Below are positions 1 through 64,000 of a stretch of DNA of 64,000 nt, one piece after another. The stretch's first letter is position 1; the number at the start of each line of letters is the position of its first letter. This DNA comes from Cornus controversa (taxonomy: Eukaryota > Streptophyta > Magnoliopsida > Cornales > Cornaceae), in NCBI GenBank assembly GCA_026545225.1, contig CM048853.1, forward strand, positions 14,820,755 through 14,884,754, in the 5' to 3' direction. The position numbers were made by a program, and so were the translations under genes. Under the pieces are notes generated by a model, which ran no database searches, was not told where the DNA came from, and was given only the letters and a program-made list of their open reading frames with translations.

Positions 1-2
1 AC

Positions 3-1202
3 TTGGAGTTGGCGGCGGTAATTTTTGCTTTGAAAACGTGGAGGCATTATCTCTACGGAGAGAAATTTGAGGTTTTCTCCGATCATAAGAGTTTGAAGTA
101 CCTTTTTACGCAAAAGGACTTGAATATGAGACAGAGGAGATGGGTTGAATACATGGAAGATTACAACTTTGATCTTCAGTATCACCTAGGGAAAGCTAAT
201 GTGGTTGCCGATGCATTGAGCAGGAAATCACATGGTACTTTGGCTAGCATCGCCATTCGTGAATGGAAGATGATGGAAGACATCTCAGAAATGGGATTGT
301 GCTTCAGTGAGAGTGATGGACATGCCACTTTGTTCACACTCATAGCACAACCAACTCTAGTGAGTAGGGTGGTTGAGGAGCAGAGGCATGACACAGAGTT
401 AGAGAGCATTCGCACTCAGATTACAGGTAGCGAGGTAGTGGAGGATTGGGTTATCCATTCAGACGGAGGTCTGAGGTTCAGAGGCAGAATGGTTGTTCCA
501 TTGGCTTGTAGGGATGAGGTCCTGAGGGAGTTTCAAAGCTCCAGACTTGCAGTACATCCCGGTGGTACCAAAATGTACCACAACCTTCGTAGACAGTATT
601 GGTGAAAGGGCATGAAAAAGGACGTCGCACGGTTTGTGGCGAGGTGCCTCACTTGTCAACAAGTGAAGGCCGAGCATCAGAGACCGGCAGGTTTGTTACA
701 GCCCTTACCGGTAGCTATGTGGAAGTGGGAACACGTTACTATGGACTTTGTGACGGGGTTACCTAGGACAAGGAAGAGTCATGATGCAGTTTGGGTCATT
801 GTGGATAGGTTGACCAAGGTGGCTCATTTCCTTCCTATTCGAGTGACAGATGATGTGGATACCCTTAGTCGGTTGTATATTGATCAGATTGTGAGACTGC
901 ACGGAGTGCCAGTTTCCATTGTGTCTGATAGAGATCCGAGATTCACATCACAATTTTGGCAGAGTTTTCAGGCTGCACTTGATACGGACCTCCATTTCAG
1001 TACGGCTTTCCATCCCCAGACAGATGGTCAGTCGGAGCGTACTATACAGATTTTGGAGGATATGCTTAGAGCATGTGCACTTGATTTTCGAGGCAGTTGG
1101 GAGGATCACCTTCCATTAGTGGAGTTTGCATACAATAATAGCTACCAAGCTAGTATTGAGATGGCTCCATTTGAGGCCTTGTACGGTAGACCTTGTAGGT
1201 CA
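3..1202 (+). pseudogene. Tekay-1 pol: RNase H end, zinc finger and integrase core
   Basis: This encodes the C-terminal half of RNase H ([10 protein letters not shown], then the VVADALSRK boundary motif), the integrase HHCC zinc finger (HPGG...H, then CLTC) and the DDE core. The catalytic acids are D in MDFVTGLP, D in SDRDPRF and E in [15 protein letters not shown] and FEALYGRP follow, as usual in this lineage. A TGA at 603-605 falls where the family has a second tryptophan after QYW, so it looks like a TGG-to-TGA nonsense change. The frame is otherwise open from 3 to 1202, where Athila-out interrupts it. The frame continues at 23060. The gene starts upstream of the window. Confidence 0.88.
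1198..1202 (+). repeat. Target-site duplication (GGTCA) of Athila-out, left copy
   Basis: GGTCA directly precedes the LTR terminus TGATTCGTG at 1203 and is repeated at 23055-23059 after the terminus GCCTATCA. It lies in the Tekay integrase coding sequence. Confidence 0.92.
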
Positions 1203-2706
1203 TGATTCGTGTGTGAGTGTGACTCAAAAAGTATACCAATTAAAAATTTCCACACTTCGCAATAGAACGAATTCCTTGCAGAATAGGGCTATCGAAAGGG
1301 GTATCGTACCTCAGGGATTATGGTCTGATGAGTTGGAATACGGAATTAATTCTAATTAAATTTATAAGAAAAGAATTCTGATTTTTAAACTAATTAAAAA
1401 GATAAAATAAAATAAATCAAAGTAAACAAGATAGTGAAGATAATAGGAGAGAAATCTAGGGTGTTTGACTTCACCACTAACTCCACAATCAATGGTCAAT
1501 TGAATCAACTATAAGGGAATTACATCATGCATAAGTGGTGTCGGTGGCTACAAGCTCACCTTCATCCGTCAAGAAGATAACATATGATTAAGGCTAAGCC
1601 ATGGACTATCTTCGATTGGCATGGGCCATCTGCCTAACTACTCTAATCTAGGGTGTAGTATGGTTCATCTTCTCTAGGCATAATCCATCAAAGCTCATAA
1701 CAATATATTCAGTGATTACCATTGTGTAATAATCTTTCTCATGATCACAGAAAACAAGAGAGATTGAGTTCAATAACAATAACTAAATATCTAAGACAAG
1801 ATAAGAAATCATTGAGATTGAATTTATAAGACTTTTATTGCTCAATTCCTTAATAAGAATCCTCACAATTACACAATCTATGCATGTATATAAAGGTCCC
1901 CAATAATTAAAACAATCAAACCATTGATGCTTTGTTAGGGCTACATCAAAACCCTAGTGGATGAACTAGCCGCTCATGGTAGAAGAAGAAGCTTCAACTG
2001 TTAAGGAAGAAGACATCATCTTTCTGAATTACGCGTATGACTTCGTTCTCCAATGGCTCTGCAATATGTTTCTGTTCTCTTCAGCCCTCTCAGACTCTCC
2101 AATCTCTCTGTAAGCTCTCCCAATTCAGCCTCCAAGTCTTCACTTTATTCTCCAAGAGAATATACCAAAGTCCTAATCCAATTAGGAATTAATTAGGGTT
2201 TCCCGCAGCACTAATCAGGTGGGTTTTTCCTGCTGACTTCGGCCCGACTTTTGACCCACTAGAAGTCCGATTTACGGAATTTTCGTGAAATACAAAAGTG
2301 TGCAGAATCAAATTTCGTTTAACCCCACTTAGAAATAATGTCGATTTGAGGCTCGGAAATAAGACTTCTGGTCCGTTTTCCAAAACAGGATTAAGACTGC
2401 ATTATGCACAGATTTGGGCTTCAGGCCCGAAACCTTCTTAAGCAGCTGTAATTCTCTTGGACCTCTTTCTTGGGCTGATTTGAGTTGAAATAAATGGTTG
2501 AGTGAATCTCCTTGATGTAGGCTTCATCTCACCATCTTGGATGTCTTCTTTAAAAGCCCAAAATCCTGGTTTTAACTGAAATAATCATTAAGGCCCTGAA
2601 AATACAGAAAACACTAAAACAAAGTAAAATCACAAAATAATCTATCACTAAGAGAATAAAATACATAAGTTAAGAGGCTAGAATGCGTAACATTCAACGC
2701 CTATCA
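1203..2706 (-). repeat. Athila-out 3' LTR
   Basis: On the minus strand it runs from TGATAGGCGTTGAATG to CACACGAATCA. It is 1504 bp, the same length as the partner at 21551-23054; differences seen by eye are near 1488, 2328, 2378 and 2597. It carries a TATA-like sequence (TTTATATACATGC, complement of 1882-1894) also found in all other LTRs of this family in the window. Confidence 0.93.
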
Positions 2707-4288
2707 CACCCCCAAACTTACATATTGCTAGTCCCTTAGCAATAGATTAAAACAAAACTAAAACAAATACTAACTAAACTATCCAAACTCCACTTTCGTG
2801 GGAGAAACGATTGCATTTAGCATATGCAATAAGCCTTTAAACCCCTAGGTTGCCCCTAGTGGACGAGTATAGTCTCGTGAGGGTTTCCAGAAATGTTACC
2901 CACAAACATTCAAAATTCTGTTTCAACATTAATTCAAGAAGAAGATTACAATATATAGTTACAAACTTGCATTCAAGAATAGTTTCAAACTTTCAAATTC
3001 TATAATTCAAAGCAATGGTCCCCATACATAATTCACATCAACATATCTCAAAATAATCAACTCTAGCTCCCTCGTGTAAAGTGAACTAGCAGTCCTCTCA
3101 TATAGCATAACTCAGCTCTGAATATATTAAGGCACATACCCCTTCAACTCACTAGCTCCCCTTATTGAAATCATACTTCCAAACATGAATACATGACTTT
3201 TCAATTTTTTTTCTTCTTATCATTCTTTTTTTTCATTGCTTTATTGGTTGTGCAATGTCTTGATCTATTAAGCTTTCTGAAAGATCCATGTAGCAAGCTT
3301 TCAGTCAGTGACTCCCAAACCAGATGGCTTTAGGGCACTAGGCTTTAAGATACCCCGAAGACCTAATTACTCGAATCAGTCAGGCTACACTCCGTGCTTC
3401 CTGAGGCATAGAGGCCCAGTTACTCATGAAAAGGATCAAATTGATTGCTTATTCATCATTTTTTTTCTTTCTCTTTTTTTTTCTTTTTTCATTGAAGTCA
3501 AGTATAACACATCATCGGTACTCATTCTCAAGAGATACTAATTAATATCAAGCACATGTAACTCAATAACTCAAAACCACAGTCAATACCCCATAAGATT
3601 ATGCTATTGTGTCTGTGCATTTAAGGAAACTAAAATTAATCACTCCAAAGCATGTTATTGCAAACCATGATTAAAACCACATAATTCAAACCATAGTTTT
3701 CAAAGATTTAAAACATACTCAAAAATTGCAAGTTATGCACCTACATAAGGTATTAATCCTTTGAATCATGTCAAAATATTCTATCTAAAAACAAAACAAA
3801 ATAAAATAAAATAAACAAACTAAGAAAATAAAATAAAATAAAATCCTAATACAAAAGAATTTCACACAAATTTCCCCCATATGCAATAAAGCACATAAAT
3901 AGGCATCGCCTCACCCCCAAACTTAAACTGTACATTGTCCTCAATGGACATCCAATTAAAGCATAGAGAAGAGTAAGAACGATATTACCGGGATCATGGA
4001 GTAGTGGAAAGAAAATAGAGTACATCACGAGTACGAAGGCAATGCAAGCACACCCCCAAACTTGGATGTTAAAACCTATCAAAACAAACCACTATACCCC
4101 AAAGATCAAGTGAAAATAGTATGGGTGAAAATAAATATGAAAGAGAAAAATCCTAAAATAAAATATTTTTTCATTTTTTCATATATTTTTTTTTTTTTTG
4201 ATAATAAAAATCTAACTACAAAAAGAAAAATAAAGAGAAGAATAAAAGCTAAAAATAAAATAAAATACAAAAGATGGTTACCTTCCTG
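2707..4288 (-). other. Athila-out 3' noncoding region with PPT and hairpin
   Basis: No gene is seen here. Read on the minus strand, it runs from the end of ORF3 to the 3' LTR. The priming polypurine tract AAGTTTGGGGG is the complement of 2709-2719, directly next to the LTR. Just upstream lies a perfect 7-bp stem hairpin (2724-2743). Two more AAGTTTGGGGG copies are at 3914-3924 and 4053-4063. An A/T-rich stretch with homopolymer runs lies near 4150-4270. The region is colinear with 17392-19055 and 51738-53351 in the other two copies. Confidence 0.75.
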
Positions 4289-5512
4289 TCAAGGATGTGG
4301 TGGTGACTGAGCATCTGGATCCAAGTTTGCTTGGCGCATCAGTGCACGCATCATCCTCCTCATCTCTAGTTGCTCTTGGCGAGTGTCACGAAAGTGATCT
4401 GCCATCTCTGCTCTCATTGCACCAAACTGTGTGGAGACCTCTGTCTGTAAGGTGCCAAACTGGGCTGTCAACCCAGCAATCTGCCCTTCTAAATATTGAT
4501 AATCATGGCCACCAGCCTGTGCATGCACTTCCTCTTCCTCTGCCTCCATCTCTTCTGGACCTTCCACCGGTGGAGGTATATCTACATGCTCTCCTCCCTA
4601 GGCCAACCGAGATACCTCACCAGGCGCCGCTATGACTCTCTGGTGCATATGAGATCGGCTCAGGTTCCAGTCATGCGTGCCATAATGAAGATCACGTGGA
4701 AAGGCAAGCTCGTCCTCATGGACTGCATACCCCTGTGACACAAGCAACTGATGAATAATGGTAGGGAATGGAAACTCCCAGTCACTTGCACTGTCTGGTG
4801 CCTTGGCCACAACTTTGGAATAGAATTTCTCCATCTGGCCCCAGACAATCTGTGGGAATGACAGCCAATGCCCAAAATGTATGGCATATAAGGCTCTAAG
4901 GAACTCTTGACGTCTTTCGGTTTTATGTCCAATTGGACATACATTCTTGAGTAGCACAGCGTCAAGGAACCATAAATGATTTGGCATTGAAGACTTTGAA
5001 GCTGCATTTCTTTTCTGCCCGAAAAATTGGTTGGCACACAATCGTGCAACCACATTGCCTACCGACAACTCGTCGGGTAGAGGAGTATAGATATGAGATA
5101 AATCAGCTGGGCATTCATGAGGACAACCCATGGCAATGGCAATGGATGACATGTCCACCCGAACTATTGTTCCATCTACGAAAGAAGTAAGCACATCCCG
5201 CTCATCAGGTTTCGGCATTAAGTTCTGATAAAATACCTTGACAAGCCTCGGGTAAATGGTAGATGAGAGTGAAACAAAAATGGATGCCGACCGACGACGA
5301 CGGATGTCGGAAATCCCCCACCGTGTCTCGGGAAACATACCATAAAGCTCGGCTATGTCAAACGTTGTTTCATAATTCAACGCCCTTGGATGCCATCTCT
5401 CTTGAATACCGTCTCGGCGAGATCGTGAAGAACCTGTGGTCGGATCATGCCTCGCTCGGCGAGGATTACGTGAACTTGAAGCATCTTGGTGACTTGCTCT
5501 CTTTGGTGCCAT
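4289..5512 (-). pseudogene. Athila-out ORF3 (env-position protein), one internal stop
   Basis: An ORF of about 407 codons downstream of pol, in the place where Athila elements carry their extra, env-like gene. It opens with a basic, serine-rich N-terminus (MAPKRASHQ). A globular region follows with SIAIAMGCPHECP, LWFLDAVLLKNVCPIGHKTERR and LRALYAIHFGH, which I match from memory to the putative plant transposon protein family (PF20167 type). The C-terminus is acidic (EEMEAEEEEV) and then coiled-coil-like (GQIAGLTAQFGTLQTEVSTQFGA region). I see no signal peptide or membrane segment, so a fusogenic envelope role is doubtful. A TAG at the complement of 4598-4600 replaces CAG/CAA of the other copies; otherwise the frame is open. 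Function is unknown. Confidence 0.75.
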
Positions 5513-5930
5513 AGAAGTAGAAAAAGTGTGGTTGAGGAATTAAATCGAACACTTGGTGTGCACAATTCTTTTGTATCCTTCAACCTCCTTTTTTCGGCAA
5601 TTTTTTCCACCCAAATCGAACAAGTAATTGCACCAAATTGATCCCCCAAACTTGGTCTTCAAAAGCCCTCAAAAAGATTTGAACAATTTCTTCAAGGAAA
5701 AACTTCACTTACTTTGATGTTGAACTTGAAAAAGTGTGAGCTTCCTTTGAGAACTAGTGATTTTTGATCCAATTTGATGTTGAAGTTGATGTTGATCAAT
5801 GTTGAATTCTTGTATAATAATCACTAATTGAAGAAATTAGTTTTCCGGATGATGTAGGACTTGAATTGGAGTTCAAAGAGGTCTAGGATGCAAGTAGTAG
5901 CAACATAGGAGGATAAGGAAGCTTTAAATA

Positions 5931-5940
5931 CCAAGAAAAT
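5931..5940 (-). promoter_or_regulatory. Candidate TATA box for Athila-out ORF3
   Basis: The minus strand reads TATTTAAAGC about 420 bp upstream of the ORF3 start and about 25 bp downstream of the palindrome cluster. The aligned positions in Athila-in and Athila-3 read CTATAAATG and TATATAAAG, so a TATA-like sequence is kept at the same spacing in all three copies. Confidence 0.45.
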
Positions 5941-5964
5941 TCGGGCAGCCCACATTTAGCCTTG

Positions 5965-6160
5965 GGCGATCGATCCCCCCAAGGATGGGCGATCGATCGC
6001 CCACCTGATGGTGGTGATCTTCAAGAAATAACATGGGGCGATCGATCCCCCTCAAATGGGGCGATCGATCCCCCCCCTGGATGCCTGTTGGACCCTCCAT
6101 CGCCCAAGGTCGACCGAACCTTGATAATTTTGAGTCTCCATTGCCCAAGGTCAACCGAGA
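5965..6160 (-). promoter_or_regulatory. Palindrome cluster upstream of ORF3 (Athila-out)
   Basis: Four copies of a GGCGATCGATC(G/C)CC motif lie at about 5965-5976, 5987-6002, 6035-6050 and 6059-6074; the second is the perfect 16-bp palindrome GGGCGATCGATCGCCC. Two copies of a GGTCGACCTTGGGCGATGGA-like motif follow at about 6096-6160. The cluster is conserved in order with 15524-15720 and 49867-50062. It lies between the pol stop and ORF3, just upstream of a TATA-like sequence. Confidence 0.65.
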
Positions 6161-6402
6161 GCACGATTTTTCACCCGTCTTGAGTCCAAATACCTCAGTA
6201 CACCTCTTGGCATCCTCCAGAAGCAACTTATACATCAAAAACTCAAAGAAAAAACATTAAAACGCAACTAGAATTGAAAGAAAAAGTAAGAAAACTAAAA
6301 CTAAAACTTAGAATCAAAGAAAACTAAAGAAATTAAAGGATAGAAATACATACAAAACCTACAATTTAACATCCGTAGGAGACGATTGACTCTCCGAAGG
6401 GA

Positions 6403-8118
6403 TTAAGTCGGATAGACGGGATCCGTCAAGTCGACGGACTCCACGTCTCTTCTTGGCACACATCCTTCCACACAATGTTTCAACCTTTGGCCATTAACCT
6501 TCATCAAAGTATTATCTCGAAAGCTTCGAATTTCCACGGCACCATGAGGAAAAACCGAAATCACTTGGAATGGTCCATCCCACATTGAACGCAATTTTTC
6601 GGGAAACAACCGAAGCTTGGAATTGAAGAGCCATACTTTATCACCTGGAGAGAAGGACTTTCGTGAGATATGTCGATCATGAAATGCTTTCGTCCTCTCT
6701 TTGTAAATTCGTGAACTTTCATAAGCATCATGTCTAAACTCTTCTAATTCATTCAATTGCAACTTCCTCTCTTCCCCAGCTCTTTTTGCATCGAAATTGA
6801 ATTTTCGAATTGCCCAAAGTGCCTTGTGCTCAATCTCTACTGGAAGATGACATGCTTTCCCATACACCAACCGATATGGTGACATACCGATAGGGGTCTT
6901 ATAAGCAGTCCGATACGCCCATAGTGCTTCGCTCAGTCGCAATGACCAATCTCTTCTATCCGGTCTCACTGTCTTCTCGAGAACATGCTTAATTTCTCGA
7001 TTGGACAGCTCTACTTGCCCACTTGTCTGAGGATGATAAGGTGTCGCCACCTTATGTGTCACTGAATATTTAGCAAGCAAACCTCTCAAGAATTTATTGC
7101 AAAAGTGAGTACCACCATCACTGATCAAGGCTCGAGGAATTCCAAATCGACTCAGAATATTCTCATGCATGAATTTGATTACCACCTTGTGATCATTGGT
7201 TCGAGTTGCAATGGCCTCCACCCACTTGGAGACATAATCCACTCCAACCAGAATATATTCGTAGCCAAAAGAAGGTGGAAAGGGTCCCATAAAATCAATT
7301 CCCCAAACATCAAAAATCTCCACCACCAGAATGGGGCTCATTGGCATCATATCACGCCTCGTCATTGAACTCAATCTTTGACACCGATCACAAGTCTTAC
7401 AGAAAACATATGCATCGTGAAACAGAGAAGGCGAAAAGAATCCACATTGAAGTACCTTTGCTGCTGTCTTTCTTGCACTGAAGTGGCCTCCACATGCCAA
7501 TGAATGGCAGAACTTGAGAATATCTTGAAACTCATGGTCTGGGACACATCGCCGAATAATCTGATCTGGACAATATTTAAATAACTCTGGATCCTCCCAA
7601 AAGTAACGATAAACTTTAGAGAAGAATCGATCACGTTCTCGCTTGGTCCAGTCTCTTGGCACTTTTCCCGTGGCTAAATAGTTCACAATATCTGCATACC
7701 ATGGTGTGGAGTTGTCGGACACTCCAAACAATTGCTCCCTCTGAAGTGTTTTGGAAGTTGTAGTGCATACAGAAGTTATCACCATGGTAGAAATTTGATC
7801 TTCAAACACCTTCTTCTTCTTCTGTTTTTCTTGCACCCTTATTTCATCTGTAGATTCAATCACATCTTCAGAGTCCATGAAGAAAACATCAGTTTGATCT
7901 GGAGGATTCTCAACAGCATTGAAAATATTAAGTTTAACCTTCATGTTGCCAAAGGAAATATCCATGATCCCCGACCTACAATTTATGCAAGCATCAGCAG
8001 TAGCTAAGAAAGGTCGACCAAGGATCACAGGAATGTGCCTCTTCGGATTGTGAACCGGCTCAGTGTCAAGTACAATGAAATCAACAGGAAAGTAGAACCT
8101 GTCCACTTTAATGAGCAC
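6403..8118 (-). CDS. Athila-out pol: protease C-terminus fused to integrase (no RT-RNase H)
   Basis: An open frame of 571 codons. The first part matches the end of the Athila protease region ([36 protein letters not shown]). A lysine-rich linker follows, and then the residues EQLFG, which in the other copies end RNase H. Integrase begins there: zinc finger (H...H, CKTCDRC), core with D in [10 protein letters not shown] in LISDGGTHF and E in [13 protein letters not shown], and a C-terminal GPF-type module (WDGPFQVI). It ends in the VNGQRLKHC tail shared with the other copies. The RT and RNase H domains that should lie between protease and integrase are absent. The upstream protease half carries a frameshift and a stop, so this frame would not be translated normally. 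Confidence 0.88.
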
Positions 8119-8339
8119 ATCTTCTATGATTCCTCGGGGTTGCTTTGTTGATCTGTCTGCAAATTATAATACCACCAAGGTAGGCTTCAATTCTCCCAAG
8201 CCCAATTGTAAGTAAACTGAATAGGGTAGCAAATTCACACTTGCACCCAAATCAAGAAGAGCTTTATCCACATGGTGCTCCCCAATAATGCATGAGATAG
8301 TTGGAGCACCAGGATCTTTGTACTTGGGAGGAGTACACC
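8119..8339 (-). pseudogene. Athila-out protease N-terminal half, interrupted
   Basis: This continues gag into the aspartic protease (DLGASVNLLPYSVYLQLG region) and is homologous to 12890-13106 in Athila-in. A TAA at the complement of 8164-8166 stands where the other copies have CAA (GTATTA-CAA-TTTGC). A one-base insertion near 8339-8341 (CAGCAGGTG against CAGCAGTG) shifts the frame from gag. Both lesions are private to this copy. Confidence 0.75.
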
Positions 8340-9361
8340 TGCTGAATTATTGAACTTACTTGTTGTGGCAGCATTACTTTCTTTGGCACATGGCTTTTAG
8401 AACGCCTTTTCTGAGTGCACAAGTCCTTCAAAAATTTTGCATAAGGATGAATTTGCTTGATGGCATCAAGGAGTGGCAAATTAATCTTCACTTGGCGAAA
8501 CACCTCCATCATGTCATGCAGCTTGTCCCCTTGCTTCCCCAACTTAGATGCTTCAAGAAAACGTTGTGGGAAAGGAGCCTTGGGCTCATAAGGAATTTCA
8601 GCACTTGGACTTGTGGTCACTTTTTCTTCTTCTTTCTTTTCACCCACCTTATTGTCAATTATTTTCCCACTTCTCAAAGTGGTAATGGCTTGAACTTGCT
8701 CATGGTGTGGGTTGCTTGTGGAAGCTTGCATCCCTCTTGGATTAGCAATTGGTTGACTAGGGAGCTTCCCTTCTTCTCTTCTACTCAATGAAGTAGCAAG
8801 CTGTCCAAACTGAGATTCCAGTTTGGCAATGGATTGAGAATGCGAGTGCACTAGCTGAACTGTAAATTGTACTGTTGCTGCAGTAGCTTGCACTGTCTCT
8901 ATAAGAGAATCAAGCTTGTCAAATTTAGACAAGGTAAGAGTCAGCTTGTCTTCAATAGCAGAAATTCTTTGGGCCATAGGACTTTGTGTTTGATATTGCT
9001 GTTGAGGCACAAAAGTCCTAGGTTGATATGATGGTTGCATTGCTGCCCCTTGGTTACTGTAAGAAAAACCAGGATGATTCCTCCATGTGGGATTGTAAGT
9101 ATTACCTCGCGGAGGATTCATTGGTCCAGTGAAAGTAGCTTGAACTTGCTCATGTTGAATATCAGAAAATTGCCCCATTGAAGGACAATTGCTCACATTA
9201 TGCATAGGACTAGAGCAAAATTCACAAGGGCCTAGCAATGTAGAATTTGAAGCAGAAGGAGTTTGATTGGCAGCCATAATTGCTGCTACCTTCTGTGCAA
9301 TTAAATCAATATCAGTTGGCATAGCTTCTGAAGCACCAACCTCATAAATCCCATCAGTCTT
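8340..9361 (-). pseudogene. Athila-out gag, C-terminal part
   Basis: The second part of gag, separated from its N-terminal part (20565-21406) by Athila-in. It carries a CCHC zinc knuckle (CEFCSSPMHNVSNC), a Q/P-rich spacer (QQQYQTQSPM), a heptad-like region (DKLTLTLSKFDKLDSLIETVQ) and a basic segment before protease. The frame is open to the insertion near 8340. Homologous residues in Athila-in differ at only a few positions. Confidence 0.85.
9357..9361 (+). repeat. Target-site duplication (GTCTT) of Athila-in, left copy
   Basis: GTCTT precedes the LTR terminus at 9362 and recurs at 20565-20569 directly after the terminus ACGAATCA at 20564. It lies in the gag of Athila-out, at the codons for KTD. 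Confidence 0.92.
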
Positions 9362-10870
9362 TGATAGGCGTTGAATGTTACGCATTCTAGCCTCTTAACT
9401 TATGTATTTTATTCTCTTAGTGATAGATTATTTTGTTATTTTACTTTGTTTTAGTGTTTTCTGTATTTTCAGGGCCTTAATGAGTATTTCAGTTAAAACC
9501 AAGCTTTTGGGCTTTTAAAGAAGACATCCAAGATGGTGGGATGAAGCCTACATCAAGGAGATTCACTCAACCATTTATTTCAACTCAAATCAGCCCAAGA
9601 AAGAGGTCCAAGAGAATTACAGCTGCTTAAGAAGGTTTCGGGCCTGAAGCCCAAATCTGCGCATAATGCAGTCTTAATCCCGTTTTGGAAAACGGACCAG
9701 AAGTCTTATTTTCGAGCCTCAAATCGACATTATTTCCGCGCAAGGTTGAACGAAATTTGATTATGCACACTTTTGTATTTCACGAAAATTCCGTGAATCG
9801 GACTTCTAGTGGGTCAAAAGTTGGGCCGAAGTCAGCAGGAAAAACCCACCTGATTAGTGCTGCGGGAAACCCTAATTAATTCCTAATTGGATTAGGACTT
9901 TGGTGTATTCTCTTGGGGAATAAAGTGAAGACTTGGAGGCTGAAGAGGGGGAGCTTACATAGAGATTGGAGAGTCTGAGAGGGCTGAGAAGAGAACAGAA
10001 ACATATTGCAGAGCCATTGGAGAACGAAGTCATACGCGTAATTCAGAAAGATGATGTCTTCTTCCTCAACAGTTGAAGCTTCTTCTTCTACCATGAGCGG
10101 CTAGTTCATCCACTAGGGTTTTGATGTAGCCCTAACAAAGCATCAATGGTTTGATTGTTTTAATTATTGGGGACCTTTATATACATGCATAGATTGTGTA
10201 ATTGTGAGGATTCTTATTAATGAATTGAGCAATAAAAGTCTTGTAAATTCAATCTCAATGATTTCTTATCTTGTCTTAGATATTTAGTTGTTGTTATTGA
10301 ACTCAATCTCTTTTGTTTTCTGTGATCATGAGAGAGATTATTACACAATGGTAATCACTGAATATATTGTTATGAGCTTTGATGGATTATGCCTAGAGAA
10401 GATGAACCATACTGCACCCTAGATTAGAGTAGTTAGGCAGATGGCCCATGCCAATCGAAGATAGTCCATGGCTTAGCCTTAATCATATGTTATCTTCTTG
10501 ACGGATGAAGGTGTGCTTGTAGCCACCGACACCACTTATGCATGATGTAATTCCCCTATAGTTGATTCAATTGACCATTGATTGTGGAGTTAGTGGTGAA
10601 GTCAAACACCCTAGGTTTCTCTCTTATTATCTTCATTATCTGTTTACCTTTGATTTATTTTATTTTATCTTTTTAATTAGTTAAAAATCAGAATTCTTTT
10701 CTTATAAATTTAATTAGAATTAGTTCTGTGTTCCAACTCGTCAGAACATAATCCCTGAGGTACGATACCCATTCCTTTCGATAGCCCTATTCTGCAAAGA
10801 ATTCGTTCTATTGCGAAGTGTGGAAAATTTTAATTGGTATACTTTTTGAGTCACACTCACACACGAATCA
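9362..10870 (+). repeat. Athila-in 5' LTR
   Basis: Starts TGATAGGCGTTG and ends CACACGAATCA, 1509 bp. It differs from the 3' LTR at about six sites, four of them clustered between 9713 and 9766. The primer site follows six bases downstream. Confidence 0.93.
10176..10188 (+). promoter_or_regulatory. Athila LTR TATA box
   Basis: TTTATATACATGC is identical in every family-1 Athila LTR here: 10176-10188, 19870-19882, 44517-44529, 54177-54189, and the complements of 1882-1894 and 22230-22242. Its conservation and its position two thirds into the LTR fit the U3 core promoter. No experimental start site is known to me. Confidence 0.45.
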
Positions 10871-10875
10871 ATTTT

Positions 10876-10893
10876 TGGCGCCGTTGCCGGGGA
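10876..10893 (+). other. Primer binding site, tRNA-Asp type (Athila-in)
   Basis: TGGCGCCGTTGCCGGGGA is complementary to the 3' end of plant tRNA-Asp, as known for Athila and Tat lineages. It begins five bases after the 5' LTR. Confidence 0.85.
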
Positions 10894-11014
10894 TTATCTA
10901 TTTGATTGATTGGATTTTACAGAATTAGTTTTAATTGGATTTTTAGTTTAGGAAATTTTTATATTTTATTTTTATTCTTGTTTTTGTTTTCTTTTCAGGT
11001 GCTTTTGGTAATAT

Positions 11015-14008
11015 ATGCAAGGTCGTCGTTCTGTGGCTGATCCTTTGATACCTCTTGATCCTGAGCCTGAACGTACTCTTAGACAACAGAGGAACATCCC
11101 TGTTGACACCAGTGTGCAAGAGGAAGAAATAATTGAAGACATGGCAGAAGAGAGGAATAATAACCTTGTTCCTAATGCTGATGGAGAAAGAGCTAGATTA
11201 CTTAGGGACTACTATGTTCCTGAGACATATACCTCGCCAGCAGGTTTTCAACTGCCCAATGTCACAGCACAGAATTATGAGATCAAGTCCAGCATTATTC
11301 AGATGCTACCATCTTATTTTGGGCTGACTCAAGAAGACCCTTACAAGCATCTGGATGACTTCATTGAAGTGTGCTCAACTACAAAAATTCACAACTTCTC
11401 TGAAGATGCTTTCAGAATGAGACTTTTTCCATTCTCTTTGAAAGACAAAGCAAAGTATTGGTTCAACTCTCTACCGGCTGGTTCTATCACGACTTGGACT
11501 CAGATGCAACATGAGTTTCTCAAGAAGTATTTTCCGATAGGGAAGACCAATCAGTTCAGACGTGCTATCACTGGTTTCTCCCAACATGAGGGGGAACAAT
11601 TTTATGAGACATGGGAAAGATTCAAGGACCTTCTTAGGAAGTGTCCCCATCATCAAGTTCCTAAGTGGCAACTAGTGCAGAGTTTTCATGAAGGGCTCAC
11701 AGAAGCCAACAGACAGATGGTTGATGCGTCATGTGGAGGTACTTTTATGTTGAAGAGTGAAGAAGAGGCATGGACCTTATTTGAAAATCTTAGTGACAAC
11801 TCTCTACAACATGTGTCCTCTACTCGTTCTAGCAGACCTGCCACTACCAGGAAGACTGATGGGATTTTTGAGGTTGGTGCTTCAGAAGCTATGCCAACTG
11901 ATATTGATTTAATTGCACAGAAGGTAGCAGCAATTATGGCTGCCAATCAAACTCCTTCTGCTTCAAATTCTTCATTGCTAGGCCCGTGTGAATTCTGCTC
12001 TAGTCCTATGCATAATGTGAGCAATTGTCCTTCAATGGGGCAATTTTCTGATATTCAACATGAGCAAGTTCAAGCTACTTTCACTGGACCAATGAATCCT
12101 CCACGAGGTAATACTTACAATCCCACATGGAGGAATCATCCTGGTTTTTCTTACAGTAACCAAGGGGCAGCAATGCAACCATCATATCAACCTAGGACTT
12201 TTGTGCCTCAACAGCAATATCAAACACAAAGTCCTATGGCCCAAAGAATTTCTGCTATTGAAGACAAGCTGACTCTTACCTTGTCTAAATTTGACAAGCT
12301 TGATTCTCTTATAGAGACAGTGCAAGCTACTGCAGCAACAGTACAATCTACAGTTCAGCTAGTGCACTCGCATTCTCAATCCATTGCCAAACTGGAATCT
12401 CAGTTTGGACAGCTTGCTACTTCATTGAGTAGAAGAGAAGAAGGGAAGCTCCCTAGTCAACCAATTGCTAATCCAAGAGGGATGCAAGCTTCCACAAGCA
12501 ACCCACACCATGAGCAAGTTCAAGCCATTACCACTTTGAGAAGTGGGAAAATAATTGACAATAAGGTGGGTGAGAAGAAAGAAGAAGAAAAAGTGATCAC
12601 AAGTCCAAGTGCTGAAATTCCTTATGAGCCCAAGGCTCCTTTCCCACAACGTTTTCTTGAAGCATCTAAATTGGGGAAGCAAGGGGACAAGCTGCATGAC
12701 ATGATGGAGGTGTTTCGCCAAGTGAAGATTAATTTGCCACTCCTTGATGCCATCAAGCAAATTCCTCCTTATGCAAAATTTTTGAAGGACTTGTGCACTC
12801 AGAAAAGGCGTTCTAAAAGCCATGTGCCAAAGAAAGTATTGCTGCCACAACAAGTAAGTTCAATAATTCAGCAGTGTACTCCTCCCAAGTACAAAGATCC
12901 TGGTGCTCCAACTATCTCATGCATTATTGGGGAGCACCATGTGGATAAAGCTCTTCTTGATTTGGGTGCAAGTGTGAATTTGCTACCCTATTCAGTTTAC
13001 TTACAATTGGGCTTGGGAGAATTGAAGCCTACCTCGGTGGTATTACAATTTGCAGACAGATCAACAAAGCAACCCCGAGGAATCATAGAAGATGTGCTCA
13101 TTAAAGTGGACAAGTTCTACTTTCCTGTTGATTTCATTGTACTTGACACTGAGCCGGTTCACAATCCGAAGAGGCACATTCCTGTGATCCTTGGTCGACC
13201 TTTCTTAGCTACTGCTGATGCTTGCATAAATTGTAGGTCAGGGATCATGGATATTTCCTTTGGCAACATGAATGTCAAGCTTAATGTGTTCAATGCTATC
13301 CAACACCCTCCAGATCAGAGTGATGTGTTCTCCATGGATGATATTGATGAATGTGTGGAGGAATTTGTTTCATCCTCTATATCTCGAAACTCCCTGGAGG
13401 TATGTAAGTCATTTTATGACTTTGAGAACACTAATGATGAAGGTTTGTGTGAAGAGGTGCATGCTATGCTGGAAGTGGATGCTATTCAGAATACTCCACC
13501 ATGGAGAATTCCAATTGAGCCACTACCTTTTCTCTCTAGCACTCCCTTAGTGCCTTCATTGGAGTCCCCTCCAGAATTAGAGTTGAAGCCTTTGCCTGAC
13601 AAATTGAAGTATGTATTCTTGGGGGCACAGAAAACTCTTCCTGTTATAATTGCCTCTGATCTGACAGAAATTCAAGAGAAGAGCTTAGTAGAGGTTTTAT
13701 ACCAACATCGGGAAGCAATTGGATGGAGTGTTGCTGATCTTAAGGGCATTGATCCCTCAATTTGCATGCACAAAATCCATTTGGAAGAAGGATGTAAGCC
13801 AACTAGAGAGGCTCAGAGGCGGTTGAACCCCAACATGAAGGAGGTGGTAAAGAAAGAGGTGGTCAAGTTACTTGATGCAGGAATCATTTATCCAATTTCT
13901 GATAGCATATGGGTGAGTCCGACACAAGTGGTTCCAAAGAAATCTGGTCTTACCATTGTCCCTAACTCCATGGGAGAGCTTGTCCCACAACGTACTGCCA
14001 CAGGTTAG
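11015..14008 (+). CDS. Athila-in gag-protease-RT (N-terminus) polyprotein
   Basis: The longest open frame in the window, 997 codons. Gag fills about residues 1-600: capsid-like region with DDFIEVCSTTKI, FSLKDKAKYWFNSLP, TWTQMQHEFLKKYFP and FYETWERFKDLLRKCP, then a CCHC zinc knuckle near residue 325. The aspartic protease motif is DLGAS near residue 649, followed by [16 protein letters not shown]. The start of RT follows (ADLKGIDPSICMHKI, WVSPTQVVPKKSG). The frame stops at TAG in what should be the [12 protein letters not shown] motif, a TGG-to-TAG change, and reopens in the same frame. The ATG lies 144 bp after the 5' LTR, shortly after TTTTCTTTTCAG, which resembles a splice acceptor. Confidence 0.92.
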   Translation: MQGRRSVADPLIPLDPEPERTLRQQRNIPVDTSVQEEEIIEDMAEERNNNLVPNADGERARLLRDYYVPETYTSPAGFQLPNVTAQNYEIKSSIIQMLPSYFGLTQEDPYKHLDDFIEVCSTTKIHNFSEDAFRMRLFPFSLKDKAKYWFNSLPAGSITTWTQMQHEFLKKYFPIGKTNQFRRAITGFSQHEGEQFYETWERFKDLLRKCPHHQVPKWQLVQSFHEGLTEANRQMVDASCGGTFMLKSEEEAWTLFENLSDNSLQHVSSTRSSRPATTRKTDGIFEVGASEAMPTDIDLIAQKVAAIMAANQTPSASNSSLLGPCEFCSSPMHNVSNCPSMGQFSDIQHEQVQATFTGPMNPPRGNTYNPTWRNHPGFSYSNQGAAMQPSYQPRTFVPQQQYQTQSPMAQRISAIEDKLTLTLSKFDKLDSLIETVQATAATVQSTVQLVHSHSQSIAKLESQFGQLATSLSRREEGKLPSQPIANPRGMQASTSNPHHEQVQAITTLRSGKIIDNKVGEKKEEEKVITSPSAEIPYEPKAPFPQRFLEASKLGKQGDKLHDMMEVFRQVKINLPLLDAIKQIPPYAKFLKDLCTQKRRSKSHVPKKVLLPQQVSSIIQQCTPPKYKDPGAPTISCIIGEHHVDKALLDLGASVNLLPYSVYLQLGLGELKPTSVVLQFADRSTKQPRGIIEDVLIKVDKFYFPVDFIVLDTEPVHNPKRHIPVILGRPFLATADACINCRSGIMDISFGNMNVKLNVFNAIQHPPDQSDVFSMDDIDECVEEFVSSSISRNSLEVCKSFYDFENTNDEGLCEEVHAMLEVDAIQNTPPWRIPIEPLPFLSSTPLVPSLESPPELELKPLPDKLKYVFLGAQKTLPVIIASDLTEIQEKSLVEVLYQHREAIGWSVADLKGIDPSICMHKIHLEEGCKPTREAQRRLNPNMKEVVKKEVVKLLDAGIIYPISDSIWVSPTQVVPKKSGLTIVPNSMGELVPQRTATG

Positions 14009-15280
14009 CGTGTTTGCATTGATTACAGAAAGCTCAACTCTACGACAAGGAAAGATCACTTCCCCCTTCCATTCATTGACCAAATACTTGAAAGGTTAGC
14101 TGGTCAGAGTTATTATTGCTTTCTGGATGGCTACTCTGGTTATAACCAAGTAGCTATGGATCCAGAAGATCAAGAGAAGACCACTTTCACTTGTCCCTTT
14201 TGTACTTTTGCGTATCGTCGTATGCCTTTTGGATTATGTAATGCTCCGGCTACATTCCAGAGGTGTATGATGGCCATCTTTTCTGACATGGTGGAAAAAT
14301 TCTTGGAGGTGTTTATGGATGATTTCTCTGTTTTTGGATCATCTTTTGAACATTGTTTGAGCAATTTATCACTTGTGCTTCAAAGATGCCGAGAACGGAA
14401 TCTGGTACTTAGTTGGGAGAAGAGCCATTTTATGGTGAAAGAAGGTATTGTATTGGGCCATATTGTTTCAGAGAGGGGCATTGAAGTTGATAAAGCAAAG
14501 ATCGACCTAATTGCAACTCTGCCTCATCCAACTTCGGTAAGGCAAGTTCGATCTTTCTTAGGCCATGCCGGGTTCTATAGAAGATTCATCAAGGATTTCA
14601 GTAAAGTAGCTCGACCATTGTGCCATTTGTTATCTAAAGATGTTCCCTTTATCTTTGATGAAGAGTGCGTGAAAGCTTTTGAAAAGCTTCGATCTCTGTT
14701 ATCCTCGGCACCAATCATGCAGTCTCCAAAATGGGCTGTACCTTTTGAAATCATGTGTGATGCCTCTGATTATGCAGTGGGAGCCGTGTTGGGACAGAGA
14801 GAAGAGAAACGACCACATGTCATCTACTACGCTAGTAAGACTCTCTCTGATGCTCAACTCAATTATACAACCACAGAGAAAGAACTTCTAGCTGTAGTGT
14901 TTGCCTTGGACAAGTTTCGTTCTTATTTATTAGGATCCAAGGTGGTTGTCTATTCTGATCATGCAGCATTGAGACATTTATTGGCAAAGAAAGAAACCAA
15001 ACCGCGTCTTATTCGGTGGATTTTATTGCTGCAAGAATTTGATTTGGAGATAAAAGACAAAAAGGGGACGGAGAATGTGGTTGCAGATCATTTATCTCGA
15101 ATCGAGTTTGAGCCGGTGATCGATGCACTACCAATTCGAGACTCATTCCCGGATGAGCAATTGTTTGGAATCACGTTGATGAAAGTTAATGGCCAAAGGT
15201 TGAAACATTGTGTGGAAGGATGTGTGCCAAGAAGAGACGTGGAGTCCGTCGACTTGACGGATCCCATCTATCCGACTTAA
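14009..15280 (+). pseudogene. Athila-in RT and RNase H, then tail; integrase deleted
   Basis: This continues the frame of the preceding polyprotein after the TAG. RT shows [35 protein letters not shown] and the catalytic FMDDFSVFG near 14312. RNase H shows [46 protein letters not shown] and VVADHLSRI. After EQLFG near 15170, where Athila-out has about 1.2 kb of integrase, it passes in frame to the [13 protein letters not shown] tail and stops. About six bases at the junction match neither side. Translation would need read-through of the RT stop. Confidence 0.9.
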
Positions 15281-15523
15281 TCCCTTCAGAGAGTCAATCG
15301 TCTCCTACGGACGTTAAATAGTAGGTTTTGTATGTATTTCTATACTTTCTTTCGTTTAGTTTTCTTTAATTTTAATTTTTGATTCTAGTTTTCTTAGGTT
15401 TTTCTTCAATTCTAGTTGCGTTTTAATGTTTTTTCTTTGAGTTTTTGATGTATAAGTTGCTTCCGGAGGATGCCAAGAGGTGTACCGAGGTATTCGGACT
15501 CAAGACGGGTGAAAAATCGTGCT

Positions 15524-15720
15524 CTCGGTCGACCTTGGGCGATGGAGACTCAAAAATATCAAGTCTCGGTCGAACTTGGGCGATGGAGGGTCAAACAGGC
15601 CTTCAGGGGGGGGATCGATCGCCCCAGTCAAGGGGGATCGATCGCCCCATGGGAATTCTTGAAGATCCCCACCAGCAGGTGGGCGATCGATCGCCCACTC
15701 CAAGGGGGATCGATCGCCCA
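15524..15720 (+). promoter_or_regulatory. Palindrome cluster upstream of ORF3 (Athila-in)
   Basis: Two copies of CTCGGTCGACCTTGGGCGAT or a one-base variant (15524, 15565) are followed by four GGATCGATCGCCC-type motifs at about 15612-15625, 15635-15648, 15681-15696 (perfect palindrome GGGCGATCGATCGCCC) and 15706-15720. The cluster is a run of dyad-symmetric sites about 30 bp upstream of a TATA box, so a protein-binding array is plausible. Confidence 0.65.
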
Positions 15721-15751
15721 AGGGTATAGAGGGGCTGGCCGAAAGTTTGCT

Positions 15752-15760
15752 CTATAAATG
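15752..15760 (+). promoter_or_regulatory. Candidate TATA box for Athila-in ORF3
   Basis: CTATAAATG lies 31 bp after the palindrome cluster and about 410 bp before the ORF3 ATG. The aligned positions of both sister copies are also TATA-like. Confidence 0.5.
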
Positions 15761-16169
15761 GACTCCTTATCCTATTTGGTTGCTACTACTTACATCTTCT
15801 ACCTCTTTGAACTCCAATTCAAGTCCTATATCATCCGGAAAACTAATTTCTTCAATTAGTGATTATTATACAAGGATTCAACATTGATTAACATCAACTT
15901 CAACATCAAAGTGGATCAAAAATCACTAGTTCTCAAAGGAAGCTCACACTTTTTCAAGTTCAACATCAAAGTAAGTGAAGTTTTTCCTTGAAGAAATTAT
16001 TCAAATCTTTTTGAGGGCTTTTGAAGACCAAGTTTGGGGGATCAAATTGGTGCAATTACTTGTTCGATTTGGGTGGAAAAATTGCCGAAAAAAGGAGGTT
16101 GAAGGTTACAAAAGAATTGTGCACACCAAGTGTTCGATTTAATTCCTCAACTACACTTTTTCTACTTCT

Positions 16170-17391
16170 ATGGCACCAAAGAGAGCAAGTCACCAAGATG
16201 CTTCAAGTTCACGTAATCCTCGCCGAGCGAGGAATGATCCGACCACAGGTTCTTCACGATCTCGCCGAGACGGTATTCAAGAGAGATGGCATCCAAGGGC
16301 GTTGAACTATGAAACAACGTTTGACATAGCTGAACTTTATGGTATGTTTCCCGAGACACGATGGGGGATTTCCGACATCCGTCGTCGTCGGTCGGCATCC
16401 ATTTTTGTTCCACTATCATCTACCATTTACCCGAGGCTTGTCAAGGTATTTTATCAAAACTTGATGCCGAAACCTGATGAGCGGGATGTGCTTACTTCTT
16501 CCGTAGATGGAACAATAGTTCGAGTTGACATGTCATCCATTGCCATTGCCATGGGTTGTCCTCATGAATGCCCAGCTGATTTATCTCATATCTACACTCC
16601 TTTACCCGACGAGTTGTCGGTGGGCAATATGGTTGCACGATTGTGTGCCAACCAATTCTCCGGGCCAAAAAGGAATGCAGCTTCAAAGTCTTCAATGCCA
16701 AATCATTTATGGTTCCTTGACGCTGTGCTACTCAAGAATGTATGTCCAATTGGACATAAAATCGAAAGACGTCAAGAGTTCCTCCGAGCCTTATATGCCA
16801 TACATTTTGGGCATTACCTGTTACTCCCACAGATTGTCTGGGGCCAGATGGAGAAATTCTATTCCAAGGTTGTGGCCAAGGTACCAGACAGTGCAAGTGA
16901 CTGGGAGTTCCCATTCCCTACTATTATTCACCAGTTGCTTGTAACACAGGGGTATGCAGTCCACGAGGATGAGCTTGCCTCCACATGACCTTCATTATGG
17001 CACGCATGACTGGAACTTGAGTCGATCTCATATGCACCAGAGAGTCATAGCGGTGCCTGGTGAGGTATCTCGGTTGGCCCAAGGAGGAGAGCATGTAGAT
17101 GTACCACCACCGGTAGATGATCCAGAGGAGATGGAGGCAGAGGAAGAGGAAGTTCATGCACAGGCTGGTGGCCATGATTATCAATACTTAGAAGGGCAGA
17201 TTGCTGGGTTGACAGCCCAGTTTGGCACCTTACAGACAGAGGTCTCCACACAGTTTGGTGCAATGAGAGCAGAGATGGCGGATCACTTTCGTGACACTCG
17301 CCAAGAGCAACTAGAGATGAGGAGGATGATGCGTGCACTGATGCGCCAAGCAAACTTAGATCCGGATGCTCAGTCACCACCACATCCTTGA
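16170..17391 (+). pseudogene. Athila-in ORF3 (env-position protein), frameshifted
   Basis: The same gene as ORF3 of Athila-out and Athila-3. It is open for 272 codons from MAPKRASHQ to about 16980, where two bases of a TTT-CC stretch are missing compared with Athila-3, so the first frame ends at 16988. The rest (HDLHYGTHDWNLSRSHMHQRV, the acidic EEMEAEEEEV stretch, the coiled-coil-like segment and the end QSPPHP) continues in another frame to 17391. The central LWFLDAVLLKNVCPIGHK block is kept. Function is unknown; the position is that of the Athila env-like gene. Confidence 0.75.
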
Positions 17392-17468
17392 CAGGAAGGT
17401 AACCATCTTTTGTATATTATTTTATTTTTAGTTTTTCTGTTTAGTTTTTTTAGTTAGATTTCAAATCT

Positions 17469-17510
<42 letters not shown>

Positions 17511-19055
17511 GAAAAATGAAAAAAATATTTTTTTTTTTAGGATTTTTTTTCTTTCATATTTATTTTCACCCATACTATTTTCACTTGATCTTTGGGGTAT
17601 AGTGGTTTGTTTTGACAGGTTGTAGCATCCAAGTTTGGGGGAGTGCTTTCATTGCCTTCATGCAATTGATGTGCTCTATTTTCTTGCCACTACTCCTTGG
17701 TCCTGGTAACATCGTTCTTACTCTTCTCTATGCTTTAATTGGGTGTACATTGAGGACAATGTACAGTTTAAGTTTGGGGGTGAGGCGATGCCTATTTTTG
17801 TGCTTTATTGGAATATGGGGGGAAATTTGTGTGAAATTCTTTTTGTATTAGGATTTTATTTTATTTTATTTTCTTAGTTTGTTTATTTTATTTTATTTTG
17901 TTTTGTTTTTAGATAGAATGTTTTTACATTATTCAAGGGATTAATACCTTATGTAGGTGCTTAACTTGCAATTTTTGAGTATGTTTTAAATTCTTGAAAA
18001 CTATGGTTTAAATTAAGTGGTTTTAATCATGGTTTGCAATAACATGCTTTGGGGTGATTAATTTTAGTTTCCTTACATGCACAGACACACTAGCATAATC
18101 TTGTGAGGTATAAACCTATGTTTTGGGTTATTGAGTTACATATGCTTGATATTAATTAGTATCTCTTGAGAATGAGTACCGATGATGTGTTATACTTGAC
18201 TTCAATGAAAAAAAAAAAGAAAAAGAAGTGAAAAAAAAAGTGATGAATAAGCAAATCAATTTGATCCTTTTCATGAGTAACCGGGCCTCTATGCCTCAGG
18301 AAGCACGGAGTGTTCGCGTCAAAAGTGAAAGGGTGAGAAAAGATGAGCATTGGTTGTCTTGATTTGTAGCCTGACTGATTCGAGTAATTAGGTCTTCGGG
18401 GTATCTTAAAGCCTAGTGCCCTAAAGCCATCTGGTTTGGGAGCCACTGACTGAAAGCTTGCTACATGGATCTTTCAGAAAGCTTAATAAATCAAGACATT
18501 GCACAACCAATAAAGCAATGAAGAAAAAAGAATGATAAGAAAAAATGAAAAAGTCATGTATGCATGTTTGGAAGTATAAGTTCAATAAGGGGAGCTAGTG
18601 AGTTGAAGGGGTATGTGCCTTAATATATTCAGAGCTGAGTTATGCTACATGAGAGGACTGCTAGTTCACTTTACACGAGGGAGCTAGAGTTGATTATTTT
18701 GAGATATGTTGATGTGAATTATGTATGGGGACCATTGCTTTGAATTATGGAATTTGAAAGTTTGGAATTATTCTTGAATGCAAGTTTGTAACTATATATT
18801 GTAATCTTCTTCTTGAATTAATGTTGAAACAGAATTTTGAATGTTTGTGGGTAACATTTCTGGAAACCCTCACGAGACTATACTCGTCCACTAGGGGGAA
18901 CCTAGGGGTTTAAAGGCTTGTTGCATATGCTAAATGCAATCGTTTCTCCCACGAAAGTGGAGTTTGGTAGTTTAGTTAGTATTTGTTAGTTTCCTTTGTT
19001 TTAGTTTTGTTTCATTCTATTGCTAAGGGACTAGCAATATGTAAGTTTGGGGGTG
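17392..19055 (+). other. Athila-in 3' noncoding region with PPTs and A-tract
   Basis: No gene is seen. It holds a run of about 39 A residues (17470-17508), much longer than in the sister copies, and AAGTTTGGGGG at 17631-17641, 17770-17780 and 19043-19053. Only the last adjoins the LTR and is the likely plus-strand primer. A perfect hairpin ATTGCTAAGGGACTAGCAAT lies at 19019-19038. The text around 18400-18490 (GGTTTGGGAG, GCTACATGG, GAAAGC) is recognisable in the second Athila family near 54590-54650, so it is conserved noncoding sequence. Confidence 0.7.
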
Positions 19056-20564
19056 TGATAGGCGTTGAATGTTACGCATTCTAGCCTCTTAACTTATGTA
19101 TTTTATTCTCTTAGTGATAGATTATTTTGTTATTTTACTTTGTTTTAGTGTTTTCTGTATTTTCAGGGCCTTAATGAGTATTTCAGTTAAAACCAAGCTT
19201 TTGGGCTTTTAAAGAAGACATCCAAGATGGTGAGATGAAGCCTACATCAAGGAGATTCACTCAACCATTTATTTCAACTCAAATCAGCCCAAGAAAGAGG
19301 TCCAAGAGAATTACAGCTGCTTAAGAAGGTTTCGGGCCTGAAGCCCAAATCTGCGCATAATGCAGTCTTAATCCCGTTTTGGAAAACGGACCAGAAGTCT
19401 TATTTCCGAGCCTCAAATCGACATTATTTCTGCGCAGGGTTGAACGAAATTTGATTCTGCACACTTTTGTATTTCACGAAAATTCCGTGAATCGGACTTC
19501 TAGTGGGTCAAAAGTTGGGCCGAAGTCAGCAGGAAAAACCCACCTGATTAGTGCTGCGGGAAACCCTAATTAATTCCTAATTGGATTAGGACTTTGGTGT
19601 ATTCTCTTGGGGAATAAAGTGAAGACTTGGAGGCTGAAGAGGGGGAGCTTACATAGAGATTAGAGAGTCTGAGAGGGCTGAGAAGAGAACAGAAACATAT
19701 TGCAGAGCCATTGGAGAACGAAGTCATACGCGTAATTCAGAAAGATGATGTCTTCTTCCTCAACAGTTGAAGCTTCTTCTTCTACCATGAGCGGCTAGTT
19801 CATCCACTAGGGTTTTGATGTAGCCCTAACAAAGCATCAATGGTTTGATTGTTTTAATTATTGGGGACCTTTATATACATGCATAGATTGTGTAATTGTG
19901 AGGATTCTTATTAATGAATTGAGCAATAAAAGTCTTGTAAATTCAATCTCAATGATTTCTTATCTTGTCTTAGATATTTAGTTGTTGTTATTGAACTCAA
20001 TCTCTTTTGTTTTCTGTGATCATGAGAGAGATTATTACACAATGGTAATCACTGAATATATTGTTATGAGCTTTGATGGATTATGCCTAGAGAAGATGAA
20101 CCATACTGCACCCTAGATTAGAGTAGTTAGGCAGATGGCCCATGCCAATCGAAGATAGTCCATGGCTTAGCCTTAATCATATGTTATCTTCTTGACGGAT
20201 GAAGGTGTGCTTGTAGCCACCGACACCACTTATGCATGATGTAATTCCCCTATAGTTGATTCAATTGACCATTGATTGTGGAGTTAGTGGTGAAGTCAAA
20301 CACCCTAGGTTTCTCTCTTATTATCTTCATTATCTGTTTACCTTTGATTTATTTTATTTTATCTTTTTAATTAGTTAAAAATCAGAATTCTTTTCTTATA
20401 AATTTAATTAGAATTAGTTCTGTGTTCCAACTCGTCAGAACATAATCCCTGAGGTACGATACCCATTCCTTTCGATAGCCCTATTCTGCAAAGAATTCGT
20501 TCTATTGCGAAGTGTGGAAAATTTTAATTGGTATACTTTTTGAGTCACACTCACACACGAATCA
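19056..20564 (+). repeat. Athila-in 3' LTR
   Basis: 1509 bp, same termini as the 5' LTR, preceded by the polypurine tract and followed by the duplicated GTCTT. Confidence 0.93.
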
Positions 20565-21406
20565 GTCTTCCTGGTAGTGGCAGGTCTGCTAGAACGAGTA
20601 GAGGACACATGTTGTAGAGAGTTGTCACTAAGATTTTCAAATAAGGTCCATGCCTCTTCTTCACTCTTTAACATAAAAGTACCTCCACACGACGCATCAA
20701 CCATCTGTCTGTTGGCTTCTGTGAGCCCTTCATGAAAACTCTGCACTAGTTGCCACTTAGGAACTTGATGATGGGGACACTTCCTAAGAAGGTCCTTGAA
20801 TCTTTCCCATGTCTCATAAAATTGTTCCCCCTCATGTTGGGAGAAACCAGTGATAGCACGTCTGAACTGATTGGTCTTCCCTATCGGAAAATACTTCTTG
20901 AGAAACTCATGTTGCATCTGAGTCCAAGTCGTGATAGAACCAGCCGGTAGAGAGTTGAACCAATACTTTGCTTTGTCTTTCAGAGAGAATGGAAAAAGTC
21001 TCATTCTGAAAGCATCTTCAGAGAAGTTGTGAATTTTTGTAGTTGAGCACACTTCAATGAAGTCATCCAGATGCTTGTAAGGGTCTTCTTGAGTTAGCCC
21101 AAAATAAGATGGTAGCATCTGAATCATGCTGGACTTGATCTCATAATTCTGTGCTGTGACATTGGGCAGTTGAAAACCTGCTGGCGAGGTATATGTCTCA
21201 GGAACATAGTAGTCCCTAAGCAATCTAACTCTTTCTCCATCAGCATTAGGAACAAGGTTGTTATTCCTCTCTTCTGCCATGTCTTCAATTAATTCTTCCT
21301 CTTGCACAATGGTGTCAACAGGGATGTTCCTCTGTTGTCTAAGAGTACGTTCAGGCTCAGGATCAAGAGGTATCAAAGGATCAGCCACAGAACGACGACC
21401 TTGCAT
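20565..21406 (-). pseudogene. Athila-out gag, N-terminal part
   Basis: The first 280 or so codons of gag, from MQGRRSVADPL to the KTD where Athila-in is inserted. They include DDFIEVCSTTKI, FSLKDKAKYWFNSLP and FYETWERFKDLLRKCP. No stop or shift is seen before the insertion. The frame continues at 9356 and downwards. It begins 144 bp after the 5' LTR, as in the sister copies. Confidence 0.87.
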
Positions 21407-21527
21407 ATATTTACCGAAAGCACCTGAAAAGAAACAAAAACAAATTTAAAAATAAAATATAAAAATTTCCTAAACTAAAAATCCAATTAAAACTAATTCT
21501 GTAAAATCCAATCAATCAAATAGATAA

Positions 21528-21545
21528 TCCCCGACAACGGCGCCA
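21528..21545 (-). other. Primer binding site, tRNA-Asp type (Athila-out)
   Basis: The minus strand reads TGGCGCCGTTGTCGGGGA next to the 5' LTR. It differs by one base (C to T) from the site of Athila-in, so it has one mismatch to the tRNA-Asp 3' end. Confidence 0.82.
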
Positions 21546-21550
21546 AAAAT

Positions 21551-23054
21551 TGATTCGTGTGTGAGTGTGACTCAAAAAGTATACCAATTAAAAATTTCCA
21601 CACTTCGCAATAGAACGAATTCCTTGCAGAATAGGGCTATCGAAAGGGGTATCGTACCTCAGGGATTATGGTCTGATGAGTTGGAATACGGAATTAATTC
21701 TAATTAAATTTATAAGAAAAGAATTCTGATTTTTAAACTAATTAAAAAGATAAAATAAAATAAATCAAAGTAAACAAGATAGTGAAGATAATAGGAGAGA
21801 AATCTAGGGTGTTTGACTTCACCACTAACTACACAATCAATGGTCAATTGAATCAACTATAAGGGAATTACATCATGCATAAGTGGTGTCGGTGGCTACA
21901 AGCTCACCTTCATCCGTCAAGAAGATAACATATGATTAAGGCTAAGCCATGGACTATCTTCGATTGGCATGGGCCATCTGCCTAACTACTCTAATCTAGG
22001 GTGTAGTATGGTTCATCTTCTCTAGGCATAATCCATCAAAGCTCATAACAATATATTCAGTGATTACCATTGTGTAATAATCTTTCTCATGATCACAGAA
22101 AACAAGAGAGATTGAGTTCAATAACAATAACTAAATATCTAAGACAAGATAAGAAATCATTGAGATTGAATTTATAAGACTTTTATTGCTCAATTCCTTA
22201 ATAAGAATCCTCACAATTACACAATCTATGCATGTATATAAAGGTCCCCAATAATTAAAACAATCAAACCATTGATGCTTTGTTAGGGCTACATCAAAAC
22301 CCTAGTGGATGAACTAGCCGCTCATGGTAGAAGAAGAAGCTTCAACTGTTAAGGAAGAAGACATCATCTTTCTGAATTACGCGTATGACTTCGTTCTCCA
22401 ATGGCTCTGCAATATGTTTCTGTTCTCTTCAGCCCTCTCAGACTCTCCAATCTCTCTGTAAGCTCTCCCAATTCAGCCTCCAAGTCTTCACTTTATTCTC
22501 CAAGAGAATATACCAAAGTCCTAATCCAATTAGGAATTAATTAGGGTTTCCCGCAGCACTAATCAGGTGGGTTTTTCCTGCTGACTTCGGCCCGACTTTT
22601 GACCCACTAGAAGTCCGATTTACGGAATTTTCGTGAAATACAAAAGTGTGCAGAATCAAATTTCGTTCAACCCCACTTAGAAATAATGTCGATTTGAGGC
22701 TCGGAAATAAGACTTCTGGTCCATTTTCCAAAACAGGATTAAGACTGCATTATGCACAGATTTGGGCTTCAGGCCCGAAACCTTCTTAAGCAGCTGTAAT
22801 TCTCTTGGACCTCTTTCTTGGGCTGATTTGAGTTGAAATAAATGGTTGAGTGAATCTCCTTGATGTAGGCTTCATCTCACCATCTTGGATGTCTTCTTTA
22901 AAAGCCCAAAATCCTGGTTTTAACTGAAATAATCATTAAGGCCCTAAAAATACAGAAAACACTAAAACAAAGTAAAATCACAAAATAATCTATCACTAAG
23001 AGAATAAAATACATAAGTTAAGAGGCTAGAATGCGTAACATTCAACGCCTATCA
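21551..23054 (-). repeat. Athila-out 5' LTR
   Basis: 1504 bp, near-identical to 1203-2706, followed by GGTCA and the resumed Tekay-1 integrase frame. Confidence 0.93.
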
Positions 23055-23059
23055 GGTCA

Positions 23060-23641
23060 CCAGTTTGTTGGACAGAGGTTGGTGAGATAGTGGCTTTGGG
23101 GCCAGATATAGTCAGAGAGACTACAGAAAAGATTAAGATTATACGGCAGTGTTTGCTTACGGCTCAGGGTCGTCAGAAAAGCTATGCTGACAAAAGGCGG
23201 AGGCCTTTAGCATTTGAGGTGGGGGACCATGTCTTCTTGAAAGTCTCGCCACGACGGGGTTTGATGAGGTTTGGGCGTAGCGGAAAGCTAGCCCCACGGT
23301 TTATCGGTCCATTCGAGATATTGGATCGTGTGGGTGAGGTCGCATACCGCTTGGCATTGCCACCGTAATTGTCAAGTGTGCACAATACTTTCCACGTTTC
23401 GATGTTGAGAAAGTATGAGCCGGATCCTTCACACGTGTTAGATTGGACAGATCTTGAGATGGAGGAGGATGTGTCATATGAGGAGAGACCGGTACAGGTT
23501 TTGGATGCTAGGGAGCAAGTGCTTCGAGGCAAGACGATTCCATTGGTTAAAGTCCTTTGGAGGCATTACGGAGTCGAGGAGGCTACATGGGAGCGAGAAC
23601 AAGAAGTCCGCTCAAAATACCCTGAGTTATTCACTACTTGA
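23060..23641 (+). pseudogene. Tekay-1 integrase C-terminus and chromodomain
   Basis: This resumes the frame broken at 1202. It has the integrase C-terminal module (AYADKRRRPLAFEVGDHVFLKVSP-like, then GKLAPRFIGPFEIL) and VHNTFHVSMLRKY. The chromodomain follows (YEERPVQVLDAREQVLR, then IPLVKVLWRHYGVEEATWE), ending in SKYPELFTT. The chromodomain places it in the Tekay/Del chromoviruses, whose integrases are thought to be guided to heterochromatin. A TAA at 23366-23368 replaces the usual CAA after LALPP. Confidence 0.87.
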
Positions 23642-23685
23642 GGTATGTTTCTAATTTCGGGGACGAAATTCCCTTAAAGGGGGGA

Positions 23686-23698
23686 GGTTGTAGAGACT
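23686..23698 (+). other. Tekay-1 polypurine tract
   Basis: AAAGGGGGGAGGT lies directly before the LTR terminus TGTAGAGACTGTGACC. Confidence 0.75.
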
Positions 23699-24883
23699 GT
23701 GACCAATTTTGGCCGGTTTTGCATTTTTCGCATTTTAATTGGAATAAATGCATTTTGAGTGATGTTTAACATGTTTTGAGTGTGGGAAACATGTTTGGGA
23801 AGTGTTCTTAAGGTTTTGGGAAGTTTTCGGGAGAATCGGAGAAGTTTGAATTTTTGGTCAAATCGGGGCCCGGGATGCGACTTAAGTGGGCCCGGAAATT
23901 CGGAAAATTTTCAAAAATATTTATTTTTGGGAATGGCTTAGATGAAATGTTTAGAGAGTTAAGGAAGTGATTTCGAGACCATAGGAGTTTTCGGAATCGA
24001 AAAAGGAGTCCGGGAAGGTGCGTTAAGTGGCCTAGGGGTATTTTGGTCTTTTCATGACCTAGGGACCTTAAATGGTCAAAATCTGCAGAGATATTTCATA
24101 TCTCATGGCTGCTTCTCTCTCTATATTGCTCCCACTTCTTCTCTCTTCCTTCTCTCTAGATTTTGGAGGTCTTCGGCTTGGATTCAAGGCTTGCCGAAGG
24201 AGGGAGATACGTAGGGGACGGCTAGGGCTTCCCTTTGAACTGATCAAAGTCGCGGTTTGTCAAAGTTGACATTGCTGGAAATTTGAGAAGTGCTTGGAAG
24301 GCCTTCATTTTCGAGGTAGGGGTGTTCTTTCTCATCTACTTGTCGATTCTAGGGTTTTGGGTGAAGTGGTGAGAGCTAAGTTTGAGTATTGCATGTTTTA
24401 GAGATGTAAGAGGGATGGGATAAGGTGTTTTTTATTCTTCTCTTGAGTCTCTTGTGTGCAATAGATGTGTATCTCCTAGTATGCATGATGTGAGTGACAA
24501 ATGCATGAGAATGTGGGAGAATGAAAGCATGTATGCTTATATGTTAGCTCTTGTGCATATATGTGGAAATGTGTTATATTGGGCATATATGTGCTATATG
24601 TTGTAAGTGAGTTAAATGCATGCTATATTTGTATAGAAAATATGTGCATTTGTAAAGCATGATTAAAATGTGCTTAAGTGAAGTTTTGTGAGCATATGTG
24701 GATATTATGCTAGGGTGGCATGTATAGGTAAATATATGTGTGGTGTAGTGGAGATAAAATGCATGCTATATGTTTTTATTAATTAGCATGTGCATTGTGA
24801 GGCATAAAATTAAATGCTTGATGTTTATATGTTCGAAAATGCATATATTGGGGCCGTTGTGAGGAAACGGGGAAGTGTGGTTG

Positions 24884-25183
24884 AATTGCCTAGAGTAGGT
24901 CAATACTCGGAGAGGGCGTTGGAGTGGTTGCGTCACCTTGGAGTAGGTAGATACTCGGTGACGGTGGTTTACTCACCTTGGAGTAGGTAAATACTCGGTG
25001 GAGATTCTAAAAAGGTTGCCCAATCGCCTTGGAGTAGGTAAATACTCGGTGATTGTGGTTAGTCACCTTGGAGTAGGTAAATACTCGGTGAGAATTCAAG
25101 AAAGGGGGCCAAGTCACCTTGGAGTAGGTAAATACTCGGTGACGGTGGTCTATCCACCTTGGAGTAGGTAAATACTCGGTGGC
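24884..25183 (+). repeat. Hairpin minisatellite in LTR A
   Basis: Seven units share the core TTGGAGTAGGTAAATACTC, in which GAGTA pairs with TACTC. Each core is flanked by arms that pair with each other: GTCACC/GGTGAC, CTCACC/GGTGGAG, CAATCGCC/GGTGATTG, TCACC/GGTGA, GTCACC/GGTGAC and CCACC/GGTGG. Units start at about 24887, 24932, 24972, 25021, 25063, 25113 and 25154. Confidence 0.8.
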
Positions 25184-25961
25184 GGAATTGGAATGGTGTG
25201 GAAAAGTGTCTCGGTTTCATGATTTGGTCAAGAATTATGTTGGGATGTCGGGTTGAGTCCGAGAGAGAGACAAGTGTATGATTATTGCCTTCGTTTGAAT
25301 TATGAAGCATGATAAGTGTTTAATGCATCCCTATATGTATATATGCATTGTTGTGAGTGAACATGATATATGTTGAATGATATGTGAAATGTTGTGACAT
25401 GCATCCATGTAGGTCGTGTCGGGTCGGCACTTAGGTGGGTTGGGGTATCTCTACTGAGCCGCAGTGGTGCTCACCCCTTTATTCTAAATATTTTACAGAT
25501 AAAGCGCCGATGACGGATGGGACATGAGTGTCCAAGTGGAACACTAGTGGTGGTTTTGCTATCTTTTGCGTTTTGAGCATTTTTGTGGCTATCCATGCCG
25601 GCTTGTGGCATGTGACTTCCCTTTTAGTTGTGGTTGTACTTTGGACATATGTAATTTGGATGTATGTATGGGATTTTAAACTTGTTGGGTGTGAAAAGAC
25701 AACGGTTTAATTTATGTAATGCCCATGGCGGCACTTGATTCATTTGATGATGTTTCCCTTATGAATGAATGGTGTTTGTGAAAGAAAATGATTCATTTTG
25801 GTGTATGAATTCAATTATGGATGTGATCTTGAGAGTGAAATTGATGTTGGAACCTTCCATTTATGTTATTAATCATGTTTGAGGGGTTCTAGGATGATAG
25901 GATGTTGATTGGGCTTCAAATGAACCATGTATAGGGTTGTTGGAGGTCCCGGGTAGTGCAT

Positions 25962-26182
25962 TTCGATCAATCGAGATGCCTATTTCGATCAATCGAAACC
26001 CCCATTTCGATTGATCGAAAGGGTGATGATTTATGGTGATTTTTGGAGTCCTGGTAGGAGGAATTTCGATCAATCGAGACCCCTATCTCGATCAATCGAG
26101 ATATTGCAGGTCTGAGGTCCCGAGAGGGTGAAAATCTCGCTTGAATTTCGATTAATCGAGATTTCATCTCGATCAATCGAGA
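25962..26182 (+). promoter_or_regulatory. Palindrome cluster in LTR A (TCGATCAATCGA type)
   Basis: Seven near-palindromes with core CGATCAATCG or its complement lie at about 25962, 25983, 26004, 26063, 26086, 26146 and 26168. The equivalent segment of LTR B has the same spacing and flanks but a different core. Confidence 0.65.
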
Positions 26183-26560
26183 TTACTATTCACAGCTTTT
26201 TCCAAAACTTCATTTCGACGTAATTTCTTCGTTCTAGATCGGAATTGAGCGTGGTTTTTTTTGAAATTGAGTATTTTTGGATTCTCTATCCAATGGTGTA
26301 AGCTTCAGTTCCAGATTCCAAACACAGAAAGTTTTGAGGCTCGAAAGTGAGTGATTCTTAAAAGTGTGGGCGTGTAAATGTTCACTAAGGTGTGTGAATT
26401 GATGTAGGGCCCATGGGGGTTGGTTAAGATGGATTTGTTTGCATTCATATGCAAGAATTAGGTTAAGCTTCTGTGGGGGAATGAGGGTAATGAGGGTCTA
26501 TTGGGCTAAATAGACAGTTTAACCTCCGGTTTCCCAGGAGTCGGGGGAACGGGGCGTTAT

Positions 26561-27930
26561 AGAGTTGAAGTCTAGGGAGGTACCATTCCATACAGTGGGT
26601 AGAGATGGGGGATTGAGGTACAAGGGGCGATTAGTAGTTCCTCACAATGATGATTTGAGGAGGGCAGTGATGGGTGAGGCCCACAGTTCTCAGTTTTGGG
26701 TACACCTAGGAGGGGATGAAATATACCAAGACATGAAGCGACAGTTTTGGTGGGTAGGCATAAAGAGGGACATAGTTATATTTGTCTCTAAGTGCAGTAC
26801 TTATCAGATGATCAAGATTGATCACCAGAGACCGCCGAGGTCTTTGCATCCTGCCTATACCAGAGTGGAAGTGGGAGAGCATCTCTATGGATTTCATTGT
26901 GGGACTTCCCACCTCATAGCGAAACTATGATGCTATTTGGGTGATAGTGGACAGGCTGACAAAATCAGCACATTTCTTGCCAGTTCACTCGAGTTACACC
27001 TCAGAGCAATACACGAAGCTTTACATTGCAAAAATAGTGAAGCTTTATGGTGTGCCTTTGTCCATTATATAGGATAGAGATCCGAGTTTTGTTTTAGAGT
27101 TTTTAGAGAGCTTTCAACAAACAATGGGTACAACTCTGCACCTCAGTACAACCTATCACCCTCAGCCCAATGGTTAGACTAAGAGTTAATCAGATTTTTG
27201 AAGATATGTTGTGAGCCTGTGTACTCGACTTCAAGGGTAATTGGGAGAGTTACTTGCTGCTAGTTGAGTTTGCCTATAACAATAGTTATCAAAAGACTAT
27301 TGGTATGGCGCCATTTGAGGCTCTGTACGGACGACCATATAGATCGCCGGTTTGCTGGTTGAAAGTTAGAGAGAATAGGTTTTTGGGTCTTGAGTTTATT
27401 AAGGACACGTTAGAAAAAGTTGCCCTTATTAGAGACCATATGCAGACTGTGCAGAGCAAACAAAAGAGTTATGCTGACTGAAGAAATCGTGCACTAGAGT
27501 TCAAGGTGGGGGATCAGGTTCTACTCAAGGTTTCTCCCATGAAGGGAGTTATGCGGTTTGGAAGGAAAGGGAAGCTGGAACCTCATTTTATAAGCCCTTT
27601 TATGATTACTGACATAGTTGGAGTGGTAGCGTATAGACTGACGTTACCAGACACGATACACAGGGTGAACAATGTCTTTCATGTCTATATGCTGCGAATA
27701 TTCCTTAGAGATGATGATACTTACCAGCACATTGAGGTTGGAGAGATGAGTTGTAGCTAGATGCAACATATGTGGAGCAACCTTACTGTATTCTTGACCG
27801 TAGGGATCAGGTTCTTCATTCTAAGACCATTCCGTTAGTTCGAGTTCAGTGGAGCCACCACAATGAGTCGGAGTCCACTTGGGAAAGGGAGGATGAAATA
27901 AAAGCAAAGTATCCAGAGTTTTTTCTCTAA
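26561..27930 (+). pseudogene. Degenerate Tekay-like integrase and chromodomain
   Basis: An older chromovirus pol end. Recognisable pieces are the zinc finger region ([25 protein letters not shown] with the first Cys pair decayed), an integrase core with several frame changes, then [34 protein letters not shown] split by stops, VGDQVLLKVSPMKGVMRFG, VNNVFHVYML, and a chromodomain ending near ESTWEREDEIKAKYPEFF. Stops or shifts are seen near 26865, 26928, 27070, 27176, 27479 and 27758. The sequence begins abruptly at 26561 next to LTR A, so Tekay-1 probably inserted into this element. Confidence 0.8.
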
Positions 27931-27968
27931 GGTATGGGCTGAATTTCGAGGACAGAATTTCTCTTTTT

Positions 27969-27980
27969 AGGGGGGAAGAA
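27969..27980 (+). other. Polypurine tract of the older Tekay-like element
   Basis: AGGGGGGAAGAA immediately precedes the LTR start TGTAATACCCC. Confidence 0.7.
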
Positions 27981-30900
27981 TGTAATACCCCAGAAATTTG
28001 GACGTTAATTATTTTAAGTTTGAATTGCTTTACATTACTTTTATTAATTCATGTGAAATGCTTTGCTTTATTTTTTTTACTATTTTATATGAATTGTTTT
28101 TCCTTTATATTTTTATCATTTCATGTGAATTGTTAAGTTTGATATTTTATCATGTCATGTGAATTGTTTTCTCTTTTTACATTTTATTAGTTCATGTAAA
28201 TTGCATTGCCTTTATATTTTTTTTATTATTATTTTATGTGAATTGTTTTTATTAATTGTGTATTATCTGTTTTAAATCTTTTAAATGCTTTAGATTGGGC
28301 TAGGGAGAAATCTGGGCTGGAATGGTTGGGTTAGGGATATGCTAAGTTGATGGGCTAGGGTTATGGTTATATTATTTTATTTCTTTTATTTTTTTTAGTT
28401 TATTTAGTTTTTAGAAAAACAATAATAGAATAATAATAATTAAGACAAAAGAAACTAGGAGATTAGGGTTTTTACCGTTTGCTTTACGCACAGAAACCAA
28501 GAGAGTAAACGAAAGAGAGAAGGGAGTGAATGAGCGATTAGGTGAATGAGTTTTTGAATCGTCAAAAAGACAAGTTCTCTTCCCCTTTGAATCCTTATAC
28601 ATAGTCTAGATTTTTGTCTATGATTGTTCTTAAAAATTTTGTATCTCATTGTATGTTAATTAATGTTTTTTTTTGTTGAATTAAATTCGTGAGATCTTCC
28701 ATGCCAATTAAATATATGTGAAGAATTTATATATTAACATGTTTATGCATATATATGTATATATATATGATATGTGTGCTATACGTATGGAATTCATAAT
28801 AGTATGAATCTAGGAGGGTGAAGGATGTTAATTTGTATCTTTTATGGTGTGGATTGCACGGGTAAACAACCCTTGACCCTTAGAAAATTAAATCGTTGGA
28901 GAAGCAGCCCTTTGATATACCCCCACAAAAGTAAACAGCCCTTTGCCCACGTGCCTGGCCTACGCGTGTCTGAGCGTTGCACCGGCCAGCACCGGGGAAG
29001 TTATTTTCTGGCCCCACTCGTGGGGGCCCACCTCTGGGTCCAATATGGGCCCGTTCCAGATAGTTTTGATATTTTTTTTGTATTTTTGAATTTTTTTTGT
29101 AAAACTTGAAATTTTGAAAAATCATTTTTTAAAAATGCTTTTATAATTCAAAAAACTCCCAAAATTTTATGTCACCTTCTTAGGGTTTAAGGAGCTTTGG
29201 TTTTAAATTTCACGTCGAAAATATTTCCTCTTGTTTTTAAAGTGAATTTTAAAGTGTCTAAAAAATTGGGTTTCCCACCTTCTTTTATTTTAGAAAATAA
29301 TTTAAAATTTCCAAAAATTCCCAAATTTTTACCGTAAATTTTTGGATTTTAAATAAATTGGTTTTTAAAGTTTCATCTTGATATGAGCTTCCCTTGGAGT
29401 TCAATTAATTTTTAAAGTGTCTAAAAGTTGGGTTTTAACCTTCTTTTATTTTTTGAAAATATTTTAAATTTCCAAAACATTCTAAAAACATTCAGGTAGA
29501 TTTATAGGGTTAAAATTCACTTGAGTTTTAAATTTCAAGAGGAAATGAGTTTCCCTTATGGTTGTATCGGTTGTAAAAGTATGCCTCATACTATGTTTTA
29601 TTTTCTTTTTACTAGAAAAATATTCCTAAAATTTCCAAAAATTCAAAAAAATTTCAGAATGATTAAATAGGGTTCTTAGAGGCAAAGTAGGCCCAGAAAC
29701 CTAGATTAGAGTTAGGTTTAGACTCCCTAGATGATTTGGATACATTGGAGGCTTGGTTGAGTATTTGCTCCTATAATGGATGTTTGTGTTATTTTATTTT
29801 AACTGTTCTCTCCTTGAAGTTATATTTATCCATGATACACTTGGTTTAGTTTAATTGTGAATGAGTTATCTCCTTGTGATGATTGGATATCCGATTATTT
29901 AAATTCTTATGTCTTGTGCATTTCAATATTGTGCACCCTTTTCTTATTCATGTTGCAAGTTGGTTTGGGAGGCATGTAAGGATTGTTGAGGCATGTCAGG
30001 ATTGCCAATACCTATTAAGGTATCTAAAATTAAAGGAGGCATGTAAGGATTGCCGGACATGTTAGGATTGCCAATACCTATTAAGGTATTTAAAATTAAA
30101 GGAGGCATGTAAAGATTGCCAAGCATGTTAGGATTGACAATACTTATTAAGGTATCTAAAATTAAAGGAGGCATGTAAGGATTGTCGGGCATGTCAGGAT
30201 TGTCAATACTTATTAAAGTATTTCAAATTAACGAGGCATGTAAGGATTGCTAGGAGCATGTCAGGTTTGCTTTAACTTGATAAAATATATGCATATCTTC
30301 CTTTATTTTGAACTTAAAGAATCTGTTTATTGTTGAATGATAAAGGTTTGTTGGGACAATGTATAAGGTGATTTTTACTTCTAAAAACATGAACTAGATA
30401 GGGAATGACCAATATGTTTATACCTATACCTATTAAGGTATCAAAAGATAAAAATGGTGGCATGTGAGGATTGCTTAAATTTGATATTATACATATTTAT
30501 GCTTTATTTTTTCTGAACTTAAAGAATGTGTTTACTTTTGCATGATAAGGGTTTTGATAGAACACTGTAAATGATGGCTATTATTTTAAAAACATGAACT
30601 GGTTAAGGAAGGACTTGTATGTTTTATCTACATTTCCTCTTGTGACTCTCATACTATGGGTATGTATATTGGTTCTCTGATTGGGATGCAGTAGATAGGA
30701 CTTGTTAGTGGGTTTAACTCACTTTATTGATATTTCAGGTCCAAGACAGGTTCCACCACGAGAATAGAGTTTTAGGGTTGGTTGTGGCAGACATCTCTTC
30801 TCATCAGTCTCAGGGTAGGAATTTATCTTCATCTTCAAGAATTCAAACCATGAACTTTATGGAGATTTTGGTTATTGGTTTTAATTTAGGGTTGCAAACT

Positions 30901-31010
30901 TTTGTTCTGTCTGGTTAAAGGGTCTTTGGGTTACGAGACTTTCAAATTGTATTACCAGACATGTACTCATTTATTTAATGTTATTTTAATTCAGAGGGAT
31001 TTTCTATTCT
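27981..31010 (+). repeat. LTR C: 3' LTR of the older Tekay-like element
   Basis: Starts TGTAATACCCCAGAAATTTGG directly after a polypurine tract. The right end is not resolved; it lies somewhere between about 30950 and 31130. A 66-bp tandem repeat with hairpins lies at 29975-30270, and GTTTAACTCAC...TTTCAGGTCC near 30710-30745 is in the place of GCTCACCCC...TACAG of the other Tekay LTRs. No gene is seen inside; small open frames are not recognisable. Confidence 0.6.
29975..30270 (+). repeat. 66-bp tandem repeat with covarying hairpins in LTR C
   Basis: Four units with a spacing of exactly 66 bp (AATAC starts at 30007, 30073, 30139 and 30205) are followed by a partial unit near 30425. Each holds an inverted repeat around TATTAA: AATACC/GGTATC, AATACC/GGTATT, AATACT/GGTATC and AATACT/AGTATT. 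The rest of the unit is GGAGGCATGTAAGGATTGCC-like. Confidence 0.8.
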
Positions 31011-31279
31011 TCTTTTAAAAATTTTTTAATTCTGTCTTTTGTCCTCTATGCTTGTTGCTATGAGTTGTTAATTAATATACCTCAGGTTTTGTGTTTGAGA
31101 CTGTCCACCTCATGCGCAAAATTTTGTGGGGATATTTAAAAACTTCCACTCGAAGACATAATTGAAAATCCACAATGACATTCAAGGCATTAAATTATTA
31201 TTATTTTTTATAAATTCATTTAATATTTCTTTATTATATCACATAATTATAATTAATTTCTATTAAAAAAATATATTTT

Positions 31280-32237
31280 GTCACTCAATTTGCAGAAAAC
31301 ACACTACTCTTTTGAAGCAACAATTATAGAGATTAAAAATGCATCCAAATCATAGTGCAATGTATGTAAGCAATGCAAGAAGAAAGTTGAAGTATGAAAA
31401 GATGGAATTAGTTGTACTAATTGCAAAACAAAAAATGATAAATGCTTTCTAAGGTATTATTATATCTTTAAATATTCTATTTTTTTTAAAAATTACAATA
31501 TAACAAATATGTCATTCTTTATTATTATGTATCAATGAAGTATACTCATTTATGCAGATTTATGATGCAATTTCGAGTCAAAGATATAACAAATAATGCA
31601 TATCTAATAATATTTGCTGATTCTCAATCATTAATAAATTGTTCACTAGATAAGCTAATACAGTTAAAAAGTCAGCTAATACTTTTTTCTGCACTTATAA
31701 GATATATGAATAAAACAATTCATTTGAAATGTATTAATATTACTAAAATAAATTTGTTCATTTTGTAGGACGAGGAGATGAATGAATTTTATGACAAAGT
31801 GATAAGTTGTAAAGGAAAACCATTTCTTTTTATGATCAAGATAGATAACAGTAAAAATGACGTAGCCAAAAATAGTTTTGTTGTGACAGTTATCAAAGAT
31901 GTTTCACTTGAGAATGATTTATTTGAAGAAGAAATCAGAAATATAAAAAAGATAAAGTGTTGAGAATTTCTAAAATAATAGTAATAGATTGTTTAAGAAT
32001 AGTTAGAATTATAATTTTTTATTTCTTATAGTTTAGACTTGATTTTTTTCATGTGAATAATAGTTAATTTATAGTTTTATTTTTTTTCTAACAAGTGAGT
32101 TTATATTAATGAAAATAGTTTTGGGTGTTTTAATTAATGTGTTTGGATGTGTTATAATCTTTTTTGAATGTTTTAAGTGTTATAATAAAATTTTAATTTA
32201 TTTATTATGCACGTGCATCGCATGTGCTTTAAACTAG
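31280..32237 (+). mobile_element. Helitron fragment with 3' terminus
   Basis: The right end has Helitron features: a hairpin GCACGTGC-ATC-GCATGTGC (about 32209-32227, one G-T pair), then TTTAAA and CTAG ending at 32237, followed by T. Upstream is an RPA-like coding fragment, a gene type carried by plant Helitrons. I find no Rep/helicase coding sequence and no clear 5' TC terminus, so this is a truncated or non-autonomous copy. The left limit is arbitrary. Confidence 0.5.
31340..31963 (+). pseudogene. RPA70-like (replication protein A) C-terminal fragment
   Basis: A zinc-ribbon pattern CNVCKQCKKKV...CTNC lies at 31356-31424, interrupted by one in-frame TGA. An apparent GT-AG intron (31454-31557) joins in phase to FMMQFRVKDITNNAYLIIFADSQSLI, followed further on by DEEMNEFYDKVISCKGKPFLFMIKID. 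This is the layout of the large RPA subunit's third OB fold, which binds single-stranded DNA. There is a second interruption between about 31660 and 31770. It ends 270 bp before the Helitron terminus. It is probably a Helitron-encoded RPA relic. Confidence 0.5.
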
Positions 32238-32300
32238 TGTATATATATATATACATATATAAAGGCCAACCACCATAAGCACTCCTCTGTGAAGTTGGAG

Positions 32301-33102
32301 ATGTCAAACTGGGCAAACCTTCCGGAAGAGATCAAGGTTGACATACTCTCTCGACTACTTGTGAAGTCTCTCTGCCGATTTAGGCTCGTATCGAGCACAT
32401 GGCATACTCTAATCTCAAACCCTGATTTTGTCAAAATACACCTCAATCGAAACAACAAACGTGAGAGGGTTATTCTTAGCTCTGCCTCTCTTTACTTCAT
32501 CGATTGCACTGAAGCATCCAATAAGGATGCTGTGATTGCAACCAAGCTCGATTTTGCATCGATTCATTCAATCGAGATTGTGGGTTCTTGTCAATTATGG
32601 ACTTGGGTTCGATTCATCTATAGATGATTACAAGGTGGTGGAATTATGTTTTAATTATAAATATACAATTGTAAGTGTCTACACATTGAGAACCAATTCT
32701 TGGAGATAGAGGAAGATTCATGATTTTCCCTATGAACTTGTCTTGGAGCCGGGGGTTCTTATAGATGGGTCTGTACATTGGGCAGCTTATAAATATGATG
32801 ATTCGTATGTGATTTGTGCTTTTGATCTAATAGATGAGAAATTTCGGAATGTATCAGTACCTAGCTATCTTGACGACAACTATCAGAAGCCAAGTGATTT
32901 GCGGGTTCTTGGAGGGTGTCTCTCTATCTTTGTACATCGTTATGCTACCAAAACTGATGTTTGGGTGATGGAGTATGGGGTGACTGAGACTTGGGCGACA
33001 TCAAGGGATATAATGGTGCATGGCATTTCATTTCCACATATGTTTAGAGCACGAAAGACATGTGGAGAGCCTTATCTCGCCCTATTACAAATGTGGTTAT
33101 GA
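32301..33102 (+). pseudogene. F-box protein pseudogene (FBA type)
   Basis: The N-terminus holds an F-box (LPEEIKVDILSRLLVKSLCRFRLVSSTWHTLISNPDFVKIHL), the Skp1-binding part of SCF ubiquitin ligases. The C-terminal part has the F-box-associated repeat style (VLIDGSVHWAAYKYDDSYVICAFDLIDEKF, LGGCLSIFV, VWVMEYGVTETW). A gap or shift near 32585-32595 removes the segment normally between the GSC motif and GFDSS, and a TAG near 32710 breaks the second part. No expression is expected. A TATA-like TATATAAAGG lies at 32256-32266, and the Helitron end is only about 60 bp upstream of the ATG, so the Helitron landed in its promoter. Confidence 0.72.
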
Positions 33103-34279
33103 GAGAAAACATAAAGGCTTTGAAAACTTGAAGAGAAAGAGGTAATTTATTTTATCTTTTGGTGAATTATTTTAATATATTCACATCACATATGCCACCA
33201 TATCATAAACCTTTGTAGCATTTTTGTGATAATTTATTCATTCTTGATTCTTAACAGATGCAATTTATAGTTAAAGTTGTGTTATATTGTTGTAGACTTA
33301 TATTGGGGTCAATATTTTCTTGAGCTGTCTAATATTAATTGTTCCCTCTCTCTTATAGTATGAGTCTTCTCTTCATTGGCTTATGGCCATTTCTTCTACT
33401 CACTAGTTTGGAGTGTCCTTGAAGGTAATTGTGAATTTTATTGGCTGTTGGAGATACGTGCACTGGTTGATTGATCATTGATTCATGATGCCCCTTTCAG
33501 CATCCGATTTTGAAAAAGATTGTATGAACAGGTTATTATCATAAGTTAGAAGGTCCAGATTAGAGGCTGCTAGAAGTTGCTCTTCTAAAAGTCGTAGCCT
33601 GAACTTTGGTGCTCAAATTTTTACCTTGATATCTTTTATGCTTTTTTATTCATAATGGACTATACATACTAGACACTCAGTGCAAGTGCCAGGTTTTTGG
33701 CGATTCTCAAAATTATCGAAGAGAGTAGACATCACTGTGCATAATAAGCCCTCATTGCATTTACAAAATTTAACAGGCTTCATACATCCTAAGGATTTAT
33801 GTGCCAAATAGAACATGAGATGATCACGAACTGCCATTCTTCAATTTCAATCAGCCTTAACTTTTACGTATTCTCCAAGGTTATATTTCTATTAATATTT
33901 TGACAATTTTTTTGAGTAGTTTATGTAATGTGTTCTGTGTAGTAGCTATGTTGTCCTTTTTATGATGGTATGGTTTGATATTATGAATTTCTCTGAGAAG
34001 AGAATGATGAGAATGTTGAGAAAATGACCTTAACTTCTGTTCTTTCAACAAGATTGTAATGAGGGGAATAGGGTGAAAGCACATTTACGTCAACAAAAGC
34101 CTTAAGATTGTAACGAGTGGAGAAGAGAATGAAGACAAATTTTGTAGTTTCTGTAACATGTTCTGTGTAGTAGTTATGTTGTCCTTTTTAATGTGCAAGT
34201 GAGATCCATTATTAGAAGTTTTAGAATGAATTAAATTCTTTGGATTCATTATTAAATTTTTACTATTGGTTCTAATAAT
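33103..34279. other. Intergenic AT-rich sequence, no gene seen
   Basis: No coding region or element end is recognised. A degenerate direct repeat occurs about 225 bp apart: 33920-33965 and 34145-34190 share TGTTCTGTGTAGTAG and TATGTTGTCCTTTTTA, and both are flanked by AGATTGTAA(T/C)GAG and GAGAAGAGAATGA fragments. Confidence 0.4.
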
Positions 34280-34490
34280 ATAAGAAGATAAAACTTGTAG
34301 AAATTCAGAAAATAAAATATTTAGGAAGTTCAATAATATCAGAATACAAAAAAAAGTTGGGAGTCTTCTATTGGGTGGAGTCTTATGTTGTAATATTATA
34401 AGAGGATAAAATTTTAGGAAAGTTTAATAATATAAGAATACAAAAATGTTTGAAGACTTTCTATTGGGTGAAGCCTTAGGCGACCACTTA
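34280..34490. repeat. Imperfect tandem duplication, about 110 bp unit
   Basis: Two copies contain AGGAAGTTCAATAATATCAGAATACAAAA or a close variant, followed by a TTCTATTGGGTG(G/A)AG block (about 34280-34385 and 34395-34490). Confidence 0.55.
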
Positions 34491-34515
34491 AGTCACCTAA
34501 GGTCCAACAGGTGGC

Positions 34516-35240
34516 TTTGGGAAGTGCACAAAAATTCTGTCAATCCGATCCAATCTGATCTGTCCGCGCTAATCTGATAGCTAACAGATTGGTAGTGGAT
34601 TGAAAAATAAGAATCCGTTACTAACCGATCGGATTTTGGATTGGAGGGGTAGAAATCTGATCTGATCCACAAATCCGTTAGTTCTATTATAAATTATTAT
34701 ATATATTAACTTTTATAACCTAAACATAAAAAAAAAAACTCAATTTATATAGCGGATTGTTTCAGTTTTCATTCTAACTTCTATTAGCTTTGTTTAAAAT
34801 CTAACATGTACCGAATCATTACTCTTTTGATGACTTACGAATATATTTTTGTTATTTAAGTGGAATTATAGTGATTCTGATCTTATTATTAGGCAATTAG
34901 TGTTGGTGTTACTTGAAAGTTGTTGGTCTTATTATTAGGCAATTAGTCTAATTCATTACTTTATTGCCATCAATTTGCTACTCCTAGAGTACTATTTATT
35001 CTAAATTTGATATTGGAGTATTGATCATGGTTTAAAAATTAAAAAAAAATAAATAGGGCTATTTAGAACAAGTTTAATCCGTTCAATCTCATTCGATCCA
35101 ATCCACTATTTCACGAATCCGATCCGATCCGCAACTCCAATGGATTGGATTGGATTGAAATTTCACAAATCTGTAGATCACAGATTAGATTAGATTAATA
35201 CCAAATTCGATCGAATCCGATTCGTGGTCACCTCTTGGCA
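34516..35240. mobile_element. Possible hAT-like MITE rich in GATCC/GGATT motifs
   Basis: The left end GAAGTGCACAAAAATTC...AATCCGATCC and the complement of the right end (AGGTGACCACGAATCGGATTCGATC) look like imperfect terminal inverted repeats of the GTGCAAAAATCCGATCC style seen in non-autonomous hAT elements. The interior carries many AATCCGATCC and GGATTGGATTG words. I could not define the 8-bp duplication, so limits are approximate. Confidence 0.3.
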
Positions 35241-35690
35241 CAATAGTTTCTTGGAAGTTTCTAATTTATATTAAGAAAAATGATCAAAATTGAAACCAAG
35301 ACCGAAATGGGAAGCCGAAGGACGCATTCAAGTGCACGTAGTTTTCATGACTATATTATCTATTCAGGCCAATGTCGTTGGCTGAAGACTTGGGCCGATG
35401 CACATGCATCCGATGCATGTCCCGAAGCACCTGCATCACCCTTCCATAAAATATAAGCACAGAGGTATTCACTTCTTTTTTTCCAAGTGGGATCCAATAA
35501 TTGAATTTTGTTTTGGTGGATGGGCTTTTCTTCAACAAAGCAAAATAAAATCAAAATAATGGAGTTAGGTACGTTTCTATTATACTCCACTTGCTGGAAA
35601 CTGACAAGCGTGGATTGTCATTTTGTCCACACCACTGTAAATTAATTAAGTACAGTTTAATACAATATATATAGGAATTTAAGAAGCACA
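35241..35690. other. Intergenic sequence, no gene seen
   Basis: No element terminus or coding region is recognised. Confidence 0.3.
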
Positions 35691-35941
35691 GATGCATACA
35701 AGGATCTAGAACATGGGTACAATATGAAACAGATATATGACAACACAGAAAATTATTAAAAAAAATAGGACATGAGCACTGATACGAAGAGGATAGAGAT
35801 ATAAAATAACAATATAATATATTAATTAATTATCAAGCAATTATAAGACAAACAAACTTATAAATAAAAATAAACAAATAGATTAATCAACCAAACTTAT
35901 TAATGGTTCAATTTAGCTAAGATTGTTTATCATAACTTAGT

Positions 35942-35987
<46 letters not shown>

Positions 35988-37425
35988 AAATACTTGAATA
36001 TGTCGCTGTTATGAAGTGTCCAAAAAAAAAAATTTCATGATACTTAAACGAATAAAACAATATTAGATGACTTAAAATGTTTTAAAGACTTTCTTTAAAA
36101 AAAAAAATTGGGAACTCAATCAAAACCCTTTATTTTTAACCTAATTTGAAATTTTCAAATTTTAGATAAATTTTGAAAAATTCAACTGAATTTTTGGTGG
36201 AATATAAAAAAGATATAGAAGGTAATGCTTTCCAAACTTCCAATTCAGAGATTTCTGAATATTATGACTTAGTGGATAAATTCATTTGCCCGAATCGTTC
36301 ACGGTCTAACACAAGTAATCATATTCTAAATGTAAACAATTTTATACGAAAGTTGAGACAGAAGACTCGCAAGGTGGGGGATGTAAGGAAGGAGTGGTGA
36401 TAGAAATTCAATTACGAGATTCACACGCGGTAAATTTGAATAATTCTACAATACTCCAGAAATTTCTTAAATGTAGGAATTCCACTAATGATAAAACACA
36501 ATTTCTCATTATTATAGAAAATCATAAAAAATATAATCTAATTAGTGATGAAATTCTCCAATACACTAAATTTCAGTACTATGTTATAATTTTTCGTCCC
36601 CAAAGGGGTTTGTTATTTGGTAAGGAAAAAAAAGTCAATTTTATGATTAGTTAAAAGCTTATTTCAGAAAAGAGTGGAGCTGATTTTCAAATTTTAGTTT
36701 GTTTATTGAAAAAATTGACACATTAACACAGGTTTAATATTTTTTTTGGTAATATCTTCCAATTTTAATATGACAAATATAAAAGAAAAATGAAATATTA
36801 AATCAGTGTCCTGACACTTGTTCAAAGAGTCAGAAGTGTCTGACATAATATTTGAGTGCTCGATACGAGTACAACACTGTGCTTTCTAGATAAACATAAA
36901 TAGTTGTCATTGCTAGCAACCAAATTAATTGCTTATAAATGAATCATGTCACATAAATTCTCTCTTTATTCTATTTTTATTACATATCATTTCTCTTACC
37001 TTACACAACACGGACACAGCGATATGAATTTTTAAAAAAAAATAGAACATAGAAAAGACTATATTACATAAATACTTCAATTCATCATCAAACAATTAAT
37101 AATCAAACAAACTTATAAACAAAAATAGACAAATAGATTAAAATAGATTAAAGAAGCAGACTTATTTAGTCGTCTGCATATATTTAGCTTAGCTTTTTAA
37201 TCATAATTTAGTCGTATATAATTTTCTTTCAAAATATTTGAACATAAATCACTGGTACGAAGTGTCTAATACATGTTCGAGGAGTGTCTCAGAAGTATCC
37301 AAGAAGTGTCCTAGAAATGTCTTAAAAAGAAAAATATCAGGACACTTTTACGAAATGCCTGACACGTCTTCGAGAAGTGTCCAAGTATCCGACATAGTAT
37401 TGGAATGTCCAACACGAATAGTTGT
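35690..37425. repeat. Two direct copies of a dispersed repeat flanking a 1 kb spacer
   Basis: 35700-36030 and 37010-37290 are colinear: both have ACAAACTTATAAA, AAACAAATAGATTAA, then TCATAA(C/T)TTAGTCG, then a TT(C)AAAATA(C/T)TTGAA block. Both end in (G)AAGTGTC words, and the second runs into many GAAGTGTC-type copies. The spacer has small open frames at 36173-36400 and 36394-36654 that I do not recognise. Confidence 0.45.
35944..35984. repeat. (AT)n microsatellite
   Basis: About 20 consecutive AT dinucleotides inside the left copy of the dispersed repeat; the right copy has none. Confidence 0.95.
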
Positions 37426-40139
37426 TGTCATGCTTGTAATGTTTTTTTAGGAGTTAAGACGATCCAATCTGGCACAAAGAACTATACAGTTATGATTGTG
37501 CGCGGTTTCTACTTGGAAGCGCTCTTTCCAGATCAGAACGACTCAAAGAAAAATAGAAGAAGATCAGATCGACATGCTCATTATTTTTTTCAGACGTCTA
37601 GATGGTCGAATTTGGCAAAAAGAAATATACAATTTTGTTTGTGGAACGATTTCTCTATGAATGGGACTTTTCAAATCAAAATAACGCAACTGAAACTATT
37701 TTAGAATTGTTGAGTCATGCTTGTTGTGTTTCTTTTGGAAGTCTAGATGGCCGAATCTGGCACAAAGCACCAAACTGATGTGATCATTTGTGATTTCTGC
37801 TAAAAATTGCATTTTTGGAATCAGAATGACTTAAATAAAATAGGATGAAGATTGGATCGATCCACTCATTATTTCTTTTGGACGTTTAGATTGTCAAATT
37901 GGCCAAAAGCAACATACGATTCTAATTGTGGTATGATTTCTCTTCGAATGAGTCTTTTCAAATCAAAACAACTCAAACAAAACTTCTTTGAAATCTCTGT
38001 TGTCATGTTCATTGTGTTTGTTTTGGAAGTCAAGATGGTCAAATTTGGCATAAAGCACCATATGGTTGTGTTCATTCACGATTTTGATTTGAAATTGCTC
38101 TTGTCCAATCATAATGACTCAAACAAAACAGGATGAAGATCGAATCGGGATGCTCATTTTTTTCTTTTGGAGATCTAGCGATCAAAATTTGGCAAGCAAC
38201 AGAGGATTTGTTGTGGTATTTCTCTAGGAATGAGACTTTTCAAATCAAAACAACCCAAAGGAAACTAGTTTAAAATTGTTGTTGTCATACTCGTTGTGTT
38301 TCTATTGGAAGTCTAGATGGTCAAATCTGGCACAAAGCACCACACAGTTCTGATCATAGACAATTTTTGCTAGTAATTGCGCTTTTTGAATCAGAACAAC
38401 TTAAACACAATAGGAAGAATATCAGATCGGTATACTCGTTGTTTCTTTTGGACCTCTAGATGGTCAAATTTGCGAAAAGCCAATGAACGAATTTGATTGA
38501 GGCATGACATCTCTAGGAATGGGACTATTCGAATCAAAGAAACTTAAATAAAGTCCTGACGGTCGAATCTGGCATATAGCACTCTATGGTGTGAGCACGC
38601 ACGACTTCTACTAGGAATTGCTCTTTCCAAATCCTAACGACTCAAACAGAATAGGAGGAAGATCGGATCGGCATGCTCGTTGCTTGTTTTGGACGTCTTA
38701 ATTGTCAAATTTGGCAAAAAGTAATGTATGATTCTAATTATGGCATGCTTTATCTAGGATTGGGACTTTTCGAAGTTAAATAACTGAAAAGAAACTAGTT
38801 TAATATCATTGTAGACATGCTTGTTATTTCTTTTGGAAGTCCAAACAATCAAATTTAACACAAAGCACCATACGGTTGTGATCATGCACAATTTTTGGTA
38901 GGAATTACTCTTTCCAAATCAAAACAACTAACTAAAAAGGATGAAGATTATTGTAGAGACCGTGACCAATTTTGGCCAGTTTTGCATTTTTTGCACTATA
39001 ATTGCCATAAATGCATTTTGAGTGGTGATTAGCATGTTTTGAGTGTGGGGAATATGTTTGGGGAGTGTTTTTAAGGTTTTGAAAAGTTTTTGAGAGATTT
39101 GGAGAAGTTTGACTCTTTGGTCAAACCGAGGCTCGGGATGCGACTTAGGTGGGCCCGATAATCCGGAAAATTTCCAAAAATATTTATTTTTGAGAATGAC
39201 TTAGATGAAATTTTTAGAGATTTAAGGAAGTGATTTCGAGATCGTAGGAGTTTTCGGAATCGAAAACGGAGGCCCGGAGGGTACGTTAAGTGGCCGGGGG
39301 CATTTTGGTCTTTTTGCATGCCCTAGATATTTTAAATATCAGTGGCAGAGATATTCATCCATATAGAACGCCTCTTTATCTCTCTAAAACTCTCCATCTT
39401 CATAGCTCTCCCTTCTCTCTACATTTCGGACCCGTTCGGCTTGGATTCAAGACTTGCCGAAGGAGGGAGATACGTAGGGGACGGCTAGGGCTTCCCTTTG
39501 AACCGATCAAAGTGGTGGTTCGGCAAGATATACATCGCTGGAATTTTGGTGAAGTGCTTGGAAGGTCTTCATTTTCGAGGTAGGGGTTCTTCTTCTCTTC
39601 TAATTGTCGATTCTAGGGTTTCGGGTGAAGAAGAGAGTTTTAGGTTGTGTTTCATATGCTTTAGGATGGTGAGAGGTGTGGAAATTTGTGTTTTCTTCTT
39701 CTCTAGAGTCCTATCTTTTCACAATTGTGTATATTGTGTTGGTGGTAGCATGTGGGTTTGAAGTGTGTGAGTGTAAGAAATTGATACATAGGCATTATGT
39801 GCTCAATTTTGGTGTATATGTGGAAAATGTGTACCAAGTGTCATATATGTGATTATATGTGAGAATGTGGTTGTTGAATACATGTTAGTTCTATGTGCTA
39901 AAATTATGCATTGAGTGTAGCATGAGTAAAATATGCTAATTTTGAAGTTGTATGCATATGAGAAGATATATGCATGTGTTATACATATATGTGCTATATG
40001 TGGTGTGTGTTGATGGAAAATATGCTTGTTACTTCTTTTTAGTATCAATGAGCATGAGTTGAGCATGAAAATAAAATATCATGTGTTTATGCATTCACAT
40101 TGCATATGTGGGAAGTTGCAGGAAAAATGACGCAAATGA

Positions 40140-40480
40140 GGTGCACGGGGCTTCGGAGTGATCTAACCGTGTTGTAAAATGTGGTAAAATTATCCACTAC
40201 GTATGGACCTCGGAGTGGACCCGCCATACTAAGGCTTAATGCCTAGGATCGGAGTATGTCCAATACTAATGACCGAGGGAGTTGTCCCGGTCATTGGATG
40301 GTTATCGGAGAATGTCCAAGAATTGTGAGCCTCGGAGTTGTCCCCTTACTCTATGGCAATCCTATTATTACTATGGTAGAATAACCTTTTGGAGTTGTCC
40401 CGGTCATTGGATGGTTATCAGAGGTGTCCAAGGTTACATGATCCTCGGAGCGGGCCAATCATGTGGGGTATCGGATAAGG
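40140..40480 (+). repeat. Hairpin series in solo LTR B
   Basis: Perfect short inverted repeats flank loops containing a GGAGT-like core. They are CACGG/CCGTG (40144-40171), GTATGG/CCATAC (40201-40229), AGTAT/ATACT (40252-40267), ATGACCG/CGGTCAT (40269-40294), ATAACC/GGTTAT (40381-40418) and ACATGAT/ATCATGT (40436-40464). It occupies the same LTR position as the array in LTR A although the sequences differ. Confidence 0.7.
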
Positions 40481-41184
40481 ACCGAGAGAGAGAGCATTTA
40501 CTTTCCTTAATGCTTTTATGTTTGAACATGTTGTACATGATTCGTGAAATATGCAATCCTCTTTAATTACATTTGTTGATTGGTTTGTGAGATTGTGGAT
40601 ATGGCATGTAGTGTATTCATATGCATTCCATGTAGGTCGGTATCGAGTCGGCACTTAGGAGGGTTGGGGTATCTCTACTAAGCCGCAGTGGTGCTCACCC
40701 CTTTATTATAAACTCTTTTTACAGATAAGGCGCCGATGACGAATGGGACTTGAGTGTCCAAGTGGAACACTAGTAGTGGTTTTGCTATCTTTTGGATGTT
40801 GTGCATTTTGTGGCTATCCATGCCGGCTTATGGCATGCGACTTTGTTTTGAGTTATGGTTATATTTTGGACAAATGTAACTTTGATGTAAGTATTGGATT
40901 TTAAACTTGTTGGGTGTGGAAAGACAACGGTTTAATTTATGTAATGCCCATGGCGGCACTTAGTTCATTTGATGATGTTTCCATTATGAATGGATTGTGT
41001 TTGTGGAAGAGAACGACTCATTTTGATGTATGATTCGATCATGAATATGATTTTGAGTGTGTAAATGATGTTGGTATCTTTCATTTATGTTATGGACCAT
41101 GTATGAGAGGTTCTAGGATGATAGAAGGTGGATTGGGCTCCAAATGAACCATGTATAGGGTTGTTGGAGGTCCCATGGGGAGCA

Positions 41185-41439
41185 TTTTGATCGTGCGAAA
41201 TGCCTATTTCGCACAATCGAAACCCCCATTTCGATTGTGCGAAGGGGTGATGATTTATAGTGATTTTTAGGGTCCAGACAGGAGGGATTTCGCACAATCG
41301 AAACCCTCATTTCGATCATGCGAAATATTGAAGATCTGAGGTCCTGAGAGGGTGAAATCTTCGCACAATCGAGATTTATTTTGCACAATCGAGATGCCAG
41401 TTTCGCATAATTGAAATCCCATTTTCACACAATCGAAAT
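41185..41439 (+). promoter_or_regulatory. Palindrome cluster in solo LTR B (TCGCACAATCGA type)
   Basis: Eight or nine units have core CGCACAATCG or its complement, at about 41185, 41207, 41229, 41287, 41309, 41360, 41380, 41401 and 41423. The spacing and flanks of the first units match LTR A; the core differs by AT to CA. Confidence 0.65.
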
Positions 41440-43703
41440 TACTATTCACAGCATTTTTCAAAACTTTGTTTCGACATAATTTCTTCGTTCTAGATTGGAA
41501 TTAAGTGTGGTTTTTTTTTAACTTGAGTATTTTTGGATTATCTATCCAATGGTGTAGGCCTAAGTTTCAGATTCCAAATACAGTAAGTTTTGAGGCTTGA
41601 AAGTGAGTGATTCTTGAAAGTGTGGGCAAGCAAATGACCACTAAGGTGTATGATTTGATGTAGGGCCCATGGGAATTGGTTAAGATGGAATTAGGTCCAT
41701 TCATATGAAATAATTGAGTTAAGCTTCCGCAGCAAATGATGGTAATGAGGGTCTATTGGGTTAAATAGACAGTTTAACCTCTGGTTCTCCGAGAGTTGGA
41801 AATCGGAGAATTATAGCATGGTATCAAACCTTGATACTAATGCATGAGAGTAATTGAGATCGTTCATGGGGTTGAGTGAACGGGTTCACACTCGGGATTC
41901 GGGGTCGGTCCGGGGGAGTCCCGACGGTCCGGGTTTCGGGGCGTGACAATTATATTGACATATTAGTTCTTTCTTTTAGACGTCTATATGGTTGAATCTG
42001 GCCAGAAGTAACATATGATTTTTATTGTGGAACAATTTCTCTAGGAATGGGTGTTTTTGATAGAAATAACTCAAATAAAAAACTAGTTTAAAATTATTAT
42101 TGTCATGCGCGTTTTGTTTCTTTTGGAAGTCCAAACGGTCAAATCTGACATAAAGCACCCCATGGTTGTGATCACGCACGACTTTTACTAGGAATTGCTC
42201 TTTTCTAATCAGAACAACTCAAAATGGATAGGATGAGATCGGATTGACATGCCCTATGTTTATTTCAGTGTCTTGACTGTTGGATTTTGCAAAAAACAAC
42301 GTACGATTCTGATTATGGCACGAATTCTCTAGTAATGTCACTTCTCGAATATAAACAACTTAAAAGAAAGTAGTTTAAAATCATTGTTGGCATTCTAGTT
42401 GTTTCTTTTGGAAGTCCAGATATTGAAATCGGACAAAAAACACCATACGATTGTGATCACACACGGTTTCGGCTAGGAATTGCTCTTTTCAAATCAGCAC
42501 AACAAATAAAAAAGGATAAAGATTGGATCGACATGCTTATTGTTTCTTTTGGATGTCTAGATGGTCGAATTTGGTAGAAAAGCATCGTATGTTTCTTGTT
42601 GTTGCATAATTTTTTAGGAATGGGACTTTTCGAATCAAAACAACTCAAACGAAAATAGTTTAAAATTGTTGTTGTCAGGCTTGTAGTGTTTCTTTCGGGA
42701 GGTAAGATGATCCAATCTAGCACAGAGAACTATGCAGTTATGATTGTGCGCGGTTTCTGCTTGGAATTGCTCTTTCCAGATCAGAACAACTCAAACAAAA
42801 AAGAAGAAGATCGGATTGACACGCTCGTTATTTCTTTCGGATGTTTAGACGGTCGAATTTGACAAAAAGAAATATACAATTTTATTTGTGGAACGATTTC
42901 TCTATGAATGGGACTTTTCGAATCAAAACAACCCATCTAAAACTATTTTAGAATTGTTGAGTTATGCTTGCTGTGTTTCCTTTGAAAGTCTGGACGACCG
43001 AATCTGGCACAAAGCACCAAACTGTTGTGATCATACGTGATTTATGTTAAAAATTGCATTTGTCAAATCAGTTGACTCAAATAAAAAGAGGATGAAGATT
43101 GGATCGATCCACTCGTTGTTTCTTTTGGACGTTTAGATTGTCAAATTGGCCAATAGCAACATACAAATCTAATTGTGGCATAATTTCTCTTCGAATGAGA
43201 CTTTTCAAATAAAAATGACTCAAACAAAACTTCTTTGAAATCTATGTTGTCATGCTCGTTGTGTTTCTTTTAGAAGTCAAGACGGTCAAATTTGGCATAA
43301 AGCAACATATGGTTGTGTTCATTCACGATTTTGACTTGGAATTGATCTTGTCCAATCATAACGACTCAAACAAAATAGGATGAAGATCGAATCGGGATGC
43401 TCATTTTTTCTTTTGGAGATATAGAAGATCAAAATTTGGCAAGTAACAAAGGATTTTGTTACGGTATTTCTCTAGGAATGAGACTTTTCAAATCAAAATG
43501 ACCCAACAGAAACTAGTTTAAAATCGTTGTTGTCATACTCATTGTGTTTCTATTGGAAGTCTAAATGGTCGAATTTGGAACAAAGCACCACACAGTTCTG
43601 ATCTTACATAATTTTTGCTAGTAATTGCGCTTTTCGAATCAGAACAACTTAAACAATAGGAAGAGGATTAGACCATTATATTCGTTCTTTCTTTTGGACC
43701 TCT

Positions 43704-45211
43704 TGATAGGCGTTGAATGTTACGCATTCTAACCTCTTAACTTATGTATTTTATTCTCTTAGTGATAGATTATTTTGTGATTTTACTTTGTTTTAGTGTT
43801 TTCTGTATTTTCAGGGCCTTAATGATTATTTCAGTTAAAACCGTGCTTTTGGGTTTTTAAAGACGACATCCAAGATGGTGAGATGAAGCCTACATCAAGG
43901 AGATTCACTCAACCATTTATTTCAACTCAAATCAGCCCAAGAAAGAGGTCCAAGAGAATTACAGCTGCTTAAGAAGGTTTCGGGCCTGAAGCCCAAATCT
44001 GCGCATAATGCAGTCTTAATCCCGTTTTGGAAAACGGACCAGAAGTCTTATTTTCGAGCCTCAAATGGACATAATTCTCGCGCAAGGTTGAACGAAATGT
44101 GATTCTACACACTTTTGTATTTCACGAAAATTTTGTAAAACGGACTTCTAGTGGGTCAAAAGTCGGGCCGAAGTCAGCAGGAAAAATCCACCTGATTAGT
44201 GCTGCGGGAAACCCTAATTTATTCCTAATTGGCTTAGGACTTTGGTGTATTCTCTTGGAGAATAAAGGGAAGACTTGGAGGCTGAATTGGGAGAGCTTAC
44301 ACAGAGATTGGAGAGTCTGAGAGGGCTGAAGAGAACAGAAACATATTCGCAAAGCCATTGGAGAACAAAGTCATACGCAGAATTCGGAAAGATGATGTCT
44401 TCTTCCTCAACAGTTGAAGCTTCTTCTTCTACCATGAGCGGCTAGTTCATCCACTAGGGTTTTGATGTAGCCCTAACAAAGCATCAATGGTTTGATTGTT
44501 TTAATTATTGGGGACCTTTATATACATGCATAGATTGTGTAATTGTGAGGATTCTTATTAAGGAATTGAGCAATAAAATTCTTATAAATTCAATCTCAAT
44601 GATTTCTTATCTTGTCTTAGATATTTAGTTGTTGTTATTGAACTCAATCTCTCTTGTTTTCTGTGATCATGAGAGAGATTATTACACAATGGTAATCACT
44701 GAATATATTGTTATGAGCTTTGATGGATTATGCCTAGAGAAGATGAACCATACTGCACCCTAGATTAGAGTAGTTAGGCAGATGGCCCATGCCAATCGAA
44801 GATAGTCCATGGCTTAGCCTTAATCATATGTTATCTTCTTGACGGATGAAGGTGAGCTTGTAGCCACCGACACCACTTATGCATGATGTAATTCCCCTAT
44901 AATTGATCCAATTGACCATTGATTGTGGAGTTAGTGGTGAAGTCAAACACCCTAGATTTCTCTCATATTATCTTCACTATATTATTTACTTTGATTTATT
45001 TTATTTTACCTTTTTACTTAGTTTAGTTTAAAAATCAATTCTTTTCTTATAAATTTAATTAAAATTAATTCTGTGTTTCAACTCGTCAGACCATAATCCC
45101 TGAGGTACGATACCTCTTTCGATAGCCCTATTCTGCAAGGAATTCGTTCTATTGCGAAGTGTGAAAAATTTTAATTGATATACTTTTTAAGTCACACTCA
45201 CACACGAATCA
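43704..45211 (+). repeat. Athila-3 5' LTR
   Basis: TGATAGGCGTTG to CACACGAATCA, 1508 bp. It interrupts a satellite unit after CTTTTGGACCTCT. No matching duplication can be tested because the 3' LTR end is missing. Confidence 0.9.
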
Positions 45212-45216
45212 ATTTT

Positions 45217-45234
45217 TGGCGCCGTTGCCGGGGA
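45217..45234 (+). other. Primer binding site, tRNA-Asp type (Athila-3)
   Basis: TGGCGCCGTTGCCGGGGA, five bases after the LTR, identical to the site of Athila-in. Confidence 0.85.
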
Positions 45235-45356
45235 TTATCTATTTGATTGATTGGATTTTACAGAATTAGTTTTAATTGGATTTTTAGTTTAGGAAATTTT
45301 TATATTTTATTTTTAATTTTGTTTTTGTTTTCTTTTCAGGTGCTTTTGGCTAATAT

Positions 45357-47040
45357 ATGCAAGGTCGTCGTTCTGTAGCTGATCCTTTGATACCTCTTGA
45401 TCCTGAGCCTGAACGTACTCTTAGACAACAGAGGAACATCCCTGTTGATACCATTGTGCAAGAGGAAGAATTACTTGAAGACATGGCAGAAGAGAGGAAT
45501 AACAACATTGTTCCTAATGCTGACGGAGAAAGAGCTAGATTGCTGAGGGACTACTATGTTCCTGAGACATATACCTCGCCAGCAGGTTTTCAATTGCCCA
45601 ATATCACAGCACACAATTATGAGATCAAGTCCAGCATTATTCAGATGCTACCATCTTATTTTGGGCTGACTCAAGAAGACCCTTACAAGCATCTGGATGA
45701 CTTCATTGAAGTGTGCTCAACTACAAAAATTCACAACTTCTCTGAAGATGCTTTCAGAATGAGACTTTTTCCATTCTCTCTGAAAGACAAAGCAAAGTAT
45801 TGGTTCAACTCTCTACCGGCTGGTTCTATCACGACTTGGACTCAGATGCAACATGAGTTTCTCAAGAAGTATTTTCCGATAGGGAAGACCAATCAGTTCA
45901 GACGTGTTATTACTGGTTTCTCCCAATATGAGGGGGAATAATTTTATGAGACATGGGAAAGATTCAAGGACCTTCTTAGGAAGTGTCCCCATCATCAAGT
46001 TCCTAAGTGGCAACTAGTGCAGAGTTTTCATGAAGGGCTCACAGAAGCCAACAGACAGATGGTTGATGCATCATGTGGAGGTACTTTTATGTTGAAGAGT
46101 GAAGAAGAGGCATGGACCTTATTTGAAAATCTTAGTGACAACTCTCTACAACATGTGTCCTCTACTCGTTCTAGCAGACCTGCCACTACCAGGAAGACTG
46201 ATGGGATTTTTGAGGTTGGTGCTTCAGAAGCTATGCCAACTGATATTGATTTAATTGCACAAAAGGTAGCAGCAATTATGGCTGCCAATCAAACTCCTTC
46301 TGCTTCAAATTCTACATTGCTAGGCCCTTGTGAATTTTGCTCTAGTCCTATGCATAACGTGAGCAATTGTCCTTCGGTGGGGTAATTTTCTGATATTCAA
46401 CATGAGCAAGTTCAAGCTACTTTCACTGGACCAATGAATCCTCCACGAGGTAATACTTACAATCCTACATAGAGGAATCATCCTGGTTTTTCTTACAGTA
46501 ATCAAGGGGCAGCAATGCAACCATCATATCAACCTAGGACTTTTGTGCCTCAACAGCAATATCAAACATAAAGTCCTATGGCCCAAATAATTTTTGCTAT
46601 TGAAGACAAGCTGACACTTACCTTATCTAAATTTGACAAGCTTGATTCTCTTATAGAGACAGTGCAAGCTACTGCAGCAACAGTACAATATACAGTTCAG
46701 CTAGTGCACTCGCATTCTCAATCCATTGCCAAACTGGAATCTCAGTTTGGACAGCTTGCTACTTCATTGAGTAGAAGATAAGAAGGGAAGCTCCCTAGTC
46801 AACCAATTGCTAATCCAAGAGGGATGCAAGCTTCCACAAACAACCCACACCATGAGCAAGTCCAAGCTATTACCACTTTGAGAAGTGGGAAAATAATTGA
46901 TAATAAGGTGGGTGAGAAGAAAGAAGAAGAAAAAGTGACCACAAGTCCAAGTGCTGAAATTCCTTATGAACCCAAGGCTCCTTTCCCACAACGTTTCCTA
47001 GAAGCATCTAAATTGGGGAAGTAAGGGGACAAGCTGCATG
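45357..47040 (+). pseudogene. Athila-3 gag, several nonsense codons
   Basis: Colinear and in frame with the gag of Athila-in. Stops occur at 45939 (CAA to TAA), 46383 (CAA to TAA), about 46470 (TGG to TAG), about 46569 (CAA to TAA), 46779 (GAA to TAA) and 47022 (CAA to TAA). No frameshift is seen. The CCHC knuckle is kept. Confidence 0.85.
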
Positions 47041-47042
47041 AC

Positions 47043-48209
47043 ATGATGGAGGTGTTTCGCCAAGTGAAGATTAATTTGCCACTCCTTGATGCCATCAAGC
47101 AAATTCCTCCTTATGCTAAATTCTTAAAGGATTTGTGCACTCAGAAAAGGCATTCTAAAAGTCATGTGCCAAAGAAAGTGATGTTGCCACAACAAGTAAG
47201 TTCAATAATTCAGCAGTGTACTCCTCCCAAGTACAAAGATCCTGGTGCTCCAACTATCTCATGTATTATTGGGGAGCACCATGTGGATAAAGCTCTTCTT
47301 GATTTGGGTGCAAGTGTGAATTTGCTACCCTATTCAGTCTACTTACAATTGGGCTTGGGAGAATTGAAGCCTACCTCGGTGGTATTGCAATTTGCAGATA
47401 GATCAACAAAGCAACCTCGAGGAATCATAGAAGATGTGCTCATTAAAGTGGACAAGTTCTACTTTCCTGTTGATTTCATTGTACTTGACACTGAGCCGGT
47501 TCATAATCTGAAGAGGCACATTCCAGTGATCCTTGGTCGACCTTTCTTAGCTACTGCTGATGCTTGCATAAATTGTAGGTCGGGGATCATGGATATTTCA
47601 TTTGGCAATATGAATGTCAAGCTTAATGTGTTCAAAGCTATCCAACACCCCCCAGATCAGAGTGATGTGTTCTGTATGGATGATATTGATGAATGTGTGG
47701 AGGAAATTGTTTCATCCTCTATATCTCGAAACTCCCTGGAGGTATGTAAGTCTCTTTATGACTTTGAGAACATTAATGATGAAGGGTTGTGTGAAGAAGT
47801 GCATGCTATGCTGGAAGTGGATGCTATTCAGAATACTCCACCATGGAGAATTCCAATTGAGCCACTACCTTCTCTCTCTAGCACTCCCCTAGTGCCTTCA
47901 TTGGAGTCCCCTCTAGAATTAGAATTGAAGCCCTTGCCTAACAAATTGAAGTATGTATTCTTGGGGGCACAGAAAACTCTTCCTATTATAATTGCCTCTG
48001 ATCTGACAGAAATTCAAGAGAAGAGCTTAGTAGAGGTTTTATACCAACATCGTGAAGCAATTGGATGGAGTGTTGCTGATCTTAAGGGCATTGATCCCTC
48101 GATTTGCATGCACAAAATTCATCTGGAAGAAGGATGTAAGCCAACCAGAGAGGCACAGAGGCGACTAAACCCCAACATGAAGGAGGTGGTAAAGAAAGAG
48201 GTTGTCTAG
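47043..48209 (+). pseudogene. Athila-3 gag end, protease and RT N-terminus
   Basis: An open stretch of 388 codons in the same frame as gag. It carries the DLGASVNLLPYSVYLQLG protease motif, [16 protein letters not shown] and the RT leader ADLKGIDPSICMHKIHLEEGC. It ends at a TAG where Athila-in has AAG. A further TAA near 48328 replaces CAA before the [11 protein letters not shown] motif, which is intact here. Confidence 0.85.
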
Positions 48210-48383
48210 TTACTTGATGCAGGAATCATTTATCCAACTTCTGACAGCACATGGGTGAGTCCAACACAAGTGGTTCCAAAGAAATCTGGTCTTACCATTG
48301 TCCCTAACTCTATGAGAGAGCTTGTTCCATAACGTACTGCCACAGGATGGCGTGTTTGCATTGATTACAGAAAGCTCAATTCT

Positions 48384-49622
48384 ATGACACGGAAAGATCA
48401 CTTCCCTCTTCCATTCATTGATCAAATACTTGAAAGGTTAGCTGGTCAGAGCTATTATTGCTTTCTGGATGGCTACTCCAGTTATAACCAAGTAGCTATG
48501 GATCCAGAGGATCAAGAGAAGACCACTTTCACTTGTCCCTTTGGTACTTTTGCTTATCGTCGTATGCCTTTTGGATTATGTAATGCTCCGGCTACATTCC
48601 AGAGGTGTATGATGGCCATCTTTTCTGACATGGTGGAAATATTCTTGGAGGTGTTCATGGATGACTTCTCTGTTTTTGGATCATCCTTTGAACACTATTT
48701 GAGCAATTTATCACTTGTGCTTCAAAGGTGCCGAGAACGGAATTTGGTACTTAGTTGGGAGAAGAGCCATTTCATGGTAAAAGAGGGTATTGTATTGGGC
48801 CATATTGTTTCAGAGAGGGGCATTGAAGTTGATAAAGCAAAGATCGACCTAATTGCAACTCTACCTCATCCAACTTCGGTAAGGCAAGTTCGATCCTTCT
48901 TAGGCCATGCGGGGTTCTATAGAAGATTTATCAAGGATTTCAGTAAAGTGGCTCGACCATTGTGCCATTTGTTATCTAAAGATGTTCCCTTTATCTTTGA
49001 TGAAGATTATGTGCAAGCTTTTGAAAAACTTCGATCTCTATTATCTTCTACACCAATTATGCAATCGCCAAAATGGGCTCTACCGTTTGAAATCATGTGT
49101 GATGCCTCTGATTATGCAGTGGAAGCAGTGTTGGGACAAAGAGTAGAGAAACGGCCATATGTCATCTATTACGCTAGTAAGACTCTCTCTGATGCCCAAC
49201 TCAATTATACAACCACAGAGAAAGAGCTTCTAGCTGTAGTGTTTGCCTTGGACAAGTTTCGTATGTATTTACTGGGCTCCAAGGTGGTTGTCTGCTCTGA
49301 TCATGCAGCATTGAGACACTTATTGGCGAAGAAAGAAACCAAACTGCGTCTTATTCGATGGATTTTATTGCTGCAAGAATTTGATTTGGAGATAAAAGAC
49401 AAAAAGGGGACGGAGAATGTGGTTGCGGATCATTTATCTCGGATTGAGTTTGAGCCGGTGATCGATGCATTACCTATTCGAGACTCATTCCCAGATGAGC
49501 AATTGTTTGGAATTGGTTTGATAAAAGTTAATGGCCAAAGGTTGAAGCATTGTGTGGAAGGATGTGTGCCAAGAAGAGACGTAGAGTCCGTCGACTTGAC
49601 GGATCCCGTCTATCCGACTTAA
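48384..49622 (+). pseudogene. Athila-3 RT and RNase H, integrase deleted
   Basis: Open for 412 codons. RT motifs are [26 protein letters not shown] and FMDDFSVFG; RNase H motifs are [25 protein letters not shown] and VVADHLSRI. After EQLFG it passes in frame to the [13 protein letters not shown] tail, as in Athila-in, with a slightly different junction (GGAATTGGTTTGAT against GGAATCACGTTGAT). The upstream frame is broken, so it is not expressed as part of a polyprotein. Confidence 0.87.
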
Positions 49623-50513
49623 TCCCTTCGGAGAGTCAATCGTCTCCTACGGACGTTAAATTGTAGGTTCTGTATGTATTTCTATACTTTATTTCCTTTA
49701 GTTTTCTTTAATTTTAATTTTTAGTTTTAGTTTTCTTAAATTTTTCTTCAATTCTAGTTGCGTTTTAATATTTTTTTTCTTCGAGTTTTTGATGTATAAG
49801 TTGCTTCCGGAGGATGCCAAGAGGTGTACCGAGGTATTTGGACTCAAGAAGGGTGAAAAATAGTGCTCTCGGTCGACCTTGGGCAATGGAGACTCAAAAA
49901 TATCAAGTCTCGGTCGACCTTGGGCGATGGAGGTCCAACAGGCACCTAGGAGGGGGATCGATCGCCCCAGTCAAGGGGGATCGATCGCCCCATGCATTTT
50001 CTCAAGGATCCCCACCAGCAGGTGGGCGATCGATCGCCCATCCTAGGGGGGATCGATCACCCAAGGTGTTTTGTGGGCTGGCCGAGACTATCTTCTATAT
50101 AAAGACTCCTTCTCCAATTCTAAAGCTACTCCATGCATCCTAAGCCTCTTTGAACTCCAATTCAAGTCCTACATCATCCGAAAGATTATTTTCTTCAATT
50201 GGTGAGTATTAAACAAGAATTCAACATTGATTATCATCAACATTCAACATCAAACCGGATCAAAAATCACTAGTTCTCAAAGGAAGATCTCACTTTTTCA
50301 AGTTCAACATCAAAGTAAGTGAAGATTTTCTTTGAAGAAATTGTTCAATTCTTTTTGAGGGCTTTTGAAGACCAAGTTTGGGGGATCAATTTGGTGCATT
50401 CACTTGTTCGATTTGGGTGGAAAAATTGCCAAAAAGAGGAGGTTCAAGGTTACAAGTTAATTGTGCATGCCAAGTGTTCGATTTAATTCCTCAACCACAC
50501 TTTTTCTACTTCT
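49623..50513 (+). other. Athila-3 pol-ORF3 intergenic region
   Basis: Noncoding. It contains the palindrome cluster, a TATA-like TATATAAAG (about 50095-50103) and an AAGTTTGGGGG at 50374-50384. The order and spacing match the other two copies. Confidence 0.6.
49867..50062 (+). promoter_or_regulatory. Palindrome cluster upstream of ORF3 (Athila-3)
   Basis: Two CTCGGTCGACCTTGGGC(A/G)AT copies (about 49867 and 49909) are followed by GGATCGATCGCCCC at about 49955 and 49978, GGGCGATCGATCGCCC near 50023-50038 and a decayed GGATCGATCACCC near 50049. Confidence 0.62.
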
Positions 50514-51737
50514 ATGGCACCAAAGAGAGCAAGTCACCAAGGTGCTTCAAGTTCACATAATCCTCGCCGAGTGAGGCATGATCCGACCACAGGTTCTTCA
50601 CGATCTAGCCGAGAAGGTATTCAAGAGAGATGGCATCCAAGGGCATTGAACTTTGAAACCACGTTTGACATAGTCAAACTTTATGGTATGTTTCCCGAGA
50701 CACGATGGGGGATTTCTGACATCCGTCGTCGTCGGTCAGCATCCATTTTTATTCCACTTTCATCTACTATTTACCCGAGGCTTGTCAAGGTATTTTATCA
50801 GAACTTAATGCCGACACCTAATGAGCGGGATGTGCTTACTTCTTCCGTAGAAGGAACAATAGTTTGGGTGGACATGTCATCCATTGCCATTGCCATGGGT
50901 TGTCCTCATGAGTGCCCAGCTGATTTATCTCATATCTATACTCCTTTACTTAACGAGTTGTCAGTGGGTAATGTGGTTGCACGTTTGTGTGCCAACCAAT
51001 TTTTTGGGCCAAAAAGGAATGCAGCTTCCAAGTCTTCAATGCCGAATCATTTATGGTTCCTTGACGCTGTTCTACTCAAGAATGTATGTCCAATTGGACA
51101 TAAAACCGAGAGACGTCAAGAGTTCCTCAGATCATTATATGCTATACATTTTGGGCATTGGCTGTCATTCCCATAGATTGTCTGGGGCCAGATGGAGAAA
51201 TTCTATTCCAAGGTTGTGGCCAAGGCACCAGACAGTGCAAGTGACTGGGAGTTTCCACTCCCTACTATTATTCACCAGTTGATTGTGGCACAGGGGTATG
51301 CAGTCCATGAGGACGAGCTTGCCTTTCCACATGATCTTCATTATGGCACGCATGACTGGAACCTGAGTCGATCTCATATGCACCAGAGAGTCATAGCGGC
51401 ACCTGGTGAGGTATCTCGGTTGGCCCAGGGAGGAGAGCATGTAGATATACCACCACCGGTGGAAGATCCAGAGGAGATAGAGGCAGAGGAAGAGGAGGTG
51501 CATGCACAGGCTGGTGGCCATGATTATAAATATTTAGAGGGGCAGATTGCTGGGTTGATAGCCCAGTTTGGCACCCTACAGACAGAGGTCTCCACACAGT
51601 TTGGAGCAATGAGAACAGAGATGGCAGATCACTTTCGTGACACTCGTAAGAGCAACTAGAGATGAGGAGGATGATGCGTGCACTGATGCGTCAAGCAAAC
51701 TTGGATCCAGATGCTCAGTCACCACCACATCCTTGAC
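50514..51737 (+). pseudogene. Athila-3 ORF3 (env-position protein), stop and frameshift
   Basis: Homologue of the ORF3 at 16170 and the complement of 5512. It is open to a TAG at 51174-51176 (CAG in the others), then in the same frame from 51192 to about 51645, where one base is missing (CGTAAG against CGCCAAG), ending at 51659. The intended C-terminus (RRMMRALMRQANLDPD, QSPPHP) is still readable to 51737. The LWFLDAVLLKNVCPIGHK block and acidic tail are kept. Confidence 0.75.
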
Positions 51738-53351
51738 AGGAAGGTAACCATCTTTTGTATTTTATTTTATTTTTAGTTTTTTATTTTTCTTTTTAATTTT
51801 ATTTTTCTTTTTGTAGTTAGATTTTTATTATAAAAAAAAAATTTGAAAAATGAAAAAAATATATATATATTTTTTTTAGGATTTTTCTCTTTCATATTTA
51901 TTTTTACCCATACTATTTCACTTGATCTTTGGGGTATAGTGGTTTGTTTTGACAGGTTTTCACATCCAAGTTTGGGGGAGTGCCTTCATTGCCTTCATGC
52001 TAGTGATGTACTCTATTTTCTTTCCACTACTCCGAATTTCTGGTACCATCGTTCTTACTCTTCTCTATGCTTTAATTGATAGTACATTGAGGACAATGTA
52101 CAGTTTAAGTTTGGGGGTGAGGCGATGCCTATTTATGTGTTTATTGCATATGTGGGGAATTTGTGTGAAATTCTTTTTGTATTAGGATTTTATTTTATTT
52201 TATTTTGTTTTATTTTTAGATAGAATGTTTTGACATTATTCAAAGGATTAATACCTTATGTAGGTGCATAACTTGCAATTTTTGAGCATGTTTTAAATTC
52301 TTTGAAACTGTGGTTTAAATTAAGTGGTTTTAATCATGGTTTGCAATAACATGTTTTGGAGTGATTAATTTTAGTTTCCTTACATGCACAGACACACTAA
52401 GCATAGTCTTATGGGGTATAAACTTTGGTTTTGAGTTATTGAGTTACATATGCTTGATATTAATTAGTATCTCTTGAGAATGAGTACCGATAATGTGTTT
52501 TACTTGACTTCAATGAAAAAAAAAAATAAAAAAAAAATGTGATGAATAAGCAATCAATTTGATCCCTTTCATGAGTAACCGGGCCTCTATGCCTCAGGAA
52601 GCACGGAGTGTTCGAGTCAAAAGTGAAAGGGTGAGAAAAGATGAGCATTGGTTGTCTTGATTTGTAGCCTGACTGATTCGAGTAATTAGGTCTTTAGGGT
52701 ATCTTAAAGCCTAGTGCCCTAAAGCCATCTGGTTTGGGAGTCACTGACTGAAAGCTTGCTACATGGATCTTTCAGAAAGCTTAATAGATCAAGACATTGC
52801 ACAACCAATAAAGCAATGAAAAAAAAAAATTGAAAAAAAAAATTGAAAAGTCATGTATTCATGTTTGGAAGTATGATTTCAATAAGGGGAGCTAGTGAGT
52901 TGAAGGGGTATGTGCCTTAATATATTCAGAGCTGGGTTATTCTACATGAGATGACTGCTAGTTCACTTTACACGAGGGAGTTAGAGTTGATTATTTTGAG
53001 ATATGTTGTTGTGAATTATGCATGGGGACCATTGATTTGAATTATAGAATTTGAAAGTTTGAAATTACTCTTGAATGCAAGTTTGTAACTATATATTGTA
53101 ATTTTCTTCTTGAATTAATGTTAAAACAGAATTTTGAATGTTTGTGGGTAACATTTCTGGAAACCCTCACGAGACTATACTCGTCCACTAGGGGGAACCT
53201 AGGGGTTTAAAGGCTTGTTGCATATGCTAAATGCAATCGTTTCTCCCACGAAAGTGGAGTTGGGTAGTTTAGTTAGTGTTTAGTAGTTTCTTTGTTTTAG
53301 TTTTGTTTTATTCTATTGCTAAGGGACTAGCAATATGTAAGTTTGGGGGTG
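51738..53351 (+). other. Athila-3 3' noncoding region
   Basis: Same layout as 17392-19055: AAGTTTGGGGG at 51968-51978, 52107-52117 and 53339-53349, hairpin ATTGCTAAGGGACTAGCAAT at 53315-53334, and the conserved GGTTTGGGAG...GCTACATGG block near 52730-52780. No gene is seen. Confidence 0.65.
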
Positions 53352-54520
53352 TGATCGGCGTTGAATGTTACGCATTCTAGCCTCTTAACTTATGTATTTT
53401 ATTCTCTTAGTGATAAATTATTTTGTGATTTTACTTTGTTTTAGTGTTTTCTGTATTTTCAGGGCCTTAATGATTATTTCAGTTAAAACCAAGTTTTTGG
53501 GCTTTTAAAGAAAACATCCAAGATGGTGAGATGAAGCCTACATCAAGGAGATTCACTCAACCACTTATTTTAACTCAAATCAGTCCAAGAGAGAGGTCCA
53601 AGAGAATTACAGTTGCTTAAGAAGGTTTCGGGCCTGAAGCCCAAATCTGCGCATAATACAGTCTTAATCCCGTTTTGGAAAATGGACCAGAAGTCTTATT
53701 TCTGAGCCTCAAATCGACATAATTCTCGAGTGGGGTTGAACGAAATTTGATTCTGCACACGTTTTTATTTCACGAAAATTCTATAAATCGGACTTCTAGT
53801 AGGTGAAAAGTTGGGCCGAAGTCAGCAGGAAAAACCCATCTGATTAGTGCTGCAGGAAACCCTAATTTATTCCTAATTGGATTAGGACTTTGGTGTATTC
53901 TCTTGGGGAATAAAGTGAAGACTTGGAGGCTAAATTGAAGGAGAGATTAGACAGAGAGACAGAGCTTGGAGAGTCTGAGAGGGCTGAGAAGAGAACAGAA
54001 ACATATATTGCAGAGCCATTGGAGAACAAAGTCAGACGCGTAATTCAGAAAGATGATGTCTTCTTCCTCAACAGTTGAAGCTTCTTCTTCTACCATGAGC
54101 GGCTAGTTCATCCACTAGGGTTTTGATGTAGCCTAACAAAGCATCAATGGTTTGATTGTTTTAATTATTGGGGACCTTTATATACATGCATAGATTGTGT
54201 AATTGTGAGGATTCTTATTAAGGAATTGAGCAATAAAAGTCTTGTAAATTCAATCTCAATGATTTCTTATCTTGTCTTAGATATTTAGTTGTTGTTATTG
54301 AACTCAATCTCTTTTGTTTTCTGTGATCATGAGAGAGATTATTACACAATGGTAATCACTGAATATATTGTTATGAGCTTTGATGGATTATGCCTAGAGA
54401 AGATGAACCATACTGCACCCTAGATTAGAGTAGTTAGGCAGACGACCCATGCCAATCGAAGATAGTCCATGGCTTAGCCTTAATCATATGTTATCTTCTT
54501 GACGGATGAAGGTGAGCTTG
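53352..54520 (+). repeat. Athila-3 3' LTR, truncated
   Basis: Starts TGATCGGCGTTG and matches family-1 LTRs up to GGTGAGCTTG, then changes abruptly to second-family sequence. About 340 bp of the LTR are missing. Confidence 0.88.
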
Positions 54521-55087
54521 CTTACGCTCATCGCCTTGTAAGCTCGGTCATTAAGTCCGAGGGGTGCTTCTTCACCTAATGCCCTAAAACCAATTGGTTT
54601 GGGAGTCATTGGCCCAACGCCGCTACATGGGCTTGCAAGAAAGCAAAAAGAGCTAAGCATTGCACGGTCATCCGCGCATGAGCAATCATGAATGTTTTGT
54701 GATAATGAACAGCCGAGTCGAGCATTTTCAATGAGTTTCTCTCTTAAAAACAGATTTGTTCGGTTTTCTTCTCCAAATATGACAAAAGTCGCACGTTAGA
54801 ATGCATGTTCACTTTTCAAAGAGGATTTTGGGGCTGGAATGGTTATAGTTGTTTGGACTGGCCATTATGTGGGGACTGTCGTTCATTTATAGCTTGTGAA
54901 AGTCCATTTTTGCTAATGACCACATAGTTCTGTAATACTTGTTGCATTTGCCAAATGTGAAATGAACGAATGAGCGGCCTTTATCTAGTTGATGACTGAG
55001 CATGATTAAACTTTTGTATAAGATAGTTGATTTCATTTTTGTAATATTGTATTGCTAAGGGACTAGCAATATGTAAGTTTGGGGGTG

Positions 55088-56513
55088 TGATAAGTGTTCA
55101 ATTCTATGCATTTGAACCCTCTTTATTGCATACGTTGGTTCCGTTTTTGCGTTTACCGAGATATGTTTACGGTATTTTTGTGTTTTTGATGTTTTGCAGG
55201 TATTGGAGTAAATGGAGCAAAGTTGGAAGCTTTCTGCAATCAAGAGAAGAAATCAGGAAATGCAGCCAAGGCATCTCGATCAATCGAGATGTTGATTTCG
55301 ATTAATCGAAATCTCGATTGATCGAGATCTCATTTCGATTGATCGAAATCTCGATCAATCGAAATTCAATTTTGATCAATCGAAATTCTGCAGAGCCACT
55401 TGGCCACTTGCTCACCTGCTCTCCCACTTGCAACAAAATCCCCCTTTTTGCACGACTTAGGGAGATTGTCTGACTTGAACAAAACTTTTGGGAGCCTTCT
55501 TGATACAAGAGATATATATATTGATATATATATATATATGGTGGGCCCAAGGTTGAAAAAGAAGCCAAAAAGCACACAAAAAGGGCCATATCTCATATAT
55601 CTCATATATCTCTCAAGACACACTAGAATATCAGAGGAGAGACCTTCGGGAGAGGAAGAGAGAGAGCTGAACCATACCAAGAAGCTTCATTCTCTTCATC
55701 AATGGAAGGGTGCAAGACAACCATAAGCAACTAACTCTTCTACTAGGGTGTTGGTTTCAACCCCTAGCCATGTAAACTTGTTCATCTTTGTAGCTCTTGG
55801 GATTTATACTTAAATGTTGATTATTTAGCCTAGTGATTATGTACACAAATACATCTCTTTTATATATTCATTTGATATGGAATTTATTCTTGTCTTAGAG
55901 TAGATTTTGTCACTTGAATGAACAACATTTGCATATTCCACAAGAAATGTAAATGATGGCTAGATAATGGTATTTAATTGAATGTGTGATGTTAATTTGT
56001 ATAGACCATGCCAAGAGAAGGTAGTTTGGATGCATGTAGTGTTCACTTAGAGAGTAGAGTAATTAGGTAGTTAGTTAGGTTGAAGAGCTATGCTTGTTGA
56101 AGATGGATTATGATAGGTTAGCACACACATTGATCTTTTGATATGTCATTGAGGTCACAAGCCTAATGACATTGTTAGGCATTTAATTAATAAATCCCAT
56201 GCTTGCTACACTTATGAACATGTGAATGGCTAGTGGTGGAAACCAACCCTAGTTCTCTCTCCCCACTTTACTCTTTAATTTTCTTGTCATTTCATTTATG
56301 CAATAGTTTTTAAACACAAAACCAAAAATCTGTTTTTAGAATTAAAGTAGAATTAATCTTCCCGTAAGACAATTGCGACTAGTCCTCGTGGGATCGATAC
56401 CCTCTATATAGAACCTTATCTACAAAGATTCGTGCTCTTGCGAGTGGTTAAATTATATTTTGATAAAAAGGGCAAAATTAAGCTTACAATATAATTTAGT
56501 TCCGACCACATCA
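55088..56513 (+). repeat. Athila family-2 LTR (plus strand)
   Basis: 1426 bp, with a palindrome cluster at 55274-55387 and TATATATATATATGG near 55526-55540. The text near 56380-56513 (GATCGATACCCTCTATATAGA, TTGCGAGTGGTTAAATTATA) is found inverted at 63429-63560, which defines a second copy. Confidence 0.82.
55274..55387 (+). promoter_or_regulatory. Palindrome cluster in family-2 LTR (TCGATCAATCGA type)
   Basis: Six consecutive units with core CGAT(C/T)(A/G)ATCG, almost back to back (55274, 55296, 55312, 55333, 55349, 55370). The same motif type as in Tekay LTR A, but in an Athila LTR about 130 bp upstream of a TATA-rich stretch. Confidence 0.65.
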
Positions 56514-56514
56514 A

Positions 56515-56731
56515 GTAGCCTATCAGTTAGCTTTGCCACCACAATTGGAGGGAGTTCACAATGTCTTTCATGTTTCTATGTTGAGGAAATATGAGCCGGA
56601 TCCATCACATATTTTGGGCTGGACAGACATTGAGGTGGAGGAAGATGTATCATATGAGGAGCGACCGGTGGAAATCCTAGACACTAGAGATCAAGTGTTG
56701 AGGGGCAAGACCATTCCATTGGTCAAGGTTT
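56515..56731 (+). pseudogene. Tekay-3 pol end (integrase C-terminus to chromodomain start)
   Basis: Reads VAYQLALPP, VHNVFHVSMLRKYEPDPSHIL and YEERPVEILDTRDQVLRGKTIPLVKV, homologous to 23339-23560 of Tekay-1. It is cut on the left by the family-2 LTR and ends after PLVKV, where the rest of the chromodomain, the polypurine tract and the LTR start are missing. The open frame runs to a chance stop at 56742. Confidence 0.82.
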
Positions 56732-58987
56732 TGTTAATTTAGTTTTGTGTTAAATATGATTTAGCATGAAAATTCTCTTAAGCATGTGTAATTTTGGGTT
56801 ATAAGATTTTTCACGTGTTTTGGTACGAGCGTGGGACCCCGGATGGGTCGGGTGACCCGAAGGGTGTGTTCGGGCTCTCTAAGTAGAGGTTGGGTCATTT
56901 TGATATTATTTTTAAGGACTCAAGTGAAAAGAAGAGATAAGATTATGTTAGTATGTAATTACAAGAAAATATCTTGTAACAAGGAGCATTATTAAGAGGG
57001 TTTAGGGACTTAGTTGCAAAAGTTGACTAGTCTTGCAAAGAAAAGATAGATATATGATATGTATAGGCATTTAGTGGAAAAAATCAGATTTCTCATTTGT
57101 CTTCTCCTTTCTCTCTCTACATCTCCCTCTTACAAGCTCTCCCTTCTCTCTAGAATATCTCTAACTTAGGCTTGGATTTGAAAGAAGTTTTGAACATGAA
57201 TGTTGTTCATCTCGACATTCTCTACGATCTCTATGGATTGAAAAGTTGATTTGGAGCATTTTGGTCCGGTGAAAGATTTTGTGATCTAATTCTTCTCTCT
57301 AGATTTTGAGGGTCTTTGGCTTAGATTCGGGCGGTGTCAAAGAAGAGAAGTGTGTTTTACGTGATAAGGGCTTTGCTTTGAACCGAACAAAATCACGAGT
57401 AGACAACTTTGAGATTTGTAAAAGTTTGGGATAGCTTGAAACTATAGCTATTGAGGTAGGGGGTGGGTGTTGTGTCTTCTAATTTCAAGTTTAATTTCAT
57501 TCACTAGCATAAAATAAATGTTTTTCATATGATATATGAGGTATAAATTTTCTAAGTTGATATCCTTGGTCTATATGGATATACATATATTTCTTTTGAT
57601 TAGAAATGGTTGGTAAATGCCTTATATTACTTGAATTGCTCATATATGCAAAATGTGGTATGTGATACATATATGGGATTTTTGGGGAGAAATGATGAAA
57701 ACCTAATTTCGGGGTTAAACTTATGTATATGTTCATATAATTATTGTATGACATGCTAGAATGAACATAGGCATGTATTGGGTGCAATGCATTAAAACGT
57801 GCGAATGTATGTGCAAGACATGATATATCTTGTGTGTTGTAGTGAATTCTCGAAAATGACTCATGGGAAAGAGAGGGGGAAAATATCCCCTTGGGGTTGA
57901 AAGACCTCAACCTTGCACAAGTTGGATGGTAACCGGATGGGTTAGTAGCCCGTAACAACCAAGGAATTAAGATATGGGACTTCGGTACATATCTTGAGGA
58001 TGTGTGTGTGAGTATGAGTTCAATTCCAAGAGCAAAGTGACTTTGGATTGAGTTATGTGAAATAATGTGACTTATGCGAATAGTGTAGAATTGGTTGTAA
58101 ATGTGGTTATGTCATATGTTATAGATATGATGAATTGTGCAATAATGCTCGTCTTGTTGTTATGTGGTTGTCAAGTTACATTTGATGCATATGCCACGAT
58201 TTGAATGAAAAATGGGAGCTTTGACTAGAAATGCTAGGAAGCATGACACGTAGTCGTTGAAATATGTTTTGGTATTTATGCATTGAATATGAAATGTGGA
58301 CTTGAATGGATTGCACAACATGTTGACCTTGAGTCGTTGAAATTTGCTCATCCCCCTACACTAACACTTTCAAGACATGGCAAAGAAGTGGTTGAGGATG
58401 CACAACCATGAGTTGGATGTAGAGCTAGAAGATTTTTTTTGGTCATTTTTGTTACGACTGCACGTCTGAGATGTGGGCTAGGTGCTTTTGATTATATGTC
58501 ATGAGATTCCATGTTGGAAAAAGTTGTATATAAGTACTTATACCCTGAATGATGATTTTTGGACCAATATGTGTATTTTAAGCACGTTTCTATTTGAATG
58601 GTGTTCTTTTAAAATTTGATCTTGATTTATATATATGCTATGATTGTGGTTGGATGATGAGTTTTCATATACTTGAAATGTATAGAAGGAGAATTGTATT
58701 AGCATCAATTTGATAGGTTATGGACATTTTTTTGATTTAAATTGAGGAAGATATGCATGTTTTAGTGCAAGGGTTTAAATTCCGACCTATACCCGTTGAT
58801 TTGAGGATAACCCGATTTTTGGATGGAATTTTTATATGATTCTAATTGGGTTGGAAACTAAACATTATGAGGATGATTCATACCAAATTTCAAGTCAAAC
58901 GGATGTATGGATTGAGAGATATTCAAATTTGAAGTTAGGGTGAAGTTGTAGCTAAAACTGTGTTGCAGAATTTCGCCTGGGATTTAC

Positions 58988-59074
58988 GACGATCGATCCC
59001 TCTCATTTACGGCGACCGATCGCCCCTGTAAAAGGCCAAAAACAGCCTCGGTCGACCTTGGGCGATAGATCCCC
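58988..59074 (+). promoter_or_regulatory. Palindrome cluster in LTR D1 (CGATCGATC type)
   Basis: GACGATCGATCCC, GGCGACCGATCGCCCC and, at 59047-59066, CTCGGTCGACCTTGGGCGAT, which is identical over 20 bases to motifs in Athila family 1 (15524-15543, 49909-49928). It occupies the same position in the LTR as the clusters of LTRs A and B. Confidence 0.65.
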
Positions 59075-59510
59075 CTTTTCACAGCATGCACTATTCAAAC
59101 AGTGTTTTTGTCCAACTTCAAAGAGGCATATCTCCTTCGTTTCAACTTGGATTTTGATGATTCTTTTTTTAAAATTGTGTATTTTTAAACCCTCTTTCCA
59201 ATAGTTGTATTTTCAGAAATTGATTATAAACTCACAAGGAGTTATGTATTCATTTTTGTGGGATAGAACCAATTGAAAGGTTGTATGGTTGAGGCCATTG
59301 AGGCTGGGTGATGTTGACTTGTATGTAGGTAAATACAAGTGGGTGACTAGGATTTTGTGGTGATGAAAGATTAAAATGGTCCATTAGGGCTTAATGGACG
59401 GGTTCACACTCGGTATTCGTGTGAGGACTGGAATAATTTTGACCGATTCCGAGCGAATTTTGACCGGACTTATTTTTTTTGAATAAATTAAATTCAAAAA
59501 GATGTGGGTA

Positions 59511-59626
59511 CATATATATATATATGGAATTATATATATATATAGTTTGGATGTGGACATTTATATATATAGGATTATATATATATAAGTGGAGGAAGTG
59601 CATATATATATATATATATATATATA
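59511..59626. repeat. AT-rich microsatellite cluster
   Basis: Several (TA)n runs are interleaved with GGAA and GTGG words. Similar runs lie at 61297-61334, 61387-61402 and 61707-61739. Confidence 0.85.
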
Positions 59627-59789
59627 GTGGGTTTGTACGTATATGTGGGAGAAAGGAGAATACCCATGTGGTAGTTTATGCATATAATGAATATATGTAT
59701 TTATATAACAAAGTGGGTGAGAATGTGTGGTGTATAGAGGTTCAAGAAAAATAAAAGGGAGAGGGAGACCCACGTGGTCTCGGCTGGGA

Positions 59790-59950
59790 AGAGAAAAGAA
59801 GAAAAGAAAAGAAGAAAAGAGAAAAGAAGAAAAGAAAAGAAGAAAAGAGAAAAAAAGGAAAGAAAAAGAAAAGAAAAGAAAAAGAAAAAGAAGGAAGAAG
59901 AGAGAGAAGGAGAAATCGGGGAAAGAGAGAGAAGAGAGAGAAATAAAAAC
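59790..59950 (+). repeat. Purine-only tract (GA-rich)
   Basis: A run of A and G words such as AAGAAAAGAAAAGAAG extends for about 150 bases with few pyrimidines; it can be read as a simple repeat within LTR D2. The open frames over it (both strands) are compositional artefacts. Confidence 0.8.
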
Positions 59951-61700
59951 CGAGAGGGAGATCGGGAAGAAGAGGCTACGGCTGGCGGCGCTCACGGCGG
60001 GGCTTCGCCTGGGCGACGGCGAAGACAATACTCTGGTGACGGCTGGGGCAGCGGTTGACGTGGGCCGACGGCAGGTGGTGAGTGCTGGCCGCGACTGGGG
60101 GTTTCGCGGCTGGGGTTTACGGGTTGGGTTCACTGGGTCGGTGATGGACTCGGTTCACGGCGGTGGTGATCGTTCCCAGCAGGGGTTTTGGCTCACGGTG
60201 GTGGGCTGGTGGTGAGGAGATGGGCCTTCTCGGTGCTTCGGCGAGATCGTGCCAGGGGGGTGCGCACGGCTTGATTGGGGTTGTGTTTGGTTCTGTAGGT
60301 GAGTTGATTCATGTCTAATTTTTGGGGACAGTTTGGGTGATCTCTTTTGAGTTTGGTGGTGGTTGTTTTTGCGAAGGTTTGAAGGTGCACATGGTGATCT
60401 TCTCGGTGTTGGCTTGAGGTGGTCGACTATCACAGGAGGTTGGGTTTTGGTGTGGCGGCCGTGGACGGCAGCGGCCGTGTGGGCTGTTAGAGGTGCTGGA
60501 TTGGGTTCTTCTATGTGGGTTCAGTGGTGGCTGGTCTGTAGGTTGTTTCAGTTGGGTTTTTGAATGAATTTCACGGAATGGTGGAGCTGGGTTTGGCTAG
60601 GGTTGTGGTGATCTTACATTTGAGTTTGGTTAGTGATGAGGCTGTTCGATAGTGGAACTTTGGGTTCGATTTGGACAGCCTATTTGGTGGCCAGGTTCAA
60701 TGGTGTTCGGGAGATTGGTTTGAACAACTATGATGTTTCGGTGGTGGAGTTGGTTGGCCATGTATGGGGCTATTTTTGGTTTGGGGGTTGCGACTCCCAT
60801 GGAGGTTCGGCCATGGTGATGGGTTGACTTGCTTGCGGTTTAGACTGATGGCCACAATTGTGGCTATGGCTGGGTGCAACCATGGGTAGTTGGTGTTGGT
60901 TAGGCTGCCAGTCGCACAACTAATTAGATTTGTATACATGAGTGGGGCATGATTTGTGTGGTTTTGTGAAATTGATAGTCTAATGGAAATGAGCTGCCCA
61001 TGTATAAGGATTTGGTTAAAGCCAATTGGGCTTTAGATTTGAAAGGGAGCCAGATTGGAACCAAGACGTGGGTTGGACTAAGCATGGAAACAAAAGGAGA
61101 TGAAGGGGTTCATGGAATTCTTCGTGTGGACTTCGACACTGGACTTGACCGAGCAAAGAAATGGACCGCTTTGCGGGCACGGGCACAGTAAAGGCGGGAC
61201 CTAAGGCAAGTTGATTCTTGCCTCTATCTCTATGTATATTTTAATTATGCTGATTAATTTTACATATGTGCTTAATTTAGTCATATGTGGCGTTTGCATA
61301 TATATATATATGTACATATATATATATATATAAAGGTGTTTATATATATATATATACGTGGGATGTGAGGATAAATACATGTGGGTATATATATATATAT
61401 GTGTGGGCTTAGAGAGTAAGAGCATTGTTAGATTTGAATACTGATTTGCATTGTTATATGCATATTTAGGGATTGAGCCATGTAAAGTATGCTAAATTAT
61501 GTATGTACATTTAGCTAGATGTTGCCTTGTATGCATATATGATTCTTATACATGAGTTGAATATATGTAAGTATATACGTGATTATATATGTGGTGCAGT
61601 AGTTGAAATGCATGCTAACTTGATTATAGCATAGAAGAGCATTGAAAAATCATGAAATATGTGAATTGTTCTGTATGTTTTTACTACCTATATGGGTGAC

Positions 61701-61742
<42 letters not shown>

Positions 61743-63428
61743 CGTGATTGTATATGGTTGTAAGAATACATGTTGGTTGCTCGTAGTAAATGCATGATTG
61801 GAATGAAAGCATGATTATATTTATGCCAATATACGTATACATGTGATTATATGCAAGATGTGACATCTATATATATGTTGTGTACGTGTAAATGTGATTA
61901 TGAATGATTTCGATGAAAAGTGTGTTTGTTGGTGAAAACGTGAAGATGTGGTGTTTATAGATTTATGCATGAGAGATGTGATTTTTCTGAAAATGTATAA
62001 GCATGATGATTTCCATGATATGAGTGTGATGACATTGTGACAATCTTGAGGTGAAAGGAAAATGCATTGATTTGACAAAAATGCATTCATGGTGTGGATA
62101 AGTGCATAGGTGTGATTATATGCACTATATATATGATGATTTTGGGGCAGGAGTGTGAAATTAAGATAAGGGGATGGCCCCTAGGGTGAAAGACCCAAAA
62201 CTTGGCCAAGAGGAGGTGCTCCCTTCGGGTTAGTAACCCGATAAAGCACAAGCAGAGTTTGGGTGCCGAAGAGACCCTTACTATTGGAGTGATGAGAAAG
62301 CCCCCTATGAATTAGTTTGGTGTGAGTTATATACGTATGTATTTGCACTTTATGTGAAGCATCATGCATGATTTGAAAAATGTGGATGTTTGGGTAAAAA
62401 TGCATGAGCATGTGCATTTATGCATGATTCAATGGATCTTGTTGAGTAGGTGACGTGGTATTTGATTTTCATTGTTCATGTAATGCCTTTATATATATAT
62501 GTTTTCTATACATATGAATGCTGGATGTGTATTGCTCTTGAACATGTTGTAAACGATTTTCATAAATCAGGTGTATTAGATTTAAATGTTCATAAGTGCT
62601 AGAATTGCCATATGCATTGTTGGTTCATGTATGCTAGGAGGGGCATGACTTTAAATATCGTGATATATTTAGTGCATGTATATTTTTGAGAATTTGTGAG
62701 GATCGACCTACTGCTGCGATGATAGTATGGTTCTACTTACCTTGTTGGGCCTTTGAGCTCACCCCCTCCCAGGTTTTGCAGGTGTTGCTAGTTTTGGAGT
62801 CAGTTGGGAAAACTGATAGCACCAGTTGCAGAGGTAGTAGTTAGATTCCTTAGAATCTGATTTATGTTCAGGATTTAGATAGATGCATTACATTTGGATT
62901 AAATGTATGAAGTGAATATGTTGAGCCAATCCCTTCAGATGTATTCCATTCATGTGATGTATATGTATATGATACGGACATTCAAGGACTGAGACATGTA
63001 TTCTTTCGACTATATTATGCATGTTGTAGAAATGCTGGGGGGGACACGTGCCCAGAAGTATCCATTTTTATTGTTTAGATATAAATGTTGGGGGGACACG
63101 TGCCCAGAAGTGTCCATATGAATTGTAAAGCAGGTGTAATATGCCAGGAGCTGATTATTTAGAATGGGTCATGCCCGATTTTCGTAAAAATAATTGAAAA
63201 TTGAGATTGTATGATCAGGTGGTGGTTATAGCGTGAAGTGAGTAAACGGGTTCGCGACTCGGGGTTCGGTTCGGTTTGGGGGAGTCCCGGCCGTCCGGAT
63301 TTCGGGGCGTGACAATTCGGGTCGGTCCGGGGGAGTTCCGGCGGTCCGGATTCTGGGGCGTGACACCTTCTCCACACCCAGGCGATGTGAGATTGAGCAC
63401 CCTGTAGCCTATCAATGTGGTAGCTCAG

Positions 63429-64000
63429 TGATGTGGTTGGACTTGAATTTTATTGTAAGCTTATTTTTGCCCTTTTTATCAAAATATAATTTAACCACTC
63501 GTAAGAGCACGAATCTTAGTAGATACGGTTCTATATAGAGGGTATCGATCCCACGAGGACTAGTCATAATTGTCTTGAAGAAAGATTACTTCCACTTTAA
63601 TCCTAAAACAAGATTTTGAGTTTTTGTTTATAAAACTATTGCATGAATGTAATAACAATAAATTTAAAGAGTAAAGGTTGGGAGAGAGAACTAGGGGTGG
63701 TTTCCACCACTAGCCATTCATATGTTCATAAGTGTAGCAAGCTTGGGATTCATAAATTAAATGCCTAACAATGTCATTAGGCTTGTGACCTCAATGACAT
63801 ATCAAAAGATTAATGTGTGTGTCCACCTATCATAATCCATCTTCAACAAGCATAGCTCTTCAACCTAACTAACTACCTAATTACCCTACTCTCTAAGTGA
63901 ACCTACATGCATCCAAACTACCTTATCTTGGCATGGTTTATACAGGCAAACACAACACATTCATTTAAAGTACCATTATCTAGCCATCATTTGCAATTCT
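63429..64000 (-). repeat. Athila family-2 LTR (minus strand), cut by window edge
   Basis: Begins TGATGTGGTTGGAC, the complement of the family-2 LTR end, and follows the complement of 55940-56513 with substitutions (ACCACTCGTAAGAGCACGAATCT, TATCGATCCCACGAGGACTAGTC). It is an inverted partner of 55088-56513. Whether it is solo or part of an element is not visible. Confidence 0.8.

What the first reader, a model, noticed from the sequence alone, without database searches (positions are those of the whole stretch)
5965..59074. One kind of short-palindrome cluster recurs in unrelated retrotransposon lineages
Seven loci carry arrays of dyad-symmetric sites built on CGAT-CGATCG-like cores: Athila family 1 upstream of ORF3 (5965-6160, 15524-15720, 49867-50062), Athila family-2 LTR (55274-55387), and Tekay LTRs A (25962-26182), B (41185-41439) and D1 (58988-59074). 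Three sequence types exist, and types cross lineage borders. TCGATCAATCGA is in Tekay LTR A and Athila family 2. GGCGATCGATCGCC plus the 20-mer CTCGGTCGACCTTGGGCGAT is in Athila family 1 and Tekay LTR D1. TCGCACAATCGA is in LTR B. Athila and Tekay are distant branches of Ty3/Gypsy and otherwise share no LTR sequence here. A shared binding array, such as a host factor site or a target of an element-encoded anti-silencing protein (compare the clustered motifs of VANDAL elements and their VANC proteins), is one explanation. Exchange of a regulatory module is another.
Basis: partly seen in the sequence, partly recalled or inferred. Interest (0 to 1): 0.9.

Follow-up and report, generated by a model that had tools for sequence, protein, structure and literature searches.

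The report
Shared palindrome arrays in plant retrotransposons
Two distantly related groups of plant jumping genes carry the same kinds of clustered mirror-image DNA sites, thousands of times across one plant genome and in one group just before a gene start, which suggests that both groups use the same control switch.

Summary
All seven clusters exist at the stated places; the core CGATNNATCG occurs 15 times in the window, always inside them. In the 772-Mb genome, A-type pairs (TCGATYRATCGA twice, 4-12 nt apart) occur at 26,086 places and the shared 20-mer 2,016 times; reversed controls give 0. Of 30 Tekay A/B LTR loci examined all 30 carry an array (25 A-type, 3 B-type, 2 mixed); of 20 Tekay D loci all 20 carry D-type. 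New: Athila family 2 has A-type arrays in its LTRs and also between pol and ORF3, where family 1 has D-type. So each lineage uses both types at one place of its own. In Athila a TATA-like box usually follows the internal array. Sites are better conserved than spacers in Tekay A and Athila-1, not in Tekay D. The closest known thing is the Sirevirus "RM box" (Ty1/copia). Best reading: RM-like regulatory arrays read by a dimeric nuclear factor, with modules copied between lineages. RNA hairpins remain a rival for Tekay; a VANC-like role for ORF3 is unsupported. No binding or expression was measured.

The parts
5965..6160 (-). D-type array of Athila-1 copy E1 (4 palindromes GGG[CG]GATCGATC[CG]CCC, start-to-start 23/49/23, plus GGTCGACC-type units), between pol and ORF3
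15524..15720 (+). D-type array of Athila-1 copy E2, upstream of ORF3
15753..15758 (+). TATA-like box (TATAAA) about 32 nt after the array; E1 and E3 have TATTTAA and TATATA at the matching place
16170..16988 (+). Athila-1 ORF3 (env-like position; PF20167, E 1.4e-8, below Pfam's cutoff)
49867..50062 (+). D-type array of Athila-1 copy E3
25962..26182 (+). A-type array (7 sites T[TC]TCGATYRATCGA[AG]A, start-to-start 22/22/59/22/60/21) in Tekay LTR A
41185..41439 (+). B-type array (9 sites close to TCGCAC[AG]ATCGA, the first five alternating in orientation) in Tekay LTR B, homologous place to A
55274..55387 (+). A-type array (6 sites, start-to-start 22/16/21/16/21) in the Athila-2 LTR, about 187 bp after the LTR start
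55513..55536 (+). TATA-like stretch about 124 nt downstream of the Athila-2 LTR array
58988..59077 (+). D-type array (3 sites, start-to-start 23/50, including the 20-mer) in Tekay LTR D1
23688..26558 (+). Tekay-like LTR A (ends approximate), preceded by a pol end with SH3_Tf2-1 and chromodomain matches at 23039-23638
38951..41817 (+). Tekay-like LTR B (ends approximate), followed by TGGTATCA
55088..56503 (+). Athila-2 LTR (3' end approximate)

Best explanation
The clusters are cis-regulatory arrays of the same kind as the 'RM boxes' described in Sireviruses: short palindromes, often about 20-23 bp apart, kept by retrotransposons as binding sites for a dimeric DNA-binding factor of the nucleus. 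In Athila they act as upstream elements of an internal promoter for ORF3 (family 1, D-type; family 2, A-type) and, in family 2, of the LTR promoter too. In Tekay they sit about 0.4 kb before the LTR's 3' end, where they would act as a downstream enhancer. The two main types (A: TTTCGATYRATCGAAA; D: GGGCGATCGATCSCCC) were copied between lineages as small modules, multiplied locally, and can be switched within an array (A and B) while outer arms and spacing are kept. Shown: the arrays, their genome-wide number, homologous places, type sharing, conservation of sites in Tekay A and Athila-1, TATA-like boxes beside most Athila arrays examined. Inferred: a bound protein, promoter activity, copying as the route.
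For: Genome-wide: 26,086 A-type pairs and 2,016 20-mers, controls 0. 30 of 30 Tekay A/B loci and 20 of 20 Tekay D loci carry arrays at one homologous place (A and D1 LTRs align near the LTR start and just after the array). Athila-2: A-type arrays in both LTRs (6 sites each) and a 12-site array between pol and ORF3, with CTATTTAAAC about 35 nt after it. Sites better kept than spacers: Athila-1, 9 copies, mean minor-allele fraction 0.024 in sites against 0.235 between sites (p 5e-17 for sites against between plus downstream; gaps not counted); Tekay A, 26 sequences, about 0.067 in arms against 0.181 between sites (p 1.7e-7) and 0.113 downstream (p 0.008), centre free at 0.178. At columns where CpG is common it is kept at 313 of 343 in sites against 343 of 500 outside (Tekay A), 147 of 168 against 146 of 210 (Tekay D). 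Arm positions 2 and 15 change together in both lineages. Spacing 20-22 bp in 140 of 205 neighbouring sites of 30 Tekay A/B loci plus window LTRs A and B; 16 or 21-22 in 31 of 40 Athila-2 neighbours no more than 70 bp apart. Precedent: PMC2829016, RM boxes in LTRs upstream of TATA and, for 77 of 79 linker copies, upstream of ENV.
Against: No binding, expression or methylation data. In Tekay A and B no TATA-like box follows within about 375 bp (D1 has one TATAAA 151 nt after its array), and a TC-rich, promoter-like stretch lies near the LTR start, so the array may be transcribed rather than upstream. In Tekay D sites are not better kept than flanks (0.044 against about 0.05, p 0.13). Directly upstream of the array, A and D1 show no likeness (score 22 against shuffle mean 24.6). 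Copies are related, so p-values overstate. Of six distinct Athila-1 loci, L005 keeps 2 of 4 sites and L008 3, losses that the conservation figures do not count; L002 and L003 keep all 4 but show no canonical TATA box after them. No array was found in the Athila-1 LTR.
Confidence: 0.55

Rival explanations
1. RNA-level function: the arrays are rows of hairpins in the element RNA (packaging, dimerisation or leader structure), or hairpin sources of small RNAs used by the host. The palindromes are kept because they pair, not because a protein binds DNA.
For: RNA folds beat shuffles: z -4.7 (A), -6.1 (B), -6.9 (Athila-1 E2), -7.4 (Athila-2). In Tekay the array probably lies in the transcribed part, and at arm pair 2/15 mismatches that wobble only in the sense RNA outnumber the reverse: T-G 35 against C-A 4 of 153 sites, or 16 against 4 of 75 distinct flank contexts; at pair 1/16 T-G 23 against C-A 1. 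Maize Sirevirus palindromes are small-RNA hotspots (PMC5311732 and PMC10760457, passages).
Against: D1 folds no better than chance (z -1.1). Most D-type sites have a C-C or G-G mismatch in their arms. Athila-2 shows no strand preference (pair 2/15: T-G 13, C-A 18; pair 1/16: 8 and 12). B-type sites lost the inner pairs of the single site, although inverted neighbours can pair. Palindromes fold well by construction.
Confidence: 0.2
2. Exchange only: a regulatory module passed between Athila and Tekay by template switching or recombination and was then multiplied; there is no common reader protein and the likeness is ancestry alone.
For: Athila-1 and Tekay D share 20 identical letters, only partly palindromic; 11 of 20 Tekay D loci carry the longer uninterrupted unit CTCGGTCGACCTTGGGCGATCGATCCCCC, whose two halves lie apart and in opposite orientation in Athila-1. 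A and Athila-2 arrays align over about 60 bp (score 65 against shuffle mean 24.5, sd 4.4). Athila families are known to recombine with each other (PMC2410132, passages).
Against: Sites stay conserved while spacers change in Tekay A and Athila-1, and both lineages use the same two types, which ancestry alone does not readily explain. No shared flank marks a transfer breakpoint.
Confidence: 0.17
3. VANC-like anti-silencing: an element-encoded protein (for example ORF3) binds the arrays and removes methylation, and types differ by protein specificity.
For: Concerted type change (A and B; mixed arrays in L067 and L071) resembles the C-type/T-type motif change of VANDAL21 (PMC5735166, passages). 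High CpG retention in sites.
Against: ORF3 of both families matches PF20167 below its cutoff and nothing VANC-like. Tekay element A has arrays but no ORF3 between pol and LTR. VANC21 motifs are arrayed in one orientation, and the word palindrome does not occur in PMC5735166. The structure model of ORF3 is useless (mean pLDDT 33.7), so it neither supports nor excludes DNA binding.
Confidence: 0.06
4. No function: tandem duplication of chance palindromes in long LTRs (minisatellite slippage).
For: Several arrays register as tandem repeats; LTR A has a second dyad array of other sequence; Tekay D sites are no better kept than flanks.
Against: Same cores in unrelated families, sites better kept than spacers in Tekay A and Athila-1, arrays in all 50 Tekay loci examined; two random 16-bp palindromes agree at 14 or more letters in 197 of 400,000 trials.
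Confidence: 0.02

Closest known systems
RM boxes of Sireviruses (Ty1/copia), Bousios et al. 2010, PMC2829016 (sections 9 and 10 and passages read)
   Same: Palindromic repeated motifs, clustered in LTRs mostly 200-400 bp after the LTR start, upstream of a TATA box, and again upstream of the ENV-like gene; forming CpG islands; nearly alike in some distant elements. One of them (Tnd-1, ACAATCGATTGT) contains ATCGAT.
   Different: Described as Sirevirus-specific (against classic Ty1/copia elements), with a CGG-CCG core in all but Tnd-1. Here the elements are Ty3/gypsy (Athila, Tekay-like), the core is CGAT-N2-ATCG, one genome shows the same types in two lineages with type change at homologous places, and the Tekay arrays lie near the LTR's 3' end.
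Maize palindrome CACCGGACNNNGTCCGGTG shared by Copia elements and Helitrons (PMC10760457, passages read; Bousios 2016 not held)
   Same: One palindrome recurs in unrelated transposon groups of one genome; found in regions of predicted RNA structure.
   Different: [quoted passage not shown] the passages read do not describe arrays upstream of an env-like gene or type change.
VANDAL motif arrays read by VANC proteins (PMC5735166, PMC10398659, passages read)
   Same: Short motifs in dense non-coding arrays that change together between subfamilies.
   Different: VANC21 motifs lie in one orientation, were rare in other transposons and are read by the family's own protein.

Membership tests
Sirevirus RM boxes | Repeated motif with dyad symmetry, at least eight copies per element | tested here: met
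   Athila-2 element at C1 998-1010 kb: 6 sites in each LTR and 12 internal sites. Athila-1 has only 4, Tekay D only 3 per LTR.
Sirevirus RM boxes | LTR cluster 200-400 bp after the LTR start, upstream of TATA | tested here: inconclusive
   Nearly met in Athila-2 (array from about 187 bp after the LTR start, TATA-like stretch about 124 nt downstream). Not met in Tekay A and B (array near the LTR 3' end, no TATA within about 375 bp).
Sirevirus RM boxes | Extra copies upstream of the ENV-like gene | tested here: met
   Arrays between pol and ORF3 in Athila-1 and Athila-2. In Athila-1 these are the only copies found.
Sirevirus RM boxes | CGG-CCG core | tested here: not met
   Core is CGAT-N2-ATCG; Tnd-1 is the published exception.
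Sirevirus RM boxes | CpG island at the cluster | tested here: inconclusive
   CpG count at the 95th-99th percentile in all 7 clusters; GC of 0.5 or more together with CpG o/e of 0.6 or more holds for the three Athila-1 arrays, not for A, B, Athila-2 or D1.
Sirevirus RM boxes | Host element is a Ty1/copia Sirevirus | tested here: not met
Pfam: SH3_Tf2-1 and chromodomain for LTR A's element; RVT_1, RNase H and PF20167 for Athila-1.
VANDAL/VANC system | Element encodes a VANC protein (recalled: DUF1985) | tested here: not met
   No such match in ORF3 of either Athila family; not all other frames were scanned.
VANDAL/VANC system | Motifs in one orientation, changing together within arrays | tested here: inconclusive
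   Palindromes and mixed orientations, but concerted change seen (25 pure A, 3 pure B, 2 mixed of 30 loci).
VANDAL/VANC system | Loss of DNA methylation on expression of the protein | not testable with these tools
   No methylation data.

The most novel reading that the evidence does not exclude
Athila and Tekay elements of one plant genome share a small alphabet of palindromic regulatory addresses (A, B, D) that are read by the same sequence-specific nuclear factors across lineages. Types are swapped at fixed places in both lineages, so that unrelated retrotransposons are wired into one trans-lineage control network, possibly under an arms race with host silencing.
Probability: 0.35. Interest if true: 0.85.

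Novelty: new variant of a known kind. Interest (0 to 1): 0.68.

Why it matters
RM-type palindrome clusters were reported as a feature of Sireviruses. Finding like clusters in two Ty3/gypsy branches, with the same types recurring at fixed places and upstream of the env-like ORF3, points to a wider way in which plant retrotransposons may build promoters, and suggests an internal promoter for ORF3 (splice acceptors had been predicted for Athila, as cited in PMC2829016). It gives a concrete question for a pull-down or DAP-seq: which factor reads CGAT-N2-ATCG palindromes, and does one factor serve unrelated elements.

Tried and rejected
Chance and composition: rejected by shuffles and controls. One family inserted in the others: rejected, arrays lie within each family's own LTR or internal region. 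ORF3 as a VANC-like protein: no Pfam support; of 782 candidates none scored as a homologue in the protein collection, which may hold few plants; structure model of no use, so no fold search was made. Viral contigs: 0 hits with the 20-mer and with an A-type pair, no confirmed relative of the Athila RT or the Tekay integrase. Decay of a central CpG as the origin of A-type from D-type: possible, since the centre is CA, TG or TA and never CG in 153 exact-core Tekay sites (0 of 197 in the looser count, which includes the window), though 4 of 118 in Athila-2 have CG; not tested further. A flank tree of Tekay A/B gave long, doubtful branches and is not used. A first script for Tekay arrays had a thinning error and was replaced. 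In one search the identity value for Athila-1 against D1 was computed out of register and is not used.

Not run because the genome machine was busy: counts of B-type pairs and of TTTCGATCGATCGAAA, a D-type core count, and any search for other lineages.

The samples are not random. The 30 loci lie in the first 1.1 Mb of contig C1 and come from only 8 arrays; the 12 places were picked by me from about 100 listed. All of these are Athila-2 kin. The eight 20-mer loci are the first on C1, and two of them (L005, L006) are one element. Tekay loci were found by flank sequence and are the first or best listed: 30 of 572 and 20 of 265; neighbouring ones may be the two LTRs of one element. L100 is the window's own D1.


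Full report
WHAT IS THERE. The window holds three Athila-1 copies: E1 on the minus strand with E2 nested in it (9362-20564), and E3 (43704-54520). It also holds an Athila-2 LTR (from 55088) and Tekay-like LTRs A (about 23688-26558), B (about 38951-41817) and D1 (from about 56750, uncertain). LTR A follows a pol end with SH3_Tf2-1 and chromodomain matches; the frame before D1 matches SH3_Tf2-1; Athila-1 has RVT_1, RNase H and an ORF3 with a sub-threshold PF20167 match.

SITES. The core CGATNNATCG occurs exactly 15 times in 64 kb: 7 in LTR A, 5 in the Athila-2 LTR, one in each Athila-1 array, none outside; the mean of 100 shuffles is 0.31. Type A is T[TC]TCGATYRATCGA[AG]A; type D is GGG[CG]GATCGATC[CG]CCC with GGTCGACC-type units beside it; type B is TCGCAC[AG]ATCGA. 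Start-to-start spacings are 22/22/59/22/60/21 (A), 22/16/21/16/21 (Athila-2), 23/49/23 (Athila-1 E1 and E2) and 23/50 (D1). In B nine sites lie at the homologous place of A, the first five alternating in orientation. All seven clusters are at the 95th-99th percentile of CpG count per 200 bp.

GENOME. The window lies on contig C9 of a 772-Mb assembly. The 20-mer occurs 1011 + 1005 times and its reversed control 0 times. The A-type pair TCGATYRATCGA-N4..12-TCGATYRATCGA occurs at 26,086 places, control 0; one array gives several pairs, so this counts pairs, not arrays. Of the eight 20-mer loci returned (seven distinct places), seven loci are Athila-1 or its diverged kin and one is a Tekay D LTR.

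ATHILA-2. The 30 A-type loci returned come from 8 arrays, and with 12 further places that I chose all are Athila-2 kin: the LTR or an internal place (of the 12, six LTR and six internal). In the element at C1:998-1010 kb both LTRs carry 6 sites, and a 12-site array lies between pol and an ORF3 whose product is 34% identical to that of Athila-1 over 243 aligned positions. About 35 nt after that array stands CTATTTAAAC, followed by a TC-rich stretch and a GTAAGTG. Athila-1 has the same layout with D-type sites: TATAAA, TATATA or TATTTAA about 31-37 nt after the array in E2, E3 and E1. Two diverged Athila-1 copies (L002, L003) keep the four palindromes but show no canonical TATA box; two others have lost sites (L005 keeps 2, L008 keeps 3).

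TEKAY. A flank specific to the A/B family occurs 572 times, control 0. All 30 loci examined have an array: 25 pure A (3-9 sites), 3 pure B, 2 mixed. A flank specific to D occurs 265 times with up to two mismatches, control 0. All 20 loci examined carry D-type sites, three each in 19 and two in one; 11 of 20 have the uninterrupted unit CTCGGTCGACCTTGGGCGATCGATCCCCC, 14 the exact 20-mer, 11 the exact 14-mer GGCGATCGATCGCC. A and D1 LTRs are homologous near the LTR start (score 67 against 21.9, sd 2.4) and just after the array (45 against 20.9, sd 2.8), but no likeness was found just before it (22 against 24.6). So A-, B- and D-type arrays occupy one place in Tekay, and A- and D-type arrays one place in Athila.

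CONSTRAINT. In nine Athila-1 copies the mean minor-allele fraction, gaps set aside, is 0.024 in sites, 0.050 in the GGTCGACC units before them, 0.235 between sites and 0.171 downstream (p 5e-17 for sites against between plus downstream). Between E1, E2 and E3, 2-4 of 76 site positions differ against 9-12 of 38 between sites. In 26 Tekay A sequences site arms vary at about 0.067, the two central bases at 0.178, spacers at 0.181, upstream at 0.209 and downstream at 0.113 (p 1.7e-7 for arms against spacers), and where CpG is common it is kept at 313 of 343 in sites against 343 of 500 outside. In Tekay D the sites are not better kept than flanks (0.044 against about 0.05, p 0.13), though CpG retention is 147 of 168 against 146 of 210. 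Copies share ancestry, so p-values are too small. Pair 2/15 of the arms changes together in Tekay A (74 T-A, 34 C-G, 35 T-G, 4 C-A of 153 sites, 6 other) and Athila-2 (43, 44, 13, 18 of 118).

MECHANISM. A dyad kept by paired changes, a free centre, about two helical turns between many neighbouring sites and, in Athila, a TATA-like box after most arrays examined fit a dimeric DNA-binding factor acting on promoters. The Tekay excess of T-G over C-A (16 against 4 of 75 flank contexts) and strong RNA folds fit sense-RNA hairpins there; Athila-2 shows no such strand bias, and D1 folds no better than chance. I therefore put DNA binding first and keep RNA as the main rival. For sharing, copying of a module is the simplest account of the 20 identical letters between Athila-1 and Tekay D; the A and Athila-2 arrays also align over some 60 bp.

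KNOWN KINDS. PMC2829016 (sections 9 and 10 and passages read) describes in Sireviruses palindromic RM boxes in the LTR upstream of TATA and upstream of ENV, called Sirevirus-specific and mostly with a CGG-CCG core. The present arrays look like these but fail membership by lineage and core. PMC10760457 (passages) reports one maize palindrome shared by Copia elements and Helitrons, with no obvious peak in Ty3 elements. VANC motif arrays (PMC5735166, PMC10398659, passages) share concerted change but lie in one orientation. My searches of the open-access PMC library (listings capped, some with many more papers than shown) showed no report of such arrays in Athila or Tekay; most subscription papers are not in that library.

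VERDICT. A real, abundant feature, constrained in two of the three families tested; a new variant of a known kind. The cross-lineage sharing of types at fixed places is its surprising part.

Noticed in passing
24893-25177 (LTR A) and 59317-59345 (D1): A second dyad array (GAGTA...TACTC) in LTR A; its inner 12-mer GTAGGTAAATAC occurs five times there and once in D1 with different complementary arms.
   Followed up: partly
11553-11658 (-), 20763-20868 (+), 45895-46000 (-): Rfam snoR71 matches above the gathering score, antisense to the gag region of the three Athila-1 copies; may be a retrotransposon-derived family hit.
   Followed up: no
1203-23054: Athila-1 E2 is nested in E1, which is nested in the pol of the Tekay-like element A; LTR pairs of E1 and E2 are 99.7% and 99.6% identical, so both look young.
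   Followed up: partly
37417-38538 and 41954-43707: Diverged tandem repeats of about 288 bp in two blocks around LTR B.
   Followed up: no
32238-33099: Two frames that resemble a plant F-box protein by eye (recalled); not scanned.
   Followed up: no
15971 region and L039: A GTAAGTG splice-donor-like site in the leader between the TATA-like box and ORF3 in both Athila families, hinting at a leader intron.
   Followed up: no
L067, L071: Tekay arrays that mix A- and B-type sites (BBAABBAA, BBAABAA), possible intermediates of type switching or recombinants.
   Followed up: partly
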